Of a DNA stretch of 64,000 nt, positions 1 to 64,000 are shown piece by piece (the first letter of the stretch is position 1; each line of letters starts with the position of its first letter). Source of the DNA: Blautia sp. (GTDB lineage: Bacteria > Bacillota > Clostridia > Lachnospirales > Lachnospiraceae); the NCBI GenBank assembly GCA_022769545.1, contig JALEJS010000024.1:186001-250000 (forward strand), written 5' to 3'. The notes beneath the pieces were generated by a model. It made no database searches. It worked only from the letters and a program-made list of their open reading frames with translations, and was not told the origin of the DNA. Made by a program: the position numbers and the translations under genes.

Positions 1-294
1 CCGCATCATTGCATGATGGGTGCCGGTAAGCTGCTCAGATACGTCCAGAACCACTTCCTGAGAATCTCCCTCTTCATTCACAAGGTTTCCGTCCCCGTCA
101 ATAAAGTAATCCTCTGCCCCCTCATCCTGGGATGCCATCACTTCCGGATCCACCTCAAGAGACTCTGCTTCCTCACCGGTTTCCGCAGTCTGTGCAGCGA
201 TATCCTCTTTCTCATTCCGGGCAGTTCCGCATCCGGTCGCAAGGACTACTGCCAGAGCAAACACACAGGCAATACCTGTCCATTTATATTTCAT
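1..294 (-). CDS. Peptidyl-prolyl isomerase-like lipoprotein (N-terminal part)
   Basis: The gene runs off the left edge; 98 codons are visible. The start is an ATG preceded by GGAGG. The N-terminus is a lipoprotein signal peptide (basic start, hydrophobic stretch, lipobox LATGC), so the protein should be tethered to the outer face of the membrane. A long acidic linker follows, and the last visible residues, LTGTHHAMM, resemble the beginning of a cyclophilin-type peptidyl-prolyl isomerase domain (usually TGTHHAEI). A folding role for secreted proteins is therefore inferred from a short stretch only. It lies 23 bp downstream of trpS on the same strand, so the two are probably co-transcribed. Confidence 0.6.
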   Translation of the reverse strand, partial: MKYKWTGIACVFALAVVLATGCGTARNEKEDIAAQTAETGEEAESLEVDPEVMASQDEGAEDYFIDGDGNLVNEEGDSQEVVLDVSEQLTGTHHAMMR

Positions 295-317
295 ATTTTT
301 CCTCCATTTTTCAAGAA

Positions 318-1322
318 TTAGCGGATCCGGTCCGGGAACCCGGCCTTGCGCTGTACTTTGCGAAGCGTCTTCGTTGCATAATAATTTGCTTTTTCCGCAT
401 TCTCCTTTATCACAGCGTCAATATAAGCCTTGTCCTTTGAGAGCCGCTCAAATTCATCCTGGAGAGGCTTCAGTACACCAACCACGGCTTCTCCCACTGC
501 CAGCTTAAACTCTCCATATCCTTTGCCGTCAAATTCAGCCACCGTCTGATCCGGCGTATTACCGGTACATGCACTGTAAATATCGATCAGATTTTTCAGA
601 CCCGGCTGCTGATCTGTATAGCGGATGCATGCCTCGGAATCCGTTACCGCACGTTTGCATTTGCGCATAATGGTATCCGGATCATCCATAAGATAAATGC
701 TTCCGTTGGGGTTTTCATCGGATTTTGACATTTTCTTTGACGGATCCTGAAGACTCATGATCTTCGCACCCACCTTACCGATATATGCCTCCGGAACCGT
801 AAAGACATCTCCGTAAATATTGTTGAACCGCTCCGCCAGATTGCGCGTCAGTTCCAGATGCTGCATCTGATCCACGCCAACCGGAACCACATCTGCCTGA
901 TACAGAAGAATATCCGCCGCCATCAGCACCGGATAGGTAAACAGACCGGCATTGATGTTGTCTGCATGCTTCGCAGATTTGTCTTTGAACTGTGTCATGC
1001 GGTTCAGCTCTCCCATGTAGGTAAAGCAGTTCAGAATCCATGCCAGCTCTGCATGGCCGGATACATGGGACTGATAATAAATGCAGTTCTTCTTCGGATC
1101 CAGACCTGCTGCAATATAAAGAGTCAGCAGATTTCTTGCACGCTTACGCAGTGTGGCAGGATCCTGACGTACGGTGATGGAATGCATATCCACCACACTG
1201 TAAAAACATTCATACTCATCACTTAATGTTACCCAGTTTTTCAAAGCACCCAGATAATTCCCCAGAGTCAGGTTTCCGGTTGCCTGCATTCCGCTGAATA
1301 AGACTTTCTTTCCATCTATCAT
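318..1322 (-). CDS. trpS: Tryptophanyl-tRNA synthetase
   Basis: Class I aminoacyl-tRNA synthetase that charges tRNA-Trp in the cytoplasm. The ATP-binding HIGH-like motif is TGNLTLGNYLG near residue 15 and the KMSKS loop is KKMSKSDEN near residue 200; about 334 residues is normal for bacterial TrpS. An ATG twelve codons further upstream is also in frame, but the chosen ATG has GGAGG eight bases ahead and starts at the conserved N-terminus, so it is preferred. A sigma-A-type promoter sits about 60 bp upstream, which leaves too little leader for a T-box. Confidence 0.95.
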   Translation of the reverse strand: MIDGKKVLFSGMQATGNLTLGNYLGALKNWVTLSDEYECFYSVVDMHSITVRQDPATLRKRARNLLTLYIAAGLDPKKNCIYYQSHVSGHAELAWILNCFTYMGELNRMTQFKDKSAKHADNINAGLFTYPVLMAADILLYQADVVPVGVDQMQHLELTRNLAERFNNIYGDVFTVPEAYIGKVGAKIMSLQDPSKKMSKSDENPNGSIYLMDDPDTIMRKCKRAVTDSEACIRYTDQQPGLKNLIDIYSACTGNTPDQTVAEFDGKGYGEFKLAVGEAVVGVLKPLQDEFERLSKDKAYIDAVIKENAEKANYYATKTLRKVQRKAGFPDRIR

Positions 1323-1383
1323 GATTAAATCCTCCAATCTCAAATCCCGATCAAACATTCCTTTTGCATCAGAGACTGTCCTC

Positions 1384-1412
1384 AGTTTACCACTGTGTTT
1401 TTATAAAGTCAA
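1384..1412 (-). promoter_or_regulatory. trpS promoter
   Basis: On the minus strand TTGACT is followed by a 17-bp spacer and TAAACT, a good sigma-A match. The predicted transcript start lies roughly 55 nt before the trpS start codon. It diverges from the luxS promoter. Confidence 0.7.
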
Positions 1413-1463
1413 TTCCAGAATTACAGCCGCCAGGTACATTCCTTTCTATTCCACAGGACTGTC

Positions 1464-1492
1464 TTGCGCAGTCTTCCGAACTCTGCTAGAAT
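1464..1492 (+). promoter_or_regulatory. luxS promoter
   Basis: TTGCGC, a 17-bp spacer and TAGAAT on the plus strand, about 70 bp before the luxS start codon. Together with the trpS promoter it accounts for the gene-free stretch 1323-1565. Confidence 0.65.
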
Positions 1493-1565
1493 AAAAACAC
1501 GGCAGATCGTTTCTGTAAGAATACGAATCAGCTGCATACCATATTTCAGAAAGCGAGTGAACACC

Positions 1566-2045
1566 ATGAAAAAAATAACCAGTTTCACCATAGACCATTT
1601 AAAGCTCCAGCCAGGCATCTATGTCTCCCGCAAAGATCCGGTGGGAGATCAGATTGTAACGACTTTTGACATCCGGATGACCTCCCCCAATGAGGAACCG
1701 GTCATGAACACTGCAGAACTGCATACCATTGAACACCTTGCTGCCACATACCTTCGCAATCATAAGGAATTCGGCCCGAAAATGCTCTACTGGGGGCCCA
1801 TGGGATGCCGTACCGGAAATTATCTTCTGCTAATCGGCGATTACGAGTCAAGGGATATCCTGCCGTTAATGATTGAAACCTTCGAGTTTATCCGGGATTT
1901 CGAAGGCGAGATTCCGGGGGCATCCGCAAAAGACTGTGGAAATTATCTGGATATGAATCCCGGCATGGCAAAGTATCTTGCCGCAAGATACCTGGATCAG
2001 GTTCTGTATCACATTACGCCGGATCGACTGACCTATCCGGAATAA
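1566..2045 (+). CDS. luxS: S-ribosylhomocysteine lyase
   Basis: LuxS cleaves S-ribosylhomocysteine to homocysteine and DPD, the precursor of autoinducer-2, in the activated methyl cycle. The 159-residue length is typical. The metal site is visible as HTIEH (His53, Glu56, His57) plus Cys124 in KDCGNY; the catalytic cysteine is Cys81 in MGCRTG. An upstream extension of the reading frame is possible but lacks LuxS similarity, and MKKITSF is the usual start. The ribosome site is weak. It is monocistronic, with its own promoter and a strong terminator shared with the convergent gene downstream. Confidence 0.96.
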   Translation: MKKITSFTIDHLKLQPGIYVSRKDPVGDQIVTTFDIRMTSPNEEPVMNTAELHTIEHLAATYLRNHKEFGPKMLYWGPMGCRTGNYLLLIGDYESRDILPLMIETFEFIRDFEGEIPGASAKDCGNYLDMNPGMAKYLAARYLDQVLYHITPDRLTYPE

Positions 2046-2080
2046 ATGCACATGACAGCGCTGTAAAATATTGAAAAAAG

Positions 2081-2112
2081 AAAGTGGACCGGCATCTGTA
2101 CCGATCCACTTT
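2081..2112. terminator. Bidirectional terminator between luxS and the SH3 lipoprotein gene
   Basis: A 12-bp stem (AAAGTGGACCGG paired with CCGATCCACTTT, one wobble) closes an eight-base loop. It has T-rich tails on both strands, so it can end luxS and the convergent hydA-hydG-SH3 transcript. Confidence 0.85.
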
Positions 2113-2122
2113 TCCTTTCTAT

Positions 2123-2545
2123 TTACTGTGCTGCTGTGACATAATCTCCACTGACATATCCTGTCTGACCGTTATAGTCCACACGGATCCATCCATTCTC
2201 ACAGACTCCTGTGCTGTGAAGTGCAGTTCCTGCTGCAACACCACTGAGAATCTCTGCATCCTGACTGCAGTCAGATCTTACGTTTACATCCGACGTCGTC
2301 GTATAATTGCCTTCTTTTACCTCTACATTTACCCCGCTGGGCGTCTGTTCTGTAACAACAGCAGGTGTCGGAGTAGCCACCACTTCCGGTGTCGGGGTCG
2401 CAACAACTTCTGGTGTCGGGGTGGGAATCGGAGTGGGGGTCGCTTCGATCACGGTAACGATTGCATCCGCACCCTCTTCAAAACCGCATCCCGGAAAGCA
2501 TATCGTCATTCCGAGGAGCAGAAAAAATATACCGGCTTTTTTCAT
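2123..2545 (-). CDS. SH3-domain lipoprotein with TP-rich linker
   Basis: A 140-residue exported protein. The start is an ATG seven bases behind GGAGG. The signal peptide ends in a lipobox (FPGCG), so it should be lipid-anchored. A low-complexity linker of PTP and EVVATPTP repeats (about residues 30-60) leads to a C-terminal bacterial SH3 domain (SDVNVRSDCSQDAEIL ... GYVSGDYV), a fold that usually binds peptidoglycan or targets proteins to the wall. No catalytic domain is present. It lies 87 bp behind hydG on the same strand and could be the last gene of that transcript, although a functional link is not apparent. Confidence 0.75.
   Translation of the reverse strand: MKKAGIFFLLLGMTICFPGCGFEEGADAIVTVIEATPTPIPTPTPEVVATPTPEVVATPTPAVVTEQTPSGVNVEVKEGNYTTTSDVNVRSDCSQDAEILSGVAAGTALHSTGVCENGWIRVDYNGQTGYVSGDYVTAAQ
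2363..2452. repeat. Short in-gene tandem repeat (linker minisatellite)
   Basis: Two nearly identical 24-bp units flanked by shorter partial units encode EVVATPTP and PTPIPTPTP in the SH3 lipoprotein. Such in-frame repeats can change linker length between strains. Confidence 0.6.
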
Positions 2546-2632
2546 AATATATCCTCCTTTATCCTCAAATATACATGATTCCTGCAAAATATGCAAGCCC
2601 CTTCACCGGATTGATTCGGAAAGTCTGTCCCA

Positions 2633-4051
2633 TCAGAATCGGAAATCACGTTTTCCGCTCTCAATTTCTTTCAGATTTCGTTCGCAGATTTCCCTTGTTT
2701 TGTCTCTCTCAATGTTTTTCAGTTCCCGTTCGATCAGAGCAAGACCCTTCTTCTTTGTATCCTCTGAAGCATAATCCTCCAGGTATTCCTTCAGCGTCAT
2801 CAGCGCATTTGGATGACAGCAGTTTGCGATCTGTCCCGATTTTACAAGAGACATAAAGCGGTCACCGGTTCTGCCCTCACGGTAGCAGGCTGTACAGAAA
2901 CTCGGAATATATCCCAGTTCCAGAAGCCAGTTCACAACTTCATCGAGACTTCTGGTATCACTCACATCAAACTGTGCCGAATTTTCTTCCGGAGATTCCT
3001 TTTCCACATATCCTCCGACCGAAGTTCTGGAACCGCCGCTGATCTGTGAGATACCAAGATCCAGCACCTTTTTCCGGCAGCTTACAGACTCTCTGGTGGA
3101 GATGATCATACCGGTATAAGGAACTGCAATACGGATAACCGCAATGATTTTCTGAAAAATCTCATCCGGAACCGCATTTGTAAAGTCTGCCGTATCAATA
3201 TCATCTGCCGGACAGATCCGCGGAACGCTGATGGTATGCGGTCCAACACCGAAACGGGCCTCCAGATGCTCTGCATGCATGAGAATACCGACAAAATCAT
3301 AGCGATACGTTTCCAGTCCAAACAGAACGCCGCATCCGACATCGTCTATCCCCGCTTCCATCGCACGGTCCATCGCCTCTGTGTGGTATGCATAATCACT
3401 CTTCGGTCCTGTGGGATGAAGAGCCTCATAGCTTTCTTTGTTGTAGGTTTCCTGGAACAGAATATAGGTTCCGATGCCGGCCTCCTTCAGTTTCCGGTAG
3501 TTCTCCACCGTTGTGGCAGCAATATTTACATTGACTCTGCGGATCGCACCGTTTTTGTGTTTGATGCTGTAGATGGTCTTAATGCTTTCCAGCACATATT
3601 CAATGGGATTGTTTTTGGGGTCTTCGCCGGTTTCCAGTGCCAGCCGCTTGTGACCCATATCCTGAAGTGCAATCACTTCCTGGCGGATCTCATCCTGTGT
3701 GAGCTTTTTTCTGCGGATATGTTTGTTTTTGGCATGATAAGGGCAGTATACGCATCCGTTGATACAGTAATTGGAGAGATAAAGAGGAGCAAACATTACA
3801 ATTCGGTTTCCGTAAAATTTCTGTTTGATTTCTCTGGCCACCTGATACATCTCTTCAATGAGTTCCGGATCATTGCACTCCAGAAGCAGCGCCGCTTCTC
3901 TGTGAGTAAGTCCTTTACAGTCCCGGGCACGCTGAATCAGCGAGCGGACCAACTCCTTGTTGTCTTTGTTCTTTGCCGCATAGGCAAGTGTATCCAGAAT
4001 CTCCTGATGGTCTATAAATTCCGTTGCTTTTGGTGAATGTACATCATACAT
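2633..4051 (-). CDS. hydG: [FeFe]-hydrogenase H-cluster maturase (radical SAM tyrosine lyase)
   Basis: HydG cleaves tyrosine to make the CO and CN ligands of the [FeFe]-hydrogenase active site. The radical-SAM cluster motif is CINGCVYC (CX3CX2C, near residue 95). The C-terminal motif CTAC followed 22 residues later by Cys (CX2CX22C) binds the auxiliary cluster and separates HydG from the related thiamine enzyme ThiH. The 472-residue length is standard. It starts seven bases behind GGGAG and only 24 bp after the hydantoinase gene, so the two are likely co-transcribed. hydE, hydF and the hydrogenase itself are not in the window. Confidence 0.93.
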   Translation of the reverse strand: MYDVHSPKATEFIDHQEILDTLAYAAKNKDNKELVRSLIQRARDCKGLTHREAALLLECNDPELIEEMYQVAREIKQKFYGNRIVMFAPLYLSNYCINGCVYCPYHAKNKHIRRKKLTQDEIRQEVIALQDMGHKRLALETGEDPKNNPIEYVLESIKTIYSIKHKNGAIRRVNVNIAATTVENYRKLKEAGIGTYILFQETYNKESYEALHPTGPKSDYAYHTEAMDRAMEAGIDDVGCGVLFGLETYRYDFVGILMHAEHLEARFGVGPHTISVPRICPADDIDTADFTNAVPDEIFQKIIAVIRIAVPYTGMIISTRESVSCRKKVLDLGISQISGGSRTSVGGYVEKESPEENSAQFDVSDTRSLDEVVNWLLELGYIPSFCTACYREGRTGDRFMSLVKSGQIANCCHPNALMTLKEYLEDYASEDTKKKGLALIERELKNIERDKTREICERNLKEIESGKRDFRF

Positions 4052-4075
4052 GGCATTTCTCCCTTTCTCTTTCCT

Positions 4076-5452
4076 CTATAGCAGTTCGTTTTTTCCCCGC
4101 TTGATATATTTTCCGCTCTTTTCCTTCAGAATCCGGTCATTCTCCACAACAAGATTCCCCCGCAGAAAGACCTTGTCTATTCCGCCGTGAAGGGCAAATC
4201 CCTCAAAAGGATTGTTATCGGTACGATAAGCATGCGTCTTCGCGGATATTACCGATTCTTTGTCCGGATCAAATACCACGATATCTGCATCGCTTCCCGG
4301 TGCAAGTACCCCTTTTTCAGGATACACACCGTAGAGACGCGCCGCATTCTCGGAAAGGAGCCGGCACATCTGCTCCTGTGTGATTCTTCCGGTTTTTACA
4401 CCATACGTATAAACCAGTGTTCCTCTGGTCTGCACACCCGGAAGACCGCCCGGAATCTTTGTAAAATCATCCAGTCCCATTTTCTTCTGCTCCCAGGTAA
4501 AGCTGCACTGGTCTGTGGCAATCGTCTGAATTTTATCCTCTGCAAGGGCATTCCACAGACAGTCCTGATCTTGCTTTTTCCGTATGGGAGGAGCACATAC
4601 AAACTTTGCTCCTTCAAAATCCGGTCTGGAATAAACACTGTCATCCAGAAGAAGATACTGCGGACAGGTTTCCGCATATACCGTCTGCCCCTCTGCGCGG
4701 GCATTCTCGATCTCCCGGAACGCTTTCTGATTTGTCAGGTGAACTACCATCACCGGTGCCTCCGCCTCCTGTGCAATCACCAGAAGACGGTGAACCGCTT
4801 CTGCCTCCATCGTATCGGGACGTACCAGCGGATGATTCTCCGGACCGGTTCTTCCTGCATCCTTTGCCTCCTGAATCAGCGCGTCAATCACTCCCGCATT
4901 CTCGCAGTGCACCCCTGCAAAACATCCCATCTGCCTGAGCTTTTTGATGATCTTATAAAGGTCTTTATCATCCACACTCATGGCCGGATATGTCATGTAC
5001 AGTTTAAAGCTTGTGATTCCTTCATCGATCATGTCCTGAATTTCCTGCTCCGTCTGATCGTTCCATTCCACAATGGACATATGAAAGGAATAATCACAGG
5101 AGCATTTTCCGTCAGCCTTGGCATGCCATTTTTCCAGACCCTCTTTCAGAGTATGTCCTCCTTTATCCTGAGAAGCAAAATCCACGACAAAGGTTGTACC
5201 GCCAAGGAGCGCCGCCTTTGTTCCGGATTCAAAATCATCGGCCGTGACAGTCCCCGCAACCTCAAGATCAAAATGCGTATGACCGTCAATAAAACCCGGA
5301 AACAGCAGCTTTCCGGACACATCCAGTTCCGTTGCATCTTCGCTGATAATACCGGGTTCCACACGGACGATTTTTTCATCTTCTATCAGAACGTCGGCAA
5401 TCCGGGATTCCTTTCCTGAAACCACGGTACCATTTTTTAATAAGTATTTCAT
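4076..5452 (-). CDS. hydA: D-hydantoinase/dihydropyrimidinase-family amidohydrolase
   Basis: A 458-residue cyclic amidase of the amidohydrolase superfamily. Metal ligands are visible in DGHTHFD (near residue 60), in the carbamylated-lysine motif SFKLYMTY (near 150), in HCEN and VHLT, and in ATDQCSF. The chosen ATG follows a GGGGGA ribosome site; an ATG six codons upstream is less likely. Enzymes of this family open five- and six-membered cyclic ureides. In purine-degradation clusters this gene (also called hyuA) is proposed to open a reduced purine or hydantoin-like ring. It heads the transcript with hydG and faces the PAS-domain regulator gene. Confidence 0.88.
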   Translation of the reverse strand: MKYLLKNGTVVSGKESRIADVLIEDEKIVRVEPGIISEDATELDVSGKLLFPGFIDGHTHFDLEVAGTVTADDFESGTKAALLGGTTFVVDFASQDKGGHTLKEGLEKWHAKADGKCSCDYSFHMSIVEWNDQTEQEIQDMIDEGITSFKLYMTYPAMSVDDKDLYKIIKKLRQMGCFAGVHCENAGVIDALIQEAKDAGRTGPENHPLVRPDTMEAEAVHRLLVIAQEAEAPVMVVHLTNQKAFREIENARAEGQTVYAETCPQYLLLDDSVYSRPDFEGAKFVCAPPIRKKQDQDCLWNALAEDKIQTIATDQCSFTWEQKKMGLDDFTKIPGGLPGVQTRGTLVYTYGVKTGRITQEQMCRLLSENAARLYGVYPEKGVLAPGSDADIVVFDPDKESVISAKTHAYRTDNNPFEGFALHGGIDKVFLRGNLVVENDRILKEKSGKYIKRGKNELL

Positions 5453-5504
5453 GTCATTCCCCCAATACATTTGATCTGCTCTGTAAACAGTTCCATTTCC
5501 ATTT

Positions 5505-5533
5505 ATTATATCATATTCACTATATACATCCTA
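5505..5533 (-). promoter_or_regulatory. Putative hydA-hydG promoter
   Basis: An extended -10 (TGATATAAT) is clear on the minus strand, but the -35 position reads TAGGAT, which is poor. That pattern is typical of activator-dependent promoters. About 24-25 bp upstream of the -35 is AGAAAAAGATTTTTT, a degenerate resemblance to the box shared by the dpaL, ygeY and ssnA promoters. Confidence 0.45.
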
Positions 5534-5570
5534 TCTTTTTTTGAAAAAATCTTTTTCTATGACATTTTTT

Positions 5571-5580
5571 GTGATATACT
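5571..5580 (+). promoter_or_regulatory. Putative promoter of the PAS-domain regulator gene
   Basis: Extended -10 element GTGATATACT, 40 bp before the start codon, with no good -35. It diverges from the hydA promoter, so one regulator could bind between them. Confidence 0.35.
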
Positions 5581-5620
5581 TTTTTTTAGATAATCAGACA
5601 ATTTTTCAGGAGGGATTTGT

Positions 5621-6256
5621 ATGGGAAGACTTGATATACTCAAACAGCTTGCACAGGATATTACCGCATTATTCGGTTCTGATTGTGAAGTTGTCATCCA
5701 TGATCTGAAGACACAGGAGCCAGAGCATTCCATCGTCTACATTCTGAACGGACATGTCACAAACCGGAGCGTCGGTGACGGCCCGTCCGATGCCGTATTT
5801 GATGTAATCCGTAAAAAAAATAAATCGATCGCAGAATTGAAAGATCATTCCGGCTATCTGATGAAAAGTGCCGACGGCAAGATTTTAAAATGCAGCACCT
5901 CTTATATCCGGGACGACGACGGCAGCCTGCATTACGTATTTGCAATCAATTATGACATCACGAAGCTCACACTGGTGGAAAGTGCACTGCACACCTTATG
6001 CACACCCACAAACCATGATAAAAAGCCCCGGGAAATCACGCACAACGTAAACGACCTTCTGCAGCAGCTGATCGAGGAATCTGTGGAGCTGGTGGGAAAA
6101 CCGGTCGCGCTCATGAACAAGGAAGACAAAGTAAAGGCTATTCAGTTTCTGAACGATTCCGGTGCATTTCTGATTACCCGATCCGGTGATAAGGTCGCCA
6201 GTTATTTCGGAATATCCAAATATACTCTTTACAGCTATATTGATGTCAATAAATGA
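5621..6256 (+). CDS. YheO-like PAS/helix-turn-helix transcriptional regulator
   Basis: A 211-residue protein with a YheO-like PAS domain at about residues 10-120 (GSDCEVVIHDL ... HYVFAINYDITKL) and a C-terminal helix-turn-helix of the kind paired with it (SGAFLITRSGDKVASYFGIS, ending in YTLYSYID). YheO-type proteins are DNA-binding regulators whose PAS domain probably senses a small ligand. The start is an ATG behind AGGAGG. It is the only transcription factor in the purine island and is transcribed divergently from hydA, so control of the island is the natural inference. Its ligand and operator are unknown. Confidence 0.8.
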   Translation: MGRLDILKQLAQDITALFGSDCEVVIHDLKTQEPEHSIVYILNGHVTNRSVGDGPSDAVFDVIRKKNKSIAELKDHSGYLMKSADGKILKCSTSYIRDDDGSLHYVFAINYDITKLTLVESALHTLCTPTNHDKKPREITHNVNDLLQQLIEESVELVGKPVALMNKEDKVKAIQFLNDSGAFLITRSGDKVASYFGISKYTLYSYIDVNK

Positions 6257-6288
6257 GCATCCCGCCCGAGGGAATTTCCTATGTATAA

Positions 6289-6322
6289 AAAACACCTGTG
6301 AATCCGCCGTTCACAGGTGTTT
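6289..6322 (+). terminator. Terminator of the PAS-domain regulator gene
   Basis: A 13-bp perfect stem (AAACACCTGTGAA with TTCACAGGTGTTT, seven-base loop) stands 30 bp after the stop codon. T-rich sequence follows on plus and an A-run precedes it, so it may work in both directions. Confidence 0.8.
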
Positions 6323-6378
6323 ACTTATTTCTTAGGGATATAAGGAGTTCGAAGCGGACTTGTCCGCTTTGTTCTCAA

Positions 6379-7623
6379 TCAGGATAATTTATGAATAAAC
6401 AGACCGCTTCTTAATTTTGGCTCAAACCATGTGGATTTCGGCGGCATAACCGCTCCCGTATCTGCAATGCTCATCAGATCATCCAGACCGGTAGGATACA
6501 TGGCAAAGGCTACTGCCATCCCTGCGTCCACCATTTTTTCCAGTTCCTGCAGCCCGCGGATTCCTCCCACAAAGCTGATTCTGTCACTGGTTCTGGGATC
6601 TTCGATACCGAGAATCGGTGTGAGGACATTGTTCTGGAGAATAGATACATCCAGACGATCCACCGGATCCTCCTCGTCAAAAACTCCTTCCTTCACTTTT
6701 AAAAGATACCACTGATGATTCAGATACATCCCAAAGGTATGCTTTTTCGGCGGATGACAGATACCGCCCTCATACCGTTCCACCTCAAAAGCTGCTTTCA
6801 GTTTTTCCAGAAATCCTGTCTGTGTTTCCCCATTCAGATCATGCACCACACGATTATAGTCCAGGATCTTCAGCTCCTCATCCGGGAATGCAACCGCCAG
6901 AAAATAGTTGAACTCTTCGGTTCCGTCGTATCCGGGATTCGCTTCCCGCCGTTTCTGTCCGACCCGCACGGCCGAAGCAGCTCTGTGATGTCCGTCCGCA
7001 ATATAAAAATCCGGAATCTCCCCGAAGATCTTTTCCAGCTTTTCGATGATTTCCGGCCGGTCGATTACCCAGACCGTATGACAGATTCCATCCTCTGCCT
7101 GAAAATCATATTCCGGCGAATGATCTTCCATCCAGGTCTTCATGATCCGGGAAATCTCTTCACTGGTCCGGAAGGTAAGAAAAATAGGACCGGTGTTGGC
7201 ATCGCATACATCCACATGGCGAATGCGGTCCGCCTCTTTATCCGCGCGGGTCAGTTCATGCTTTTTGACATGATTGTTCAGATAATCGTCAATGGAAGCG
7301 CATCCTACAATTCCAGCCTGCGCACGTCCATTCATAATCTGCCGGTAAATATAATAGCAGGGAGTCTCTTCCTGTATACAGATCTGCTCCTCCTGAAGCT
7401 TTTTCAGATTTTCCGAAGCTTTTTCATATACCTGGTCGGAATAGATATCCACTGACGGATCCAGGTCAATTTCTGCCCTGTCCACATGCAGAAAAGACCA
7501 CGGATTCCCCTTTACCATTTCTCTTGCTTCCTGACTGCTCATGACATCATACGGCAACGCAGCCACTTTTGACGCATACTCCTTTACCGGTCTCACCGCA
7601 CGAAAGGGTTTCAGTACTGCCAT
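6379..7623 (-). CDS. DUF1015 family protein, full length
   Basis: A 414-residue cytoplasmic protein of the DUF1015 family. Visible landmarks are an N-terminal MAVLKPFRAVRP, a central GADxx-type motif IADGHHRAASA near residue 210 and a C-terminal block LDYNRVVHDLNG ... LGIEDPRTSDRI. The biochemical function is not established as far as I know; family members often sit beside amino-acid (serine) metabolism genes. Here it is the last gene behind two PLP-dependent enzymes (22 bp after the threonine synthase-like gene). A half-length paralogue lies at 11983-12483. Confidence 0.8.
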   Translation of the reverse strand: MAVLKPFRAVRPVKEYASKVAALPYDVMSSQEAREMVKGNPWSFLHVDRAEIDLDPSVDIYSDQVYEKASENLKKLQEEQICIQEETPCYYIYRQIMNGRAQAGIVGCASIDDYLNNHVKKHELTRADKEADRIRHVDVCDANTGPIFLTFRTSEEISRIMKTWMEDHSPEYDFQAEDGICHTVWVIDRPEIIEKLEKIFGEIPDFYIADGHHRAASAVRVGQKRREANPGYDGTEEFNYFLAVAFPDEELKILDYNRVVHDLNGETQTGFLEKLKAAFEVERYEGGICHPPKKHTFGMYLNHQWYLLKVKEGVFDEEDPVDRLDVSILQNNVLTPILGIEDPRTSDRISFVGGIRGLQELEKMVDAGMAVAFAMYPTGLDDLMSIADTGAVMPPKSTWFEPKLRSGLFIHKLS

Positions 7624-7645
7624 CTTGTTTCTCCTTATCTTCTTT

Positions 7646-8884
7646 TTATTTTAATCCTCTGGAATGAAAAGCATCCAGAAGCAGATTCATATCCGGCTCA
7701 ATGGCCAGCGGCTCTCCTGCCGCCTTCATGGCATTTGCCACATCCTTCAGACCGCTGCCCGTAACGACACTTACCACCGACGCGTCTGCCGGGATCAGCC
7801 CCTGCGCAATTGCTTTTTTCACACCGGCGGTTCCTGTCGCGCCTGCCGGCTCCGCAAACACACCTGCACTTCCGAGAAGCTTCATCGCTTCCAGAATTTC
7901 CTCATCTGAAACATTCACAGGAACTCCGTCAGACTCCCGGATCGCATTTAAAGCCTTGTCCGGATTTCTCGGAACACCTACTGCGATGCTGTCCGCCAGC
8001 GTATTCTCCTCCATCGGGGTCCAGGGCTGATTCTCCATAATGGAACGGTTCAGCGGGCAGCAGCCCTCGGCCTGAACACTGATGATCCTCGGAAGACGGT
8101 CGATCATCCCCGTCTCATAAAGATCCTTCAGTCCTTTCCACAGTCCTCCGATGGTACATCCGTCTCCCACGGAAATGGCAATATAATCCGGCATCTCCCA
8201 GTTCATCTGCTCTGCGATTTCCAGAGCTACCGTCTTTTTCCCTTCCATCAGATATGGATTGATCGCGGCATTCCGGTTATACCATCCCCAGCGGTCAATT
8301 GCCTGTGCAGACAATTCAAAGGTATCCTCATAGGATCCTTTCACACTGATTACGTTTGCGCCAAATACCATCAGCTGTGCAACCTTGCCCTTCGGTGCAC
8401 GCTCCGGCACGAAAATGTATGTCTCAAAACCGGCTGCCGCCGCATTTCCTGCCAGAGAAGACGCTGCATTTCCGGTGGATGAGCAGGCAATGGTCGTCAT
8501 GCCGGCCTCCTCCGCCTTTACCACTGCCATGGCAGACGCACGGTCTTTCAGGCTCGCCGTAGGATTGATCCCGTCGTCTTTGATATAAAGCTTACGAATG
8601 CCAAGTCTTTCTGCCAGACGGGGCGCTTCATAAAAAGGACTCATCCCCACCCGAAGCTTGTTCACCTTACTCTCACCGGTAACCGGCAGATATTCCATAT
8701 ATCTCCACATGGTATTTTCCTTACGGTCGGCAAGCTTTTTCCTGTCAATCTGTGAACGGATATAGCGGTAGTCATATTTGATATCCAGTATTCCGCCGCA
8801 TTTTTTACAGGTTGTGACGGTAGGCACCGCCTCATGCTCCGCACCACATTTGATGCAGACTGCTGAAATCACATTTTTCATCAT
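7646..8884 (-). CDS. Threonine synthase-like PLP enzyme with N-terminal zinc ribbon
   Basis: About 412 residues. An N-terminal zinc ribbon (CIKCG ... CKKCGG, residues 9-30) precedes a fold-type II PLP domain; the PLP lysine is in PTASLKDRASA near residue 110 and the phosphate-binding loop is SSTGNAASS. This is the architecture of many clostridial threonine synthases. The first of two adjacent ATGs is chosen because AGGAGG lies seven bases upstream. Its position between another PLP enzyme and DUF1015, opposite dpaL, suggests it may act on an amino-acid intermediate of purine breakdown such as diaminopropionate. True threonine synthase activity cannot be excluded, so no symbol is given. Confidence 0.75.
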   Translation of the reverse strand: MMKNVISAVCIKCGAEHEAVPTVTTCKKCGGILDIKYDYRYIRSQIDRKKLADRKENTMWRYMEYLPVTGESKVNKLRVGMSPFYEAPRLAERLGIRKLYIKDDGINPTASLKDRASAMAVVKAEEAGMTTIACSSTGNAASSLAGNAAAAGFETYIFVPERAPKGKVAQLMVFGANVISVKGSYEDTFELSAQAIDRWGWYNRNAAINPYLMEGKKTVALEIAEQMNWEMPDYIAISVGDGCTIGGLWKGLKDLYETGMIDRLPRIISVQAEGCCPLNRSIMENQPWTPMEENTLADSIAVGVPRNPDKALNAIRESDGVPVNVSDEEILEAMKLLGSAGVFAEPAGATGTAGVKKAIAQGLIPADASVVSVVTGSGLKDVANAMKAAGEPLAIEPDMNLLLDAFHSRGLK

Positions 8885-8903
8885 AGCAAATCCTCCTGAT
8901 AAG

Positions 8904-8932
8904 CCAAAAGGACATGAGAACATGTCCTTTGG
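8904..8932 (-). promoter_or_regulatory. Intercistronic hairpin between two PLP-enzyme genes
   Basis: A 12-bp stem (CCAAAGGACATG with CATGTCCTTTTGG, one bulge) lies in the gap before the threonine synthase-like gene, followed on the minus strand by only TTTTGG. It is either a weak terminator or an mRNA-stability element that sets the relative levels of the two enzymes. Confidence 0.45.
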
Positions 8933-8950
8933 TCTTGCATTTCTGTTTGA

Positions 8951-10426
8951 TTAAAGAGCTGCCAGAACTCCGGTGCGCTCATTAAATTCTTCAATCAGTT
9001 TGTCAATATCCGCTGCTTCACGGGCTGCCGCATTCCATGTATTCTCCACATTATACCACAGATCGTTCAGTTCGCCAACGGTTCTTCCCTGCTGTTCTAC
9101 CCATGTATAATATTTCAGGTTATGAATTCTCTTTCTGTCAAGGTATGTCAGTTCCTGCATATGATCGGTCTTGATGGAACGGATATGTGTATGATAATCC
9201 ACTGCAGCCATCACCGGAGTATATTCGCCGGTCTCCTCGCGAAGCTCCTGAATTCTGGAACCATACATTACCGCAGAATCTGTCATAACCGTAGCGATCA
9301 CATCGTGCTCTGTCAGTTCATAGTATTTCGCCATCTTAATCGCACAGAGCATATTGGCAATGCCGGAAATACCAAAGTAATCCAGGCTGTCCACAAGAGC
9401 CGGATCCACACCCATCTCTTTTTTCAGGTACTCTCTTCCAAGAGGCTCATTGAAGAAACGGATCAGTCTCTGGGAATCTTCATCATCAATGTCGATCACC
9501 AGGTCCGTATTTTTTACATTGTGGATCCACGGAACATGCTTGTCTCCGATTCCCTCAATGCGGTGATCTCCAAATCCATTGTCAAGAAGGGTGGAACACT
9601 GCAGCGCCTCACCAACGCCCAGTTTTGCGGCAGGGTATCTGTCTTTCAGATAATCACCGGCTGCCATGGTTCCTGCAGAACCGGATGTGAATACCGCACC
9701 TGCAAAACGGTCTCCTTCCTGCTTCATATCTTCAAATGCATCTGCAATGGCACTTCCGGTTACATTGTAATGCCACATATAGTTGCCCATTTCCTCAAAC
9801 TGGTTAAAGATCATCACATCGTCACACGTATTGCGAAGCTCCCAGGTCTTATCAAAAATCTCTTTCACATTGCTCTCACATCCCGGTGTGGCAATCACCT
9901 CTCCCGCTATTTTGGAAAGCCAGTCAAAACGCTCCTGACTCATTCCCTGAGGAAGAATGGCAACGGATTTACATCCCAGAAGCTTGGAATTAAATGCACC
10001 GCCACGGCAGAAGTTTCCGGTGGACGGCCATACCGCACGGTCTTTTGTGGCATCAAACTGTCCGGTAATCAGACGCGGTGCCAGACATCCGAAAGAAGCA
10101 CCCACCTTATGACATCCGGTCGGGAACCATTTTCCGATCATGCAGATGATTTTTGCCTTTACGCCGGTCAGCTCGGAAGGAAGAACAATATAATTGCTCT
10201 TTCCGTAAAGTCCGCCGCTCTCCTTCTGTTCGTTTTTCCACGAAATACGAAACAGATTCAGCGGATTTACATCCCAGAGTCCCACACTCTTCAGCTGCTC
10301 CTTGACTTTCTCCGGGATCTTATCCGGATCCTTCATCTGCGCAATCGTCGGGATGATAATACCGTTTTCCTTTGCCTTCTGAATATTATGTTCCAGTCCC
10401 TCTTCTTTTCTGGTTAAATCAATCAT
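8951..10426 (-). CDS. Fold-type II PLP-dependent enzyme of unknown substrate
   Basis: A 491-residue member of the tryptophan synthase beta/cysteine synthase superfamily. The probable PLP lysine is in FPTGCHKVGASFG near residue 105, with a glycine-rich phosphate loop at FTSGSAGTMAAG. It is longer than cysteine synthases, and I cannot assign a substrate. The chosen ATG lies seven bases behind GGAGG; the frame extends upstream without a ribosome site. It heads a three-gene transcript (this gene, threonine synthase-like, DUF1015) whose promoter is interleaved with that of the divergent dpaL gene, which argues for a role in the same pathway. Confidence 0.75.
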   Translation of the reverse strand: MIDLTRKEEGLEHNIQKAKENGIIIPTIAQMKDPDKIPEKVKEQLKSVGLWDVNPLNLFRISWKNEQKESGGLYGKSNYIVLPSELTGVKAKIICMIGKWFPTGCHKVGASFGCLAPRLITGQFDATKDRAVWPSTGNFCRGGAFNSKLLGCKSVAILPQGMSQERFDWLSKIAGEVIATPGCESNVKEIFDKTWELRNTCDDVMIFNQFEEMGNYMWHYNVTGSAIADAFEDMKQEGDRFAGAVFTSGSAGTMAAGDYLKDRYPAAKLGVGEALQCSTLLDNGFGDHRIEGIGDKHVPWIHNVKNTDLVIDIDDEDSQRLIRFFNEPLGREYLKKEMGVDPALVDSLDYFGISGIANMLCAIKMAKYYELTEHDVIATVMTDSAVMYGSRIQELREETGEYTPVMAAVDYHTHIRSIKTDHMQELTYLDRKRIHNLKYYTWVEQQGRTVGELNDLWYNVENTWNAAAREAADIDKLIEEFNERTGVLAAL

Positions 10427-10508
10427 CGCGAATCCTCCAATTCCTGCATAGAATAATCTTCTGTGCTCTGCCTGCCGGCGAAACACATTTGTCTGCTGAA
10501 CTACATAC

Positions 10509-10537
10509 ATTCTACCATATAAAAAATGAAAGAACAA
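10509..10537 (-). promoter_or_regulatory. Promoter of the PLP-enzyme operon
   Basis: TTGTTC, 17-bp spacer, TAGAAT on the minus strand, about 80 bp before the start codon. The dpaL operator boxes lie immediately upstream of its -35, so one protein bound there could influence both directions. Confidence 0.6.
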
Positions 10538-10547
10538 CTTATATTTA

Positions 10548-10617
10548 GCAAAATTATTTTAGTTACCTAAAAAAATTTAGTATTCACTATTGCATTTTCC
10601 CGGACATGTGATAATAT
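10548..10617 (+). promoter_or_regulatory. dpaL promoter with upstream operator boxes
   Basis: TTGCAT (10590-10595), 16-bp spacer, TAATAT (10612-10617). The box CCTAAAAAAATTTAG begins at 10566, exactly 24 bp upstream of the -35, and CTATTG leads into the -35 as at ygeY and ssnA. A weaker copy (GCAAAATTATTTT) begins 18 bp further upstream. The box is a near-palindrome, CTAAA-N4-TTTAG. Confidence 0.65.
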
Positions 10618-10672
10618 AGATGTATAACAAACTTTTTGTATTAAAACCAAAATTTTTAAGGAGGTTTTTTTC

Positions 10673-11899
10673 ATGTCAGAAGAATTGAAATGGGCACTCA
10701 ATAAAATGCCGAAAACCGATGACCGGTACCTGAATATCATGTCCCGGGAGAATGTGGTAAAAGCAAACAATTTCCACAGAAGCTTTCCGCAGTACAGTGT
10801 GACACCATTACATAAACTTTCCAGAATGGCTGACTACCTTGGAATCCGAAATCTTTACGTCAAAGACGAAGCATACCGCTTCAATCTGAACGCCTTCAAG
10901 GTTCTGGGCGGCTCCTATGCCATCGGAAGATTTATCGCCAAACAGCTGAACAAGGACATTTCCGAGCTGCCGTACAATGTTCTTTCCTCTGATAAGCTTC
11001 GTCAGGAATTCGGCCAGGCGACATTCTTTACTGCAACAGACGGAAACCATGGAAGAGGCGTTGCATGGGCTGCAAACAAGCTTGGACAGAAAGCCGTTGT
11101 CCGCATGCCAAAGGGAACCACTCAGACCCGCCTGAAAAACATCGAAAAAGAAAATGCAGTGGTCACCATTGAAGATATGAATTACGATGACTGTGTACGG
11201 CTTGCCGCAAAAGAAGCAGCTGAAACGCCCAACGGTGTCATGGTACAGGACACTGCCTGGGACGGTTACGAGGAAATCCCTACCTGGATCATGCAGGGAT
11301 ACGGAACACTGGCACTGGAGGCATCCAGACAGGTCATCGCCGACGGCTGCGAATGTCCGACCCACATCTTTGTCCAGGCCGGTGTGGGATCTCTGGCTGG
11401 TGCTGTGATCGGCTATTTCGCCAATAAATATCCGGACAATCCTCCCATCATGTGTGTGGTGGAAGCACAGGCTGCAGACTGTCTGTACCGGTCCTGTGTG
11501 GAACAGAAGCGTGTAAATGTGGGCGGAGATATGCAGACGATCATGGCAGGACTTGCCTGCGGAGAATCCAATACCATCTCCTGGGACATCCTGCAGAATC
11601 ATGCCGCTGCATTCTTCTCCTGTCCGGACTGGATGAGCGCAAAAGGAACCCGCATGTATGGCGTTCCTCTGGCCGGTGATCCTACCGTGATCTCCGGAGA
11701 ATCCGGTTCGGTTACCATGGGACTTCTCGCCTGCCTTTTCCGTGACAAAGAGAAATACGCAGATATCCGGGAAGCGATCCACCTGGACGAAAATTCCGAA
11801 GTGCTTCTGATCTCCACCGAAGGAAACACGGATCCGATCCGTTTCCGCGAGATCGTCTGGGACGGACTGTACGGAATGAATAAGACAAACGTAAAATAA
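10673..11899 (+). CDS. dpaL: 2,3-diaminopropionate ammonia-lyase
   Basis: PLP enzyme (E. coli ygeX) that converts 2,3-diaminopropionate into pyruvate and two ammonia. The PLP lysine is Lys76 in LNAFKVLGGSYA, the substrate loop is ATDGNHGRGVA near residue 120, and 408 residues matches the family. The start is an ATG eight bases behind AAGGAGG. In purine clusters it is the last carbon-releasing step, and pyruvate can then enter nifJ. It has its own promoter with the shared operator box and ends in a strong terminator, so it is transcribed alone on the plus strand. Confidence 0.95.
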   Translation: MSEELKWALNKMPKTDDRYLNIMSRENVVKANNFHRSFPQYSVTPLHKLSRMADYLGIRNLYVKDEAYRFNLNAFKVLGGSYAIGRFIAKQLNKDISELPYNVLSSDKLRQEFGQATFFTATDGNHGRGVAWAANKLGQKAVVRMPKGTTQTRLKNIEKENAVVTIEDMNYDDCVRLAAKEAAETPNGVMVQDTAWDGYEEIPTWIMQGYGTLALEASRQVIADGCECPTHIFVQAGVGSLAGAVIGYFANKYPDNPPIMCVVEAQAADCLYRSCVEQKRVNVGGDMQTIMAGLACGESNTISWDILQNHAAAFFSCPDWMSAKGTRMYGVPLAGDPTVISGESGSVTMGLLACLFRDKEKYADIREAIHLDENSEVLLISTEGNTDPIRFREIVWDGLYGMNKTNVK

Positions 11900-11919
11900 T
11901 CAGCCATACAGACTCCGAA

Positions 11920-11971
11920 AAAAGACCGAAAGGTTCCGGCGAATCGTACACCGGAGCTTTTCGGTCCTTTT
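11920..11971. terminator. Bidirectional terminator between dpaL and the half-length DUF1015 gene
   Basis: A long stem of about 20 bp with minor mismatches (AAAAGACCGAAAGG ... CCTTTTCGGTC-type pairing around an 11-base loop), bounded by A- and T-runs. It serves both convergent genes. Confidence 0.85.
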
Positions 11972-11982
11972 AATTTCTGAAA

Positions 11983-12483
11983 TCATTGTATACAGCAGGT
12001 TCTGACAGGCAGCGTCAGTCCATTTTCCTGAATTTCCCTAAGCTGCTCCCTGGACGGCGGATAAAGGACAAACAATGCCCCGCCGCTTTTATCCGCAATC
12101 TGCTGCATCTGTTCGAGTGTCACGGAATTGTCCATGAGAAAAATCCGTTCATCCGTCAGCGGATCGGTAATCCCCAGAACAGGACGCATCACTTTATCCT
12201 GCAGAATCGTCACGTCCAGGGCATCCAGAAGCGTTTTCCCTTCGTAAACATCCGGGTATGCCTTCAGATGATACCAGTGCCCCAGCAGATACAGACCAAA
12301 GCAGTGCGGTTCCACCGGTCTGCAAACAAATCCCGGAGGCATTCCCATCACCTCAAAATGAAATTTCAGGCTTCCCACAAACGCCTGCTCAGAAAGACCA
12401 TTCAGATCCCGTACAATTCTGTGACAGGGCAGAATCTTTCCGGAGCTCTTCTTCTCCATGCCAACATCCCTCATTTCTTCCAA
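11983..12483 (-). CDS. DUF1015 C-terminal half, stand-alone paralogue
   Basis: A 166-residue frame that aligns only to the C-terminal part of the full-length DUF1015 protein at 6379-7623 (shared blocks NRVVHDLNG / HRIVRDLNG, then LDVSILQ / LDVTILQ and LGIEDP / LGITDP). The central ADGHHRA motif and everything N-terminal are missing. The frame is uninterrupted and begins at a TTG nine bases behind GAGGAG, so it may be expressed. It could be a partner subunit, a regulator, or the preserved stump of a second DUF1015 gene. It is inserted on the minus strand between dpaL and ygeY. Confidence 0.6.
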   Translation of the reverse strand: MEEMRDVGMEKKSSGKILPCHRIVRDLNGLSEQAFVGSLKFHFEVMGMPPGFVCRPVEPHCFGLYLLGHWYHLKAYPDVYEGKTLLDALDVTILQDKVMRPVLGITDPLTDERIFLMDNSVTLEQMQQIADKSGGALFVLYPPSREQLREIQENGLTLPVRTCCIQ

Positions 12484-12550
12484 TTCTCAACGCTCCTCTT
12501 TTCAAAATCTTCGGATTATTCTATCACATTCCACCTGTCTTTACAATCTT

Positions 12551-12622
12551 CCTAAATATTTTTTGAAAAACCTAAATATTTTTGTATTTTCCTATTGCAA
12601 ATTGCAGGAAATATGGTATGAT
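12551..12622 (+). promoter_or_regulatory. ygeY-ygeW promoter with two operator boxes
   Basis: TTGCAA (12595-12600), 16-bp spacer, TATGAT (12617-12622). Two copies of CCTAAATATTTTT begin at 12551 and 12571, exactly 20 bp apart, and the nearer one is exactly 24 bp upstream of the -35, as at dpaL and ssnA. Confidence 0.65.
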
Positions 12623-12685
12623 AGAATCAGAAACAAAGAAATGCTGAATTGTTATCAGATATATTTTTAAGGGAGGTATTATTTC

Positions 12686-14002
12686 ATGGATTACAACAAA
12701 ATCAATGAAGCAGCAAAAGGTTATGAAGCAGATATGACCAGGTTTCTCCGCGACCTGGTTCTGATTCCCGGCGAAAGCTGTGATGAGAAAGGTCACATCA
12801 TGAGAATCAAAGAAGAAATGGAAAAAGTCGGCTTTGACAAAGTGGAAATCGACGGAATGGGCAATGTTCTCGGATATATGGGAACCGGCAAAACTCTTAT
12901 CGCCTTCGACGCTCACATTGACAATGTCGGCATTGGAAATATTAACAACTGGGAATTTGATCCGTACAAGGGTTACGAAAACGACGAGGAAATCGGCGGC
13001 CGCGGAACTTCCGATCAGATGGGCGGCATCGTATCCGCAGTGTACGGCGCAAAAATCATGAAAGACCTCGGTCTTCTCACCGATGAGTACCAGGTACTGG
13101 TAACCGGTACCGTTCAGGAGGAAGACTGTGACGGTCTGTGCTGGCAGTACATCATCAAGGAAGATGGTGTCCGTCCTGAATTTGTTGTATCCACAGAGCC
13201 TACCGACGGCGGTATCTACCGCGGACATCGCGGACGTATGGAGATCCGTGTGGATGTAAAAGGTATCTCCTGCCACGGCTCCGCACCGGAACGTGGTGAC
13301 AACGCCATCTACAAAATGGCTGACATTCTCCAGGACGTAAGAGCCCTGAATGAAAATGATGCGGCTGATGAGACAGAAATCAAGGGTCTTGTCAAAATGC
13401 TGGACAAAAAATACAATCCGGAATGGGAAGAGGCAAATTTCCTTGGCCGCGGAACCGTTACGGTATCCGAGATTTTCTACACTTCTCCGAGCCGCTGTGC
13501 TGTCGCAGACTCCTGTGCGATCTCTCTTGACCGTCGTATGACTGCCGGAGAAACATGGGAGAGCTGTCTGGATGAAATCCGTGCACTTCCGGCTGTAAAG
13601 AAATACGGAGATGACGTTGTTGTATCCATGTATCAGTATGAGCGTCCGGCCTGGACCGGTCTGGTTTACCCCATCGAATGCTACTTCCCCACATGGGTGA
13701 TTTCCAAAGATGACGTCATCACACAGTCTCTGGAAGAAGTACATAAAAATCTCTACGGTGACAGTCGTGTAGGAAACGCAGAGACCGAGGCTATGCGTAA
13801 GGCACGCCCGCTTACCGACAAGTGGACCTTCTCCACAAACGGTGTAACGATCATGGGAAGAAACGGAATCAAATGTATCGGTTTCGGACCGGGTGCAGAA
13901 GCTCAGGCACATGCTCCGAACGAAAAGACATGGAAGATCGACCTGGTTCGCTGCGCTGCCATCTATGCCGCTCTTCCGACCGTATACTGCAAAAACAAAT
14001 AA
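12686..14002 (+). CDS. ygeY: YgeY-type M20 family metallohydrolase
   Basis: A 438-residue zinc-dependent M20 amidohydrolase/deacylase. The metal-binding motif is FDAHIDNVG near residue 75 with [11 protein letters not shown] following; a dimerisation-domain motif [13 protein letters not shown] ... CHGSAPERG lies near residue 180-205 and the last metal ligand is in EAQAHAPNE. In purine clusters YgeY is proposed to hydrolyse a ureido (carbamoylated) diaminopropionate intermediate. The start is an ATG behind GGGAGG. It is followed 48 bp later by ygeW in one transcript. Confidence 0.92.
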
Positions 14003-14050
14003 AACAAATTTCAGAATTCAAAACAAAGCCAAAATAAGGAGAAAACCATT

Positions 14051-15244
14051 ATGAAATGTTTACAGGATTATATCGACAAGCTGAACAGCCTGAACTTTAA
14101 AGAAATGTACAACAACGACTTCTTCTGGACCTGGGACAAAACCGATGAGGAGCTGGAAGCTGTGTTTACTGTGGCTGATGCCCTTCGCTTTATGAGAGAA
14201 AACAACATCTCCACAAAAGTATTCGAGAGCGGTCTTGGAATTTCCATCTTCCGTGACAATTCCACCCGTACCCGTTTTTCCTTTGCTTCCGCATGTAACC
14301 TTCTTGGTCTGGAAGTACAGGATCTGGACGAAAAGAAATCTCAGATCGCACACGGTGAGACCGTTCGTGAGACAGCAAACATGGTTTCCTTCATGGCTGA
14401 TGTCATCGGTATCCGTGACGATATGTATATCGGAAAAGGACACGCCTATCAGAAAGAATTCATGGATGCGGTTACCGAGGGCAACAAGGACGGAATTCTA
14501 GAGCAGAGACCGACTCTGGTAAATCTGCAGTGTGATGTGGACCATCCGACACAGTGTATGGCTGATATGCTCCACATCATTCACGAATTCGGCGGCGTAG
14601 AAAATCTGAAAGGCAAAAAACTTGCCATGACATGGGCATATTCTCCTTCCTACGGAAAACCGCTCTCCGTTCCGCAGGGCGTCATCGGTCTAATGACACG
14701 TTTCGGAATGGATGTCGTTCTGGCTCATCCGGAAGGATATGACGTGATGCCGGAAATCGAAGAAATCGCCAAGAAGAACGCTGCTGCTACCGGCGGATCC
14801 TTCACCAAGACCAACAGCATGGAAGAAGCCTTCAAGGATGCTGACATCGTTTATCCGAAGAGCTGGGCTCCCTTCGCTGCCATGGAAAAACGTACCAACC
14901 TTTATGGCGAAGGTGATTTCGACGGAATCGACAAGCTGGAAAAAGAGCTGCTGGCACAGAATGCACAGCACAAGGACTGGGCTTGTACCGAAGAACTTAT
15001 GAAGACTACAAAGGACGGAAAAGCCCTTTATCTGCACTGCCTGCCGGCTGACATCTCCGGCGTAAGCTGTGAGACCGGTGAAGTAGACGCTTCTGTATTT
15101 GACCGTTACAGAATTCCGCTTTACAAAGAAGCCAGCTTCAAACCATACATCATCGCAGCCATGATCATGCTTTCCAAATTTGAAAATCCTCAGGACATCC
15201 TGAAAAAACTGGAAGTAAAAGCTGCTCCGAGAATCTTGAAATAG
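14051..15244 (+). CDS. ygeW: YgeW knotted carbamoyltransferase
   Basis: A 397-residue member of the aspartate/ornithine carbamoyltransferase family. The carbamoyl-phosphate loop is DNSTRTRFSF near residue 75, a second phosphate site HPTQ appears in CDVDHPTQCMAD, and the family signature HCLPAD lies near residue 335. The physiological direction in this cluster is thought to be phosphorolysis of a ureido compound (for example a carbamoylated 2,3-diaminopropionate) to carbamoyl phosphate, which the downstream carbamate kinase can use to make ATP. It is preceded by GGAG and followed by a hairpin that separates it from carbamate kinase. Confidence 0.93.
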   Translation: MKCLQDYIDKLNSLNFKEMYNNDFFWTWDKTDEELEAVFTVADALRFMRENNISTKVFESGLGISIFRDNSTRTRFSFASACNLLGLEVQDLDEKKSQIAHGETVRETANMVSFMADVIGIRDDMYIGKGHAYQKEFMDAVTEGNKDGILEQRPTLVNLQCDVDHPTQCMADMLHIIHEFGGVENLKGKKLAMTWAYSPSYGKPLSVPQGVIGLMTRFGMDVVLAHPEGYDVMPEIEEIAKKNAAATGGSFTKTNSMEEAFKDADIVYPKSWAPFAAMEKRTNLYGEGDFDGIDKLEKELLAQNAQHKDWACTEELMKTTKDGKALYLHCLPADISGVSCETGEVDASVFDRYRIPLYKEASFKPYIIAAMIMLSKFENPQDILKKLEVKAAPRILK

Positions 15245-15255
15245 TATTATCATTC

Positions 15256-15286
15256 AAAGGGGGCTGTATCACCTACAGCCTCCTTT
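15256..15286 (+). terminator. Terminator-like hairpin between ygeW and carbamate kinase
   Basis: A 13-bp stem (AAAGGGGGCTGTA with TACAGCCTCCTTT, one G-T wobble, five-base loop) followed by TTGTATTT. I see no promoter between it and the next gene, so it probably acts as a leaky terminator that lowers carbamate kinase expression relative to ygeW. Confidence 0.7.
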
Positions 15287-15308
15287 TGTATTTACAGGAG
15301 GTTTTGTG

Positions 15309-16253
15309 ATGTTTACCAGAAAAAGAATTGTCATTGCACTGGGCGGCAACGCATTGGGAAATACCCTTCCGGAACAGATGATCGCCGTGAAATCTACTGC
15401 CAAAGCGCTGTGTGACCTGATTGAAGAAGGTCATCAGGTTGTCGTCGTTCACGGAAATGGTCCGCAGGTTGGAATGATCAACAATGCCATGGCTGCTCTT
15501 ACCAGAGAAAATCCAAACCAGCCAAATACACCGCTCTCCGTCAGTGTGGCCATGAGCCAGGCCTACATTGGCTATGACCTTCAGAACGCACTGCGGGAGG
15601 AACTGCGCAAACGCGGCTTCGTCCGCACTCCGGTGGTTACCATTGTCACACAGGTACGTGTGGATCCGGAGGATCCTGCCTTTGAGAATCCTACCAAACC
15701 GATCGGTCATTTTATGACAAAGGAAGAGGCCGAGCATGCTTCCAAGGCTTACGGCTATGTTGTCAAAGAGGATGCCGGACGGGGATACCGCCGTGTGGTT
15801 GCTTCACCGAAGCCGGTGGAGATCGTTGAACTGGATGCCATCAACAGTCTGGTGGATGCAGGAAAAATTGTCATCTGCTGCGGCGGCGGCGGAATTCCTG
15901 TCACGCTGCAGGGAGATCACCTGAAAGGGGCATCCGCCGTAATCGACAAAGATTTCGCAAGCTGTCTCCTCGCAAAACAGATCAACGCAGACATGCTGAT
16001 CATCCTCACTGCTGTGGAAAAGGTTGCCATCAATTTCGGCAAGGAAAACGAAGAATGGCTGGAGGATCTCACAGTATCTCAGGCAAAGCAGTATATCCAG
16101 GACGGCCATTTTGCCGCAGGCTCCATGCTGCCGAAGGTTCAGGCCGCTGTTGATTTTGCAGAATCCGGTGCCGGACACACCGCCCTGATCACGCTCCTTG
16201 AAAAGGCGAAAGAAGGAATCATGGGAAAAACCGGCACGAAGATTCATTTGTAG
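15309..16253 (+). CDS. arcC: Carbamate kinase
   Basis: Transfers phosphate from carbamoyl phosphate to ADP, giving ATP, ammonia and CO2. The 314-residue length is typical; ALGGNALG at the N-terminus, HGNGPQVG near residue 50 and the glycine-rich CCGGGGIPV loop near 195 are carbamate kinase hallmarks. The ATG at this position has AGGAGG seven bases upstream; a GTG one codon earlier is less likely. As the third gene after ygeY-ygeW it captures energy from the carbamoyl groups removed from the purine skeleton (E. coli yqeA is the analogue). Confidence 0.94.
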   Translation: MFTRKRIVIALGGNALGNTLPEQMIAVKSTAKALCDLIEEGHQVVVVHGNGPQVGMINNAMAALTRENPNQPNTPLSVSVAMSQAYIGYDLQNALREELRKRGFVRTPVVTIVTQVRVDPEDPAFENPTKPIGHFMTKEEAEHASKAYGYVVKEDAGRGYRRVVASPKPVEIVELDAINSLVDAGKIVICCGGGGIPVTLQGDHLKGASAVIDKDFASCLLAKQINADMLIILTAVEKVAINFGKENEEWLEDLTVSQAKQYIQDGHFAAGSMLPKVQAAVDFAESGAGHTALITLLEKAKEGIMGKTGTKIHL

Positions 16254-16300
16254 AAGAAACATCTGACAGGCTGCAATTCCTGATTTTGCCCAAAAACTGC

Positions 16301-16329
16301 TTGTCAATTCTCTCTTTCAAATGTATACT
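16301..16329 (+). promoter_or_regulatory. Strong promoter of the microcompartment gene pair
   Basis: TTGTCA, 17-bp spacer, TATACT, one of the closest sigma-A matches in the window, about 55 bp before the first shell gene. It does not carry the CCWAAA box of the dpaL, ygeY and ssnA promoters. Confidence 0.7.
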
Positions 16330-16382
16330 GTAGGTATATACAATGAAGCTTATGATGAATCATCAGGAAATGGGGAAACAAT

Positions 16383-16682
16383 ATGGCAGAAAATTATAAC
16401 GGCATGGCACTTGGGGTTTTTGAGATGGATAATCTGGTTGCCTGCTATGTTGCACTGGATGCTGCATCTAAGGCAGCAAATGTAAAAATTCAGAGTGTGG
16501 AAAGAAATCGTTTAAAAAGCGGAGCCTGCGTGAAAATCAGAGGGTCTGTATCCGATGTGAACGCAGCCATGGAGGTGGCGATCGAAACCGGAAAGCCGCT
16601 GGGCAAGCTGGTTTCTCATACCGTCATTGCCTCTCCCACTGCAGACACAGAAATCGCTGCAAAAATGACGATCAGCAAATAA
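16383..16682 (+). CDS. Bacterial microcompartment hexameric shell protein (BMC-H), copy 1
   Basis: A 99-residue single BMC domain of the PduA/EutM type. Conserved features are ALGVFEMDNLVACYVALDAA at the start, the edge lysine in SKAANVKI that tiles hexamers into sheets, the RGSVSDVNAAMEVA helix and the closing strand LVSHTVIASP. Such proteins form the facets of protein-shelled organelles that hold volatile or toxic intermediates. No pentamer (EutN/CcmL), trimer or signature aldehyde enzyme is found nearby. It is immediately followed by a second shell gene and lies inside the purine island, implying a shell around part of that pathway. Confidence 0.9.
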   Translation: MAENYNGMALGVFEMDNLVACYVALDAASKAANVKIQSVERNRLKSGACVKIRGSVSDVNAAMEVAIETGKPLGKLVSHTVIASPTADTEIAAKMTISK

Positions 16683-16706
16683 CGGATTGGAAGAGAGGGC
16701 AAAATC

Positions 16707-16997
16707 ATGAGATACGGAGCTTTTGGATTAGTAGAAGTACTGGGAAGCAGCAACGCAATTCTTGTCATCGACCAGATGCTGAAAACTTCCGATGTGACAT
16801 TTAAGACATGGAATACAAAATGCGGAGGACATGCGACGGTCTTTCTGAGCGGAGATGTGGCTGCAGTGAAAGCAGCGGTGGACAGCGTTACTTCCGCTCC
16901 TCCCTGCGAGATCATTGCTTCTGCAGTGATTTCCGCTCCATCTGAGGAAACCGTCCGTCTGGTGGAGGAAGATGCTGCAAAACATCATTTCAGCTGA
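16707..16997 (+). CDS. Bacterial microcompartment hexameric shell protein (BMC-H), copy 2
   Basis: A 96-residue single BMC domain, clearly different from copy 1. It shows AFGLVEVLGSSNAILVIDQM, the edge lysine in QMLKTSDVTF, GDVAAVKAAVDSV and the strand IIASAVISAP, then a short charged C-terminal tail. It starts 24 bp after copy 1 with GAGAGGG ahead of the ATG and ends at a strong hairpin, so the two form a two-gene transcript. Divergence between the two copies suggests they occupy different positions in a mixed shell, or have different pore properties. Confidence 0.87.
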   Translation: MRYGAFGLVEVLGSSNAILVIDQMLKTSDVTFKTWNTKCGGHATVFLSGDVAAVKAAVDSVTSAPPCEIIASAVISAPSEETVRLVEEDAAKHHFS

Positions 16998-17042
16998 TAT
17001 AATGAGTCTTCTTCGATAAAGATAAATATACTGTAATAATAG

Positions 17043-17070
17043 AAAGCCAGTCCCTAGCCGGACTGGTTTT
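17043..17070. terminator. Bidirectional terminator between the shell genes and mocA
   Basis: An 11-bp stem (AAAGCCAGTCC with GGACTGGTTTT, one wobble) closes a six-base loop with T-rich flanks both ways. The stop codon of the convergent mocA-like gene falls in the loop. Confidence 0.8.
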
Positions 17071-17638
17071 CTGGTTTTTGGTCCAGATCTGTGAGCTCCT
17101 TTTCTTCTTCCACCGGATACCATGTCGTATCCTCCTGATGCATCATGAGAATCTTTTTTCCGCCCACATCCCCTTCCAGGGCCTCCAGTTCTCCATAATA
17201 ATCCCTGTGAAAGATACACGGATTTCCCATTTGGTCATTGCAGACGACGCCTCCGATTTTCTTACCCGAAAGAAGGAACTGATGAATCAGTCCTTCTATG
17301 GTCTCCTTTCGAAGCCAGGGCTGATCCGCCACTGCAAACAGACAGGCATCTGCGTCTTTGTTCGCCCGGATTCCCAGACGGACAGAATAGGAAATCCCCC
17401 GCTCCGGATATTCATTGAAAATCGCTGTGGCACATACTTCCTCTGCCTTTGCGGCAATTTCCGCATATTGTGTCACAACCGTAACCGAAAACGCCGTCGG
17501 ATTGGATTTATAAATTTCCGTCAGTCGATCCAGAACATATTCATACATACATTTTCCGCCGATCTGATACAGCAGCTTATTAGACCCGAAACGTCTGCTG
17601 TTTCCTGCCGCAAGCAGAATCAAAGCAATTTTTTTCAA
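17054..17638 (-). CDS. mocA: Molybdenum hydroxylase cofactor nucleotidyltransferase (MocA/YgfJ type)
   Basis: About 194 residues of MobA-like nucleotidyltransferase fold: LLAAGNSRRFGSNKLL at the N-terminus binds the nucleotide and FAVADQPWLR near residue 100 carries the metal aspartate. MocA joins CMP to molybdopterin to give the cytosine dinucleotide cofactor of xanthine dehydrogenase-family enzymes. The most upstream in-frame ATG would overlap yqeC by 37 bases and lacks a ribosome site. A TTG nine bases behind AGGAGA overlaps the yqeC stop codon as TTGA, so I place the start there. Last gene of the hydroxylase operon. Confidence 0.85.
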   Translation of the reverse strand: MKKIALILLAAGNSRRFGSNKLLYQIGGKCMYEYVLDRLTEIYKSNPTAFSVTVVTQYAEIAAKAEEVCATAIFNEYPERGISYSVRLGIRANKDADACLFAVADQPWLRKETIEGLIHQFLLSGKKIGGVVCNDQMGNPCIFHRDYYGELEALEGDVGGKKILMMHQEDTTWYPVEEEKELTDLDQKPENQSG

Positions 17639-18357
17639 AAAATAATTTCTCCTTTTCTCATACTTCCGCAAAAGGCCCGGATTCCTGCTTTTTGGGTCTG
17701 TGTCAGAAGTTCCTCCAGAAATGCCCTGTCCGGCACCGTATCGGATTTATTGAAACAGACAAGATATTCTGCTTTTCCGATTCCTTTTTTCAGAGCGTTC
17801 CCGGAAGCAGCTATTTTTACAAGATCCCGCACCGTCACCGTATCGGAAATACTCTTTTCCAGAAAAGCTGCAACCTCCCGGGGACGATGTGCCGTATCAC
17901 AGATTTTTTCTCCCAGACAGTCAAGCCCGATCACGCCGATCACAAGATCCGTCTGTTCCGGAATCACCGGTTCATAATCCCTCGGAACCTTCAGCGGTTT
18001 TCTCCCGGCACCGTCCGCCTCCACCAGCATCACGTCACACAGCTCCCTCATCCATCTCAGTTCCTGCGCACTGCATGCTCCCAGCTTCTGAATATCCGCA
18101 AGCTCACATCCCGTAACCGTAAACCCGTATCGGTAAATCTGATCCGCTATTTTTTCAGGATCATTTGCCGGAGCAAAGGGCTGCCCGGGATCCCAGGCCA
18201 TATGCGTAGTGGTGGCAACGATCACTTTTCTGTTCTCACTTACATACTCTCTCGCCAGCCGAAAGATCAGGCTGGTTTTTCCTCCGCCCCCTGTCAGGGC
18301 GATCAGCCATTTCTTCTGTGTATCCAGATTCAGGATATCCCGAAAATTCTGTATCAT
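17635..18357 (-). CDS. yqeC: Selenium-dependent hydroxylase accessory protein YqeC
   Basis: A roughly 240-residue cytoplasmic NTPase-like protein with a P-loop TGGGGKTSLIF near residue 25. YqeC-family proteins occur together with YqeB in clusters of selenium-dependent molybdenum hydroxylases and are thought to help mature or load the cofactor; the reaction is not established. The start is an ATG whose first bases overlap the yqeB stop (ATGA), with GGAGGGG upstream. Translation is therefore probably coupled with yqeB before it and mocA after it. Confidence 0.88.
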   Translation of the reverse strand: MIQNFRDILNLDTQKKWLIALTGGGGKTSLIFRLAREYVSENRKVIVATTTHMAWDPGQPFAPANDPEKIADQIYRYGFTVTGCELADIQKLGACSAQELRWMRELCDVMLVEADGAGRKPLKVPRDYEPVIPEQTDLVIGVIGLDCLGEKICDTAHRPREVAAFLEKSISDTVTVRDLVKIAASGNALKKGIGKAEYLVCFNKSDTVPDRAFLEELLTQTQKAGIRAFCGSMRKGEIIF

Positions 18358-19172
18358 TTTGAAATCCCCTCCGCACCCGGAAGTACCTTCTGCGAGATCA
18401 GAATCTCCAGAACACTTCCCGCAATGCATCTGGCTTTATCCGAAATGGTAAAACAGTTTTCCCGTTCGGATTCTCTCGGATCAATGTCTGCTATTTTCAG
18501 ACCTTCCCGAACCGGATATCCGTCCCGGATAATGCCTCTGAGTACACCGGAAATGGAGGCATAAACCGGAGTTTCTCCCACCCGGGCCAGAACCTGTCCC
18601 TTCTCTACCAGATCCGCAATCTCTGTCTGATTATGAATGATTCCTGAAGCCGGAGAATGAATCACTCTCTCCTTCCCCACCCCGGCAATCATCCCCGGAA
18701 TCCCGGTATTCGGAATTGCACATCCCTGTGTGATGATTCTGCCCAGTGAATGTCCCCGCATGGTTTCCACCACAAAATCCACATCCGCTCCTGCCTGAAA
18801 GCCCGGACCGAGTGCAATGGTAAGCGGCGCCATATCCTTCTCGGTACCAAGATTCTTCTTCGCCAGAATGGCATCGATCACCGCTGCCGGACGGATCTGC
18901 CGGACAGCATTCGCTTCCGGATCGACCAGAAGAGGAATCTCATCCTTTTCCCAGACATCTTCGCACTGCTCCACGCATTCAATGCTTCGGCAGCAAACTC
19001 CCTCGATCCGGACCACGCCCTCATACACTGCTTCACAAAAAGCCACTTTTCGACGGATGGCACTTGGCAGCGCGCTTTCCAGTATCAGTATTTTGTATCC
19101 ACACCGGAAAAGGCGGTGGATCACACCGCTGGCAAGATCTCCGCCTCCCCGTACCACAATTCTGTTTGTCAT
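18354..19172 (-). CDS. yqeB: Selenium-dependent molybdenum hydroxylase maturation protein YqeB
   Basis: A 272-residue protein with a Rossmann-like N-terminus (IVVRGGGDLASGVIHRL) and a C-terminal biotinyl/lipoyl-like beta segment (HSPASGIIHNQTEIADLVEKGQ). The family is a marker of enzymes that carry a labile, non-selenocysteine selenium in the molybdenum site, and it is related to XdhC-type maturation factors. Whether the selenium step is catalysed here is inferred from genomic association. It overlaps the upstream [2Fe-2S] subunit gene by four bases and yqeC by four. Confidence 0.9.
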   Translation of the reverse strand: MTNRIVVRGGGDLASGVIHRLFRCGYKILILESALPSAIRRKVAFCEAVYEGVVRIEGVCCRSIECVEQCEDVWEKDEIPLLVDPEANAVRQIRPAAVIDAILAKKNLGTEKDMAPLTIALGPGFQAGADVDFVVETMRGHSLGRIITQGCAIPNTGIPGMIAGVGKERVIHSPASGIIHNQTEIADLVEKGQVLARVGETPVYASISGVLRGIIRDGYPVREGLKIADIDPRESERENCFTISDKARCIAGSVLEILISQKVLPGAEGISK

Positions 19173-19666
19173 TTTTCTGTCTCTTTTTGCTCCATCATTT
19201 CATGATTTACTTTTTCTACCGCATTCACGATATTTTCATAGCCGGTGCATCTGCAGAGATTTCCAGCCATGTACTTCCGTATGGTGTCCCTTGTCAGCTT
19301 TTCTCCCCGCTCCAGAAGGACGGTAGCCGACATGACAAAGCCGGGGGTACAGAATCCGCACTGAATGGCTCCCTCTTCGATAAACGCTTCCTGAATCCTG
19401 GTCAGCTCTCCGTCTTTTTCCAGCCCTTCCAGGGTACGGATATTTTTTCCGTTGGCCCAGACTGCCAGATAAATGCAGGAATCAATGGCTTCGCCGTCCA
19501 CAATCACCGTACAGGCACCGCATTCTCCCACCTCACAGCCTTTCTTTACGGATGAAAGATGAAGTCGGTTCCGCAGCATATCCAGAAGCGATTCCCGGAC
19601 ATCCACATATTCCGCTACTTCTTTTCCGTTTACGACACATTCCACCAGTCTCAAATCTTTTTTCAT
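19169..19666 (-). CDS. Molybdenum hydroxylase [2Fe-2S] subunit
   Basis: A 165-residue small subunit of the xanthine dehydrogenase family. The plant-type [2Fe-2S] motif GCEVGECGACTV with a downstream cysteine (CIY) lies near residues 44-64, and the second cluster motif CGFCTPG ... CRCTGYENI near residues 103-142. It passes electrons from the molybdenum site to the FAD subunit encoded just upstream. It overlaps both neighbours by four bases, which points to equal, coupled synthesis of the three subunits. Confidence 0.93.
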   Translation of the reverse strand: MKKDLRLVECVVNGKEVAEYVDVRESLLDMLRNRLHLSSVKKGCEVGECGACTVIVDGEAIDSCIYLAVWANGKNIRTLEGLEKDGELTRIQEAFIEEGAIQCGFCTPGFVMSATVLLERGEKLTRDTIRKYMAGNLCRCTGYENIVNAVEKVNHEMMEQKETEK

Positions 19667-20547
19667 GACTGACCACCTCCCGCAAGCTCCACAGATCTCC
19701 TGAGTGCGCGCTCCGCAATCTCTCCGCCGATCTGAAGACGGAAATCACGGGATGCCCTCCAGGAATCCCTCGGATGAATTTCCTGACGGACAAGCTGTGC
19801 CGTCTTTTCAAACAATGCCTCTCCAATGGGCATTCCCTTTAGTTCCTGTTCTGTCTCGTTACATCTCAAAGGTACCGGTGCAGCGACTCCGAAAGTAATC
19901 CGCACATCCTCCAGAAGCCGCTTCTCCTGATTCACTTTACTGACCACACTGCAGCTTAAGGTGGCGATGTCCATGGCATTTCGCATGGAATACTTGATAT
20001 AATGTCCCTGATAGCCTTCATAATCCTTCCCGGGAATCACGATATGCGTAAGGATTTCTCCTGGCTGAAGATCAACTTTGCCGGGTCCCCTGTAAAAATC
20101 CCGGATGGGAATCATTCTTCCGCCTGCCCCATCCGAGGTGCGAAGCATGGCATTCAGAGAAAACAGAGTCGGCGCACTGTCCGCACTGACCGCACCGTTA
20201 CAGACATTCCCGCCGATGGTGCCGATATTGCGCACCTGCGGTCCGCCCACCTGATCCACAGCTTCTGCAAGGACCGGAATGTACTGCCGAATCACCGGAT
20301 CACTGGTAATATGTGAAAAGGTCGTCGCCGCTCCGATATAGATATCTCCGGAATCCATCTTAATGACTCCCTGAATTTCCCTGATATCCCGAATACACAC
20401 AAGGGAAGTACCTGCAAATTTCCCCTCTCTTATCTTAATCAGCACATCACTTCCGCCGCAGATGACCCTTGCCTGCGGATGTTCCTTTAAAAGGTGTACG
20501 GCTTCCCCGATCGTCGATGCATTGTAGTATTTTTCAATATCATACAT
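19663..20547 (-). CDS. Molybdenum hydroxylase FAD-binding subunit
   Basis: About 294 residues. The FAD-binding motifs VICGGSDVLIKIREG (near residue 32) and NIGTIGGNVCNG (near 110) are those of XdhB/CoxM-type subunits, and a C-terminal CO-dehydrogenase flavoprotein domain follows. Of three closely spaced in-frame ATGs, the one starting MYDIEKYY is preferred because AAGGGGGG stands seven bases upstream; it leaves a 13-bp gap after the molybdenum subunit gene. The E. coli counterpart in the purine cluster is ygfM. Confidence 0.9.
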   Translation of the reverse strand: MYDIEKYYNASTIGEAVHLLKEHPQARVICGGSDVLIKIREGKFAGTSLVCIRDIREIQGVIKMDSGDIYIGAATTFSHITSDPVIRQYIPVLAEAVDQVGGPQVRNIGTIGGNVCNGAVSADSAPTLFSLNAMLRTSDGAGGRMIPIRDFYRGPGKVDLQPGEILTHIVIPGKDYEGYQGHYIKYSMRNAMDIATLSCSVVSKVNQEKRLLEDVRITFGVAAPVPLRCNETEQELKGMPIGEALFEKTAQLVRQEIHPRDSWRASRDFRLQIGGEIAERALRRSVELAGGGQS

Positions 20548-20560
20548 AACCATTCCCCCC

Positions 20561-22834
20561 TTACAGCAATCCGGCCTTCGAAAAGCCATCGATCAGACGC
20601 TGCGGTGTCAGCGGATTCTCATTGAATGCCACACCGGTTGCATGGAGCACTGCGTTCCGGATCGCCGGTGCCGCCGGAATGGCCGGAGGCTCACCCAGAG
20701 CCTTATTCCCGTATGGTCCCATCGGATCCTCAAGCTCCACAAAGTCAACAGACAGATCCGGTGTATCCATCGTTGTCATCAGTTTATAGTCCAGAAGCGT
20801 TCCGTTCAGAAGCCTGCCGGATTTCTCATCCAGTATCAGCTGTTCCGACAGTCCGTAGCCCATGCCCATGGACATTCCTCCGTGCACCTGCATCGTTGCC
20901 AGCTGCGGGTTCAGCAGCTTTCCGCTGTCATGAACGTTGACAATATCCAGGATACGGATTTTTCCAAGCGCCATGTCCACCTCCACTTCCACGAAACAGC
21001 ATCCGGTGGAAATGGTATTTTTCTTAACCTGTGTGGCCACCTCTGCCGTGATCGGTCCTGCATGGCTGCGGCTGTAATAGCATTCCAGCGCAAGCTCCTC
21101 CAGCGTAATCCGTTTCGCATCGCCGGCATACAGAATTCCCTCCCGCATGGATAATTCTCTTTTTTCCTCCGGGAACATGATTTTCGCATAATCCAGAATT
21201 TTCTGATATATCTGCTGTGCGCATTCCTTTACTGCCGTCCCTGTGACAAAAGACTGTCTGGAACCATATGCACCGGTATCAAAGGGAGTGACATCCGTAT
21301 CCTGGAAGGACTGGATATGGATATCTTCCACATTCATATGCAGGGTCTCTGCTGCCATCTGAGAGAATACCGTGTCAGCTCCCTGCCCGATCTCCGTCGC
21401 ACCGATCATCAGCTGCATGCTGCCATCCTGATTGAGTACCAGCCTGGCACCGGCAACCTCCAGTGCGATCGGCCACACACCTGTCTTATAGGAAAAGAGC
21501 GCCATTCCCACACCACGCCGGATATTTCCGGTCTGATTCCGGTACGCGTTTCTTTTCTCCTCCCAGTGAATGTATTCTGCGCCTTTCTCCAGACACGCGA
21601 AGATACCGTTGGTATTTGCAGCGATGGGCGTCAGGTATTTATCTTCATAATATCCATGAATCAGATTCTTTTTCCGAAATTCCAGAGGATCCATTCCGAT
21701 TTCAGCCGCAATGTCATCCATGAAGCATTCACTTGAGAAATTTGCCTGCGGGATGCCGTATGCACGCATGGCACCGGCAACCGGCGTGTTTGTGTACACC
21801 GTATAAGCTTCCCCGCGGATATTCGGGCAGGCATATTGAAGCCGCCAGGAGGTCAGTCCATTTGCGGCAATGGCATGTCCATGAGAAGCATACGCACCCT
21901 GATTGGAATAGGATACCATATCCTTCGCCACCAGAAGTCCGTTCTCGTCCACCCCTGCCGTCAGATCATACTCCAGAGAATGCCTTGTTCTGGTATTACA
22001 GAACGTTTCCTCTCTGCTCAGTTCCAGTTTTACCGGCCGTCCTCCCACCAGAGTGGTGAGATATGCGTTCAGCGGCTCATAAAGAACATCCTGTTTATTG
22101 CCGAAGCCGCCTCCGATATATGGCTTGATCACGCGCACCTTCCCCCAGGGAATTCCCAGTGCCTGTCCGATGACACGACGCATGATGTGAGGAATCTGTG
22201 TCGACGCCACCACCACAATCCGTCCCTTTTCCATGTAGGCATAAGAGATCGGATTTTCAATATGACAGTGCTGAACCATCGGTGTCTTATAGCTTCTGCG
22301 GATTACTTTTGCCGCACCTGCCAGTGCCTGATCCACATCTCCGATGGAAAAATCAGAATGGGCAAGAATGTTGTCGGGCTTCTCTTCATGAACCGGGTAC
22401 CTGGTACCTTTCATGGATTCTCTGGGATGAATTTCCACCGGATACTCCTCGTATTCCACCCGGATTTTTTTCAATGCGCGGGCAGCTGTCACTTCATCCT
22501 CGGCAACTACGGCCGCAATGTCATCTCCGTAATACCGGATCCTTCCGGTCAGAAGATTCCGGTCTGCCACATCCTGATGCGATTCCTCCACGGACCAGGG
22601 ATGTCCGGGCGTCGGATAACAATGCTTTGGAACATCCTGAAACGTGACTACCTTCACTACCCCTTCCATCGCTTCTGCTTCTGTGGTATCTATGGATCTG
22701 ACAATCCCGTTTCCGATCGTTGCGTGGAGCACTTTCGCCACCAGACAGTTCTCCGGCATCAGATCGTCTGTGAATTTTGCCCGACCGGTTACTTTATCAT
22801 ATGCATCCACCCTTGCTATGCTTTTTCCAACCAT
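20561..22834 (-). CDS. Molybdenum hydroxylase catalytic subunit (xanthine dehydrogenase family)
   Basis: About 757 residues. The N-terminal aldehyde oxidase/xanthine dehydrogenase a/b hammerhead (GRAKFTDDL onward) is followed by molybdopterin-binding segments GGGFGNKQD, GAMRAYGIPQ and EIGQGADTV, and the base-catalyst glutamate is in KALGEPPAIPAAPA near the C-terminus. Substrate identity (xanthine, hypoxanthine or a reduced purine) cannot be read from sequence. The ATG is chosen for GGGAGGT six bases upstream. It heads the operon of three subunits plus yqeB, yqeC and mocA, behind its own promoter and an attenuator-like leader. Confidence 0.9.
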   Translation of the reverse strand: MVGKSIARVDAYDKVTGRAKFTDDLMPENCLVAKVLHATIGNGIVRSIDTTEAEAMEGVVKVVTFQDVPKHCYPTPGHPWSVEESHQDVADRNLLTGRIRYYGDDIAAVVAEDEVTAARALKKIRVEYEEYPVEIHPRESMKGTRYPVHEEKPDNILAHSDFSIGDVDQALAGAAKVIRRSYKTPMVQHCHIENPISYAYMEKGRIVVVASTQIPHIMRRVIGQALGIPWGKVRVIKPYIGGGFGNKQDVLYEPLNAYLTTLVGGRPVKLELSREETFCNTRTRHSLEYDLTAGVDENGLLVAKDMVSYSNQGAYASHGHAIAANGLTSWRLQYACPNIRGEAYTVYTNTPVAGAMRAYGIPQANFSSECFMDDIAAEIGMDPLEFRKKNLIHGYYEDKYLTPIAANTNGIFACLEKGAEYIHWEEKRNAYRNQTGNIRRGVGMALFSYKTGVWPIALEVAGARLVLNQDGSMQLMIGATEIGQGADTVFSQMAAETLHMNVEDIHIQSFQDTDVTPFDTGAYGSRQSFVTGTAVKECAQQIYQKILDYAKIMFPEEKRELSMREGILYAGDAKRITLEELALECYYSRSHAGPITAEVATQVKKNTISTGCCFVEVEVDMALGKIRILDIVNVHDSGKLLNPQLATMQVHGGMSMGMGYGLSEQLILDEKSGRLLNGTLLDYKLMTTMDTPDLSVDFVELEDPMGPYGNKALGEPPAIPAAPAIRNAVLHATGVAFNENPLTPQRLIDGFSKAGLL

Positions 22835-22868
22835 AAGACTACCTCCCACCTCACCATAATTGATATAG

Positions 22869-22996
22869 AAAAAGCCGGACAAGTCCCTGAGGATTCTCTG
22901 CGTCCTCCTCTGAACAAATTGTCCGGCTCTGAACCATGCTGCTTAGAATCTGATGTTTCTGCACTCCTCAGGCAACAGAATACATCTGTTGTATTT
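22869..22996 (-). promoter_or_regulatory. Structured leader with terminator-like hairpin ahead of the hydroxylase operon
   Basis: The predicted transcript starts near 22996. It contains a 6-bp hairpin (CAACAG/CTGTTG, 22973-22991) and then a 10-bp stem AGCCGGACAA/TTGTCCGGCT (22919-22928 with 22873-22882) enclosing an inner 5-bp stem. The outer stem is followed by TTTTT, 35 nt before the start codon. This is the layout of a transcription attenuator or riboswitch expression platform. I could not match it to a known aptamer class. Confidence 0.5.
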
Positions 22997-23002
22997 TATA
23001 AG

Positions 23003-23031
23003 ATTCTAACATAATGCATCATGATTTGCAA
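23003..23031 (-). promoter_or_regulatory. Promoter of the hydroxylase-maturation operon
   Basis: TTGCAA, 17-bp spacer, TAGAAT on the minus strand in the 240-bp gap before the molybdenum subunit gene. The -10 lies inside TTAGAATCT (23001-23009), whose inverted copy AGATTCTAA sits at 22943-22951, so a protein operator is also possible. Confidence 0.6.
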
Positions 23032-23073
23032 CTGTTTTTATGCTGTTTTACCAATCTATACTCTGATGAGTTT

Positions 23074-23541
23074 TCAAATTTTCCGTATGATGCCGCGAAT
23101 ATCCTCTATGGCACCACGCGGACACTGTATCACACAATTTCCGCAGCCAAGGCACTGATCCTCACAAATGACCGCAAGGGAATTTTCCACTTTGACCGCT
23201 TCAATGGTACAGTTTTTCCTGCAGATTCCGCAGCCGATGCAGCTCACCTGACAGGCATTTTTCGCAGCGGCCCCTTTGTCCCGATTGGAGCATTTTACGA
23301 CGAAAGGACTTCCCTTCACATGAAGGTGAATGATTTCCCGGGGACAGGCCTTCACACAGAGACCGCATCCCACGCATTTTGTCTCGTCAACCTGTGCCGC
23401 ACCATATTCGTTATAGAATATGGCATCCTTTCTGCAGGCAGCCATACAGGAGGAACAGCTCATACATCCATAGCGGCATGCTGTGGCTCTTTCGCCTCCA
23501 TTGCAGGCAACATAGGCAGCCTTTTTCGGAAACTTCGCCAT
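23074..23541 (-). CDS. RnfB-like polyferredoxin
   Basis: A 155-residue iron-sulfur protein with at least three four-cysteine [4Fe-4S] motifs: CVGCGLCVKACP, CIGCGICRKNC and CLGCGNCVIQCP, plus an N-terminal cysteine-rich CRYGCMSCSSCMAAC like that of RnfB. No transmembrane segment is evident, so it is probably a soluble electron carrier. It begins 2 bp after the fused xanthine dehydrogenase gene and should be its immediate electron partner, linking purine oxidation or reduction to ferredoxin pools. Confidence 0.88.
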   Translation of the reverse strand: MAKFPKKAAYVACNGGERATACRYGCMSCSSCMAACRKDAIFYNEYGAAQVDETKCVGCGLCVKACPREIIHLHVKGSPFVVKCSNRDKGAAAKNACQVSCIGCGICRKNCTIEAVKVENSLAVICEDQCLGCGNCVIQCPRGAIEDIRGIIRKI

Positions 23542-23543
23542 AA

Positions 23544-26129
23544 TCAGTCCTCCTTTCTTTCATATGGAGTTCCGGAGACCGGCAGCTGATAGCGGCGCAC
23601 TCTGTCATACTGATAGTACGCTTCCGAGACAGCCGGCGCCGTAGGAATGGAAGTGATCTCACCGATTCCGATTGCTCCGCAGGCCACATTCAGTCCCGGC
23701 TTGTCGATCACAATCGCTTTAATTTCCGGAATCTGGTCTGCACGGAACAGGCCAAGAGATCCATATTTATCAATTGGTCTGCAGTTTTCATCTATGGGAT
23801 ACTGTTCTGTCAGGGCATACCCCATTCCCATGACAATACCGCCTTCAATCTGTCCCTCGCAGGAAAGAGGATTCACTGCTTTTCCCACATCATGGGCTCC
23901 CAGCATTTTCTTCACTCTTCCGGTATCCGGATCCAGGATACACACCTGCGTCGCGTATCCATAGGCCACATGAGAAACCGGATTTGGTACATCCGCACCC
24001 AGCGGATCGGTCTTTGCCAGATATTCTCCGTAATAGACCCTTCCTGCCATATCCTTCAGACTCAATCCCGCATTGCGGTCCTTCATCAGCTCACGCGCCG
24101 CACGGATGCAGGCTTCCCCTGTCACAAGTGTCTGACGGGAACCGGATGTGACTCCGGAATCCGGTGAATACCAGGTATTGCTTCTCTCATAAACAATGTC
24201 CTCCGGACAGAGATCTGTATTTTCCACCAGCATCTGCACAAGCACTGTACCCAGTCCCTGTCCGATGCAGGAAGCGCCGGTATAGATATGTACCTTCTCA
24301 TCTTCTTCCACCAGAAGCTTCACTCTTCCGGTATCCGCAATTCCGACACCGACACCGGCATTTTTCATGGCACAGGCAATTCCCACCGGATAACCCATCT
24401 GAACAGCCCGGTCATATTCTTCCTTTACCGCTTCCAGTGTTTCCACCAGTCCGGTTGATTCATCTACGATCTGTCCATTCGGAAGAACTCCCCCGGGCCG
24501 GATCGCATTCCGGTAACGGATTTCCCACGGAGAGATTCCAATCTTTTCCGCCATCATATTCAGCAGCGTCTCCGTAGCAAAGCAGGTCTGCGTCACACCA
24601 AAGCCCCGAAATGCTCCCGCCGGCGGATTGTTGGTGTAATAGGCTGTTCCCTCGATGTCAAAATTCTCATAGGCATAGGGGCCGGCCGCATGGGTACAGG
24701 CACGCTCCAGTACCGGTCCTCCAAGCGACGCATACGCTCCGGTATCCGTCATAACCTTTGCCTGAACGCCCTGAATAATTCCATTTTCATCACACCCCAT
24801 GGTGAAGTCCATTTCGAAATGATGTCTCTTCGGATGAACCAGCAGCGATTCCGCTCTTGAGAGCTTTACCTTCACAGGTCTTCTGGTCAGATAGGTGATC
24901 AGGGCAGCATAATGCTGCACGGTCATATCTTCCTTGCCGCCGAAGCCGCCTCCCACCAGCGCATTCTGTACTTTTATTTTGTCATTTCCTAAAACCAGGC
25001 TGCACTCATGAAGTGTCTGGTGTGCAGACTGATCTGTGGAATAAAGAAACACATCATCCTCTTCATCGATGAATGCCACCGCACATTCCGGCTCCAGGAA
25101 GGCATGCTCCGTCCACGGAGTCTCAAAATGATGCGAAATGACATGTCTGGAACCGGCAATGGCCTTTGCGGCGTCCCCGCGGCTGATATGCTGATGCTTA
25201 CAGATATTATCCGCCTCCTCATCAAACACCTTCGGCGCATTTTCGGCACCGGCTTCCCGGATATTATGAACTGCCGGGAGAACCTCATAATCCACCTGAA
25301 TCAGTTTTTTTGCCTTCTCCAGCGTCTGCGCATCCTCTGCCGCAATGAGCGCCACTGCATCACCAAGATAATGCGTCAGCCCTCCCTCAGGAATGAGCGT
25401 ATACTGATCATGCTTGATATGACCGATGAGATTCTCTCCCGGAATATCCTCCGCCGTATAGATTCCGACCACACCCGGAAGAGCGGCTGCCCTGGATGTA
25501 TCGATCTTTTTTACTCTGGCACGTGCATATCTGCTTCTCAGGACACCGCCGTACAGCATGCCGTCCGGATAATAATCATCCGGATATTTTCCGGTTCCAA
25601 GCACCTTTTCCCTGGCATCAATCCTCTGCACACGCGAGCCAAGCTTCCAGTCATCCGCACCTGCCTCTGGCAGCTTTCCCTCCTGACGGATCTTTGCCGC
25701 CAGCTTCACTGCCGCAATGATCTTGACATATCCGGTACAGCGACAGTAATTGTTCCGAAGGGCAAACCGGATCTCCGGCTCCGTCGGAGCCGGATTTTTG
25801 TCCAGTAATGCCTTGGTGCACATCACCATACCAGGGATACAGAAACCACACTGTACCGCGCCGGCTTCCGCAAAAGCAAAGCTGTACATCTGTTGTTCCC
25901 ACTCACTTAAACCTTCTGTGGTAATGATTTCTTTTCCATCCAGAGTATCTGTGAAAGGAATGCAGGCTTTACAGGTGTATCCGTCAATGATGACGGTACA
26001 CGCCCCGCAGGCACCTTCGCTGCAGCCGTCTTTCACAGAAGTCAGATGCAGCTCATCCCGCAAAAAGCGAAGCAGCTTCTGATTCTTGGATGGTTTGACC
26101 ACATTACCGTTAACTGTAAATACTGCCAC
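23544..26129 (-). CDS. xdhD: Selenium-dependent xanthine dehydrogenase-type hydroxylase, fused [2Fe-2S]-molybdenum subunit
   Basis: An 861-residue fusion. Residues 1-160 hold two [2Fe-2S] clusters (GCSEGACGACTV, CGFCIPG, CRCTGYVK); the remainder is the molybdopterin domain with GGGFGGKED, GAFRGFGVTQ and the catalytic glutamate in GIGEITSIPTAP. There is no FAD domain, so electrons probably leave through the polyferredoxin or YgfK. The start is a GTG behind AGAGGAG. Fusions of this type in purine clusters are classed as selenium-dependent hydroxylases; selenium would be a labile ligand, and I see no in-frame UGA. Confidence 0.9.
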   Translation of the reverse strand: MAVFTVNGNVVKPSKNQKLLRFLRDELHLTSVKDGCSEGACGACTVIIDGYTCKACIPFTDTLDGKEIITTEGLSEWEQQMYSFAFAEAGAVQCGFCIPGMVMCTKALLDKNPAPTEPEIRFALRNNYCRCTGYVKIIAAVKLAAKIRQEGKLPEAGADDWKLGSRVQRIDAREKVLGTGKYPDDYYPDGMLYGGVLRSRYARARVKKIDTSRAAALPGVVGIYTAEDIPGENLIGHIKHDQYTLIPEGGLTHYLGDAVALIAAEDAQTLEKAKKLIQVDYEVLPAVHNIREAGAENAPKVFDEEADNICKHQHISRGDAAKAIAGSRHVISHHFETPWTEHAFLEPECAVAFIDEEDDVFLYSTDQSAHQTLHECSLVLGNDKIKVQNALVGGGFGGKEDMTVQHYAALITYLTRRPVKVKLSRAESLLVHPKRHHFEMDFTMGCDENGIIQGVQAKVMTDTGAYASLGGPVLERACTHAAGPYAYENFDIEGTAYYTNNPPAGAFRGFGVTQTCFATETLLNMMAEKIGISPWEIRYRNAIRPGGVLPNGQIVDESTGLVETLEAVKEEYDRAVQMGYPVGIACAMKNAGVGVGIADTGRVKLLVEEDEKVHIYTGASCIGQGLGTVLVQMLVENTDLCPEDIVYERSNTWYSPDSGVTSGSRQTLVTGEACIRAARELMKDRNAGLSLKDMAGRVYYGEYLAKTDPLGADVPNPVSHVAYGYATQVCILDPDTGRVKKMLGAHDVGKAVNPLSCEGQIEGGIVMGMGYALTEQYPIDENCRPIDKYGSLGLFRADQIPEIKAIVIDKPGLNVACGAIGIGEITSIPTAPAVSEAYYQYDRVRRYQLPVSGTPYERKED

Positions 26130-26162
26130 GAACTACACTCCTCTCATTCCATGCATAGCATT

Positions 26163-29162
26163 TTATTTAAACAGCAGATATCTGTAATCATCGATCACCG
26201 CACAGATGATACTGCGAAGTCCTGCATACAGAGGATCTGACGGATCATCTGCCTTACAGTCTGTAATTCTGCCCAGGAAACGAACTCTGCACTTCTTCGT
26301 CTCCGGATTCAGTACCACAAATCCGTCATTGGAACTGTCTGCCATATGCTCCTCGCTGGCAAACAGAGTAAATTTATCTTTATAAGGCGAACTGGAATAC
26401 GGACAGAAAATCTTACAGTTACCGCATTCATTGCACATATAGTCCACATGGATAATCTGGTTCATGGCCATTCCCGGAACTTTTATGGATACATTTGCCC
26501 GGTTCGGACAGACATCCACACAGTTCTCACAAATCTTGCTGCAGTCCAGACACCGCTCACTCTCTGTACCGGATTCACAGCTGTGCGCCAGGATGCCCTT
26601 CTTTGCAAAGCAGCCTTCCTCTGTACCGGTCACCGGCTGATCTTCTGTCACAGATACACCGAGAATCGCCTCTGCCACAAGCTTCGCATCGCGGATTGCT
26701 TCCACGATGGTTGCCGCCTTCTTCGCACCGTCTCCGGCAAGATATACACCGGTATTGCTTGTCTCCAGCGTTTTTGGGTTCAGCTTCGGAATACCGCGTT
26801 CATCCACATTGATATCGTTAGCCTGATAGAATTCTGTAGGAATCTTCTCCCCTACCGCCACAAGTACCGTGTCTGCCGGAACAGCTTCCGTCTCACCGGT
26901 CTCAAATACACCCGCGCGTCCGGAGGCGTCCATCTCTCCCAGCTTCATCTTTTTGCAGAGCAGTTTTCCGTCTTCCAGGCTGACCGGAGCCAGAAGCTCT
27001 CTGAATTCAATGCCATCCTCCAGAAGCTCCAGAAGCTCATCTTCCGCTGCCGGCATGTAGCGCTTTGTTCTTCTGTAAACCAGATAGACATGCTCCACAC
27101 CTCTGGTCCGCTTTGCTGCCCTGGCTGTATCCATCGCCGTATTGCCGCCGCCGATCACAACAACATTCTTTCCAAGCTCCACATTTCCGCCGGATGCCTT
27201 AAAATCTGCCAGGAATTTCAGTGCATTGACGGTTTCACCCTTCTCCAGCTTCAGGCTGCCCGGCTTTCCTGCGCCCAGAGCCAGAATCACTGCATCATAT
27301 CCCATCGCCTTTACGTCGGCAACCGAAGCGATCTGCGTTCCGGTTCTGATTTCCACACCCATTTTCTCAATGAAGGAAACATCTTTGTCAATGTCCTCAT
27401 CGGAAATACGGAAACCTGGAATAACATAACGGATCACACCGCCCAGCTTCTCTTCCTTTTCAAAAATTGTCACAGAAGCTCCTGCTCTTGCCAGGAAATA
27501 TGCACTCGCAATTCCTGCGGGACCTCCGCCGACGATTGCCACCCGTTTCCCGTTGGACACGCCTGCACGGATTTCCCCGATCACCTCATCATATCCGTTT
27601 TCTGCCGCAATGAGCTTCGTACCACGGATATTCACCGGCTCCTCATAGAAGTTTCTGGTACATTTATACATACAGTGATGGGCACACAGCGTACCTGTGA
27701 TAAACGGCAGTGCATTTTTGGCCAGAATCACACGAAGCGCCTCTGCATATTTTCCTTCTCCCACAAGCTCCACATACTGCGGAATATCCTGGTGAATCGG
27801 ACATCCCTCATTGCACGGAGCAAAGAAGCAGTCGATCAGCGGAACCTCACCGGAAGACTTTCTGCCGGGAAGCGGTTTGATACTTTTCCGGTGATGCGGA
27901 TCGGTAAGCGCACTGTCTGCAAGTGCCTGCAAAGCGTCCACATCAGTGCCTTCCCACGCCTTCACACCGTCTGCCATCAGTTTTTCTGCCATCTGGGAAA
28001 ATCTCTGATATCCACCCGGTTTCAGAATGGTGGTTGCAACCGTTACCGGCCACACACCACAGCCTACGATACGCTGAATGTTGTAATTGTCCGCCCCGCC
28101 GGAGTATGCGATCCGAAGCTTTCCGTCAAATTCTTTTGACAGTTTTGCCGCCAGGGAGATGGAAAGCGGGAAAAGCGCCTTCCCGGACATATACATTTCT
28201 TCACTGGGGAGCTCGTTTCTGGTCACATCTACCGGGAAGGTATTGGTTATTTTCACACCGAACGAAAGATTCAGTTCTTCCGAAAGCGCGATCAGTCTGC
28301 GGAACATGGGAATGGCATCCTCATACTGAAGGTCATCTTTAAAGTGGAAATCGCCGAATACCATATAGTCATATCCCATATCATCCATGGTTTTTCTGGC
28401 AAACTCATATCCCAGGAGCGTCGGATTGCATTTGATAAACGTATTCAGATGCTTTTCGCGGAACAGATGATTTGCAATGCTCTCGATTTCATTGGGCGGA
28501 CATCCGTGCAGGGTGGAAATCGTGGCCGAATTACAGATATTGGAAGGAATCGCTTCAATATCTTCTTTTGTCACTTTTGAGAACCGGTCCACATTCTCCA
28601 GAAGCCACTGTCTGCATTCCCGGAAAACAGTCGTATCCTTCGCTTCCATCATGGAATCAATAAAGGTATTCACCTTTGGTTCCTTAATGCCGGCAAGATC
28701 ATATCCGACGGAAATATTAAACTGGAAGCCATCCGTATCCCCCAGTCCGAATTCCTTTGCCATCACATGAAGAATGAACCAGGCTTTGATATATTCTCCC
28801 ATGGCATCCGGGACGGTGAGCTCTGTGGACCACTCACAGTTATACCCCTCATCCTCCGCCAGAATACACGGTCTGTTTACACAGGCAGCCAGTTCCGCAC
28901 CATCCATTTTCTGAACCGTTTTCAGTTCAAAAAAACGGGCTCCTGCATAATAAGATGCAATGATATTCTGTGCAAGCTGGGAATTCGGGCCTGCTGCGGG
29001 TCCGATGGGTGTCTCCAGCTTTCTTCCGAAAAGCTCCATCTTTTTGGAGGCATCTGCATGATAAGGTCTGTGTACCCCAAATACGGTTCCTTTTGTTTTT
29101 TCTTCTTCCAGAACCCAGTCCATCAGCTGTCCAAAGGACATACAGGTCATTACTTCACTCAT
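26163..29162 (-). CDS. ygfK: YgfK multidomain iron-sulfur flavoprotein reductase
   Basis: A 999-residue protein annotated in databases as a putative selenate reductase subunit. The N-terminal ~420 residues resemble a dihydroorotate dehydrogenase-like FMN barrel (TPIGPAAGPN, ISTLHGCPPNEI). A glutamate synthase small-subunit-like segment follows, with cysteine cluster CNEGCPIHQD, FAD motif VAIVGGGPAGIASA and NAD motif VVVIGGGNTAMD. The C-terminus carries ferredoxin motifs CENCVDVCPNR and CNECGNCKIFCPY. Together these support a reductase moving electrons between NAD(P)H, ferredoxin and a purine. It sits 33 bp ahead of xdhD and 38 bp after ssnA in one transcript. Confidence 0.92.
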   Translation of the reverse strand: MSEVMTCMSFGQLMDWVLEEEKTKGTVFGVHRPYHADASKKMELFGRKLETPIGPAAGPNSQLAQNIIASYYAGARFFELKTVQKMDGAELAACVNRPCILAEDEGYNCEWSTELTVPDAMGEYIKAWFILHVMAKEFGLGDTDGFQFNISVGYDLAGIKEPKVNTFIDSMMEAKDTTVFRECRQWLLENVDRFSKVTKEDIEAIPSNICNSATISTLHGCPPNEIESIANHLFREKHLNTFIKCNPTLLGYEFARKTMDDMGYDYMVFGDFHFKDDLQYEDAIPMFRRLIALSEELNLSFGVKITNTFPVDVTRNELPSEEMYMSGKALFPLSISLAAKLSKEFDGKLRIAYSGGADNYNIQRIVGCGVWPVTVATTILKPGGYQRFSQMAEKLMADGVKAWEGTDVDALQALADSALTDPHHRKSIKPLPGRKSSGEVPLIDCFFAPCNEGCPIHQDIPQYVELVGEGKYAEALRVILAKNALPFITGTLCAHHCMYKCTRNFYEEPVNIRGTKLIAAENGYDEVIGEIRAGVSNGKRVAIVGGGPAGIASAYFLARAGASVTIFEKEEKLGGVIRYVIPGFRISDEDIDKDVSFIEKMGVEIRTGTQIASVADVKAMGYDAVILALGAGKPGSLKLEKGETVNALKFLADFKASGGNVELGKNVVVIGGGNTAMDTARAAKRTRGVEHVYLVYRRTKRYMPAAEDELLELLEDGIEFRELLAPVSLEDGKLLCKKMKLGEMDASGRAGVFETGETEAVPADTVLVAVGEKIPTEFYQANDINVDERGIPKLNPKTLETSNTGVYLAGDGAKKAATIVEAIRDAKLVAEAILGVSVTEDQPVTGTEEGCFAKKGILAHSCESGTESERCLDCSKICENCVDVCPNRANVSIKVPGMAMNQIIHVDYMCNECGNCKIFCPYSSSPYKDKFTLFASEEHMADSSNDGFVVLNPETKKCRVRFLGRITDCKADDPSDPLYAGLRSIICAVIDDYRYLLFK

Positions 29163-29200
29163 ATCGATTCATCTCCTTTTTTTATCTGTTTTCTACGACT

Positions 29201-30538
29201 CTATTTTCCGGCATTGATATCGTCTGCCAGTTCTTTTGCTGCCTGACGACAGTCTGCCATAATCTTATCTGCATCACATACCAGGATCTCCCGGTCTTTC
29301 ATGAGAACCTTTCCGTTACATACTGTCGTCACAACGCTGTTTCCGTTTGTTCCGAACAGAAGATGTCCGTTAACATTGTCCGCATGCATCGGGGTCAGCG
29401 GATTGTAATCCAGAACGATCACATCTGCTGCAGCACCTTCCTTCAGGACACCCAGCGGCTTTTTGAAATACCGGTTTGCAATCACTGCATTGTTTTCAAA
29501 AAGCATCTTCGGAACTTCTCCCCATGCAGCATTCGGATCACACAGATGATGCTTGTGAAGAATATTGGCAACCTTCCAGGATTCCAGCATATCGTGTGTG
29601 TAGCCATCCGTTCCGAGACCAGTGACAATTCCCTTGTGCACCAGAGCCATGGTAGGCGGACATCCGCAGGCATTTCCCATATTGGATTCCGGATTATGTA
29701 CGACCATGGTATCTGTGTCTTTGATCAGTTCCATCTCATGCTCATTGATGTAAATACAGTGGCCCAGAAGGGTTTTCGGTCCAAGAATATTCCAGTCATA
29801 CAGACGGTCCACGATCCGTTTGCTGTGCTCTTTCAGACACTGATGCAGATCATAGATTCCCTCTGCCACATGAATATGATATCCCACACCTTCCGGTTTC
29901 AGCTCATTGCAGAGTGCCATGGTCTCGTCTGAGATCGTGAAGGATGCATGCATACCCATCATTCCGGCAATCATATCACTGTCATCCGCAAGTGCATGTT
30001 TGATAAAATTCACATTCTCCATAACACTTTCTCTGGATTTGTCCATTCCGTCACGGTCTGAGATTTCATAGCACAGACAGGTACGAACCCCGAGATCCTT
30101 CGCTGCTTCCTCGATGGCAAACAGAGAACCTGTAATATGCCCAAAGCTTGCGTGATGGTCAAATACCGTGGTCACACCGCTTCGGATACAGTCGATATAT
30201 GTGGCATATGCAGAAAGCTTTGTCTGCTCCAGTGTCAGATGCCGGTCGATCGTCCACCACATTCCGTCCAGAATATCCAGAAAGCCCTGTGGATTATACC
30301 CTTTGATGCTCAGTCCCCGGGCAAAGGAGCTGTAGATATGCTCATGGGCATTGATAAATGCCGGCATGATCACACCACCCTTTGCATCAATGAATTCTGC
30401 ATTCGGATATGCTTTTTTTACGTCTGCTGTCAACCCCACCATGACTATGGTGTTACCATCCATTGCTACAGCGCCATTTTCAATAAATGCATTGGATGCG
30501 TCCCGTGTAATTGTTCTTCCATTTCCAATAATAAGCAT
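29201..30538 (-). CDS. ssnA: SsnA-type amidohydrolase
   Basis: A 445-residue amidohydrolase-superfamily enzyme related to guanine/cytosine-type deaminases. Metal ligands are visible in NAHEHIYSSF near residue 63, in the histidines around VFDHHASFG, in GYHIHVAEG and in GTDGYTHD. SsnA is named from a stationary-phase locus but occurs constantly in anaerobic purine clusters, where ring opening or deamination of a purine intermediate is proposed. The start is an ATG behind AGGAGGG. It is the first gene of the ssnA-ygfK-xdhD-polyferredoxin operon and has the most elaborate copy of the shared operator. Confidence 0.92.
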   Translation of the reverse strand: MLIIGNGRTITRDASNAFIENGAVAMDGNTIVMVGLTADVKKAYPNAEFIDAKGGVIMPAFINAHEHIYSSFARGLSIKGYNPQGFLDILDGMWWTIDRHLTLEQTKLSAYATYIDCIRSGVTTVFDHHASFGHITGSLFAIEEAAKDLGVRTCLCYEISDRDGMDKSRESVMENVNFIKHALADDSDMIAGMMGMHASFTISDETMALCNELKPEGVGYHIHVAEGIYDLHQCLKEHSKRIVDRLYDWNILGPKTLLGHCIYINEHEMELIKDTDTMVVHNPESNMGNACGCPPTMALVHKGIVTGLGTDGYTHDMLESWKVANILHKHHLCDPNAAWGEVPKMLFENNAVIANRYFKKPLGVLKEGAAADVIVLDYNPLTPMHADNVNGHLLFGTNGNSVVTTVCNGKVLMKDREILVCDADKIMADCRQAAKELADDINAGK

Positions 30539-30619
30539 ATGATACCCTCCTTTTTATTTGTAAATATTTGCCTAAATCATTTGATATTCAATAAAACTCT
30601 TTAGGTATTATATATAAAT

Positions 30620-30712
30620 ACTGTAGCACAGTTCCTGCTTTATTTCAATAGCAAAATACAAAATCTTTTTGGCTTACTCAATATTTTTTTGGTATTTATA
30701 AAATACTTTTGG
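30620..30712 (-). promoter_or_regulatory. ssnA promoter with three phased operator boxes
   Basis: On the minus strand TTGAAA (30648-30643), 17-bp spacer, TACAGT (30625-30620). Three CCAAAA-type boxes begin at 30712, 30692 and 30672, each exactly 20 bp apart, and the nearest is exactly 24 bp upstream of the -35. Matches include CCAAAAAGATTTTG and CCAAAAGTATTTT. The 20-bp spacing (about two helical turns) would put bound proteins on one DNA face. This explains most of the gene-free stretch 30539-30793. Confidence 0.65.
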
Positions 30713-30730
30713 TTATGTGAAGAAACAAAA

Positions 30731-30765
30731 AAGGAACAAAACGTTATTGAACCGCTTCGTTCCTT
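30731..30765 (-). terminator. Terminator of the cobalamin operon
   Basis: AAGGAAC/GTTCCTT stem with further weak pairing inside, followed on the minus strand by TTTTTTGTTTC, 30 bp after the last gene. It insulates the ssnA promoter from read-through. Confidence 0.75.
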
Positions 30766-30793
30766 CTCTCAACTGTTTTTCTGTCTGTTCCTT

Positions 30794-31399
30794 TCACGGC
30801 CAGTTTCCGCACAGCTTAAGTGTTCCACTGGTGTGTGTCCCACCATCCGGGCTCCACAACACCTCATAACCGGCTCCGTTTTTCACATGCCAGTCATAGT
30901 AGGTACGTTTTTCTGTACACAGACTTTCCATGAGATTCATAATATTTCCCCCATGCAGTACAATGGCCGCAGACTCTGTATGATCTTTCAGACATTCCTG
31001 TATAATTCTCTCAAATCCTTTTTCCGTCCTGACGCGAAATGCTTCTCTGCTCTCTCCGCCCGGAAACGGAATCATTCCGCCGCTGTCGATCCAGCGCTGA
31101 TAATCTGCATTTCCGGCAAGTTCCAGATAATTTTTGTTTTCGAAGTCACCGAAATCACATTCCGAAAGCTCTTCTACCACACAGACCTCCCTTCCCGGAA
31201 ACAGGATCTGTGCAGTCTGCCTCGCGCGAAGCATAGGACTAACAAAAAGCCTCTGTGCCGTCAGCGGGTAGTCTTTTCTGTTTTTTTCCAGTTCCTGTAT
31301 TCCTTCCGGACATAACGCCTCATCGGTCTGTCTTCCGATATAGCGATGATACCGGTTTCCTTCCGTCTGTCCATGACGGATCAGCCAGAGCCTAAACAT
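30794..31399 (-). CDS. Histidine phosphatase, probable alpha-ribazole phosphatase
   Basis: A 201-residue member of the phosphoglycerate mutase-like histidine phosphatase family: catalytic LIRHGQTEGN at the N-terminus, FVSPMLRARQTA near residue 55 and VLHGGNIMN near residue 145. In cobalamin operons this family (CobC) removes the 5-prime phosphate from alpha-ribazole phosphate or adenosylcobalamin phosphate. Family members also include unrelated phosphatases, so the assignment rests on its position as last gene of the cobT-cobU-cobS group. It overlaps the CobU-like gene by eight bases. Confidence 0.75.
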   Translation of the reverse strand: MFRLWLIRHGQTEGNRYHRYIGRQTDEALCPEGIQELEKNRKDYPLTAQRLFVSPMLRARQTAQILFPGREVCVVEELSECDFGDFENKNYLELAGNADYQRWIDSGGMIPFPGGESREAFRVRTEKGFERIIQECLKDHTESAAIVLHGGNIMNLMESLCTEKRTYYDWHVKNGAGYEVLWSPDGGTHTSGTLKLCGNWP

Positions 31400-31772
31400 C
31401 TTTGATCACCGTCCCGATCCCGCAGATCACACGGATCACACGGCTGCTGTATGCGGCCAGACAGGTACAGATCCTGCCTGTCACTTCCCGGTAAATCCGA
31501 TCTGTCCGGTCCACGGGCACGACACCATACCCTACCTCCTGCACCGTGATTACCGCGTCCGGATTGTTCCGGATCAGCCGTTCAGCCAGTCCGGACACAC
31601 TTTTCTGTTCCTCGATCTGCCTGCGGATATAATCCTGCAGATCCAGAATCCCGCCGGACTGCAGAAGCTGCTCTTCGGATGCTGTTCCCGCCTCTGCCCA
31701 GACGAGTCCGGGATACTGTTCTTTTGCATATCTTTGTTTTCCCTGATATGCGCCGCCAATAATCAGTACCAT
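31392..31772 (-). CDS. Short CobU-like protein with altered P-loop
   Basis: A 126-residue protein resembling CobU over its N-terminus: GGAYQGKQRYAKEQ aligns with GGSGSGKSAFAEEQ of the true CobU at 32621-33136, and TVQEVGYGVVPVDRTDR resembles the substrate-binding region. The Walker A motif keeps its lysine but lacks the following serine/threonine, and the protein is about 45 residues shorter. Kinase activity is therefore doubtful; a guanylyltransferase, regulatory or unrelated role is possible. It starts eight bases behind GGGAGG and is tightly packed with the phosphatase gene. Confidence 0.65.
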   Translation of the reverse strand: MVLIIGGAYQGKQRYAKEQYPGLVWAEAGTASEEQLLQSGGILDLQDYIRRQIEEQKSVSGLAERLIRNNPDAVITVQEVGYGVVPVDRTDRIYREVTGRICTCLAAYSSRVIRVICGIGTVIKDV

Positions 31773-31828
31773 TCTCTATTCCTCCCGTATTCATCTCTCA
31801 CAAAATGAATTTCGGCTGTTCTCTTTCT

Positions 31829-32605
31829 CTATACCACTCCGATGCCCGATGCAGCAGCCAGCACCACTGCCATCACCAGCTCACACAGACACAGAAAATA
31901 TCCCGCCAGATCTCCCGTCGTCCCGCCGAAATACTTCATCGCCATATGATGATAATACCAAAAAACCATAAGTGCAGACACCAGAGCCGCTGCCGCATAC
32001 AGTGGCTGCATCAGAAGCATTCCCACCGCAAGAATCACAAGAAAGACAAGCAGAACATTTCTGGTCACCATATCCGAAGCATTTCTGGAAAACTGTGCCA
32101 CCGTACCGTCTGCCCGCGCTTTCGGAAAACACACCACAGCAATTCCGGACAGACATCTGGAGACCATAAATCCGAATCCCAGAATCCAGAGCGCCTTTCT
32201 GTGCATCAGCAGCTGGCTGTATGCGCCAAACAGACTCACAAAGTATACCCCGGCTGTAATCACCGCAAATGCACCAGCGTGGGAATCCTTCAGGATTTCC
32301 AGTCTTCTGCTTCTCTCCTGCCAGGAGCTCAGTGCATCTGCCGTATCCAGAAGCCCGTCCACATGGATTCCTCCTGTCACAAAAACAGGAATCAGCATCA
32401 GGACAGCTGTCTCAAATTCTCTGCTAAAATCTCCCAGTTCCAGAAGCCATGCCGTGCCTGCTGTCAGAAGACCGATCACCATACCGATCAACGGAAAAAA
32501 GCAGAGCATATATTTCATATTTTCTTTTTCCCAGTCCGCCGGCGGCATGGGAATTTTTGAAAACATGGCAAATGCCACTTTAAAATTATTCCAGAGCTGC
32601 TTCAT
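31829..32605 (-). CDS. cobS: Adenosylcobinamide-GDP ribazoletransferase
   Basis: Integral membrane enzyme joining adenosylcobinamide-GDP to alpha-ribazole in the last stage of coenzyme B12 assembly. The 258-residue, strongly hydrophobic sequence has the family landmarks FSKIPMP near the N-terminus, FFPLIGMVIG, and the metal-binding stretch GGIHVDGLLDTADAL near residue 70. It lies 15 bp after cobU. Substrates come from cobU and cobT in the same operon. Confidence 0.93.
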   Translation of the reverse strand: MKQLWNNFKVAFAMFSKIPMPPADWEKENMKYMLCFFPLIGMVIGLLTAGTAWLLELGDFSREFETAVLMLIPVFVTGGIHVDGLLDTADALSSWQERSRRLEILKDSHAGAFAVITAGVYFVSLFGAYSQLLMHRKALWILGFGFMVSRCLSGIAVVCFPKARADGTVAQFSRNASDMVTRNVLLVFLVILAVGMLLMQPLYAAAALVSALMVFWYYHHMAMKYFGGTTGDLAGYFLCLCELVMAVVLAAASGIGVV

Positions 32606-32620
32606 ATTCCTGTACTCCTC

Positions 32621-33136
32621 TTACTTTTTCTGATATACCGGAATGCCGTACACCACCTCAACCACCTGGTCCGCAGCCCGGGCCATCGCCTGATTGATTT
32701 CTCCCAGATATTTCTGATATTCCCGGGTTTCTTCTTCATAAGGACAGGCATCCGAAAATATCTCATTCGTCACTACAATCAGATTGCGGCACTGCTTCCT
32801 GAGATTTTGTATCCCAAGCAGCACTTCCGAAACCGTATTTTCTCCCGCTCCGTCCGGCTGAAACATTTCATTGGCAGTCAGATTGGACATACACTCCAGA
32901 AGCACATCACTGCCTTCCGGTACCGCAAGGCCGGAAAGACCGGTATAGCACTCTGCCGTAACAAAGCCCTTTCCCTGCCGCATTTTCCGGTGTCTGTCAA
33001 TCCTGCATTGACTCTCCTCGCCAAACGGAATCATAGTGGCAATATAGATCCGACTGTTTCCGCCCAGGGATACGATCTGTTCCTCGGCAAATGCCGATTT
33101 TCCGCTGCCGCTTCCTCCTGTCACTACCATAAACAT
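32621..33136 (-). CDS. cobU: Adenosylcobinamide kinase/adenosylcobinamide-phosphate guanylyltransferase
   Basis: Bifunctional enzyme that phosphorylates adenosylcobinamide and then attaches GMP. The P-loop VTGGSGSGKSAFAEEQ is at the N-terminus, the guanylylation histidine region RIDRHRKMRQGK is near residue 45, and VVTNEIFSDACPYEEETREY is the family C-terminal motif. The 171-residue length is normal. It begins one base after the cobT stop codon, so translation is likely coupled. Confidence 0.93.
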   Translation of the reverse strand: MFMVVTGGSGSGKSAFAEEQIVSLGGNSRIYIATMIPFGEESQCRIDRHRKMRQGKGFVTAECYTGLSGLAVPEGSDVLLECMSNLTANEMFQPDGAGENTVSEVLLGIQNLRKQCRNLIVVTNEIFSDACPYEEETREYQKYLGEINQAMARAADQVVEVVYGIPVYQKK

Positions 33137-33137
33137 G

Positions 33138-34190
33138 TTATATAAGCTCCTCGTACTGATCCACCTGAATATCTTCGAAGGTACTCATGGAATGATAAAC
33201 GGCAAGCCCCAGATCCAGGATCGGAAGAAGCGCAATGGCGCCGGTTCCCTCACCGAGACACATATCTGCATGAAGTACTGCCGGTTTTTCCAGCGCTTCC
33301 AGAATGTAATGGGCCGCCGGTTCCTTCGAGACATGGGAAGCAAGAATATAATCTGCGACCGTCGGACAGATTCCTTTTGCGACAAGTGCCGCCACACAGG
33401 AGATAAATCCATCCATGATCACCGGCATTCCACAGGCTGCTCCTCCCAGAAAGACGCCTGCCATTCCGGCAATATCAAATCCACCCACTTTTGCCAGAAC
33501 ATCCAGAACGTCCTCCCGGTCCGGCTTCCGATCACGGATCGCTTTTTTAATGACATTGATTTTTCTCTGAAGACCATCGCTGGTAAGGCCGGAGCCACGG
33601 CCTGTCATCTCTTCCACCGGGCGATCCAGAAGAACGCTGGCCATCGCGCTGCTTGTGGTAGTATTTCCTATTCCCATCTCACCGGTGGCAAGAATCTGAT
33701 ATCCCTGCTCCTTCAGCTCCACTGCCATGGCAATTCCGGCTTCCACTGCTTTCACTGCCTGTTCTCTTGTCATGGCCGCCTCCTTCGCAATGTTTCTCGT
33801 TCCATAGGCAACCTTCAGATCCGTGCGCACCTTCGTATCTACAGCCATTCCCACATCCACCGGGAATACCTGTACACCGCACTGGCGACACATGACACAG
33901 ACAGATGTCTCTCCTTTGAGAAAGTTTTCCGCCACGATTGCCGTCACTTCCTGACCCGTCTGTGTGACGCCTTCCTCCACCACACCGTTGTCCGCACACA
34001 TCGCTACCAGTGCCCTTTTCGGAATATGTACATCAGCCGTCCCCTGTATTCCGGCAATCTGAATGACCATTTCCTCCAGCTTTCCAAGCGAATGCAGCGG
34101 CTTTGCAATACTGTTCCAGTGTACCCTGGCCGCTTCCATAGCCTTCTGATCCAGCGGTCTGATTTTAGCGGCAATTTCTTCCAGTTTCAT
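33138..34190 (-). CDS. cobT: Nicotinate-nucleotide-dimethylbenzimidazole phosphoribosyltransferase
   Basis: Makes alpha-ribazole phosphate from nicotinate mononucleotide and a lower-ligand base. At 350 residues it matches the family; visible blocks are NGVVEEGVTQTGQEVT near residue 85, TGEMGIGNTTTSSA near 170, GRGSGLTSDGL, and the C-terminal LCLGEGTGAIALLP carrying the catalytic glutamate region. It overlaps the preceding gtrA gene by four bases (ATGA). No cobalamin riboswitch is seen upstream, so control may come from the glycosyltransferase promoter. Confidence 0.93.
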   Translation of the reverse strand: MKLEEIAAKIRPLDQKAMEAARVHWNSIAKPLHSLGKLEEMVIQIAGIQGTADVHIPKRALVAMCADNGVVEEGVTQTGQEVTAIVAENFLKGETSVCVMCRQCGVQVFPVDVGMAVDTKVRTDLKVAYGTRNIAKEAAMTREQAVKAVEAGIAMAVELKEQGYQILATGEMGIGNTTTSSAMASVLLDRPVEEMTGRGSGLTSDGLQRKINVIKKAIRDRKPDREDVLDVLAKVGGFDIAGMAGVFLGGAACGMPVIMDGFISCVAALVAKGICPTVADYILASHVSKEPAAHYILEALEKPAVLHADMCLGEGTGAIALLPILDLGLAVYHSMSTFEDIQVDQYEELI

Positions 34191-34627
34191 TTCCGTTTAC
34201 CATCCTTTATCCGATTATCTTTTTCCGTTTTAAAAACAAAAAACTTGCTGAATATATAATTCAGAACAATCACAATTGCCTGCGTGAGCAGTTTTCCCAC
34301 CATGGGATTCTGAGAAAGCACATCTACCAGCAGCCAGACACCTCCTACTTCCACAACCATGGAAAAAAGACGCGCCCCGACAAACCGTAAAAAAGGGGGA
34401 AAATGCTCCTTCAGACTGTCACACTTCGAACGAAATACGTATTTAAAATTCACAATGTAGGCAAACAGAATGGCAACGATAATCGAAACCACATTTGCCG
34501 CATTATGATTGATTTTCAACAGCAGCAGTCCGTAAAATACTGCCAGGTTCACCAGTGTTGTCAGGCCGCCAAAAAATGCATAGCGGACAATTTCACTTTC
34601 GTACAGCTTTCTGATCAGATCCTTCAT
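34187..34627 (-). CDS. GtrA-family membrane protein
   Basis: A 146-residue protein with four predicted transmembrane segments in the order typical of GtrA (YAFFGGLTTLVNLAVFYGLLL, then VVSIIVAILFAYIVNFKYVFRSK, then two more). GtrA proteins are proposed to flip polyprenyl-phosphate-linked sugars across the membrane. Its partner glycosyltransferase is encoded 4 bp upstream. It overlaps cobT by four bases, so the pair is fused to the cobalamin operon without obvious functional link. Confidence 0.85.
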   Translation of the reverse strand: MKDLIRKLYESEIVRYAFFGGLTTLVNLAVFYGLLLLKINHNAANVVSIIVAILFAYIVNFKYVFRSKCDSLKEHFPPFLRFVGARLFSMVVEVGGVWLLVDVLSQNPMVGKLLTQAIVIVLNYIFSKFFVFKTEKDNRIKDGKRK

Positions 34628-34631
34628 TCCG

Positions 34632-35606
34632 TCATTCTCCCCGTTCTTCTTTCTCTGTCACGTTTCCATTCCAGTCCGGATGACCCTCCAGACGAAACAC
34701 CTCCGAAAGAATATATCTGGGCCTGTGCCTTACCTCTTCATAGATTCTCGCAACATAATACCCAATCACTCCCAGACTGAGCATCACTGCACTTCCGATC
34801 AGAAGCAGAACCATAATGGTCGTGGTATATCCTTCTACAGCATGCCCTCGCAGAAACTGAATCAGCGAATAGAACATCAGTATCAGCGAGCAGACAAAGC
34901 AGATACCACCTCCCATGGAGACAAACTGGAGAGGAACCGTTGTAAAGGATACGATATTCTGAAACGCATACCGGATCAGTGATGCCGTCGACCATTTGGA
35001 CCTTCCTGCCTGACGTTCCTGAACTTCAAACGACACCTCGGTGCTGCGAAATCCAACCCAGCCGGTTGTGGCACGGAAAAACATATTTCTCTCCGGCATA
35101 GACAGAATACTCTTTGCCACTTTCCGGTCCATCATTTTAAAATCAGACGTATTCTCCATATCCAGACCGGTAGCTCCGGACATGATCCGATAGAAAATCC
35201 GGGAACTCTTTTTCCGCAGCATGTTTTCCGCACCACGGTTCTTTTTCTTTCCCTCAATGATTTCAAAGCCCTCTTCCCATAGACGATACATCTCCACCAG
35301 TGTCTGGGGCGGGTGCTGCAGATCACAGTCCATCACGGCTATCACCTCACCTGTGGCATGTGCCAGCCCGGCATATATGGCAGCTTCCTTTCCAAAATTC
35401 CTGGAAAAGCTGATTCCTCCAACTCTGCTGTCACGTTTTCCCTCTTTTTTGATTTCCTCCCAGGTATGATCGGAAGAACCGTCATTTACAAAAACCAGCT
35501 CATAGACGATATCTGCCTCTTCCAGAGTATTCCGCAAAGCACGGCATGCTCCGGAAATCATCAGTTCCTCGTTATAAGCCGGCAGTACAACCGATAATTT
35601 ACTCAT
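34632..35606 (-). CDS. Family 2 glycosyltransferase (GtrB/DPM1-like)
   Basis: A 324-residue enzyme transferring a sugar to polyprenyl phosphate. The GT-A domain starts with LSVVLPAYNEE and has the metal-binding AVMDCDLQHPP near residue 90; two C-terminal transmembrane helices (FVCSLILMFYSLIQFL and MVLLLIGSAVMLSLGVIGYYV) are typical of this subclass. The chosen ATG follows GGGAGG by six bases; a TTG six codons earlier is less likely. It leads the transcript gt2-gtrA-cobT-cobU-cobS. The sugar and final acceptor are unknown. Confidence 0.88.
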   Translation of the reverse strand: MSKLSVVLPAYNEELMISGACRALRNTLEEADIVYELVFVNDGSSDHTWEEIKKEGKRDSRVGGISFSRNFGKEAAIYAGLAHATGEVIAVMDCDLQHPPQTLVEMYRLWEEGFEIIEGKKKNRGAENMLRKKSSRIFYRIMSGATGLDMENTSDFKMMDRKVAKSILSMPERNMFFRATTGWVGFRSTEVSFEVQERQAGRSKWSTASLIRYAFQNIVSFTTVPLQFVSMGGGICFVCSLILMFYSLIQFLRGHAVEGYTTTIMVLLLIGSAVMLSLGVIGYYVARIYEEVRHRPRYILSEVFRLEGHPDWNGNVTEKEERGE

Positions 35607-35701
35607 TTTAAACCTCCCTGACAATTATAATATAAATCTCCCACATGTCAAAGAGAATTTTTTAACAAAGTCTTCGGGCATTTTTCAATACAATGAACAG
35701 A

Positions 35702-35727
35702 GCCCGCAGTACTTTCGCACCGCGGGC
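35702..35727 (-). terminator. Possible terminator downstream of nifJ
   Basis: GCCCGC/GCGGGC stem with partial inner pairing, 33 bp after the nifJ stop codon. The following T-tract on the minus strand is weak (TCTGTTCATTG). Confidence 0.45.
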
Positions 35728-35759
35728 CCCACCGTTTTACCAGTCAGAACAATATGAAA

Positions 35760-38700
35760 TTATTCCTCTCCGTAAAGAGTGATCAGCTTGTTCAGGTATT
35801 CATATCTTGCTTTTGCTTCCGATTCGTTCTTAGCAAACAGTCTTGCAGCCTTTTCAGGATTCTGACGCTGCAGAGAGTTGTAACGAACTTCACCATTCAG
35901 GAATTCCTGATAGTTTGTCATATCCGGAGCCTTGGAGTCAAGTGTGAACTTGCTTCCTTCTGCTGCAGGATTGAAACGGAAGTTATGCCAGTATCCGCAC
36001 TTAACAGCCAGTTCTTCTTCTGTCTGTGCTTTTGCCATACCTTTCTTGATACCATGGTTGATACATGGAGCATATGCGATGATCAGAGACGGTCCCGGAT
36101 AAGCTTCTGCTTCGGCAATTGCTTTTACAGTCTGATTGAAGTCTGCACCCATGGAGATCTGAGCAACATAGACCTCTCCGTAAGACATAGCGATGGACGC
36201 CATATCTTTCTTCTTCACGTCTTTTCCGCCTGCTGCGAACTGAGCGATCGCACCGGTCGGTGTGGACTTGGAGGACTGTCCGCCTGTGTTAGAGTAAACT
36301 TCGGTATCGAATACCATAACGTTGATGTCACGTCCGCTTGCGAGAACATGGTCAACACCGCCGAATCCGATATCGTATGCCCATCCGTCACCACCGAAGA
36401 TCCACTGGGATTTCTTAGCGAGGAAGTCTTTCTGAGCAAGAATTTCTTTTGCCTTGTCGCATCCGCATGCCTCCAGAGCTGCTACCAGTTTCTCAGTAGC
36501 TGCACCGTTTGTAGCGCCTACTGCAAATGTATCCAGCCATTCCTGACCTGCTGCTTTCACATCTTCGTTTGTTCCGTTTGCAACAACATCCTCAACCTTT
36601 GCTTTCAGGCCGTCACGGATTGCTCTCTGAGCAAGAAGCATACCGTAACCAAACTCTGCGTTGTCCTCGAACAGAGAGTTGCCCCATGCAGGACCCTGTC
36701 CTTTTGCATTTACGGTGTATGGTGTGGACGGTGAGGAGTTACCCCAGATAGAGGAACATCCTGTTGCGTTTGCAATATACATTCTGTCACCGAACAGCTG
36801 GGTGATCAGTTTTGCGTATGGTGTCTCGCCACAGCCTGCACAAGCTCCGGAGAACTCAAGAAGCGGCTGTTTGAACTGAGAACCTTTTACGGTTGTCTCT
36901 TTGAATTTAGCAACAACGTCTTCTTTGATCGGAAGAGTTACTGCATAATCGAAGTATTTCTGCTCTTCTGCGTGTGCTTCCAGGTTTTCCATAGCAAGGG
37001 CTTTCGCACCTTTCTTGCCCGGGCATACGTTTGCACAGGAGCCGCATCCTGTACAGTCAAGTACGGAAACAGCCATCGTGAATTTGTATTCTTTCATTCC
37101 GGTAAGATCCAGAGTCTTGGTTCCTTCCGGAGCTGCTGCTGCTTCGTCAGCGGTCATAGCGATCGGACGGATAACTGCATGCGGGCAGACATAGGAACAT
37201 CTGTTACACTGGATACAGTTTTCCGGATTCCATACAGGAACGTTTACAGCGATACCACGTTTTTCGTAAGCAGCTGCACCGCTCGGTGTTGTACCGTCAA
37301 CATAATCCTTGAATGCGGATACCGGAAGAGAGTTACCTTCCTGTGCATTTACTTTGCTCTGGATGTTGTTTACGAAATCAACAACGTCCTGACGTCCGCT
37401 GTCTGCATGACCCATGGTAAGACCTTCGTCAGCAGCATCTTTCCAGCTTTCCGGAACCTGAATTTCAACAACCTGCTTAGCACCTGCATCGATTGCTGCC
37501 CAGTTCTTCTGAACAACGTCATCACCCTTACGTCCATAAGTAGCCTTTGCAGCCGCCTTCATCAGATCGATTGCCTGTTCTTCCGGAATGATTCCTGTCA
37601 GTTTGAAGAATGCAGACTGAAGAATGGTGTTGATACGTGTCGGGCCCATTCCTGTCTCAATACCGATCTTCACACCGTCGATGGTGTAGAATTTGATATT
37701 GTGATTAGCGATGAATGCTTTCACCTGTCCCGGAAGATGTTCTTCCAGACCAGCCATATCCCACGGGCAGTTCAGAAGGAATGTACCGCCGTCTACCAGT
37801 TCCTGAACCATGTTGTATTTGCGTACGTAGGATGGATTGTGGCATGCTACGAAGTCTGCTTTGTGGATCAGGTATGTAGATTTGATCGGTTTCTTTCCGA
37901 AACGAAGGTGAGACATGGTAACACCGCCGGACTTCTTGGAGTCATAGTCAAAGTAAGCCTGTGCGTACATGTCAGTGTTGTCACCGATGATCTTGATGGA
38001 GTTCTTGTTTGCACCTACGGTACCGTCGGCACCAAGACCCCAGAATTTACAGTTTGTGGTTCCTTCCGGAGTGGTAACAAGCGGAGCGCCTGTCTCCAGA
38101 GAAAGGTTTGTAACGTCATCCACGATACCAAGCGTGAATTTGTCCTTGGTTGTGTTTTCGTATACAGCTACGATCTGTGCCGGAGTCGTATCTTTGGAAC
38201 CAAGTCCGTAACGTCCGGATACAATCTTAACATCTTTGAATTTGCTGTCTTTTAATGCAGCAACAACGTCCAGATACAGCGGCTCGCCAAGTGCGCCCGG
38301 CTCTTTTGTTCTGTCAAGAACAGAAATCTGCTTAACGGTTTCCGGAATTGCAGCGATCAGAGCTTCGGCGGAGAATGGTCTGTAAAGACGAACCTTTACA
38401 ACACCAACCTTCTTGCCTGCAGCTGCAAGGTAGTCGATGGTCTCTTCGATGGTATCATTTACAGAACCCATAGCAACGATTACGTGATCTGCATCAGCAG
38501 CTCCGTAGTAGTTGAACAGTTTGTAATCGGTACCGATCTTTTCATTTACTTTGTCCATGTACATCTGTACCACTGCCGGAAGAGCATCGTAGTACGGGTT
38601 ACATGCTTCTCTTGCCTGGAAGAAGATATCCGGGTTCTGTGCAGAACCTCTCTGGCACGGATGGTTCGGATTCAGAGCATGGTTACGGAATTCCTGGATT

Positions 38701-39296
38701 GCTTCCATATCAGCCATGTCCTTCAGGTCTTCATAATCCCATGTTTCGATCTTCTGAATCTCATGAGAAGTACGGAATCCATCGAAGAAGTTGATAAACG
38801 GAACTTTTCCCTTGATTGCTGCAAGATGAGCAACCGGAGTCAGGTCCATAACTTCCTGTACGGAAGATTCGCAAAGCATAGCGCAGCCTGTCTGACGACA
38901 TGCCATAACGTCGGAATGATCACCGAAAATGGAAAGTGCGTGGGAAGCCAGTGCACGGGCAGATACGTTGATAACGCCCGGAAGCTGCTCACCGGCAATT
39001 TTGTAGAGGTTCGGGATCATCAGAAGAAGACCCTGAGATGCAGTATAGGTAGTTGTTAATGCACCAGCTGCCAGAGAACCGTGTACTGCACCTGCAGCAC
39101 CTGCCTCGGACTGCATTTCAGTTACCTGAACTTCCTGTCCGAAGATGTTCTTTCTGCCCTGGGTTGCCCATTCGTCTGTAGCTTCTGCCATTACAGATGA
39201 AGGGGTGATCGGATAAATCGCAGCAACATCAGAATAAGCGTATGATGCATGAGCAGCTGCATGATTACCGTCCATGGTTTTCATCTTTCTTGCCAT
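35760..39296 (-). CDS. nifJ: Pyruvate:ferredoxin (flavodoxin) oxidoreductase
   Basis: A 1178-residue single-chain enzyme that oxidises pyruvate to acetyl-CoA and CO2 while reducing ferredoxin, using thiamine diphosphate. Domains are in the usual order: pyrimidine-binding and C-terminal transketolase-like domains, gamma domain, a two-cluster ferredoxin insert (CIQCNRCSYVCP and CTGCGSCANVCPG near residues 690-755), and the TPP domain with CAGCGETPYAKL and GGDGWAYDIG. The start is behind AAGGAGG. It can use the pyruvate released by DpaL and feed electrons to hydrogenase, although it is a core enzyme in its own right. Confidence 0.97.
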   Translation of the reverse strand: MARKMKTMDGNHAAAHASYAYSDVAAIYPITPSSVMAEATDEWATQGRKNIFGQEVQVTEMQSEAGAAGAVHGSLAAGALTTTYTASQGLLLMIPNLYKIAGEQLPGVINVSARALASHALSIFGDHSDVMACRQTGCAMLCESSVQEVMDLTPVAHLAAIKGKVPFINFFDGFRTSHEIQKIETWDYEDLKDMADMEAIQEFRNHALNPNHPCQRGSAQNPDIFFQAREACNPYYDALPAVVQMYMDKVNEKIGTDYKLFNYYGAADADHVIVAMGSVNDTIEETIDYLAAAGKKVGVVKVRLYRPFSAEALIAAIPETVKQISVLDRTKEPGALGEPLYLDVVAALKDSKFKDVKIVSGRYGLGSKDTTPAQIVAVYENTTKDKFTLGIVDDVTNLSLETGAPLVTTPEGTTNCKFWGLGADGTVGANKNSIKIIGDNTDMYAQAYFDYDSKKSGGVTMSHLRFGKKPIKSTYLIHKADFVACHNPSYVRKYNMVQELVDGGTFLLNCPWDMAGLEEHLPGQVKAFIANHNIKFYTIDGVKIGIETGMGPTRINTILQSAFFKLTGIIPEEQAIDLMKAAAKATYGRKGDDVVQKNWAAIDAGAKQVVEIQVPESWKDAADEGLTMGHADSGRQDVVDFVNNIQSKVNAQEGNSLPVSAFKDYVDGTTPSGAAAYEKRGIAVNVPVWNPENCIQCNRCSYVCPHAVIRPIAMTADEAAAAPEGTKTLDLTGMKEYKFTMAVSVLDCTGCGSCANVCPGKKGAKALAMENLEAHAEEQKYFDYAVTLPIKEDVVAKFKETTVKGSQFKQPLLEFSGACAGCGETPYAKLITQLFGDRMYIANATGCSSIWGNSSPSTPYTVNAKGQGPAWGNSLFEDNAEFGYGMLLAQRAIRDGLKAKVEDVVANGTNEDVKAAGQEWLDTFAVGATNGAATEKLVAALEACGCDKAKEILAQKDFLAKKSQWIFGGDGWAYDIGFGGVDHVLASGRDINVMVFDTEVYSNTGGQSSKSTPTGAIAQFAAGGKDVKKKDMASIAMSYGEVYVAQISMGADFNQTVKAIAEAEAYPGPSLIIAYAPCINHGIKKGMAKAQTEEELAVKCGYWHNFRFNPAAEGSKFTLDSKAPDMTNYQEFLNGEVRYNSLQRQNPEKAARLFAKNESEAKARYEYLNKLITLYGEE

Positions 39297-39371
39297 AGTT
39301 TGATTTCCTCCTTAAAGGTATGATGAAAAATTATTTCTAGACTACATAATGTGTCTAAAATTCCAAGTAGA

Positions 39372-39400
39372 ATTATAGCATAAAAAAATCGGGATGTCCA
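39372..39400 (-). promoter_or_regulatory. nifJ promoter
   Basis: TGGACA, 17-bp spacer and consensus TATAAT on the minus strand, with a leader of about 70 nt. A near-perfect sigma-A site fits a highly expressed central enzyme. Confidence 0.7.
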
Positions 39401-39424
39401 TTTTGTTTATCTGTTTTTTGTACA

Positions 39425-39928
39425 TTATCGCATACAAAGAACAGCCTGCGCGATCTCTTCCGGGGACTTTCCGTCGGTATCCACAGATAAATCCGCAGCA
39501 GACTCATACACAGGTATCCGCTTTTCCAGAAGCTGTTCAATATATTCCACATTCATGTGTCCTTCCAGAAGCGGACGGTCATGCGTATCCTTCACTCTCT
39601 GATAAACGGTTTCCGGCTTTGCTTTCAGCCAGACGATCCTGCCGCTTCGCTTCATGATCTCCACATTGCACGAGCGCATGGCTGTGCCGCCGCCGCAGGA
39701 AACCACACACTCTTCCTCACCTGACGCGATCCGCTTTAGCAGCTCCGTCTCCAGATTCCGAAAATACGTTTCCCCCTCTTCCGCAAAAATCTGTGCAATC
39801 TCTTTTTTCTGCTCCGACACGATCTGCGCATCCATCTCAATCTGTTTCCAGCCGTATTTCCGGCTGATATAATCGGACACGGTGGATTTTCCGCATCCCA
39901 TAAATCCGATCAGATATATCCGTTTCAT
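39425..39928 (-). CDS. aroK: Shikimate kinase
   Basis: A 167-residue P-loop kinase that phosphorylates shikimate in aromatic amino-acid synthesis. It shows GFMGCGKSTVSDYI (Walker A) at residues 8-21, the substrate aspartate in MDAQIV near 34, ETYFRNLETELL and the glycine-rich SCGGGTAMR near residue 78. A GAGGA ribosome site lies upstream. It stands alone, just upstream of the nifJ promoter. The gap to the divergent ABC-F gene contains an ATGAGCC/GGCTCAT inverted repeat near 39996-40027 of unknown role. Confidence 0.93.
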   Translation of the reverse strand: MKRIYLIGFMGCGKSTVSDYISRKYGWKQIEMDAQIVSEQKKEIAQIFAEEGETYFRNLETELLKRIASGEEECVVSCGGGTAMRSCNVEIMKRSGRIVWLKAKPETVYQRVKDTHDRPLLEGHMNVEYIEQLLEKRIPVYESAADLSVDTDGKSPEEIAQAVLCMR

Positions 39929-40072
39929 ATTTGTGATCCTCTTTTTTGTATTTTTACGTCCATTTGTCCCTTGGCATATTCAGGCTGTGTGACCTATGAG
40001 CCTGTCGCCGATTTTTCCTCTGGCTCATAATTATATCAGCTGGTGTTTTTTTTGTAAATAAACAAATAAACC

Positions 40073-40100
40073 TTGCAAAATCCCCAGTTTCGGTTACAAT
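40073..40100 (+). promoter_or_regulatory. ABC-F gene promoter
   Basis: TTGCAA, 16-bp spacer, TACAAT, 50 bp before the start codon, with AGAGG as ribosome site. Confidence 0.6.
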
Positions 40101-40150
40101 GATAAGGACTGTGGTTACTATACATAATAATCAAGAATAAGAGGTATACT

Positions 40151-41791
40151 ATGATTTCAGCAAACAACATTACATTGCGCGTTGGGAAAAAGGCACTTTT
40201 TGAAGATGTAAATATTAAATTTACGGAAGGAAACTGTTACGGTCTCATCGGTGCCAACGGTGCCGGTAAGTCTACCTTTCTGAAAATCCTTTCCGGACAG
40301 CTGGAGCCCACAAAGGGAGATGTGGTAATCACTCCCGGACAGCGTCTTTCCTTCCTGCAGCAGGATCATTTCAAGTATGACGCCTATCCGGTTCTGGATA
40401 CCGTTATTATGGGAAATGCAAGACTGTATGAAATAATGAAAGAAAAAGAGGCGATCTATGCCAAGGAAGATTTCACAGATGAAGACGGAATCCGCGCCAG
40501 TGAACTGGAGGGCGAATTTGCGGAGATGAACGGATGGGAAGCCGAATCCGATGCCGCAACCCTTCTCAACGGACTTGGTATTGAGACAGAGCTCCATTAC
40601 ACACAGATGGCTGACCTGACCGGAAGTCAGAAGGTCAAGGTTCTTCTTGCACAGGCTCTGTTCGGAAATCCTGACATCCTTCTTCTGGATGAGCCGACCA
40701 ACCACCTGGATCTGCCGGCTATCGAATGGCTTGAGGAATTCCTGATCAATTTCGACAACACCGTCATCGTGGTATCCCACGACCGTTACTTCCTGAATAA
40801 GGTATGTACTCAGACTGCCGACATCGACTACGGCAAAATTCAGCTCTATGCCGGAAACTATGATTTCTGGTACGAGTCCAGTCAGCTTCTGATCAAACAG
40901 ATGCGGGAAGCCAACAAGAAAAAAGAAGAAAAGATCAAGGAGCTGCAGGAATTTATTTCCCGGTTCAGCGCAAACGCTTCCAAATCCAAACAGGCAACCT
41001 CCCGTAAGCGTGCCCTGGAAAAAATTCAGCTGGATGACATGCGTCCTTCCAGCCGTAAATATCCGTACATTGATTTCCGTCCGAACCGCGAGATCGGAAA
41101 CGAAGTCCTGATGGTGGAAAACCTTTCCAAGACCATTGACGGTGTGAAGGTTCTGGACAACATCTCCTTCACACTCGGCCATAATGACAAGGTCGCTTTT
41201 GTCGGATCCAACGAGCAGGCAATCACCACCTTCTTCAAAATTCTCATGGGCGAGATGGAACCGGATGAAGGAAATTACAAATGGGGTGTCACCACATCCC
41301 AGGCATACTTCCCCAAGGACAATACAAAGGAATTCGACAATGATCTGACCATCACTGACTGGCTGACCCAGTATTCCGAGATCAAGGATGCCACTTATGT
41401 CCGCGGCTTCCTGGGACGTATGCTCTTCCCGGGCGAGGACGGCATCAAACGTGTCCGTGTCCTTTCCGGAGGCGAAAAGGTGCGCTGCCTTCTTTCCAAG
41501 ATGATGATCTCCGGTGCCAACATTCTGGTTCTGGATGAGCCCACCAACCACCTGGACATGGAATCTATCACCGCTCTGAACAACGGCCTGATCAAATTCC
41601 CGGGGGTACTGCTTTTCACCTGTCATGACCATCAGTTTGTACAGACTACCGCAAACCGTATCATGGAAATCCTTCCGAACGGACAGCTGATCGACAAGAT
41701 CACCACCTACGACGAGTACCTGGCAAGCGATGTGATGGCAAAGAAACGCCATGTATACACCGTGAGCGAATCCGACGCCGAGGACAACTAA
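40151..41791 (+). CDS. ABC-F family ATPase
   Basis: A 546-residue cytoplasmic protein with two ABC domains and no membrane segment, of the type that acts on the ribosome. The first domain has GANGAGKSTFLKIL and LLLLDEPTNHLD; the second has LSGGEKVRCLLSKMM and LVLDEPTNHLD, separated by a lysine-rich linker near residues 240-310. The second Walker A is unusual: GSNEQAITTFFKIL lacks the GK step. The first signature motif is LTGSQ rather than LSGGQ. It most resembles the YkpA/YbiT branch. A housekeeping translation role is more likely than antibiotic protection, but this is inference. Confidence 0.9.
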   Translation: MISANNITLRVGKKALFEDVNIKFTEGNCYGLIGANGAGKSTFLKILSGQLEPTKGDVVITPGQRLSFLQQDHFKYDAYPVLDTVIMGNARLYEIMKEKEAIYAKEDFTDEDGIRASELEGEFAEMNGWEAESDAATLLNGLGIETELHYTQMADLTGSQKVKVLLAQALFGNPDILLLDEPTNHLDLPAIEWLEEFLINFDNTVIVVSHDRYFLNKVCTQTADIDYGKIQLYAGNYDFWYESSQLLIKQMREANKKKEEKIKELQEFISRFSANASKSKQATSRKRALEKIQLDDMRPSSRKYPYIDFRPNREIGNEVLMVENLSKTIDGVKVLDNISFTLGHNDKVAFVGSNEQAITTFFKILMGEMEPDEGNYKWGVTTSQAYFPKDNTKEFDNDLTITDWLTQYSEIKDATYVRGFLGRMLFPGEDGIKRVRVLSGGEKVRCLLSKMMISGANILVLDEPTNHLDMESITALNNGLIKFPGVLLFTCHDHQFVQTTANRIMEILPNGQLIDKITTYDEYLASDVMAKKRHVYTVSESDAEDN

Positions 41792-41863
41792 GCAGCAGCC
41801 GGAAGACATCCGGCTTCCAGTTAAAAGGCAGCCCAAACCAAACAGAACAATATATGACAGCGA

Positions 41864-41912
41864 CAGGAGCACTGCCGGCAGAGAATTATTCATCTGCACT
41901 GCAGTGCTCCTG
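41864..41912 (+). terminator. Terminator of the ABC-F gene
   Basis: A perfect 12-bp stem (CAGGAGCACTGC with GCAGTGCTCCTG) encloses a 25-base loop, 72 bp after the stop codon, then ATTTGTTC. Confidence 0.7.
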
Positions 41913-42286
41913 ATTTGTTCAGTTATCTGATTTATTCCTTTATTTGATTCATTCATCTATTTGATTCATTTAATTCTTTGTCTTTGTTAGAGCCCAGAAG
42001 AAATGACCAATGGAAGTCCATTTTATACAACCATCATCCATTGACTTCGGACACCAGTCCTGACACGAACCTCAGATAATGCCTGGACTTCTATATCCCA
42101 ACGGCGAAGAACTCAAGAACAGGTGGTTGATTACCGTCAAATTCGCCCAGTTTAGCATTATCTTAGACCCCTATCAAGATCTTGCCCTACGGGCGGCTGA
42201 TCTGTTTCCTCTGGATCAGGAGCCTAAGAACAGATGTTGTATAGCAGTGATTATTTCTTGCAGACTCTAACAGTGGTTTTCTCTTT
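41913..42286. other. Gene-free stretch without recognisable function
   Basis: No convincing coding frame, tRNA, tmRNA, RNase P or 6S-like hallmark is visible. Two similar phrases, CTCAAGAACAGGTGGTTG (about 42111) and CCTAAGAACAGATGTTG (about 42223), hint at an old duplication. It could hold a non-coding RNA or decayed sequence; I cannot support more. Confidence 0.4.
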
Positions 42287-42712
42287 TATTTCCATTTCTG
42301 ATTTTCCGACTAAAACTTTACGCCAACGCAGCTTAAATCGGAATAATTGTCCCTATACAGACTCCACTTTCACTTAAAAATCCAATCCTGCTATTTTTCT
42401 TCTGTAGTTTTTCTATAACAGGCAGTGTACCTCCTCAAAAGCCCAAATATCTTTGAATATCGATTTAATTTGTTCCAATCGGAAGGAATTTTTCTTCCCA
42501 GACCCAATCCACTCTGTCTATGCAGCTTTTTTGGTCCTGACAGAAGCTTCTTACTTGTCTGTGGTCCAATACCCATCGGAAAATCACCATTTTGGTCCTG
42601 AAACATACAATTTACTTGTTATCGGCCCATTTCCTATCTGCATAGCCGTTCTTTGGTTCATTTCGGTCGGAATATCCTCTCTCCAGGCCCAGCCCTCATA
42701 ACCCCGGAACAG
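42287..42712. repeat. Degenerate 61-bp tandem periodicity
   Basis: Anchored on TTGGTCC-like words at 42348, 42409 (weak), 42470, 42531, 42592 and 42653, units are spaced by exactly 61 bp. A second anchor, GCCCAAT-like, recurs 33-35 bp into each unit (42381, 42442, 42503, 42565, 42626, 42688). Units at 42531 and 42592 both begin TTGGTCCTGA and share TTACTTGT. As 61 is not a multiple of three, the periodicity is not protein-coding. Confidence 0.6.
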
Positions 42713-42747
42713 AAATAGTCGGAAAAAGATATCTTTTCCCCTGTTCC

Positions 42748-42758
42748 TGTGGTATAAT
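42748..42758 (+). promoter_or_regulatory. Putative promoter of the AI-2E-family permease gene
   Basis: Extended -10 TGGTATAAT, 53 bp before the start codon, without a good -35. A GGAACAG/CTGTTCC inverted repeat (about 42711-42747) lies just upstream. Confidence 0.45.
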
Positions 42759-42811
42759 CAGATGAAAATCCAGAGATATTCCATCTCTCTTTTGAAAGGA
42801 ACGATCATTTT

Positions 42812-43921
42812 ATGAAAATCAAATGGGACTCTTGTTTCAAGATCGGTGTTACCGTATTCTTACTATATCTGTGCATTCAGTACTGGCCATTTGCCGGAAA
42901 TCTGCTGTCCATGCTCCTGGGGGCGGCCTCCCCGCTGCTCATCGGATGTGTGATTGCCTATCCCGTGAATATACTGATGAGTCTGTATGAACGCTTTTAT
43001 TTTCCCACAGCCTCAAATTCGAAAATAAACAAAACCCGACGTCCGGTGTGCATGGTACTGTCCTTTGTAACACTGGCTGCGGTTCTCATTCTGGTCATCG
43101 TACTGGTGGTACCGGAGCTTGGTTCCTGCATCAGTGTCATTTTCTCAGCAGTTCCCAAGGCTCTGGAATCTGCCGTGAAGCTGATTTCCAGTCTGGAAAT
43201 CGTGCCCAGTGATCTGAAAAATGCTCTGCAATCCATCGAATGGCATTCCACAGTCGCTCAGATCGGAAATGCCCTTTTCAGCGGTGTGGGAAATCTCATG
43301 GATGTTCTGGTGAATACTGCCACCTCTGTATTCAGCGGCGTAGTCACCGGTCTCATGAGCCTGATTTTTGCTGTTTATCTGCTTCTCGGAAGAGATACTC
43401 TGCTGCGGCAGATCCGGCGTGTGATGAAGCATTATCTGAAACCGGAATGGAACGGGAAAATCTGTTATGTACTTGGTGTTTTAAATGACTGCTTCCGGAA
43501 ATATGTGATCGGACAGTGTACGGAAGCCGTCATCCTCGGCATCCTCTGCATGATCGGAATGACGATCCTTCGCCTGCCCTATGCCACCATGATCGGTGCT
43601 CTGATTGCCGTTACTGCCCTCATCCCTGTGGCCGGTGCATATATCGGCGGTATCGTAGGCGCACTGATGATCTTCTCCGTATCTCCCATCAAGGCAGTGA
43701 TTTTTGTAATCTTCCTGGTCATCCTGCAGCAGTTGGAAGGGAACCTGATTTATCCGAGAGTTGTCGGTTCCTCTCTGGGACTGCCCGCCATCTGGGTACT
43801 GGCTGCCGTAACCGTAGGCGGCGGCGTCATGGGCGTTGCCGGCATGCTGTTGGGCGTCCCCGTCGCAGCAGCCCTCTACCGCATACTCCGCGAAGACCTG
43901 AACAAAGCCCCGCATGATTAA
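42812..43921 (+). CDS. AI-2E family transporter
   Basis: A 369-residue integral membrane protein with about eight hydrophobic segments and the arrangement of the AI-2E (PF01594-type) family: N-terminal helices LLSMLLGAASPLLIGCVIAY, a soluble stretch around residues 110-170, and a C-terminal helix block containing IPVAGAYIGGIVGAL and GLPAIWVLAAVTVGGGVMGVAG. Members have been linked to export of autoinducer-2 or to Na+/H+ exchange and many are uncharacterised. No link to the distant luxS gene can be drawn. A weak AAAGGA ribosome site is present. Confidence 0.88.
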   Translation: MKIKWDSCFKIGVTVFLLYLCIQYWPFAGNLLSMLLGAASPLLIGCVIAYPVNILMSLYERFYFPTASNSKINKTRRPVCMVLSFVTLAAVLILVIVLVVPELGSCISVIFSAVPKALESAVKLISSLEIVPSDLKNALQSIEWHSTVAQIGNALFSGVGNLMDVLVNTATSVFSGVVTGLMSLIFAVYLLLGRDTLLRQIRRVMKHYLKPEWNGKICYVLGVLNDCFRKYVIGQCTEAVILGILCMIGMTILRLPYATMIGALIAVTALIPVAGAYIGGIVGALMIFSVSPIKAVIFVIFLVILQQLEGNLIYPRVVGSSLGLPAIWVLAAVTVGGGVMGVAGMLLGVPVAAALYRILREDLNKAPHD

Positions 43922-44023
43922 AATGCCTCTGCAGGAAGCTCTTGTAAACGCGGCACCGGGTGTGGCGAATATGGCGCTCCTCTCGTGCCGATAGATTGCT
44001 TCCTGCCATATGGGAGTGTTTTC

Positions 44024-44503
44024 TTATTCTGCCGTGATGGGTGCCAGGATTCCCCTGGTCACCTCCAAAAGCCCTTTTACCGGAACCTTCAGCGTCAGCC
44101 CCAGTCTGCCGCCGCTCACATAAATCTCTTCAAAATTTTCGGCCGATGCATCAAAAACCGTGGCAAAATTCTTTTTCATGCCAATGGGACTGCATCCGCC
44201 CCGCACATAACCGGTAACCGCTGTGATATCCTTCACATGAATCATATCCACAGTCTTTTCTCCCACTACTTTGGCCGCGGCCTTGCGGTCCACCTCTTTC
44301 TCGATGGGAAGAACAAAAACGTAGTGGTTTCCGCTTTTTCCCACCATCACCAGCGTTTTGTAAGACTGCTCATGAGAAACACCTGTGATATCCGCACTGT
44401 GCATCCCATCCACAAATTCCTCACATTCATAGGTGATTGCCTCGTATTTAATTTTTGCGCGATCCAGCATCCGCATCGCGTTTGTCTTTACTTCCTTTGC
44501 CAT
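44024..44503 (-). CDS. ybaK: YbaK/ProX-type aminoacyl-tRNA deacylase
   Basis: A 159-residue protein matching the Cys-tRNA(Pro)/Cys-tRNA(Cys) deacylase family that clears misacylated tRNA in the cytoplasm. It contains the conserved YKTLVMVGKSGNHYVFVLP near residue 50, the catalytic-lysine region and the glycine-rich YVRGGCSPIGMKK near residue 105. The ribosome site is weak (AGGA). It lies about 100 bp downstream of recG on the same strand and may be transcribed with it. Confidence 0.9.
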   Translation of the reverse strand: MAKEVKTNAMRMLDRAKIKYEAITYECEEFVDGMHSADITGVSHEQSYKTLVMVGKSGNHYVFVLPIEKEVDRKAAAKVVGEKTVDMIHVKDITAVTGYVRGGCSPIGMKKNFATVFDASAENFEEIYVSGGRLGLTLKVPVKGLLEVTRGILAPITAE

Positions 44504-44604
44504 TTCTTTTCATCCTGTTCCATTTTTCTTCCAAATTATAATTTCAAATACTAATTCCGGATTCTTCTTCAACCACAGTCATACTGCTTTTCCGGCTGCA
44601 TAGG

Positions 44605-46659
44605 CTACAAACTGAGATTCTGCAGATCCGCCTTCATATATTCCGTCAGGCGTTCTTTCAGGGCCGCATGCTGTTCCAGGGACAGATCCGGATCCAGTGC
44701 CAGAATCCCGCCTGCCGCCTCACTGGCCGATTTCAGAATATCCGCATCATTATAAATGTCTGCGATCTGAAATTCCATTGCCCCACTCTGGCGGATTCCG
44801 AACAGATCTCCGGGACCTCTCAGCTTCAGATCCTCACCGGCAATGTAAAATCCGTCATTGGATTTGTTCAGAATCTCCAGCCGTTTCGATGTCTCCTGCT
44901 CCTCATTTCCCTGAATAAAAATACAATAGGACTGATATTCCCCACGACCTACCCGGCCACGAAGCTGATGCAGCTGTGCAAGCCCAAACCGCTCTGCGTT
45001 TTCCACCATCATTACCGTGGCATTCGGAACATTCACGCCAACCTCCACAACCGTGGTGGAGACCAGAATCTGAATCTCCCCTTCCGAGAAACGCTCCATA
45101 ATCTCATTTTTCTCTCTGGGCTTCATCTTTCCATGAAGATACGCGACGGAAATATCGGACGGAAGCACCTCTTTTAATTTCTGTGTGTAATCTATCACAT
45201 TTTCCGCATCCAGTCCCTCACTCTCTTCTACCATAGGACAGATCACATAAACCTGTCTGCCCTGCCGTACCTGCTTTTCAATAAATGAATACGCTTTTGG
45301 ACGATAGGATGTCCCCACCACACAGTTTTTGATGGGCAGCCGCCTTGCCGGAAGTTCATCGATCACGGAAATATCCAGATCCCCATACAGAATAATCGCC
45401 AGCGTCCTGGGAATGGGCGTTGCACTCATGACAAGCACATGGGGCGATTTTCCTCTGGTCGTAAGAGCTTCCCTCTGTTTCACGCCGAAACGGTGTTGTT
45501 CATCCGTGATTACCAGGCCAAGATCATGATATACCACTTTTTCCTGAATCAGCGCATGGGTCCCAATAATCACCGAAGCCTCTCCGGATGTGATTTTTTC
45601 ATAGATCTCCCGCTTTTCCTTTGCCGTACAGGACCCGGTCAGAAGAACCGGCTGACAGTCATCCATTCCGTTGTCCTCCAGCAGCCGGACAAACGCCTGA
45701 TAATGCTGTCTGGCCAGAACCTCTGTCGGGACCATCAGAGCTGCCTGATAACCGTTTTTCACGGTGAGAATCATTGCAAGGAAGGCAAGAATGGTCTTAC
45801 CGCTTCCCACGTCCCCCTGCACCAGTCTGGACATAAGAGAATGACTGCACAGATCCCGCTCAATCTCATGCCACACATTCAACTGAGCATTTGTCAGCCG
45901 GTACGGCAGATTTTCAATCATCTCCTCGGTGCACCAGTCCGGCTTCATGGGATATTCGTTTCCCGCCTCTTCCGTTTTCTCCTTCAGAAGCTGCACCGCC
46001 AAAATGAACAGAAGGAATTCATCGAACACCAGCCTTTTTCTGGCCTCCAGCAGCCGCTGCATATCCGGAGGAAAATGAATGGCAGATAAGGCAAAATTGG
46101 CATCTGCCAGACGGTATTGTTCCCTCAGCTCCTGGGGAAGAAATTCTCCCTGCAGAGGATACTGCTCCAGTACCTGATGAACCAGCTTTGTCACCATTTT
46201 ATTGGTAAGTCCGGCTGTCAGGGCATAAACCGGCTGCATGCTGTGCAGAACCTCCTCATAGGCACCACAGGTAAAGATTTCAGGATGATCCATCTGAAGC
46301 CGTCCGTTTTTCCGGATGACCTTTCCACGGAAAACAAATACGCTTCCCTTTTTCAGGGTACTGCGCAAATACGGCATATTGTACCATACAATGGGAAGCT
46401 TTCCGCTGCTGTCCCCCACCGTCACCGTCACGATCTGCAGATTCCGCACCTTATTTACATAAACGGCCGCTGTCACCACACCCTGAACGGCCGCTGTCTC
46501 TCCTTCCCGAATCTGAGAAATCTCGCACGGTTCTTCATAAGTATCGTAAGTTCGCGGATAATAATGCAGAAGATCCTCCGTATCCCAGATGTTCACCTTC
46601 TGAAACAGTTTCTCTGTTTTTTCCCCTACCCCTTTTAGCTCTCTGAGCGGACGTTTCAT
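44605..46659 (-). CDS. recG: ATP-dependent DNA helicase RecG
   Basis: A 684-residue helicase that remodels stalled replication forks and Holliday junctions. The N-terminal wedge domain (OB fold, residues 60-150) is followed by helicase motifs: Walker A GDVGSGKTILA near residue 280, DEQHRFG (the RecG-type DEAH variant), SATPIPRTLA and the C-terminal QLRGRVGRGEYQS. A GGAGG ribosome site stands four bases ahead. It is separated from the upstream fakA-like gene by a terminator hairpin. Confidence 0.95.
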   Translation of the reverse strand: MKRPLRELKGVGEKTEKLFQKVNIWDTEDLLHYYPRTYDTYEEPCEISQIREGETAAVQGVVTAAVYVNKVRNLQIVTVTVGDSSGKLPIVWYNMPYLRSTLKKGSVFVFRGKVIRKNGRLQMDHPEIFTCGAYEEVLHSMQPVYALTAGLTNKMVTKLVHQVLEQYPLQGEFLPQELREQYRLADANFALSAIHFPPDMQRLLEARKRLVFDEFLLFILAVQLLKEKTEEAGNEYPMKPDWCTEEMIENLPYRLTNAQLNVWHEIERDLCSHSLMSRLVQGDVGSGKTILAFLAMILTVKNGYQAALMVPTEVLARQHYQAFVRLLEDNGMDDCQPVLLTGSCTAKEKREIYEKITSGEASVIIGTHALIQEKVVYHDLGLVITDEQHRFGVKQREALTTRGKSPHVLVMSATPIPRTLAIILYGDLDISVIDELPARRLPIKNCVVGTSYRPKAYSFIEKQVRQGRQVYVICPMVEESEGLDAENVIDYTQKLKEVLPSDISVAYLHGKMKPREKNEIMERFSEGEIQILVSTTVVEVGVNVPNATVMMVENAERFGLAQLHQLRGRVGRGEYQSYCIFIQGNEEQETSKRLEILNKSNDGFYIAGEDLKLRGPGDLFGIRQSGAMEFQIADIYNDADILKSASEAAGGILALDPDLSLEQHAALKERLTEYMKADLQNLSL

Positions 46660-46671
46660 AGCACCTCCACA

Positions 46672-46703
46672 AAAAACGGCTGCCGTACCTTCGCACAGCA
46701 GCC
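46672..46703 (-). terminator. Terminator between the fakA-like gene and recG
   Basis: GGCTGC/GCAGCC stem with a 14-base loop, followed on the minus strand by TTTTTTG. It ends within 12 bp of the recG start codon, so recG transcription needs read-through or a promoter I do not see. Confidence 0.7.
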
Positions 46704-46717
46704 ATATGTTATATTTC

Positions 46718-48388
46718 TTATTCTACCGAAATAATGTAATAATAAATTGGCTGTCCTCCATAGTTTACCTCGATGTCACAGTCCGGGAAAGCCTCTTCGA
46801 TCTGAGAAGACAGATCCTCAGCTTCCTCTTCCGAAACCTCGGCTCCGTAGTAGATGCTAATGATCTCCGAATCCTCATCGGCCATTTTTCTGACCGTCTC
46901 CATGGCGACCTCTGCCATGTCCTTTCCAACCGCAAGCATTCCGCTGTCTCCGATTCCCATCATATCGCCTTCGTGAATTTCCTTTTCGTCGATTCGGGTA
47001 TCCCGCACCGCATAGGTAATCTGACCGGTCTTTACTGCGGAAACCGCCTCCATCATACCTTCCAGATTTTCCTCCGCAGATTTCTCCGGGACATAACTGA
47101 TGACTGCAGATATTCCCTGCGGAACCGTCTTCGTCGGAACCACGACAATATTCTTGTCCTCTGTGAGATCACGGGCCTGATTTGCCGCAAGAATAATGTT
47201 TTTATTGTTCGGGAAAATATAAATAGTTTTTGCATTCACCTTGTCGATGGCATTCAGCATATCCTCTGTACTCGGATTCATAGTCTGTCCGCCTTCGATC
47301 AGATAATCCACACCCAGTTCCTTAAAGATATCTGTCAGACCGTCACCGGCAGATACGGAAATAAATCCAACTTCTCTCGGCGGTATCTTCGCTGCTTCGG
47401 CATCCGCCTGCTCCTTTGCCACCTTCTGCGCGTCTTTGATCAGTTTTTCCTGATGCTCCTCACGCATGTTATCGATTTTCATCCGGCTGAGGGATCCGTA
47501 GGTCAGTGCACGCTCAATTGCCTGTCCCGGATGATTTGTGTGAACATGAACCTTCACAATCTCATCGTCTGCCACCAGCACGATGGAATCACCGATGGAA
47601 TTCAGAAATCTCTTAAACTCAGATTCCTCATTGTCCTTCAGCGGATTGTTCAGAAGAATGATAAATTCCGTACAGTAACCGAACTTGATATCGGCTTCCG
47701 CCTGAGGGGAAATCTTTGTCACAGCAGAACCTGTCTGCCCGGATGTAAACTGAGAATAATCCACTTCCTTTCCCAGATAGCCGTCGATTGCTCCTCGCAG
47801 AACCTCCAGAAGACCCTGTCCGCCGGAATCCACAACGCCGGCTTCCTTCAATACCGGAAGCATCTCCGGTGTTTTCGCCAGAGTTGCCTCTGCATGTGCA
47901 AATACTTCCGCAAAAAATGTCTCCAGATCTTCGGCCTCCGGAGCCAGCTCAGCTGCTTTCGCTGCCGCCTCCTTCGCAACGGTCAGAATGGTTCCTTCCT
48001 TCGGCTTCATAACTGCTTTGTACGCCGTCTCGACACCTTTTCCCATGGCTGCCGCAATGATCATCGCATCCAGTTCCTCAAAGCCGCTCACGCTTCGGCT
48101 GAATCCGCGGAGAATCTGCGAAAGAATAACACCGGAATTTCCTCTGGCACCACGCAGAGAACCAGATGAAATCGCCTTTGCCAGCTGATCCATACCCGGA
48201 TTTACCAGTGCTCCCACCTCATTGGCTGCTGACATGATCGTCATCGTCATATTGGTACCGGTATCACCATCCGGAACCGGAAATACATTCAACTCATTTA
48301 TCCACTCTTTTTTCGCTTCCAGATTTTTCGCCCCTGCGAGAAACATTCTGGAAAGTGTTCTGGCATCTATGGTATTCTTATTCACCAC
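46718..48388 (-). CDS. fakA: DAK2/DegV-type fatty acid kinase ATP-binding subunit (FakA-like)
   Basis: A 556-residue cytoplasmic protein. The DhaL/DAK2 nucleotide-binding domain spans about residues 1-200 (NVFPVPDGDTGTNMTMT and GARGNSGVILSQILRG), followed by the FakA middle and C-terminal domains. FakA phosphorylates exogenous fatty acids bound to a DegV-type FakB partner. The start is a GTG six bases behind AGGAGG. Its neighbour 19 bp upstream is an Asp23-family gene, the standard pairing in Firmicutes. Confidence 0.88.
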   Translation of the reverse strand: MVNKNTIDARTLSRMFLAGAKNLEAKKEWINELNVFPVPDGDTGTNMTMTIMSAANEVGALVNPGMDQLAKAISSGSLRGARGNSGVILSQILRGFSRSVSGFEELDAMIIAAAMGKGVETAYKAVMKPKEGTILTVAKEAAAKAAELAPEAEDLETFFAEVFAHAEATLAKTPEMLPVLKEAGVVDSGGQGLLEVLRGAIDGYLGKEVDYSQFTSGQTGSAVTKISPQAEADIKFGYCTEFIILLNNPLKDNEESEFKRFLNSIGDSIVLVADDEIVKVHVHTNHPGQAIERALTYGSLSRMKIDNMREEHQEKLIKDAQKVAKEQADAEAAKIPPREVGFISVSAGDGLTDIFKELGVDYLIEGGQTMNPSTEDMLNAIDKVNAKTIYIFPNNKNIILAANQARDLTEDKNIVVVPTKTVPQGISAVISYVPEKSAEENLEGMMEAVSAVKTGQITYAVRDTRIDEKEIHEGDMMGIGDSGMLAVGKDMAEVAMETVRKMADEDSEIISIYYGAEVSEEEAEDLSSQIEEAFPDCDIEVNYGGQPIYYYIISVE

Positions 48389-48407
48389 AAAGTTCCTCCT
48401 CTAAAAG

Positions 48408-48767
48408 CTAATCTATTGCGCGAACGCCCTCAACCAGGATATTGATCTTCTCGATCTCCATGCCGGTAAAAGCCTCCACCTTATATTTCACATTGCTGAT
48501 CAGATTATCTGCAATTGTGCTGATAGCAACACCATAAGCCACGATCACATGGAAACTCAGACTTATTTTATTATCTTCGGAAATCGTCACGGTAATTCCA
48601 TGCTTAAGGCTGTCCTTGCGAAGAAGCTTCACAAGACCGTCTTTCATGCTGACTGCAGCCATACCGACAATACCAAAGCATTCCACTGCCACGCTGCCTG
48701 CATATGTGGCGATCACATCTGTATTGATCACAATATGACCCAGTCCGGAATCTATACGTCCACTCAT
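48408..48767 (-). CDS. Asp23/Gls24 family envelope stress protein
   Basis: A 119-residue protein of the alkaline-shock Asp23 family, with GHIVINTDVIATYAGSVAVE at the start and the family strands VTISEDNKISLSFHVIV and FTGMEIEKINILVEGV. Members localise near the membrane and are linked to cell-envelope homeostasis, but the exact function is unknown. The ATG six bases behind GGAGGT is chosen over a frame extension of 13 codons. It pairs with the fakA-like gene and diverges from rpmB. Confidence 0.87.
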   Translation of the reverse strand: MSGRIDSGLGHIVINTDVIATYAGSVAVECFGIVGMAAVSMKDGLVKLLRKDSLKHGITVTISEDNKISLSFHVIVAYGVAISTIADNLISNVKYKVEAFTGMEIEKINILVEGVRAID

Positions 48768-48901
48768 TTGGTTACCTCCATTATTTCGAATTCTTTTCCG
48801 CCGCACCTCATAAAATCACATTCTGGCGCAGTGTACATTTGTATTATAACCTCTTTTTGATGAAAAAGAAATATAAATTTATATATTTTTCCTTTTTTTA
48901 C

Positions 48902-48930
48902 TTGCAAAAGAATATTTCATCTGTTACAAT
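48902..48930 (+). promoter_or_regulatory. rpmB promoter
   Basis: TTGCAA, 17-bp spacer, TACAAT on the plus strand, 38 bp before the start codon. Confidence 0.65.
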
Positions 48931-48967
48931 TATGACTGTTGAAAAAAAGCGTCAAGGAGGTGCTATC

Positions 48968-49156
48968 ATGGCTAAATGTGCGATTTGTGAAAAAGGTGCT
49001 CATTTCGGAAACAATGTGAGTCATTCCCATAGAAGATCCAATAAGATGTGGAAATCCAACGTAAAATCCGTTAAAGTAAAGACTGAGAACGGTACAGCAA
49101 AGAAGATGTATGTATGTACTTCTTGCTTAAGATCCGGTAAAGTTGAAAGAGCTTAA
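48968..49156 (+). CDS. rpmB: 50S ribosomal protein L28
   Basis: A 62-residue basic ribosomal protein. MAKCAICEKGAHFGNNVSHSH is the L28 N-terminus, with zinc-binding cysteines at CAIC and CTSCLRSG, so this is the zinc-binding form. The ATG is seven bases behind AAGGAGG; the longer reading frame upstream is not coding. Monocistronic, with its own promoter and a very strong terminator. Confidence 0.96.
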   Translation: MAKCAICEKGAHFGNNVSHSHRRSNKMWKSNVKSVKVKTENGTAKKMYVCTSCLRSGKVERA

Positions 49157-49176
49157 GACCTGACTTTGACACGTGC

Positions 49177-49215
49177 AAAGAGCTGGTACACAGATGTGTG
49201 TATCAGCTCTTTTTT
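49177..49215 (+). terminator. rpmB terminator
   Basis: A 15-bp stem (AAAGAGCTGGTACAC with GTGTATCAGCTCTTT, one wobble) and six-base loop followed by a run of T. Confidence 0.9.
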
Positions 49216-49254
49216 TCGTTACAGAATCACAGTGTCAAAAGCGATTCTTTATTC

Positions 49255-49392
49255 TCATCTGCAAAACATATGATATCCGCACAGCAAAAGCAATCCGGAT
49301 ACGATCAGCACAGCCGCACACTCGCCGATCAGCATCCCGATCACCATTCCCACTCCGATAAAAAACAGAATCAGACCCAATAATTTACCCAC
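49255..49392 (-). CDS. Small glycine-rich membrane protein
   Basis: A 45-residue frame starting at GTG: it reads GKLLGLILFFIGVGMVIGML, a short polar turn (IGECAA), then VLIVSGLLLLCGYHMFC and a stop. Two hydrophobic helices and the pattern LLG-FIGVGM ... LLxxGY resemble small hypothetical membrane proteins common in Clostridia. There is no clear ribosome site, so the start is uncertain. It lies about 55 bp downstream of gerW on the same strand and would end that transcript. Confidence 0.5.
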   Translation of the reverse strand: MGKLLGLILFFIGVGMVIGMLIGECAAVLIVSGLLLLCGYHMFCR

Positions 49393-49445
49393 GGCAGCAT
49401 CACATTCTCTTTGGTTTGATTCAGTATATGCGTTTTATCCGCAGA

Positions 49446-49820
49446 TTATTCCCCGTCCGCATCCGTTTCCGTTTCATCCTTTGCACCGGGAGCGAACCGG
49501 TTTACGAAATCCGGAACCATATCAAGCACCTTGGTCAGACCATCCTGGTTTTTAATATTCACCAGCTTGGTGGAACCGTTTTGTACCACCAGAACGGCAC
49601 AGGGAGTCACCTTTCCTGCAAGTCCACCGCCTCCGCTGTCTTTTTTCTCTCCGGAAAATGCACCGGCGCCCACACCGAAGGACACATCTACCAGCGGAAG
49701 AATAATGGTATCTCCCACATGAATGGCCTCTCCTACGACTGTCTTTGCTGATACAAAGCTGTCCATTCCCTTAAACAGGGAGTTCACTGTCTCTTTAAAG
49801 CTGTTTTCTTTTTCCATCAT
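49446..49820 (-). CDS. GerW (YtfJ) family sporulation protein
   Basis: A 124-residue protein of the GerW/YtfJ family, which in Bacillus is required for normal spore germination. It has the conserved GETIHVGDTIILPLVDVSFG-type core (here GEAIHVGDTIILP), a glycine-rich segment GVGAG ... DSGGGGLAG, the strand TPCAVLVVQ and a charged tail. The start is an ATG behind AGGAGG that overlaps the DUF2953 stop codon (ATGA). It indicates a spore-forming lineage. Confidence 0.88.
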   Translation of the reverse strand: MMEKENSFKETVNSLFKGMDSFVSAKTVVGEAIHVGDTIILPLVDVSFGVGAGAFSGEKKDSGGGGLAGKVTPCAVLVVQNGSTKLVNIKNQDGLTKVLDMVPDFVNRFAPGAKDETETDADGE

Positions 49821-50848
49821 GAAACCTCCTTATGTCTCCATCGGCGGATGACGTATTTTACATTGTTGTTAAAATATATTTCCAGGAATGTCCATAAAAA
49901 GACGATTCCATAAAAACGTCCCTTCAGCCGGATATGTCCGGCAAGATAATTTTCATTCTCAAACAGCGGTGTGACTTTAATGCAGTTTTTATGCATGGGA
50001 ATGGTCATCCCAAGCAATGCAAGAACCGCACCGGTAACAGCCGGATCCTCACTGTCAAAACGGACATTTCCCGACAGTTTCCGGGGAAACACGTGACGGA
50101 TCAGAGCCTTTCCGTCCGACCACACAAGGGACAGCGCCTTTTTGGTCTTCTCACTTGACAGGAAATTTTTCCACCATTCCTTCTTGCTGCGCATCTTTTC
50201 TGCCGAAGACCTGCACTGACCGGTTTTTTCCCTGAGCGAAGTAATCAGCCTACGTATCCGGCGTATGATTTCTGCGGGAAAACCGAAAATTTTTTCTGCT
50301 GCCCGCCGAACTCCCGAAGGCTTCTTCGAAACCTCTTCTGTATCGGATGGAGATGCTTTCGAAGCGTCCTTAGGAGGTTTCTGAGACAACTCCGTCTCTG
50401 CTTCCGGTATCTCTTCCGGCATCTCTTCCGGCATCGTCTCCGTCTCTGCTTCCGGCTCCGCATCCTGCGATACATTCATCTGCTGCTCCGGTATTTCCGG
50501 AGAATGCTCTTCGGAAGAATCCGATGTCTCCTCTGTCCGTCTTTTTCGGGTCTTTGTTGCATTCACCCATCTGTTCCGTATTTTGTCCACAGGAATCCCG
50601 ATTATTCTTACAGACTTTTCCAGTTTTCCATGATCCATTACGACTTTCAGGGAGACGCCGTGAAACAGCCAGGATACACAGGCCACAAGTCTGGAATCCT
50701 TCGGTTCTGTCTCCGGTTCCTTCGATGCAGATGCCTGATAACAGACCGGACAGAACAATACCAGAAGAAGTACCAGAAGCACCAGGCCAAGTACAATCCC
50801 CAGCAGGATCAATATTAATCTTAAAATCAACCAGAGAATATGTAACAT
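49817..50848 (-). CDS. DUF2953 membrane protein
   Basis: A 343-residue protein. The N-terminal helix LRLILILLGIVLGLVLLVLL anchors it, followed by the strand-rich DUF2953 start (ACVSWLFHGVSLKVV), a long acidic Glu/Pro/Ser-rich linker at about residues 95-170 and a conserved C-terminal part (GSGKALIRHVFPRKLSG-like WSDGKALIRHVFPRKLSG ... VRFDSEDPAVTGAVLALLG). DUF2953 genes are regularly paired with gerW in spore formers, so a sporulation envelope role is likely but undefined. Confidence 0.8.
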   Translation of the reverse strand: MLHILWLILRLILILLGIVLGLVLLVLLLVLFCPVCYQASASKEPETEPKDSRLVACVSWLFHGVSLKVVMDHGKLEKSVRIIGIPVDKIRNRWVNATKTRKRRTEETSDSSEEHSPEIPEQQMNVSQDAEPEAETETMPEEMPEEIPEAETELSQKPPKDASKASPSDTEEVSKKPSGVRRAAEKIFGFPAEIIRRIRRLITSLREKTGQCRSSAEKMRSKKEWWKNFLSSEKTKKALSLVWSDGKALIRHVFPRKLSGNVRFDSEDPAVTGAVLALLGMTIPMHKNCIKVTPLFENENYLAGHIRLKGRFYGIVFLWTFLEIYFNNNVKYVIRRWRHKEVS

Positions 50849-50865
50849 TTCATCACCTGTTCTCC

Positions 50866-51210
50866 TTACAAGATATCCGGGTCAAAAGATACCATACAGA
50901 AATCTCCTGTCCTGCGATAAACGGCCTCCAGAATATTCTGCACCATTTCCATTGCGTCTTCTTTTCCCTTTGCCATACCGATAATTTCCGGACACATGGC
51001 ACAGGCATTCCTCTGTACCAATGATATCGCCGGAACGATCTCCAGCAGATTATGCTCGTTATATGATTTTGTGATCAGAAAAATTCCGGGAACTGCTTCT
51101 CCTGCATCGATTTTCCTCCGGACTTTTTCCGGATTGCGAATTCTTTCCGACACCGTATAATCTTTTATCCATTTCAGCATCTGCCTTCTCACCATCCTTA
51201 GGATTCCCAT
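50866..51210 (-). CDS. Uncharacterised 114-residue protein
   Basis: I do not recognise the family. The coding frame is supported by its end 17 bp before DUF2953 and by its even, non-repetitive composition. The core reads WIKDYTVSERIRNPEKVRRK, GIFLITKSYNEHNLLEIVPA and IIGMAKGKEDAMEMVQNILE, with three cysteines in a short CAMC ... C arrangement. No signal peptide or membrane segment is present. The reading frame extends upstream across the NUDIX terminator, so the true start must be near 51210, 51195 or 51180, none with a good ribosome site. Confidence 0.6.
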   Translation of the reverse strand: MGILRMVRRQMLKWIKDYTVSERIRNPEKVRRKIDAGEAVPGIFLITKSYNEHNLLEIVPAISLVQRNACAMCPEIIGMAKGKEDAMEMVQNILEAVYRRTGDFCMVSFDPDIL

Positions 51211-51228
51211 ATATACAGAATCTAAACA

Positions 51229-51247
51229 GGGCTGTTGCAAACAGCCC
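51229..51247 (-). terminator. Terminator of the NUDIX gene
   Basis: GGGCTGT/ACAGCCC seven-bp stem with a five-base loop directly abuts the NUDIX stop codon; the minus-strand tail is TGTTTAG. Confidence 0.6.
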
Positions 51248-51712
51248 TTAAAACTTATTGTGATATCTGGCTGCTTTCGGCCACTGGCCTGCTGCACGCA
51301 TATCCAGATATTCCTGATATGCTTTTTCCACAATCTGCTTCTCATTTGCAAATCGAAGCAGATGATAAATCTCATGATACTTGTAATAACCGGAATCCAC
51401 AAAAAACTCCTCACGCTGGGGTTTGCTGTGATAACTGTCCGCCGCCATCAGGTACCAGTGAACTTCTTTTGTCACCATATCCTCCGGTACGGAAAAATTA
51501 TACTGACTTTTTCCGATATATTTGATAATGGAAGCCTTTACGCCTGCTTCCTCTGCGACTTCACGCAATGCTGTCTGCTCGTGTGTTTCTCCCTCTTCTA
51601 CAGTGCCTTTTGGCAAAACCCACCCCTCATATCTGTTTTTGTACGACTTGTACAGAGTGAGGATCTTACCCCGATGAATTACCACACCGCCACAGCTTGT
51701 TGCCTCAATCAT
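51248..51712 (-). CDS. NUDIX hydrolase
   Basis: A 154-residue hydrolase of nucleoside-diphosphate derivatives. The NUDIX box GTVEEGETHEQTALREVAEEAG lies near residues 36-57 with all catalytic glutamates present, preceded by WVLPKG. The specific substrate (for example diadenosine polyphosphate or an oxidised nucleotide) cannot be told. The ATG eight bases behind GGAGG is used; a TTG two codons earlier is possible. Confidence 0.9.
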   Translation of the reverse strand: MIEATSCGGVVIHRGKILTLYKSYKNRYEGWVLPKGTVEEGETHEQTALREVAEEAGVKASIIKYIGKSQYNFSVPEDMVTKEVHWYLMAADSYHSKPQREEFFVDSGYYKYHEIYHLLRFANEKQIVEKAYQEYLDMRAAGQWPKAARYHNKF

Positions 51713-51788
51713 ATGCAATTCCTCCTGTTATGCGTGTGTTCTGAACTTAAGTACAGTATAACAACTTTTCGCCACGCTGGCAACACAA

Positions 51789-53267
51789 TTAATTATAATA
51801 ATATGCGTCAAAAAGCTGTGCCGCGATGGGCACTGCAGATTCACTTCCGGTTCCTCCGTTCTCAACAATCACAGCCACGACCAGATCCGGATCATCCACG
51901 TTACAATAGCCGATAAACCAGGAATGACTGGATCCGTTCTCGTCAAATTCCGCAGATCCTGTTTTCCCTGCTGCCGTGTAGCCTCTTCCGTTCAGTGCCG
52001 TCGCGGTACCATATTCCACAACGGATTTCATCAGTTTTCCAAGAAGATTCGCCTCATTTTCCGACATCAGACGTTTATAGGCCGTATACTCCGTCTGGGA
52101 AACCAGTTCTCCGCTGTCGCTGACCACCCGGTCAATCAGACTCGGACGCATCAGCACACCGCCATTTGCAACTGCACATGTGATCAGCGCCATATGCATC
52201 GGTGAGACAAGGGTATCTCCCTGCCCGATGGCGGTCTGCATCACAAGTCCGGTTACCGAATTGTTATTCAGCGTAAATGTACTTGTCCGATAGGTATCCA
52301 GAGGAAGTTTTTTGTTAAAAAGCAGATCTTCCGCAGTATCTCTGAGAGAATTTCCGCCAAGCATGGTTCCCATGTCCGCAAACGCACAGTTGCAGGAGCT
52401 CGCAAATGCATCGTAAAAATCCTCCTGTCCGTGCACCGTATCGTTGTAGCAGTGGATCGTATGGTCATCTGTAGTAATGCTTCCCTGACAAAGATAGGAA
52501 TATCCCTCAAAGCTTCCTCTCTTCCGGAAATAATCCAGAGCCGTCACAACCTTAAAGGTGGAGCCCGGCGGATATGCGCCGTTGGTCGCACGATTCAAAA
52601 GATTGCTGTTATTCCCGTCCTCTACCAGCCACTGCCAGTCACTTTCGATGGTATTCGGATCAAAATCCGGCTTGCTCACCATTGCAAGGATCCTTCCGGT
52701 GGAAGGCTCCATGGCGATCACTGCGCCTCTTCGGTCTCCCAGCGCATAATATGCCGTAGACTGCATGGTCGTACTGAGGCTGGAAATCACAGTATCTCCG
52801 TAATTTTTTCTTCCCATAAATTCATTTTTCATCTGGTCGAGAAACAGAGAATGCGAGGAAAGAAGATGAAAATTCGCCTCGGATTCCAGTCCGCTCTTTC
52901 CGTTGGAATCATAGCCTACCACATGGGCAAACATGTTGGAATACGGATAGATCCGATGCTCACTTCCGTCCTCATATACATCCGTCTGCGCAAGAATTTC
53001 CCCGTCCGAAGACATGATTTTTCCCCGGATCACACGATCCGAAAAAGTATCCTGGCGGGTATTGTACGGACTGTTGATAAAATCCTCACTTTTCTCCATG
53101 CTAAAATAGATCAGGTATCCGATCATACTGACAAAGATAAGCACAAAAAACACGGACACCAGCGTATATTCCTTGTTTCGTGCCCTGCGTTTACGGTTCT
53201 CTTCTTTTTGCCTGCGCTTCTGCTCTTTCTCGAACTCTTTGCGCCGCTTCCTGTCGATGTCTCTCAA
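51789..53267 (-). CDS. Class B penicillin-binding transpeptidase
   Basis: A 492-residue peptidoglycan transpeptidase with a short basic cytoplasmic tail, one membrane anchor (YTLVSVFFVLIFVSMIGYLI near residue 35) and an extracytoplasmic transpeptidase domain. Active-site motifs are SxxK in PPGSTFKVVTA, SCN and KTGSAEF. It resembles the PbpA/SpoVD-FtsI class that works with a SEDS glycosyltransferase, and such a partner is encoded immediately upstream. The start appears to be a TTG behind GAGG, giving a 77-base overlap with that gene; no other in-frame start retains the membrane anchor. Confidence 0.88.
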   Translation of the reverse strand: MRDIDRKRRKEFEKEQKRRQKEENRKRRARNKEYTLVSVFFVLIFVSMIGYLIYFSMEKSEDFINSPYNTRQDTFSDRVIRGKIMSSDGEILAQTDVYEDGSEHRIYPYSNMFAHVVGYDSNGKSGLESEANFHLLSSHSLFLDQMKNEFMGRKNYGDTVISSLSTTMQSTAYYALGDRRGAVIAMEPSTGRILAMVSKPDFDPNTIESDWQWLVEDGNNSNLLNRATNGAYPPGSTFKVVTALDYFRKRGSFEGYSYLCQGSITTDDHTIHCYNDTVHGQEDFYDAFASSCNCAFADMGTMLGGNSLRDTAEDLLFNKKLPLDTYRTSTFTLNNNSVTGLVMQTAIGQGDTLVSPMHMALITCAVANGGVLMRPSLIDRVVSDSGELVSQTEYTAYKRLMSENEANLLGKLMKSVVEYGTATALNGRGYTAAGKTGSAEFDENGSSHSWFIGYCNVDDPDLVVAVIVENGGTGSESAVPIAAQLFDAYYYN

Positions 53268-54564
53268 TTTCCATATCCTCGTCTTCTCTTAAAATATACA
53301 GTCCCTGAATGATGGCCAGCATCAGAATCGTGCTCATGACAGAGCTGCCGCCATAGCTGACCAGCGGCAGTGTGACACCGGTCAGCGGAATAAACTTCGT
53401 CGCTCCGCCAATGGTAAGAAATACCTGAAATGCATATTCCGTGCCAAGACCAAGGGCAATGAGCTTGTAAAAAGGATTTTTGATCTGCAGACTGATATTC
53501 ACAATCATCAGGAAAAAGCTCATGCAGACCAGAATCAGACAGATGCCGAAGATCACGCCCAGTTCCTCACAGATGGCACTGAAAATAAAATCGTATTTCA
53601 CCACCGGAATCTTTTCCGGCGATCCCTGACAGAGTCCCATTCCGAACCAGCCGCCTGTTCCGATGGCAAACAGGGACTGGACGATCTGATATCCCTCATT
53701 TTCGTAAACCGCCATAGGATCCTTCCAGGCAGTCACTCTCTGCCGCACATGGCCAAACAGCTGATAGGCAACCACTGCCGCCACACTTCCTCCGGCAACG
53801 CCGATTCCCAGATAGCTCACTTTTCTGGTTGCCGTATAGATCATGACCAGATAAGTCACAAAAAAGATCACAGCACTTCCCAGATCCACCGAGAGAACCA
53901 GAATTCCCACATGGAGCCCCGCGACAATCGTGGCCTGCACCACCTTTTTGAACGTCACATTCCGGCTCAGAAGGGCAGCCATAAAGAATACAAACGTTAT
54001 TTTGATTGCCTCCGAAGGCTGTATGCCCATCAGAGACAATTTTGCTCCATAGCTTGTCTGCGCCAGCAGAAAGACCGCCGCCAGAAGGATCACACCGATT
54101 CCGGCATACAGCCATGTCAGCGAATTCAGAAACTTCATTTTACGGATCAGCACCGGAACGAGCAATGCAATGGCACTGCCTGCCGTCACGATCATCAGCT
54201 GTTTGTTTGCCGCCTGCAGATCCAGCCTTGCAAGCATGATAAATCCCACACTGAGCAGCATACACATATTGTTCAGAAGAAGCAGGGATGCTTTTTTATA
54301 AAATATCCGGTAAAGGATCTGAATCGCTGCAAAGAATACCATCATTTCCAGATAAAAAATGATGATATTAAAATCTCCGGTCTTCAGAAAAATCACCAGA
54401 AATGCGGTAAAATCCATAAAAAAGATCATCATCAGCTGCTGACGCAGCAGTTCCCGCTTCTCTTCCTCATCCTGCTTGTAAACCATATAAAAGCAATGAA
54501 AGGTATATATGATCATCAGTGTCAGGATCACATATTTGGATAATTCAACAATTACATTAATCAT
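53191..54564 (-). CDS. SEDS family peptidoglycan glycosyltransferase (FtsW/RodA/SpoVE)
   Basis: A 457-residue polytopic membrane protein with about ten to twelve helices. The SEDS signature region is GMGLCQGSPEKIPVVKYDFIFSAICEELG near residue 300, followed by FIPLTGVTLPLVSYGGSSV near residue 395. It polymerises lipid II glycan strands together with the transpeptidase encoded just downstream. Which of FtsW, RodA or SpoVE it corresponds to cannot be settled here. The C-terminal tail is Arg/Glu-rich and overlaps the next gene. Confidence 0.9.
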   Translation of the reverse strand: MINVIVELSKYVILTLMIIYTFHCFYMVYKQDEEEKRELLRQQLMMIFFMDFTAFLVIFLKTGDFNIIIFYLEMMVFFAAIQILYRIFYKKASLLLLNNMCMLLSVGFIMLARLDLQAANKQLMIVTAGSAIALLVPVLIRKMKFLNSLTWLYAGIGVILLAAVFLLAQTSYGAKLSLMGIQPSEAIKITFVFFMAALLSRNVTFKKVVQATIVAGLHVGILVLSVDLGSAVIFFVTYLVMIYTATRKVSYLGIGVAGGSVAAVVAYQLFGHVRQRVTAWKDPMAVYENEGYQIVQSLFAIGTGGWFGMGLCQGSPEKIPVVKYDFIFSAICEELGVIFGICLILVCMSFFLMIVNISLQIKNPFYKLIALGLGTEYAFQVFLTIGGATKFIPLTGVTLPLVSYGGSSVMSTILMLAIIQGLYILREDEDMEIERHRQEAAQRVRERAEAQAKRREP

Positions 54565-54569
54565 AGGCC

Positions 54570-56735
54570 CTATTCGGCTCCTCTTTTAAAATGTCCTCTG
54601 GTAAACGTTCCTTTTTCTGCCTGTCCGGACAGAAGATATGCATTCCGGAACATATCCAGTATTTTTTTTGCCTCCGGGGCTTTTTCAATGGTAAAGGAAA
54701 GTCTCACAGAAGCAGCTCCCAGCGCTTCCACCCGCTCTCTGTCTTCCAGAAGACCCGTGGCAATACTGTTGTAGATAATATTATAACAGAATCCATTTTT
54801 TTCCGTATTCCCGGCTTTCCAGGGGTCACAGCAGCAGACTGCCGGAAGCTCTTTCTGATAGCGGTCGATCAGCACCGGTGTATTTTCCTTCCGGTCACAT
54901 CCCGCCGTACTTTTTACCAGGCACTGTGCCGAAATCATCAGTGGCGTATATCCGTAGATGATCATCTCACTCTTCCGGTTATCCCTGTGACGGAGTTCTT
55001 TTTCATTCAGTTCCAGAGGAATGGTATTTCCCCGGACCCCTTCCTGATTCCAGAACGAAATTGCCTCCTGATTCCAGGTATACATGGAATGATCCAATAT
55101 ACACAGTTCCCCGTAACCGGCCTCTTTCAGAAGTGCATAGCTTTCCAGATTTCGTACCAGGAAGCCTTTCATTCCCCGGGCGATCCACTGACCGATCTGC
55201 CCGAAATATCCCCCCGGAGCCTTTCCCCGAATGATATGAGGCATGGACAGATACATTTCCTTATGATTTTTCACTCCCTCCTCCAGACATTCCTCCATGA
55301 TATGGAACGGCAGATAAATCCGCGAAACCGATGGCTCCCGCACCATCAGCCGGGCCGTTCCGGGATTCTCACAGGACACGGAAAAAGAGCTGTACTGCAT
55401 CGGAAGTCTGTCCGGTTCCTTTTGCGGCTCCGGTTTTTTCGAAAGGGTACGATGACAGGAATCATCCATGGCCTTTTCCAGAAGCCGGCAGGCATCCCTG
55501 CGCAGCTCATTCAGCTGCTTTACCGGTATAAAAATGTCATGATCCATCCGGATATCCAGTTTTTCCCAGCAGAACACCGTATCTCCCAGCTTATTCATCT
55601 GTGTTCGGATTCTCTCTTCCTCCATCGGCTGGCTGCGCGCATACTGTACCTCCTGCCCACAGGCAGTGACCGACCGCGTGCCGTCTGTCATTTCCAGCAT
55701 GGCCGGTGCTCCGGGATACAGCATCAGCGTCCCCTGCACCGGTACCCTGGGCACGGAAAATGTCTGAACAGGAATGTCCCCTGTTTTCTTTTCATTTCGG
55801 AAGGAAACCATTTCCGGTCCGTTGTGCATTTCATAATAGCCTGTACAGGATCCGCCTCTGCTGAACAGCATTCGAAGTGCCTCCCTGTCCGAATCCTCCA
55901 CATGGTAGTTTTGCACACCGTCTCTTTTCAGTTTATCCAGATATTTTCGATAAATTCGGGTTACGCCCGCTGTGTAAGAAGGCTGTTTCATACGGCCCTC
56001 GATTTTCAGAGACATCACTCCGGCTTCCAGAATCTGCGGAAGAATATCGATCGTGTTCATATCCTTCAGATTCAGCGGAGTATGCTCCTCTTTCTTTCCA
56101 AAAAGTCTGCCGTTTACGGAAATCTGATAAGGAAGACGGCATGGCTGGGCACATTTCCCCCGGTTTCCGCTTCGTCCTCCATACATACTGCTCATCAGGC
56201 ACTGTCCGGAATAACAATAACAAAGCGCTCCGTGAATGAATGTCTCGATCTGGATCGGACTGCTCCTGTGCATTTCACGGATTTCCTCCAGAGACAGTTC
56301 CCGCGCCGGAACGATTCTGGATACCCCTAATGACTCCAGATATTTCATGCCCGCAGGGCCGGTGACGGTCATCTGTGTGCTGGCATGAATTTCCATGTCC
56401 GGAAAGTATTTTCGGATAAACGACAGCACTCCGAAATCCTGTACGATCACCGCATCCAGCCCGGCCTCATAATACGGGGCAAGATAGTCATACAGCCGGC
56501 TCTGAAGCTCCGCATTTTTTACAAGTGTATTTACGGTCAGATATAACTTTCTGCCGCACAGATGCGACCGGCGGATTGCCTCCAGGAGCTCTTCCCGGGA
56601 AAAGTTTTTCGCATAAGCTCTGGCTCCGAAAGCATTTCCTCCGACATATACCGCATCTGCACCAGCCTCAAGCGCTGCCTCAAAGCTTTCAAACGAACCT
56701 GCCGGTGACAGCAGTTCAGTCTCCCATTCTCTCAT
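54570..56735 (-). CDS. U32 family peptidase
   Basis: About 721 residues. The U32 N-terminal barrel starts ELLSPAGSFESFEAALEAGADAVYVGG and carries the signature region ETFIHGALCYCYSGQCLMSS with its conserved cysteines near residue 170, then CAQPCRLPY. A long C-terminal extension is typical of the larger collagenase-like/RNA-modifying members. U32 proteins include prephenate-dependent tRNA hydroxylation factors and putative proteases; the role here is open. The ATG five bases behind GGTGG is preferred to a GTG three codons upstream. Confidence 0.85.
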   Translation of the reverse strand: MREWETELLSPAGSFESFEAALEAGADAVYVGGNAFGARAYAKNFSREELLEAIRRSHLCGRKLYLTVNTLVKNAELQSRLYDYLAPYYEAGLDAVIVQDFGVLSFIRKYFPDMEIHASTQMTVTGPAGMKYLESLGVSRIVPARELSLEEIREMHRSSPIQIETFIHGALCYCYSGQCLMSSMYGGRSGNRGKCAQPCRLPYQISVNGRLFGKKEEHTPLNLKDMNTIDILPQILEAGVMSLKIEGRMKQPSYTAGVTRIYRKYLDKLKRDGVQNYHVEDSDREALRMLFSRGGSCTGYYEMHNGPEMVSFRNEKKTGDIPVQTFSVPRVPVQGTLMLYPGAPAMLEMTDGTRSVTACGQEVQYARSQPMEEERIRTQMNKLGDTVFCWEKLDIRMDHDIFIPVKQLNELRRDACRLLEKAMDDSCHRTLSKKPEPQKEPDRLPMQYSSFSVSCENPGTARLMVREPSVSRIYLPFHIMEECLEEGVKNHKEMYLSMPHIIRGKAPGGYFGQIGQWIARGMKGFLVRNLESYALLKEAGYGELCILDHSMYTWNQEAISFWNQEGVRGNTIPLELNEKELRHRDNRKSEMIIYGYTPLMISAQCLVKSTAGCDRKENTPVLIDRYQKELPAVCCCDPWKAGNTEKNGFCYNIIYNSIATGLLEDRERVEALGAASVRLSFTIEKAPEAKKILDMFRNAYLLSGQAEKGTFTRGHFKRGAE

Positions 56736-56756
56736 TTCATCCACCTTTCACAAGCA

Positions 56757-56793
56757 TTTGAAAAAAACAAGGGATTACCGAGGCAATCCCTTT
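56757..56793 (-). terminator. Terminator of zapA
   Basis: CAAGGGATTACC/GGCAATCCCTTTG stem with a tight loop, followed on the minus strand by GTTTTTTTC. Confidence 0.85.
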
Positions 56794-56807
56794 GATGGTC
56801 CTATGTA

Positions 56808-57203
56808 TTACTTTTGTTTCTTTTCCAGTTCTCTGATTTTTCCTTCCAGAAGATTCTTCTGCTCCACCGCAGACTGCTCATTCTTTTTGGCTTCCTCAAT
56901 CTGCATCCGAAGATTGATCAGTTCATGCTTCAGGTCATACATTTCCTGATCCTTCTGTCTGAGATCCTGCTCAAAAGCCTCTGCCTGCTTTTTTGCCTTA
57001 AAATAATCATCTGTGATATTCAGGCTGAGAAGCATATGCTTCGTTTCCATCGGCTGTCTGTTGTATCCGGGAAGCCCGCTCAACTCGTTGATCATGTTAT
57101 TCATATAATTAGCCACTTTCTGAAGATATTCCTCTGATTCATATCCCCCAAGTGTAATTATTTTTCCACCGATTACTACCTGTGCTGTATTTTTAACTGC
57201 CAT
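56808..57203 (-). CDS. zapA: Cell division protein ZapA
   Basis: A 131-residue FtsZ-ring stabiliser. The N-terminal ZapA domain (VVIGGKIITLGGYESEEYLQKVANYMN) is followed by a long heptad-rich coiled coil from about residue 65 to the end (FEQDLRQKDQEMYDLKHEL). The ATG lies behind AGGAGG. It has a clear terminator and follows ruvB on the same strand by 83 bp. Confidence 0.9.
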   Translation of the reverse strand: MAVKNTAQVVIGGKIITLGGYESEEYLQKVANYMNNMINELSGLPGYNRQPMETKHMLLSLNITDDYFKAKKQAEAFEQDLRQKDQEMYDLKHELINLRMQIEEAKKNEQSAVEQKNLLEGKIRELEKKQK

Positions 57204-57286
57204 TTGAAGCCTCCTGAATTCTTCTGTTTACGATAATCATCTATATTATAATCGAATTTTGCAGAAAAGTATAGAATTATTTTCGT

Positions 57287-58306
57287 CTATTTCGTGCTTT
57301 CGGGATATTCGAAGCCCAGATGGCGATAAGCCAGTGCCGAAGCCATCCTTCCTCTTGGCGTTCTGTTCAGGAATCCATTCTGCAGCAGATACGGTTCATA
57401 GACATCCTCCAGCGTGCCGGAATCCTCCCCGATGGCCGCAGCCAGCGTTTCCAGTCCCACCGGTCCTCCGGAAAAATTCACGATCATCGTCTGGAGAATC
57501 CGCCGGTCCGTTTTATCCAGACCATACTGATCCACTTCCAGAATATCCAGAGCAAAGCAGGCAACTTCCCAGGTAATCACGCCGTCATATTTTACCTGCG
57601 CAAAATCGCGCACACGGCGCAAAAGACGGTTTGCCAGACGCGGTGTCCCCCTGGACCGCCGTGCGATTTCCTCCGCTCCGCGGCTGTCAATCTGAACGCC
57701 CAGCACCTGCGCAGAACGAAGAACAATCGCCGTCAGCTCCTTCTGATTATAGAATTCCAGATGATGCATCACGCCAAAACGATCCCGCAGCGGTGCCGAC
57801 AAAAGCCCTGCCCTGGTTGTAGCTCCGACCAGGGTAAAACGCGGAAGATCCAGCCGTATGGAACGGGCGGAAGCACCTTTTCCGATCATAATATCAATGG
57901 CAAAATCCTCCATGGCAGGATACAGAACCTCTTCCACCTGACGGTTCAGACGGTGGATCTCATCTACAAAAAGGATATCCCCTTCCTGAAGATTGTTCAG
58001 AATTGCCGCCATTTCTCCCGGTTTTTCAATTGCCGGACCTGAGGTGACCTTCATATGTACCCCCATCTCATTTGCAATGATTCCCGAAAGAGTCGTCTTC
58101 CCCAGTCCGGGAGGTCCGTAGAACAGGACATGATCCAGGGCATCGCCCCTCTGTCTGGCCGCTTCAATATATATTTTCAGTGTTTTTTTTGTTTTTTCCT
58201 GTCCGATATACTCATCCAGCGTCTGCGGTCTTAAACTGCCTTCGAGGGAATAATCCTCCTCTGTCACATCCGTGGTGATGATCCGACGATCTGTTCTCTG
58301 TTCCAT
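57287..58306 (-). CDS. ruvB: Holliday junction branch migration helicase RuvB
   Basis: A 339-residue AAA+ motor. Walker A is [12 protein letters not shown] near residue 65, Walker [10 protein letters not shown], sensor 1 [19 protein letters not shown], and the C-terminal winged helix ends in [17 protein letters not shown]. It drives branch migration with RuvA, encoded 16 bp upstream. Length and motifs are fully standard. Confidence 0.97.
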
Positions 58307-58322
58307 ATTTCTCCTGATCCTT

Positions 58323-58931
58323 CTACAAATTCTTCAATGCCGCTTTCAGAATCGCTTCCACGTCGTCGCCCGGAACCTCTGTCACCAGCCGGACTGCCCG
58401 CAGTGCATCGGAAGAGCTGTACCCAAGCGCAATCAGCGCCTGCGCCGCCTCCTGACGTCCGTCTGCAGCCTCTGCAAGACCGGCCGCCGCATTTTCCTGT
58501 TCATGCGCCAGCTTCCGTTCAAACGCATCTTCCACGCTGAGCTTATCTTTCAGTTCCAGGATAAGCTTCTGTGCTGTCTTCTTTCCGATTCCCGGAGCCT
58601 TTGAGATGGTTTTTACATCCTCTGACAATACTGCGAAACGCAGCTCATCCGCAGTGATACCGGACAGAATTCCCACTGCCGCTTTCGGTCCCACTCCGTT
58701 TACCCCAAGCAGCAGCCGAAACACCTGCAGGTCATCCTTCGCCAGAAAACCATACAGCTGCATGGCATCCTCTCTGACATGAAAATACGTATGAATCTTA
58801 TATTCCTCACCCACATGGATCCGGGACAGCGAACCACCGGTCATAAAAATTTCATATCCGATTCCATGATTTTCAATGATCACTGTGTTTTCCGTAATTT
58901 CCGAAGCAATTCCTCTGATAAATGATATCAT
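58323..58931 (-). CDS. ruvA: Holliday junction DNA-binding protein RuvA
   Basis: A 202-residue protein: N-terminal OB fold ([20 protein letters not shown]), helix-hairpin-helix motifs around [17 protein letters not shown] and [20 protein letters not shown], an Ala/Glu-rich flexible linker at about residues 140-160 and the C-terminal domain that contacts RuvB ([16 protein letters not shown]). It begins three bases after the upstream membrane-protein gene, forming an operon with ruvB. Confidence 0.96.
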
Positions 58932-58934
58932 ATT

Positions 58935-59813
58935 TTACTTTGTCTCATCTTTCTTTTTTTCATTTCCGGAATGATGCCGTTTATATGTCCGGTTCAGGTT
59001 TGGATATGCCTTAACATAACGCCGGATAATCAGACCGGATTTCTTTGCAAGCTTTTCTTTGTGATTCCGAAGCTCTATGGATACATTGTTCATCATACCG
59101 GCTCTGCGCTCCTCCAGCTCCCGGATCAGCCGCGTATTTTCGAGACGGTCCTTCACGTTATTCCTGAAATCGTCCACAGAAAATCCATGGTTTCGCTCCA
59201 GTTCTTCCATATTCTGCCGAACCTTGAGAAGCAGCTCTGCCTGACGCTGTTCCAAAGCTTCCTCCCACTCCGGAATACGCTCCCGCAGGTGAAAGGCTGC
59301 TGCTGCCGAAAAGCCAAAGTCCACTGCATACAGCACCAGGATCACAAGCACTCCGATTTCTCCCACATTTCTCGGATAGAGCTCCACCACCCTTGAGACC
59401 ATGGGATGAAGCACACGAAACAAAAGAACCGTGAACAGTCCCCAGCCAAGAGAAGCTCCCAGACAGATCCGTCCCTGGAAATTCAATCTGCAGTGACTGT
59501 AATCCCACCAGGATGTATGAAAAATCCATTCCATCAGCACTGCCGTAACATATTCCAGCACAGTAGCCACAACGACACCGCCTGCAAAAAGAATCAGTGT
59601 ATTTCCATCCAGATCCTTTAAAATCAGGTATACAGAAATCGCACCAAATCCGTAAATCGTACACAGCGGTCCGGATATAAAGCCACGGTTCACATATCTC
59701 CCCTGTTTGGCAGATACATAACTTGTTTCCCAGACCCAGCCAAGGAAGCTGTACAGGATCAGCCAGCTCAAAATATGATACATATCAACACCATGTATTG
59801 TCAGTTCCCACAT
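58935..59813 (-). CDS. CmpB/DUF1113-type membrane protein (putative ABC-transporter permease family)
   Basis: A 292-residue protein with about six N-terminal membrane helices (residues 12-190) and a charged, helical C-terminal cytoplasmic tail. Family landmarks are SFLGWVWETSYVSAKQGRYVNRGFISGPLCTIYGFG and the later EWIFHTSWWDYS. Databases call this a putative ABC-transporter permease, yet no ATPase gene is near and the real function is unknown. AGGAG precedes the ATG. It is first in a cmpB-ruvA-ruvB transcript. Confidence 0.82.
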   Translation of the reverse strand: MWELTIHGVDMYHILSWLILYSFLGWVWETSYVSAKQGRYVNRGFISGPLCTIYGFGAISVYLILKDLDGNTLILFAGGVVVATVLEYVTAVLMEWIFHTSWWDYSHCRLNFQGRICLGASLGWGLFTVLLFRVLHPMVSRVVELYPRNVGEIGVLVILVLYAVDFGFSAAAAFHLRERIPEWEEALEQRQAELLLKVRQNMEELERNHGFSVDDFRNNVKDRLENTRLIRELEERRAGMMNNVSIELRNHKEKLAKKSGLIIRRYVKAYPNLNRTYKRHHSGNEKKKDETK

Positions 59814-59969
59814 ATCATTCTCCTGTCATTTTACTGCCATTCTGCCCGCCAAAACAGGCAGACAAGAACGTATCTTATACTATACACTCTTTCCCCGCAA
59901 TTTTCACTACCAAATACAAAAAATTAATGTATAATTAATAAGAAATCATCCCAGAAAGGATTGCTGCAA

Positions 59970-60989
59970 ATGTATTTTCAAAAAAAATCTCTTTCATCCG
60001 GTCTTCTTTCTTTCTCGGAAGCCACAGATTATCTCTCCAGACAGCTCAAGCGCCCGGTGTCCGCCCCGGTGTTTTACGATATTGAAACGACCGGACTGTC
60101 GCATACTTCGGCGGCAGTGTATCTGACAGGCGCTGTTTTCCATGAAAACGGAACCTGGATGTGCTGTCAGTGGATGTCCGGCTCTGCCGATGAAGAACCC
60201 CTGGTTCTGGAAGCTTTCGCCGGTTTTCTGAGTCGTCACGCCGACTGTACGATCCAGTACAACGGCAGTACCTTCGACCAGCCGTTCCTTTCTGCCAGAT
60301 ACCGGCATTATCAGATGCCGGATCCGCTGCAGGAGCTTCCCTCTCTGGATCTTTACCGGACACTTTGTCCGCTGAAAAAACTGCTGAAGCTGGATTCTAT
60401 GAAACAGCCCTGTATGGAAGCCTTTCTGTCATGTCCAAAGCGGCTGTATCCGGACGGAAAAGAAGGAATCCGTCTTTACCGGAAATTCTGCACCAGGCCG
60501 GATTCTTCTCTGCAGGAGCTTCTCCTTGGTCATAATCGGGAGGATCTGCAGGGACTGATGATGATTCTGCCTTCACTCGCTTATCTGGATCTGTATACTG
60601 GAGACTACGAAGTTTCCGGATGTTCCTGCGCAGACGAAAAGGTTTTGTTTGAATTAATACTTTCTCATTCCATTCCCGTACTGTTTTCCAATGGGAATCT
60701 TCACTTTTATATCACCGGAAAGGGCACTTCCGTACGTCTGTCCACAGAGGCTCCGGATGGAAACCTTCGCCTATATTACAAAGACTATAAAAATTATGAT
60801 TATATCCCATCTGAAGACCGGGTGATTCCAAAAGCTCTGTCTGCCTGTCTGGAGAAATGCCTTCGCGTTCCGGCCACTGCCGACACCTGCTATACCCGGG
60901 TTTTCTGCAGCCAGACATTTCTGGAGACACCTGCCATGCAGAAGCAGTATCTGGAACACTCTCTGCCCTATTACCTGCAGACTCTATAG
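59970..60989 (+). CDS. YprB-type RNase H-like exonuclease domain protein
   Basis: A 339-residue protein with a DEDD exonuclease fold: motif I VFYDIETTGLSH near residue 30, motif II YNGSTFDQPFLSARY near residue 95 and motif III LGHNREDLQGLMMI near residue 190. This is the YprB family, widespread in Firmicutes and of uncertain substrate. The chosen ATG has AAAGGA nine bases upstream; a TTG three codons before abuts that site. A TATAAT element lies at 59930-59935. Stands alone on the plus strand. Confidence 0.85.
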   Translation: MYFQKKSLSSGLLSFSEATDYLSRQLKRPVSAPVFYDIETTGLSHTSAAVYLTGAVFHENGTWMCCQWMSGSADEEPLVLEAFAGFLSRHADCTIQYNGSTFDQPFLSARYRHYQMPDPLQELPSLDLYRTLCPLKKLLKLDSMKQPCMEAFLSCPKRLYPDGKEGIRLYRKFCTRPDSSLQELLLGHNREDLQGLMMILPSLAYLDLYTGDYEVSGCSCADEKVLFELILSHSIPVLFSNGNLHFYITGKGTSVRLSTEAPDGNLRLYYKDYKNYDYIPSEDRVIPKALSACLEKCLRVPATADTCYTRVFCSQTFLETPAMQKQYLEHSLPYYLQTL

Positions 60990-61003
60990 GGCTTCCGTAG
61001 AAA

Positions 61004-61030
61004 AAATGCCGGAGCAACGCTCCGGCATTT
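61004..61030. terminator. Bidirectional terminator between the exonuclease and S1 genes
   Basis: A perfect 12-bp stem AAATGCCGGAGC/GCTCCGGCATTT with a three-base loop and A/T-rich flanks on both sides. Confidence 0.9.
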
Positions 61031-61044
61031 CCATTTTATCATTC

Positions 61045-62145
61045 TTATTCTTCCATTGTCTCCTCAGCTGCTTCTGCTGCCGGTTCTTCCGGAGCCGTTT
61101 CAAGAGCTTTCATGCTCAGGCTGATCTTCTTGTCCTCACCGTTGAAATCTACAACCTTTGCTTCGATTTCCTGTCCGATGCTCAGAACATCAGACGGTTT
61201 CGCAACATGCTCTCTGGAGATCTGTGATACATGAAGCAGTGCATCAACACCTGCTGCAAGCTCAACAAACGCGCCAAAGTCTGTCATACGTGCGACACGT
61301 CCTTTTACAATGTTTCCAACAGCGAAATCCTCTGCTGCTGTGAGCCACGGATTCTCTTCCGGGAATTTCATGGAAAGAGCAATCTTATCTTCGTTAATGT
61401 CCTTTACAAGAACCTTCACTTCATCGCCAACACTGAATACCTTCTTCGGATTTTCAACACGTCCCCAGGACATTTCGGAAATATGAAGCAGTCCGTCTGC
61501 TCCGCCAAGATCGATGAATGCACCAAAATCTGTCACATTCTTGACAACACCTTCCACAGTGTCACCAACATGCAGTCTTTCCATCAGTGCTTTCTGTTTC
61601 TCTGCCTTTTCTGCAAGAAGAAGCATTTTGCGGTTACCGATGATACGGCGTCTTCTCGGATTGAATTCCGTTACCACAAACTCAATTTCCTGATTTGCAT
61701 ATTTGGACAGATCTTTTTCGTATGTGTCGGATACAAGGCTGGCCGGAATAAACACTCTGGTCTCTTCCACATTCACGCAAAGACCGCCATCCAGTACCTG
61801 TGTAACCGGTGCTTTCAGCACTTCCTGGCTCTCAAATGCCTCTTCCAGACGTTTGTTGCCTTTTTCTGCTGCAAGTCTCTTATATGTCAAGATCACCTGA
61901 CCTTCTCCGTCATTCACTTTCAGAACTTTCACTTCCATGGTATCTCCAGGATGAACCGCTTCTGTAAGAACAACACTTGAATCATTTGTGTACTCGTTCT
62001 TCGTAATAATGCCGTCAGCCTTATAGCCGATGTTCAGGATGATTTCATCATCTTTGACATCGATAACTGTACCCTGTACGATTTCTCCATTTCTGATAGT
62101 TTTTACGGAATCTTCCAGCATCTGTTCAAAACTTAACTCTGACAT
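61045..62145 (-). CDS. rpsA: S1 RNA-binding domain protein (ribosomal protein S1 homologue)
   Basis: A 366-residue protein with four S1 domains in a row, the clearest being GDTVEGVVKNVTDFGAFIDLGGADGLLHISEM near residue 195 and GNIVKGRVARMTDFGAFVELAAGVDALLHVSQI near residue 280, then an Ala/Glu-rich acidic tail. Firmicute S1 homologues help translation initiation or RNA metabolism. The ATG nine bases behind GAGGAGG is chosen. It overlaps the end of ispH by 20 bases in another frame. In several Clostridia the two are a single fused polypeptide. Confidence 0.92.
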   Translation of the reverse strand: MSELSFEQMLEDSVKTIRNGEIVQGTVIDVKDDEIILNIGYKADGIITKNEYTNDSSVVLTEAVHPGDTMEVKVLKVNDGEGQVILTYKRLAAEKGNKRLEEAFESQEVLKAPVTQVLDGGLCVNVEETRVFIPASLVSDTYEKDLSKYANQEIEFVVTEFNPRRRRIIGNRKMLLLAEKAEKQKALMERLHVGDTVEGVVKNVTDFGAFIDLGGADGLLHISEMSWGRVENPKKVFSVGDEVKVLVKDINEDKIALSMKFPEENPWLTAAEDFAVGNIVKGRVARMTDFGAFVELAAGVDALLHVSQISREHVAKPSDVLSIGQEIEAKVVDFNGEDKKISLSMKALETAPEEPAAEAAEETMEE

Positions 62146-62992
62146 GTTGTTGAACCTCCTCAATAATTTTCTTCGGGGTGGATGCCCCTGCTGTAATACC
62201 TACATAACTACTGTGATGGAACATTTCAGAGTCCAAGTCTACAGGTGATTGTATATAGTAAGTATTTCCACATTCCTTTTTACATATTTCATACAGCTTC
62301 TGAGTATTGGAACTATGCCGTCCTCCGATAACAAGCATGGTGTCCGCTTCTTCTGCAATACTGGCCGCCTCTTTCTGCCGCTCTTCGGTTGCATTGCAGA
62401 TGGTATTCACTATGTTCAGGAATTCTAAAACATTATTATCATACCTCTTTTCAGCAAGAATTTCAACTAATTCTTTAAATTTGTTGTAATTAAATGTCGT
62501 CTGAGACACTACACATATGTTTCTGCCCTTTGGCGGAACAAAATCCTCTGCCTCCTGCCTCGTCTGAAGCACGGTATAATCGCCGCAGCACCATCCGACA
62601 ATTCCCTGAACCTCCGGATGTCCCGCATCTCCGACAATCACGATATGGGCCCCTTTTTCACTCTCACGTTCTACCGTACGGTGAATTTTCAGCACATAAG
62701 GACATGTCACATCCACATATTCCAGTCCGCAGTTTCTGATGCGCTCATAAATCTTTTTTCCCACACCGTGAGAACGAATAATCACTGTTCCGCCAGTCAG
62801 AGAATCCAGATCCTTCTCTTCAATCACGCGGACTTCTTTCTCTTCCAGATCCTTCACCACCGCTTCGTTGTGAATGATCGGCCCCAGTGTATAGATAGGC
62901 TGCCTGCCTTCGTCGATCAGCTCATACACCTTATCCACTGCACGCTTCACTCCAAAACAGAAACCGGCGGTCTTTGCCACTTTTACCTTCAT
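62126..62992 (-). CDS. ispH: 4-hydroxy-3-methylbut-2-enyl diphosphate reductase
   Basis: The last enzyme of the MEP isoprenoid pathway, making IPP and DMAPP with an iron-sulfur cluster. The three cluster cysteines are in AGFCFGVKRAV (near residue 12), DVTCPYVLK (near 95) and NTICNATEERQ (near 190); substrate motifs IRSHGVG, GRHSSNTQKL and TAGASTP are present. At 288 residues it ends before the S1 part seen in fused homologues. Its ATG overlaps the cmk stop codon by four bases. Confidence 0.95.
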   Translation of the reverse strand: MKVKVAKTAGFCFGVKRAVDKVYELIDEGRQPIYTLGPIIHNEAVVKDLEEKEVRVIEEKDLDSLTGGTVIIRSHGVGKKIYERIRNCGLEYVDVTCPYVLKIHRTVERESEKGAHIVIVGDAGHPEVQGIVGWCCGDYTVLQTRQEAEDFVPPKGRNICVVSQTTFNYNKFKELVEILAEKRYDNNVLEFLNIVNTICNATEERQKEAASIAEEADTMLVIGGRHSSNTQKLYEICKKECGNTYYIQSPVDLDSEMFHHSSYVGITAGASTPKKIIEEVQQHVRVKF

Positions 62993-63663
62993 GCCCGGTC
63001 CACCTTTTCCCTGTAGATCCGCAGAATCTCATCAACCACTTCCTGTATCGACATCTCGGAGGAATCCACCAGAACCGCATCCTCCGCCTGGCAAAGCGGA
63101 GATACCTCCCGATTCATATCCCGCTCATCCCGCTCTATGATATCTCTTTCAACTTCTTCCAGACTGCATTCCTGTCCCTTTTCCTTAAGCTCCTGCAGGC
63201 GGCGCAGAGCCCTTGTCCTGGCACTGGCGGTAAGATAGATTTTCACATCGGCATCCGGAAGAATGGTAGTACCGATATCCCTTCCATCCATCACCACATC
63301 ATTTTCCGCCGCCAGAGTGCGCTGAAGCGCCAGCAGATGTGCTCTGACTGCAGGCTTTGCAGAACTGACCGAAGCCATTTTTCCAACCTCTTCGGTACGC
63401 AGATATGCATTCACATTCTCCCCGTTCAGAAGGACTGTCTGCTCTTTGTTTACATACTTTATGGAAATCCGGGCACCCTCACAGATTTTTTCGATCTCAT
63501 CCTCATTCTCTTTTGTAACGCCGTTCCGGATCATATACAGCGCCATCGCGCGATACATGGCACCGGTATCGACATAAATAAACGAAAGCTCTCCTGCCAC
63601 CCTTCTGGCAATGGTACTTTTTCCGGCTCCGGCCGGACCGTCGATTGCGATATTACATCCCAT
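62989..63663 (-). CDS. cmk: Cytidylate kinase
   Basis: A 224-residue CMP/dCMP kinase. The P-loop IDGPAGAGKSTIARRV opens the protein; YVDTGAMYRAMALY, MDGRDIGTTILPDADVKIYL and the LID-region RRLQEL/ERDERDMNR arginines follow. It is coupled to ispH by an ATGA overlap and lies 28 bp after the flavoprotein gene, giving the order flavoprotein-cmk-ispH-rpsA common in Clostridia. Confidence 0.95.
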   Translation of the reverse strand: MGCNIAIDGPAGAGKSTIARRVAGELSFIYVDTGAMYRAMALYMIRNGVTKENEDEIEKICEGARISIKYVNKEQTVLLNGENVNAYLRTEEVGKMASVSSAKPAVRAHLLALQRTLAAENDVVMDGRDIGTTILPDADVKIYLTASARTRALRRLQELKEKGQECSLEEVERDIIERDERDMNREVSPLCQAEDAVLVDSSEMSIQEVVDEILRIYREKVDRA

Positions 63664-63691
63664 GAAACTTGTTCCTCCAATCCTGTATGCT

Positions 63692-64000
63692 TCATTTCAG
63701 CGATGACGCTGCAAGATATGCGGTAGACCATGCGATCTGCAGGTTGAATCCTCCGGTAACCGCATCCAGATCCAGCACCTCCCCGATAAAATACAGATTC
63801 TTCACCTTTCTGGATTCCATCGTACCCGGCTGTATTTCCTTCACTGACACACCGCCTTTCGTGATAATCGCTTCCCGGAACTCTCCCAGTCCCGTAACGG
63901 TAAACGGAAAAGCTTTTGTCAGCTGTGCGAAGGATCTGCGCTCCTCCCTGGAAATTTCATGTACCGGCTTTTCCGGTGAAATTCCGCTGAGCTCTATTAT
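63692..64000 (-). CDS. HI0933-family NAD(P)/FAD-dependent oxidoreductase (C-terminal part)
   Basis: The last 102 codons of a gene that enters from the right edge. The sequence GLGEFREAIITKGGVSVKEI, then MESRKVKNLYFIGEVLDLDA and VTGGFNLQIAWSTAYLA, is characteristic of the C-terminal FAD-binding portion of HI0933/BaiN-type flavoproteins. These are cytoplasmic oxidoreductases of mostly unknown substrate. Operon position ahead of cmk is conserved in Clostridia. Confidence 0.9.
   Translation of the reverse strand: MIELSGISPEKPVHEISREERRSFAQLTKAFPFTVTGLGEFREAIITKGGVSVKEIQPGTMESRKVKNLYFIGEVLDLDAVTGGFNLQIAWSTAYLAASSLK

Follow-up and report, generated by a model that had tools for sequence, protein, structure and literature searches.

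The recurrence of one DNA box upstream of three distant promoters of a purine island, in a 64,000-nucleotide stretch of a Blautia sp. contig (the window), raises the question of whether these promoters answer to one regulator and how it would act on them. Urate-degrading gut Lachnospiraceae are of interest for gout, and we found no description of the switching of their urate pathway in the literature searched. A preliminary description of the window had placed boxes exactly 24 bp upstream of the -35 hexamers of dpaL, ygeY and ssnA. That observation is correct and goes beyond chance. Re-reading returned the same first-C positions, 10566 (+), 12571 and 12551 (+), and 30672, 30692 and 30712 (-), and the step from box to TTG is exactly 24 bp at all three promoters (TTG at 10590, 12595 and 30648).

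Upstream of dpaL (diaminopropionate ammonia-lyase, 10673..11899, +; TIGR03528, 590.5 bits against a cutoff of 532.25), the putative proximal operator box, CCTAAAAAAATTTAGT (10566..10581, +), precedes a core promoter at 10590..10617 (+) with the -35 hexamer TTGCAT (10590-10595), a 16-bp spacer and the extended -10 TGA-TAATAT (10609-10617). The weak distal copy claimed there is present by sequence reading as GCAAAATTATTTTAG (10548..10562, +; centre 10555), 18 bp from its neighbour. The ygeY core promoter (12595..12622, +; -35 TTGCAA at 12595-12600, 16-bp spacer, extended -10 TGG-TATGAT at 12614-12622) carries a putative proximal box at 12571..12584 (+) and, by sequence reading, a putative distal box at 12551..12564 (+). 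It is followed by the ygeY hydrolase gene (12686..14002, +), with ygeW (14051-15244) and a carbamate kinase gene (15306-16253) downstream, and these genes score above cutoff with TIGR03526, TIGR03316 and TIGR00746. The ssnA core promoter lies on the reverse strand (30620..30648; -35 TTGAAA at 30648-30643, 17-bp spacer, extended -10 TGC-TACAGT at 30628-30620) behind a putative proximal box at 30660..30672 (-) and two further boxes found by sequence reading at 30680..30692 and 30700..30712 (both -). The 20-bp steps described for these copies are as stated, but the middle one, CCAAAAAAATATT, has ATT instead of TTT. Downstream of ssnA (29201..30538, -) lie ygfK (26163-29162, -), a Se-dependent xanthine dehydrogenase gene (23544-26129, -), further xdh genes (-) and yqeB (18354-19172, -); the set from ssnA to yqeB is recognised above cutoff by TIGR03314, TIGR03315, TIGR03311, NF043082 and TIGR03309, and by Pfam domains. 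The box unit is a palindrome of ~15 bp, CTAAA-N5-TTTAG, whose outer arm is frequently TTTGTA, and boxes are typically paired at a 20-bp step with centres near -52 and -72, and at ssnA also -92.

We compared this pattern with chance expectation in 40 cluster-bearing loci of relatives (717 kb, own genome excluded). An offset of 24 from box to TTG gave 27 matches, two of which (L116 and L121) are unlike cluster promoters, against 1-9 at each other offset (23 offsets, range 16 to 39); the window itself has four matches at offset 24 and likewise four at offset 31. Where two consensus boxes lay no more than 45 bp apart, their spacing peaked at 20 bp (4/4 with at most one mismatch, 9/19 with at most two). 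Consensus boxes with one mismatch numbered 44 in the loci against 22-32 in shuffles, and those with up to two mismatches were not enriched (313 against 382-398). The loose pattern CCWAAAN4TTT had fewer matches in the genome than its reversed control (69 against 201), and it was discarded as a marker in its own right, being too common to be informative. The case rests on spacing, pairing and conservation, a single box being no rarity. Pure chance or AT-richness is ruled out by the offset-24 peak, the 20-bp pairing and the ranking of sites in the own genome.

That ranking came from a profile trained solely on relatives' sites, with the own genome held out, and run on the own 2.96-Mb genome. Its top three matches were the proximal boxes of ssnA (E 4.6e-8, the genome's best), ygeY (1e-5) and dpaL (1.1e-4), just the promoters that had been singled out. 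A fourth site (E 0.006) lies outside the window, upstream of a gene of the NCS2 xanthine permease type; a match at C29:60543 (E 0.036), with a recombinase-like gene nearby, is probably due to chance. The site search behind the profile gave 40 matches, three of them the window's own and one (L112:2706) judged spurious, leaving 36 tabulated sites, of which 34 entered the model alignment (two from L112 were omitted, one in a shifted register). The first site score gave credit for a -10 pattern and for T at -2, so the training set, and model R1 with it, is biased towards these features. Tables of further sites took in a match only if it extended to position 47 of the model on the yheO side or 48 on the ssnA side; of the twins L286/L292 one was used, and L283, L288 and L294 were omitted as training contigs, although L294 is not one. 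CTATTG, described as a shared lead-in to the -35, is present at all three window promoters but does not hold as general architecture, with T at -2 in 28/41 and 7/20 further sites. In the window it could attractively be read as one more, half-occupied box, the third in a series of 20-bp steps, but this idea was dropped because CTATTG is not conserved in these 61 further sites.

In orthologous clusters of many genera the box again stands 24 bp before the -35 and is usually one of a pair, its partner lying 20 bp farther upstream. This bears out the expected conservation. Within the window's genus, 67 loci gave 61 distinct sites for classification, and 56 of these precede ssnA (23), pbuX (17), dpaL (15) or ridA (1); G505, G508, G509, G498:C64 and G496:C80 were left unclassified. 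The predicted regulon is wider than the three window promoters and takes in pbuX, ridA in two genomes only (G025 and G496) and, outside the Blautia clade, yheO.

The natural binder of the boxes is most likely the window's own PAS/HTH protein, a YheO-type regulator encoded at 5621..6256 (+), in which PAS_6 (PF08348, 118.2 bits, 2.2e-34) is followed by HTH_22 (PF13309, 72.6 bits, 2.8e-20), both above cutoff. A sequence search found no solved structure of the regulator. DauR of Pseudomonas, a repressor of D-arginine catabolism, and E. coli YheO belong to the same family; we know of no operator or purine link for either, and a literature search listed nothing relevant. PucR of Bacillus subtilis governs a purine-catabolism regulon, with a different regulator family and pathway. 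Among 200 family genomes, the regulator (E<=1e-56) and ygeY occur together in 32, ygeY alone in 2, the regulator alone in 0 and neither in 166. A profile match at E<=0.01 adjoins the target genes in 30 of the 32 regulator-bearing genomes (22 supplied training sites, 8 were held out) against 0 of the 2 without it; two genomes with both regulator and cluster, G069 and G186, show no adjoining match. Some match at E<=0.01 (best 6e-5) also occurs in 25 of the 166 genomes without ygeY.

The regulator gene itself is divergent from ssnA in 20 of the 32 genomes, and in many relatives a box sits between the two. Within 450 bp upstream of yheO, a profile match was found at 55 of 80 loci and at 54 of the 65 outside the Blautia clade, with records labelled Oscillibacter and Flavonifractor among them (L283 and L288 duplicate contigs of the training set, and some loci are nearly identical to one another). 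In the Blautia clade, 14 of 15 yheO loci gave no profile match, three having <150 bp upstream or starting inside the gene. At the window's own yheO promoter a search up to E 10 gave no match, and hand reading found a degenerate box-like stretch, CCTATCTTTTTTTG (5530..5543, +). The box of yheO itself is lost or degenerate in this clade. The box is kept where yheO lies apart from ssnA, on another contig in G025 (a training-set site) and ~215 kb away in G138. Outside the family it is absent at the regulator genes of G460 (57% identical) and G446 (48% identical). For 8 of 14 genes of YheO paralogues (30-42% identical), the upstream region has a different palindrome core, ACTTTTTGT; this 9-mer was picked post hoc, and the unbiased check is that the most-shared 9-mer in 200 shuffled paralogue sets never reached more than 6 genes.

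These observations bear on whether another transcription factor binds the boxes, with yheO just one of its targets. The occurrence of the box pair in large genomes also before hppA, a small ORF and nuoE would suit such a factor, as would the loss of the yheO box in the Blautia clade while other targets kept theirs. We consider it improbable, given that yheO is co-inherited with the cluster, retains its box outside Blautia and in two genomes even when located elsewhere, that its paralogues carry analogous palindromes of their own, and that the four best own-genome sites precede purine genes.

Since the distance to the -35 is fixed at 24 bp, the box overlies the UP-element region, which the preliminary description had not considered. 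Against the UP consensus, -59 to -38 of 34 sites matched at 10.9-11.5 of 14 positions, compared with 5.2-5.4 for generic promoter-like sequences and 6.9 for within-site shuffles; the window promoters match this consensus at 9-10 of 14. These scores, and the finding that single boxes with two mismatches are no commoner than in shuffles, could suggest that the boxes are mere UP elements, or simply AT-rich promoter sequence, and that no dedicated regulator exists. This is very unlikely, as the C/G ends and palindromes are conserved, the distal box lies outside the UP region, the pbuX box lies over the -35, and, in the own genome as in the genus, good matches are confined to one regulon. The promoters have an extended -10 in 36/37, 38/41 and 19/20 sites, against 19/127 generic promoter-like sequences, and TTGACA is the -35 in none of 98 tabulated sites. 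At pbuX the -35 hexamer falls inside the box in 17/17 sequences (17 of 18 sequences were counted, with L403 left out).

Sites, geometry, conservation, gene content and co-inheritance are observed. To explain them we favour, at a probability of roughly 0.6, a purine/urate regulon under repression, in which the boxes would be operators of the YheO-type protein over the UP-element region, or over the -35 at pbuX. The regulator would control ssnA-ygfK-xdh, dpaL, ygeY-ygeW and the NCS2 xanthine-type permease elsewhere in the genome, with ridA joining in the two other genomes. In the proximal box, the A/T tracts fall on the UP-element region, at promoters whose -10 is already of the extended kind, and bound dimers could keep RNA polymerase from upstream contacts, or from the -35 at pbuX. 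Repression would probably be relieved by a purine-derived signal sensed by the PAS domain; here we infer the identity of the binder, its ligand, the sign of regulation and cooperativity. The repressor reading is favoured because the -35 lies inside the pbuX box, the extended -10 is widespread and Cj1387c provides a precedent. It is weakened because an activator, too, would need a constant spacing of 24 bp, with a linker that varies.

The same regulator and operators could instead activate, with dimers at -52 and -72 (-92 at ssnA) recruiting polymerase from one helical face and repression confined to boxes over the core promoter (pbuX, few others). A fixed phase to the -35, as in class I/II activator sites, is found here and is no proof of activation; the 24-bp distance holds at ssnA, yheO, dpaL, ygeY and, in one genome, ridA. 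The missing TTGACA agrees with activation, as do hppA boxes in two genera that by reading lie near -42/-62, an activator-like position. We judge activation rather unlikely, since the nearly universal extended -10 suggests strong basal activity, the pbuX -35 is inside the box, and the characterised relative CfiR (Cj1387c) is described as a repressor (PMC4519771). By that description CfiR of Campylobacter jejuni, a YheO-like PAS_6-HTH protein, represses a linked L-PSP (RidA-type) gene; its domain pair is as here, where ridA is boxed in G025 and G496, whereas its targets differ from those found here, and we saw no operator sequence for it (PMC4519771).

The architecture is real, specific and conserved, and we found no earlier description of it in the literature searched. 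We take tdcF to be of the RidA type. The claim of a new regulon stands for this architecture and not for its gene set, which is already in print as the regulon of DioR, an enhancer-binding protein of the sigma-54 type that has a motif of its own: in Clostridioides, Clostridium and Desulfotomaculum it holds dpaL, ygeW-ygfK-ssnA-ygeY, pbuX, tdcF, yqeB and xdh-related genes (Nie et al. 2019, PMC6615313). Gene content is nearly equal (dpaL, ssnA, ygeY, pbuX, tdcF/ridA), whereas here the promoters are of the sigma-A type and the regulator of the YheO type. Sigma-54 control in the window was rejected, as one strict -24/-12 pattern had 0 matches there; it had 1 in 37 YheO-bearing loci against 3 in 19 ygeY loci outside the family, and 0 in three loci of G050 and G053, both without a YheO-type regulator. 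The near-identical gene list suggests a regulator swap. Tentatively, the anaerobic urate-degradation genes that answer to the sigma-54 activator DioR in Clostridium may answer in Lachnospiraceae and Oscillospiraceae to an unrelated PAS regulator of the YheO type, with an operator that doubles as an UP element for which regulator and the alpha subunit of the polymerase compete, and with one palindrome per YheO subfamily.

Operator, regulon and candidate sensor together would help to trace how gut bacteria come to degrade uric acid and, if the proposal is true, would provide a first operator and a candidate signal class for YheO, a widespread family that has been studied little. Genes with no obvious link to purines (hppA, a small conserved ORF and nuoE) likewise have the box pair upstream in some large genomes; the extra large-genome profile matches, at these genes and at yjjI, are partly significant and serve as leads.

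Re-reading of the window sequence placed the near-palindromic boxes (CCWAAA-N4-TTT type) of the dpaL, ygeY and ssnA promoters exactly where the preliminary description had them (first C at 10566; 12571 and 12551; and 30672, 30692 and 30712). Matches above curated cut-offs identified the cluster genes as dpaL, ygeY-ygeW-carbamate kinase and ssnA-ygfK-selenium-dependent xanthine dehydrogenase, while the YheO-type regulator, with PAS_6 and HTH_22 domains, is encoded at 5621-6256. Two BMC-domain (microcompartment shell) genes at 16383-16682 and 16707-16997 (+) lie directly 3' of the carbamate kinase gene of the purine island, and a second amidohydrolase gene at 4076-5470 (-) is divergent to the regulator gene. 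The matrix scan proposed for this genome, run with a profile of 51 positions built from 34 sites of relatives, the window excluded, returned ssnA (E 4.6e-8), ygeY (1e-5) and dpaL (1.1e-4) as its three best matches. A fourth match (E 0.006) stands 56 bp upstream of the ORF of an NCS2 permease, which scores above cut-off for TIGR00801 and just below it for the xanthine permease model TIGR03173.

The 24-bp distance from box to -35 TTG is shared by relatives. In 40 of their loci (717 kb, own genome excluded) this offset occurred 27 times, whereas every other offset between 16 and 39 occurred 1-9 times; two of the cases at 24 bp were unlike cluster promoters. The window also contains four box-TTG pairs at offset 31, with no such peak in relatives. 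A stricter site score gave 40 sites in the 40 loci plus the window: three from the window, one judged spurious, and 36 others that were matched by eye to upstream stretches of dpaL, ssnA or yheO. The 20-bp step likewise held, as all four pairs of consensus boxes (at most one mismatch) within 45 bp stand at 20 bp, as do 9/19 pairs at up to two mismatches. Single boxes at two or fewer mismatches were no commoner in the loci than in shuffles (313 versus 382-398). In 12 of the 40 loci both strands score, implying a single box pair shared by two divergent promoters, each with its -35 24 bp from the nearer box. The 20-bp steps suggest, at most, that binding may be cooperative. We found no description of this box-promoter architecture in open-access full text.

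Among 200 family genomes, drawn evenly, 34 carry ygeY and 32 a regulator orthologue (E up to 1e-56). Every one of the 32 also carries ygeY; ygeY occurs without the regulator in two genomes (G050 and G053), the reverse is seen in none, and five more genomes have only more distant YheO matches. Gene coordinates place yheO next to ssnA, in divergent orientation, in 20 of the 32 regulator-bearing genomes. The boxes are conserved in orthologous clusters, with a profile match (E up to 0.01) beside the cluster or yheO in 30/32 genomes, of which 22 gave training sites and eight were held out; no such match was found in G069, G186, G050 or G053. In G025 and G138 yheO is sited elsewhere and the box is kept at both. 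Some match at this threshold occurs in 25 of the 166 genomes without ygeY (best E 6e-5; context inspected for five loci only, L190 and L194-L197). Among the best 80 of 506 named loci, some near-duplicates, 55 have a match within 450 bp upstream of yheO, including Oscillibacter and Flavonifractor records. Three records (two Pseudoflavonifractor/Flavonifractor, one Anaerotruncus) have a box ~2 kb 3' of the start of yheO, perhaps at another target promoter, and Clostridium sp. Marseille-P2415 carries a pair of regulator genes on one contig, separated by ~8 kb, whose promoters have equal profile scores. Outside the family, ygeY was found in 17 of 290 other genomes of the class sample. In eleven of these a search for YheO at E up to 1e-15 came up empty. 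The profile matched at E up to 0.1 in 14 of the 17 (best 4.7e-4), and no site lay less than 5 kb from a ygeY match, the gene from which distances were measured. The box is absent at the regulator genes of two outside genomes, G460 (57% identical) and G446 (48%).

Within the window's genus, 32/60 genomes (own included) have profile matches at E up to 0.01, and 56 of 61 classified sites precede ssnA (23), pbuX (17), dpaL (15) or ridA (1); the other five have no assigned target. A ridA box of another genome, G025, has the 24-bp geometry. That of pbuX differs: in 17/17 sequences (own genome and 16 others) CTAATTGTTTTT includes the -35 TTGTTT, 17 bp before the -10. In three genera (G149, G046, G133) a box pair is followed by a conserved ORF, which may encode a small regulon protein missing from the annotation and whose common part of ~28 aa reads approximately AYI.VF.LLA...YP.I..G..K. 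In G046, G033 and G164, also three genera, boxes precede a sodium-translocating membrane pyrophosphatase gene, by hand reading near -42/-62 in two genera; in the remaining one they lie between -35 and -10. Nearly the same gene set forms the sigma-54 regulon of DioR, given in parts of Nie et al. 2019 (PMC6615313) as dpaL-pyrC-argE, tdcF, yqeB, pbuX, ygeW-ygfK-ssnA-ygeY and others in Clostridioides, Clostridium and Desulfotomaculum, with function 'Unknown'; passages of a C. difficile paper (PMC11448449) mention DioR, pbuX and yqeB. The window, in contrast, has no -24/-12 match. This pattern occurred once in 37 YheO-bearing loci (663 kb) and not at all in the three loci of G050 and G053; outside the family, 19 ygeY loci (75 kb) gave three occurrences. 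Together with the shared gene list, these counts make it seem that the same genes are under unrelated regulators in different lineages.

Co-inheritance, divergent position and the boxes that its own gene has upstream in most non-Blautia loci make the YheO-type regulator the best candidate for binding the boxes. Against this, nothing better than a degenerate, box-like stretch precedes yheO in the window itself, and 14/15 Blautia-clade yheO loci lack a profile match. In this clade the regulator gene has neither ssnA nor dpaL as a neighbour and has lost its box or retains it in degraded form; across the genus the boxes of ssnA, dpaL and pbuX are retained. The regulator's paralogues (30-42% identical) lend it independent support through their upstream sequences: 8/14 share a different palindromic core, ACTTTTTGT, which averaged 0.17 in shuffled upstreams (maximum 3 in 500) and occurred in 0/30 orthologue upstreams. 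In 200 shuffled sets the most-shared 9-mer was common to at most six upstreams, compared with these eight. The recognition-helix region reads ISK(Y/F)TLYSY in orthologues, while that of paralogues mostly ends in YNY, with exceptions. No operator for YheO-type regulators was found in the open-access text available, including parts of PMC10717218 and PMC4519771, and the main text of the reductive urate pathway paper (PMC12507026) lacks the words 'regulator', 'operator' and 'YheO'.

The box centres fall near -52 and -72. Across 34 sites, the match to the UP-element consensus from -59 to -38 was 10.9/14 versus 5.2 for generic promoter-like sequences; at a shift of one it was 11.5 versus 5.4, with 6.9 for within-site shuffles. 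An extended -10 (TGn) was present in 36/37 sites compared with 19/127 generic sequences, and in 38/41 and 19/20 further sites. Both features make the promoters look intrinsically strong, and a protein bound to the boxes would cut polymerase off from upstream contacts. This overlap, the promoters' apparent strength, the pbuX geometry and the analogy with Cj1387c, described as a repressor in part of PMC4519771, favour repression that would be lifted by a purine signal. Activation by the regulator is a less probable alternative, for which the fixed box distance with a variable linker and a -35 that is never TTGACA in 98 sites can be cited. At yheO of G077, a strong palindrome, CCTAAAAATATATTAGG, lies over the core promoter, unlike the usual 24-bp geometry.
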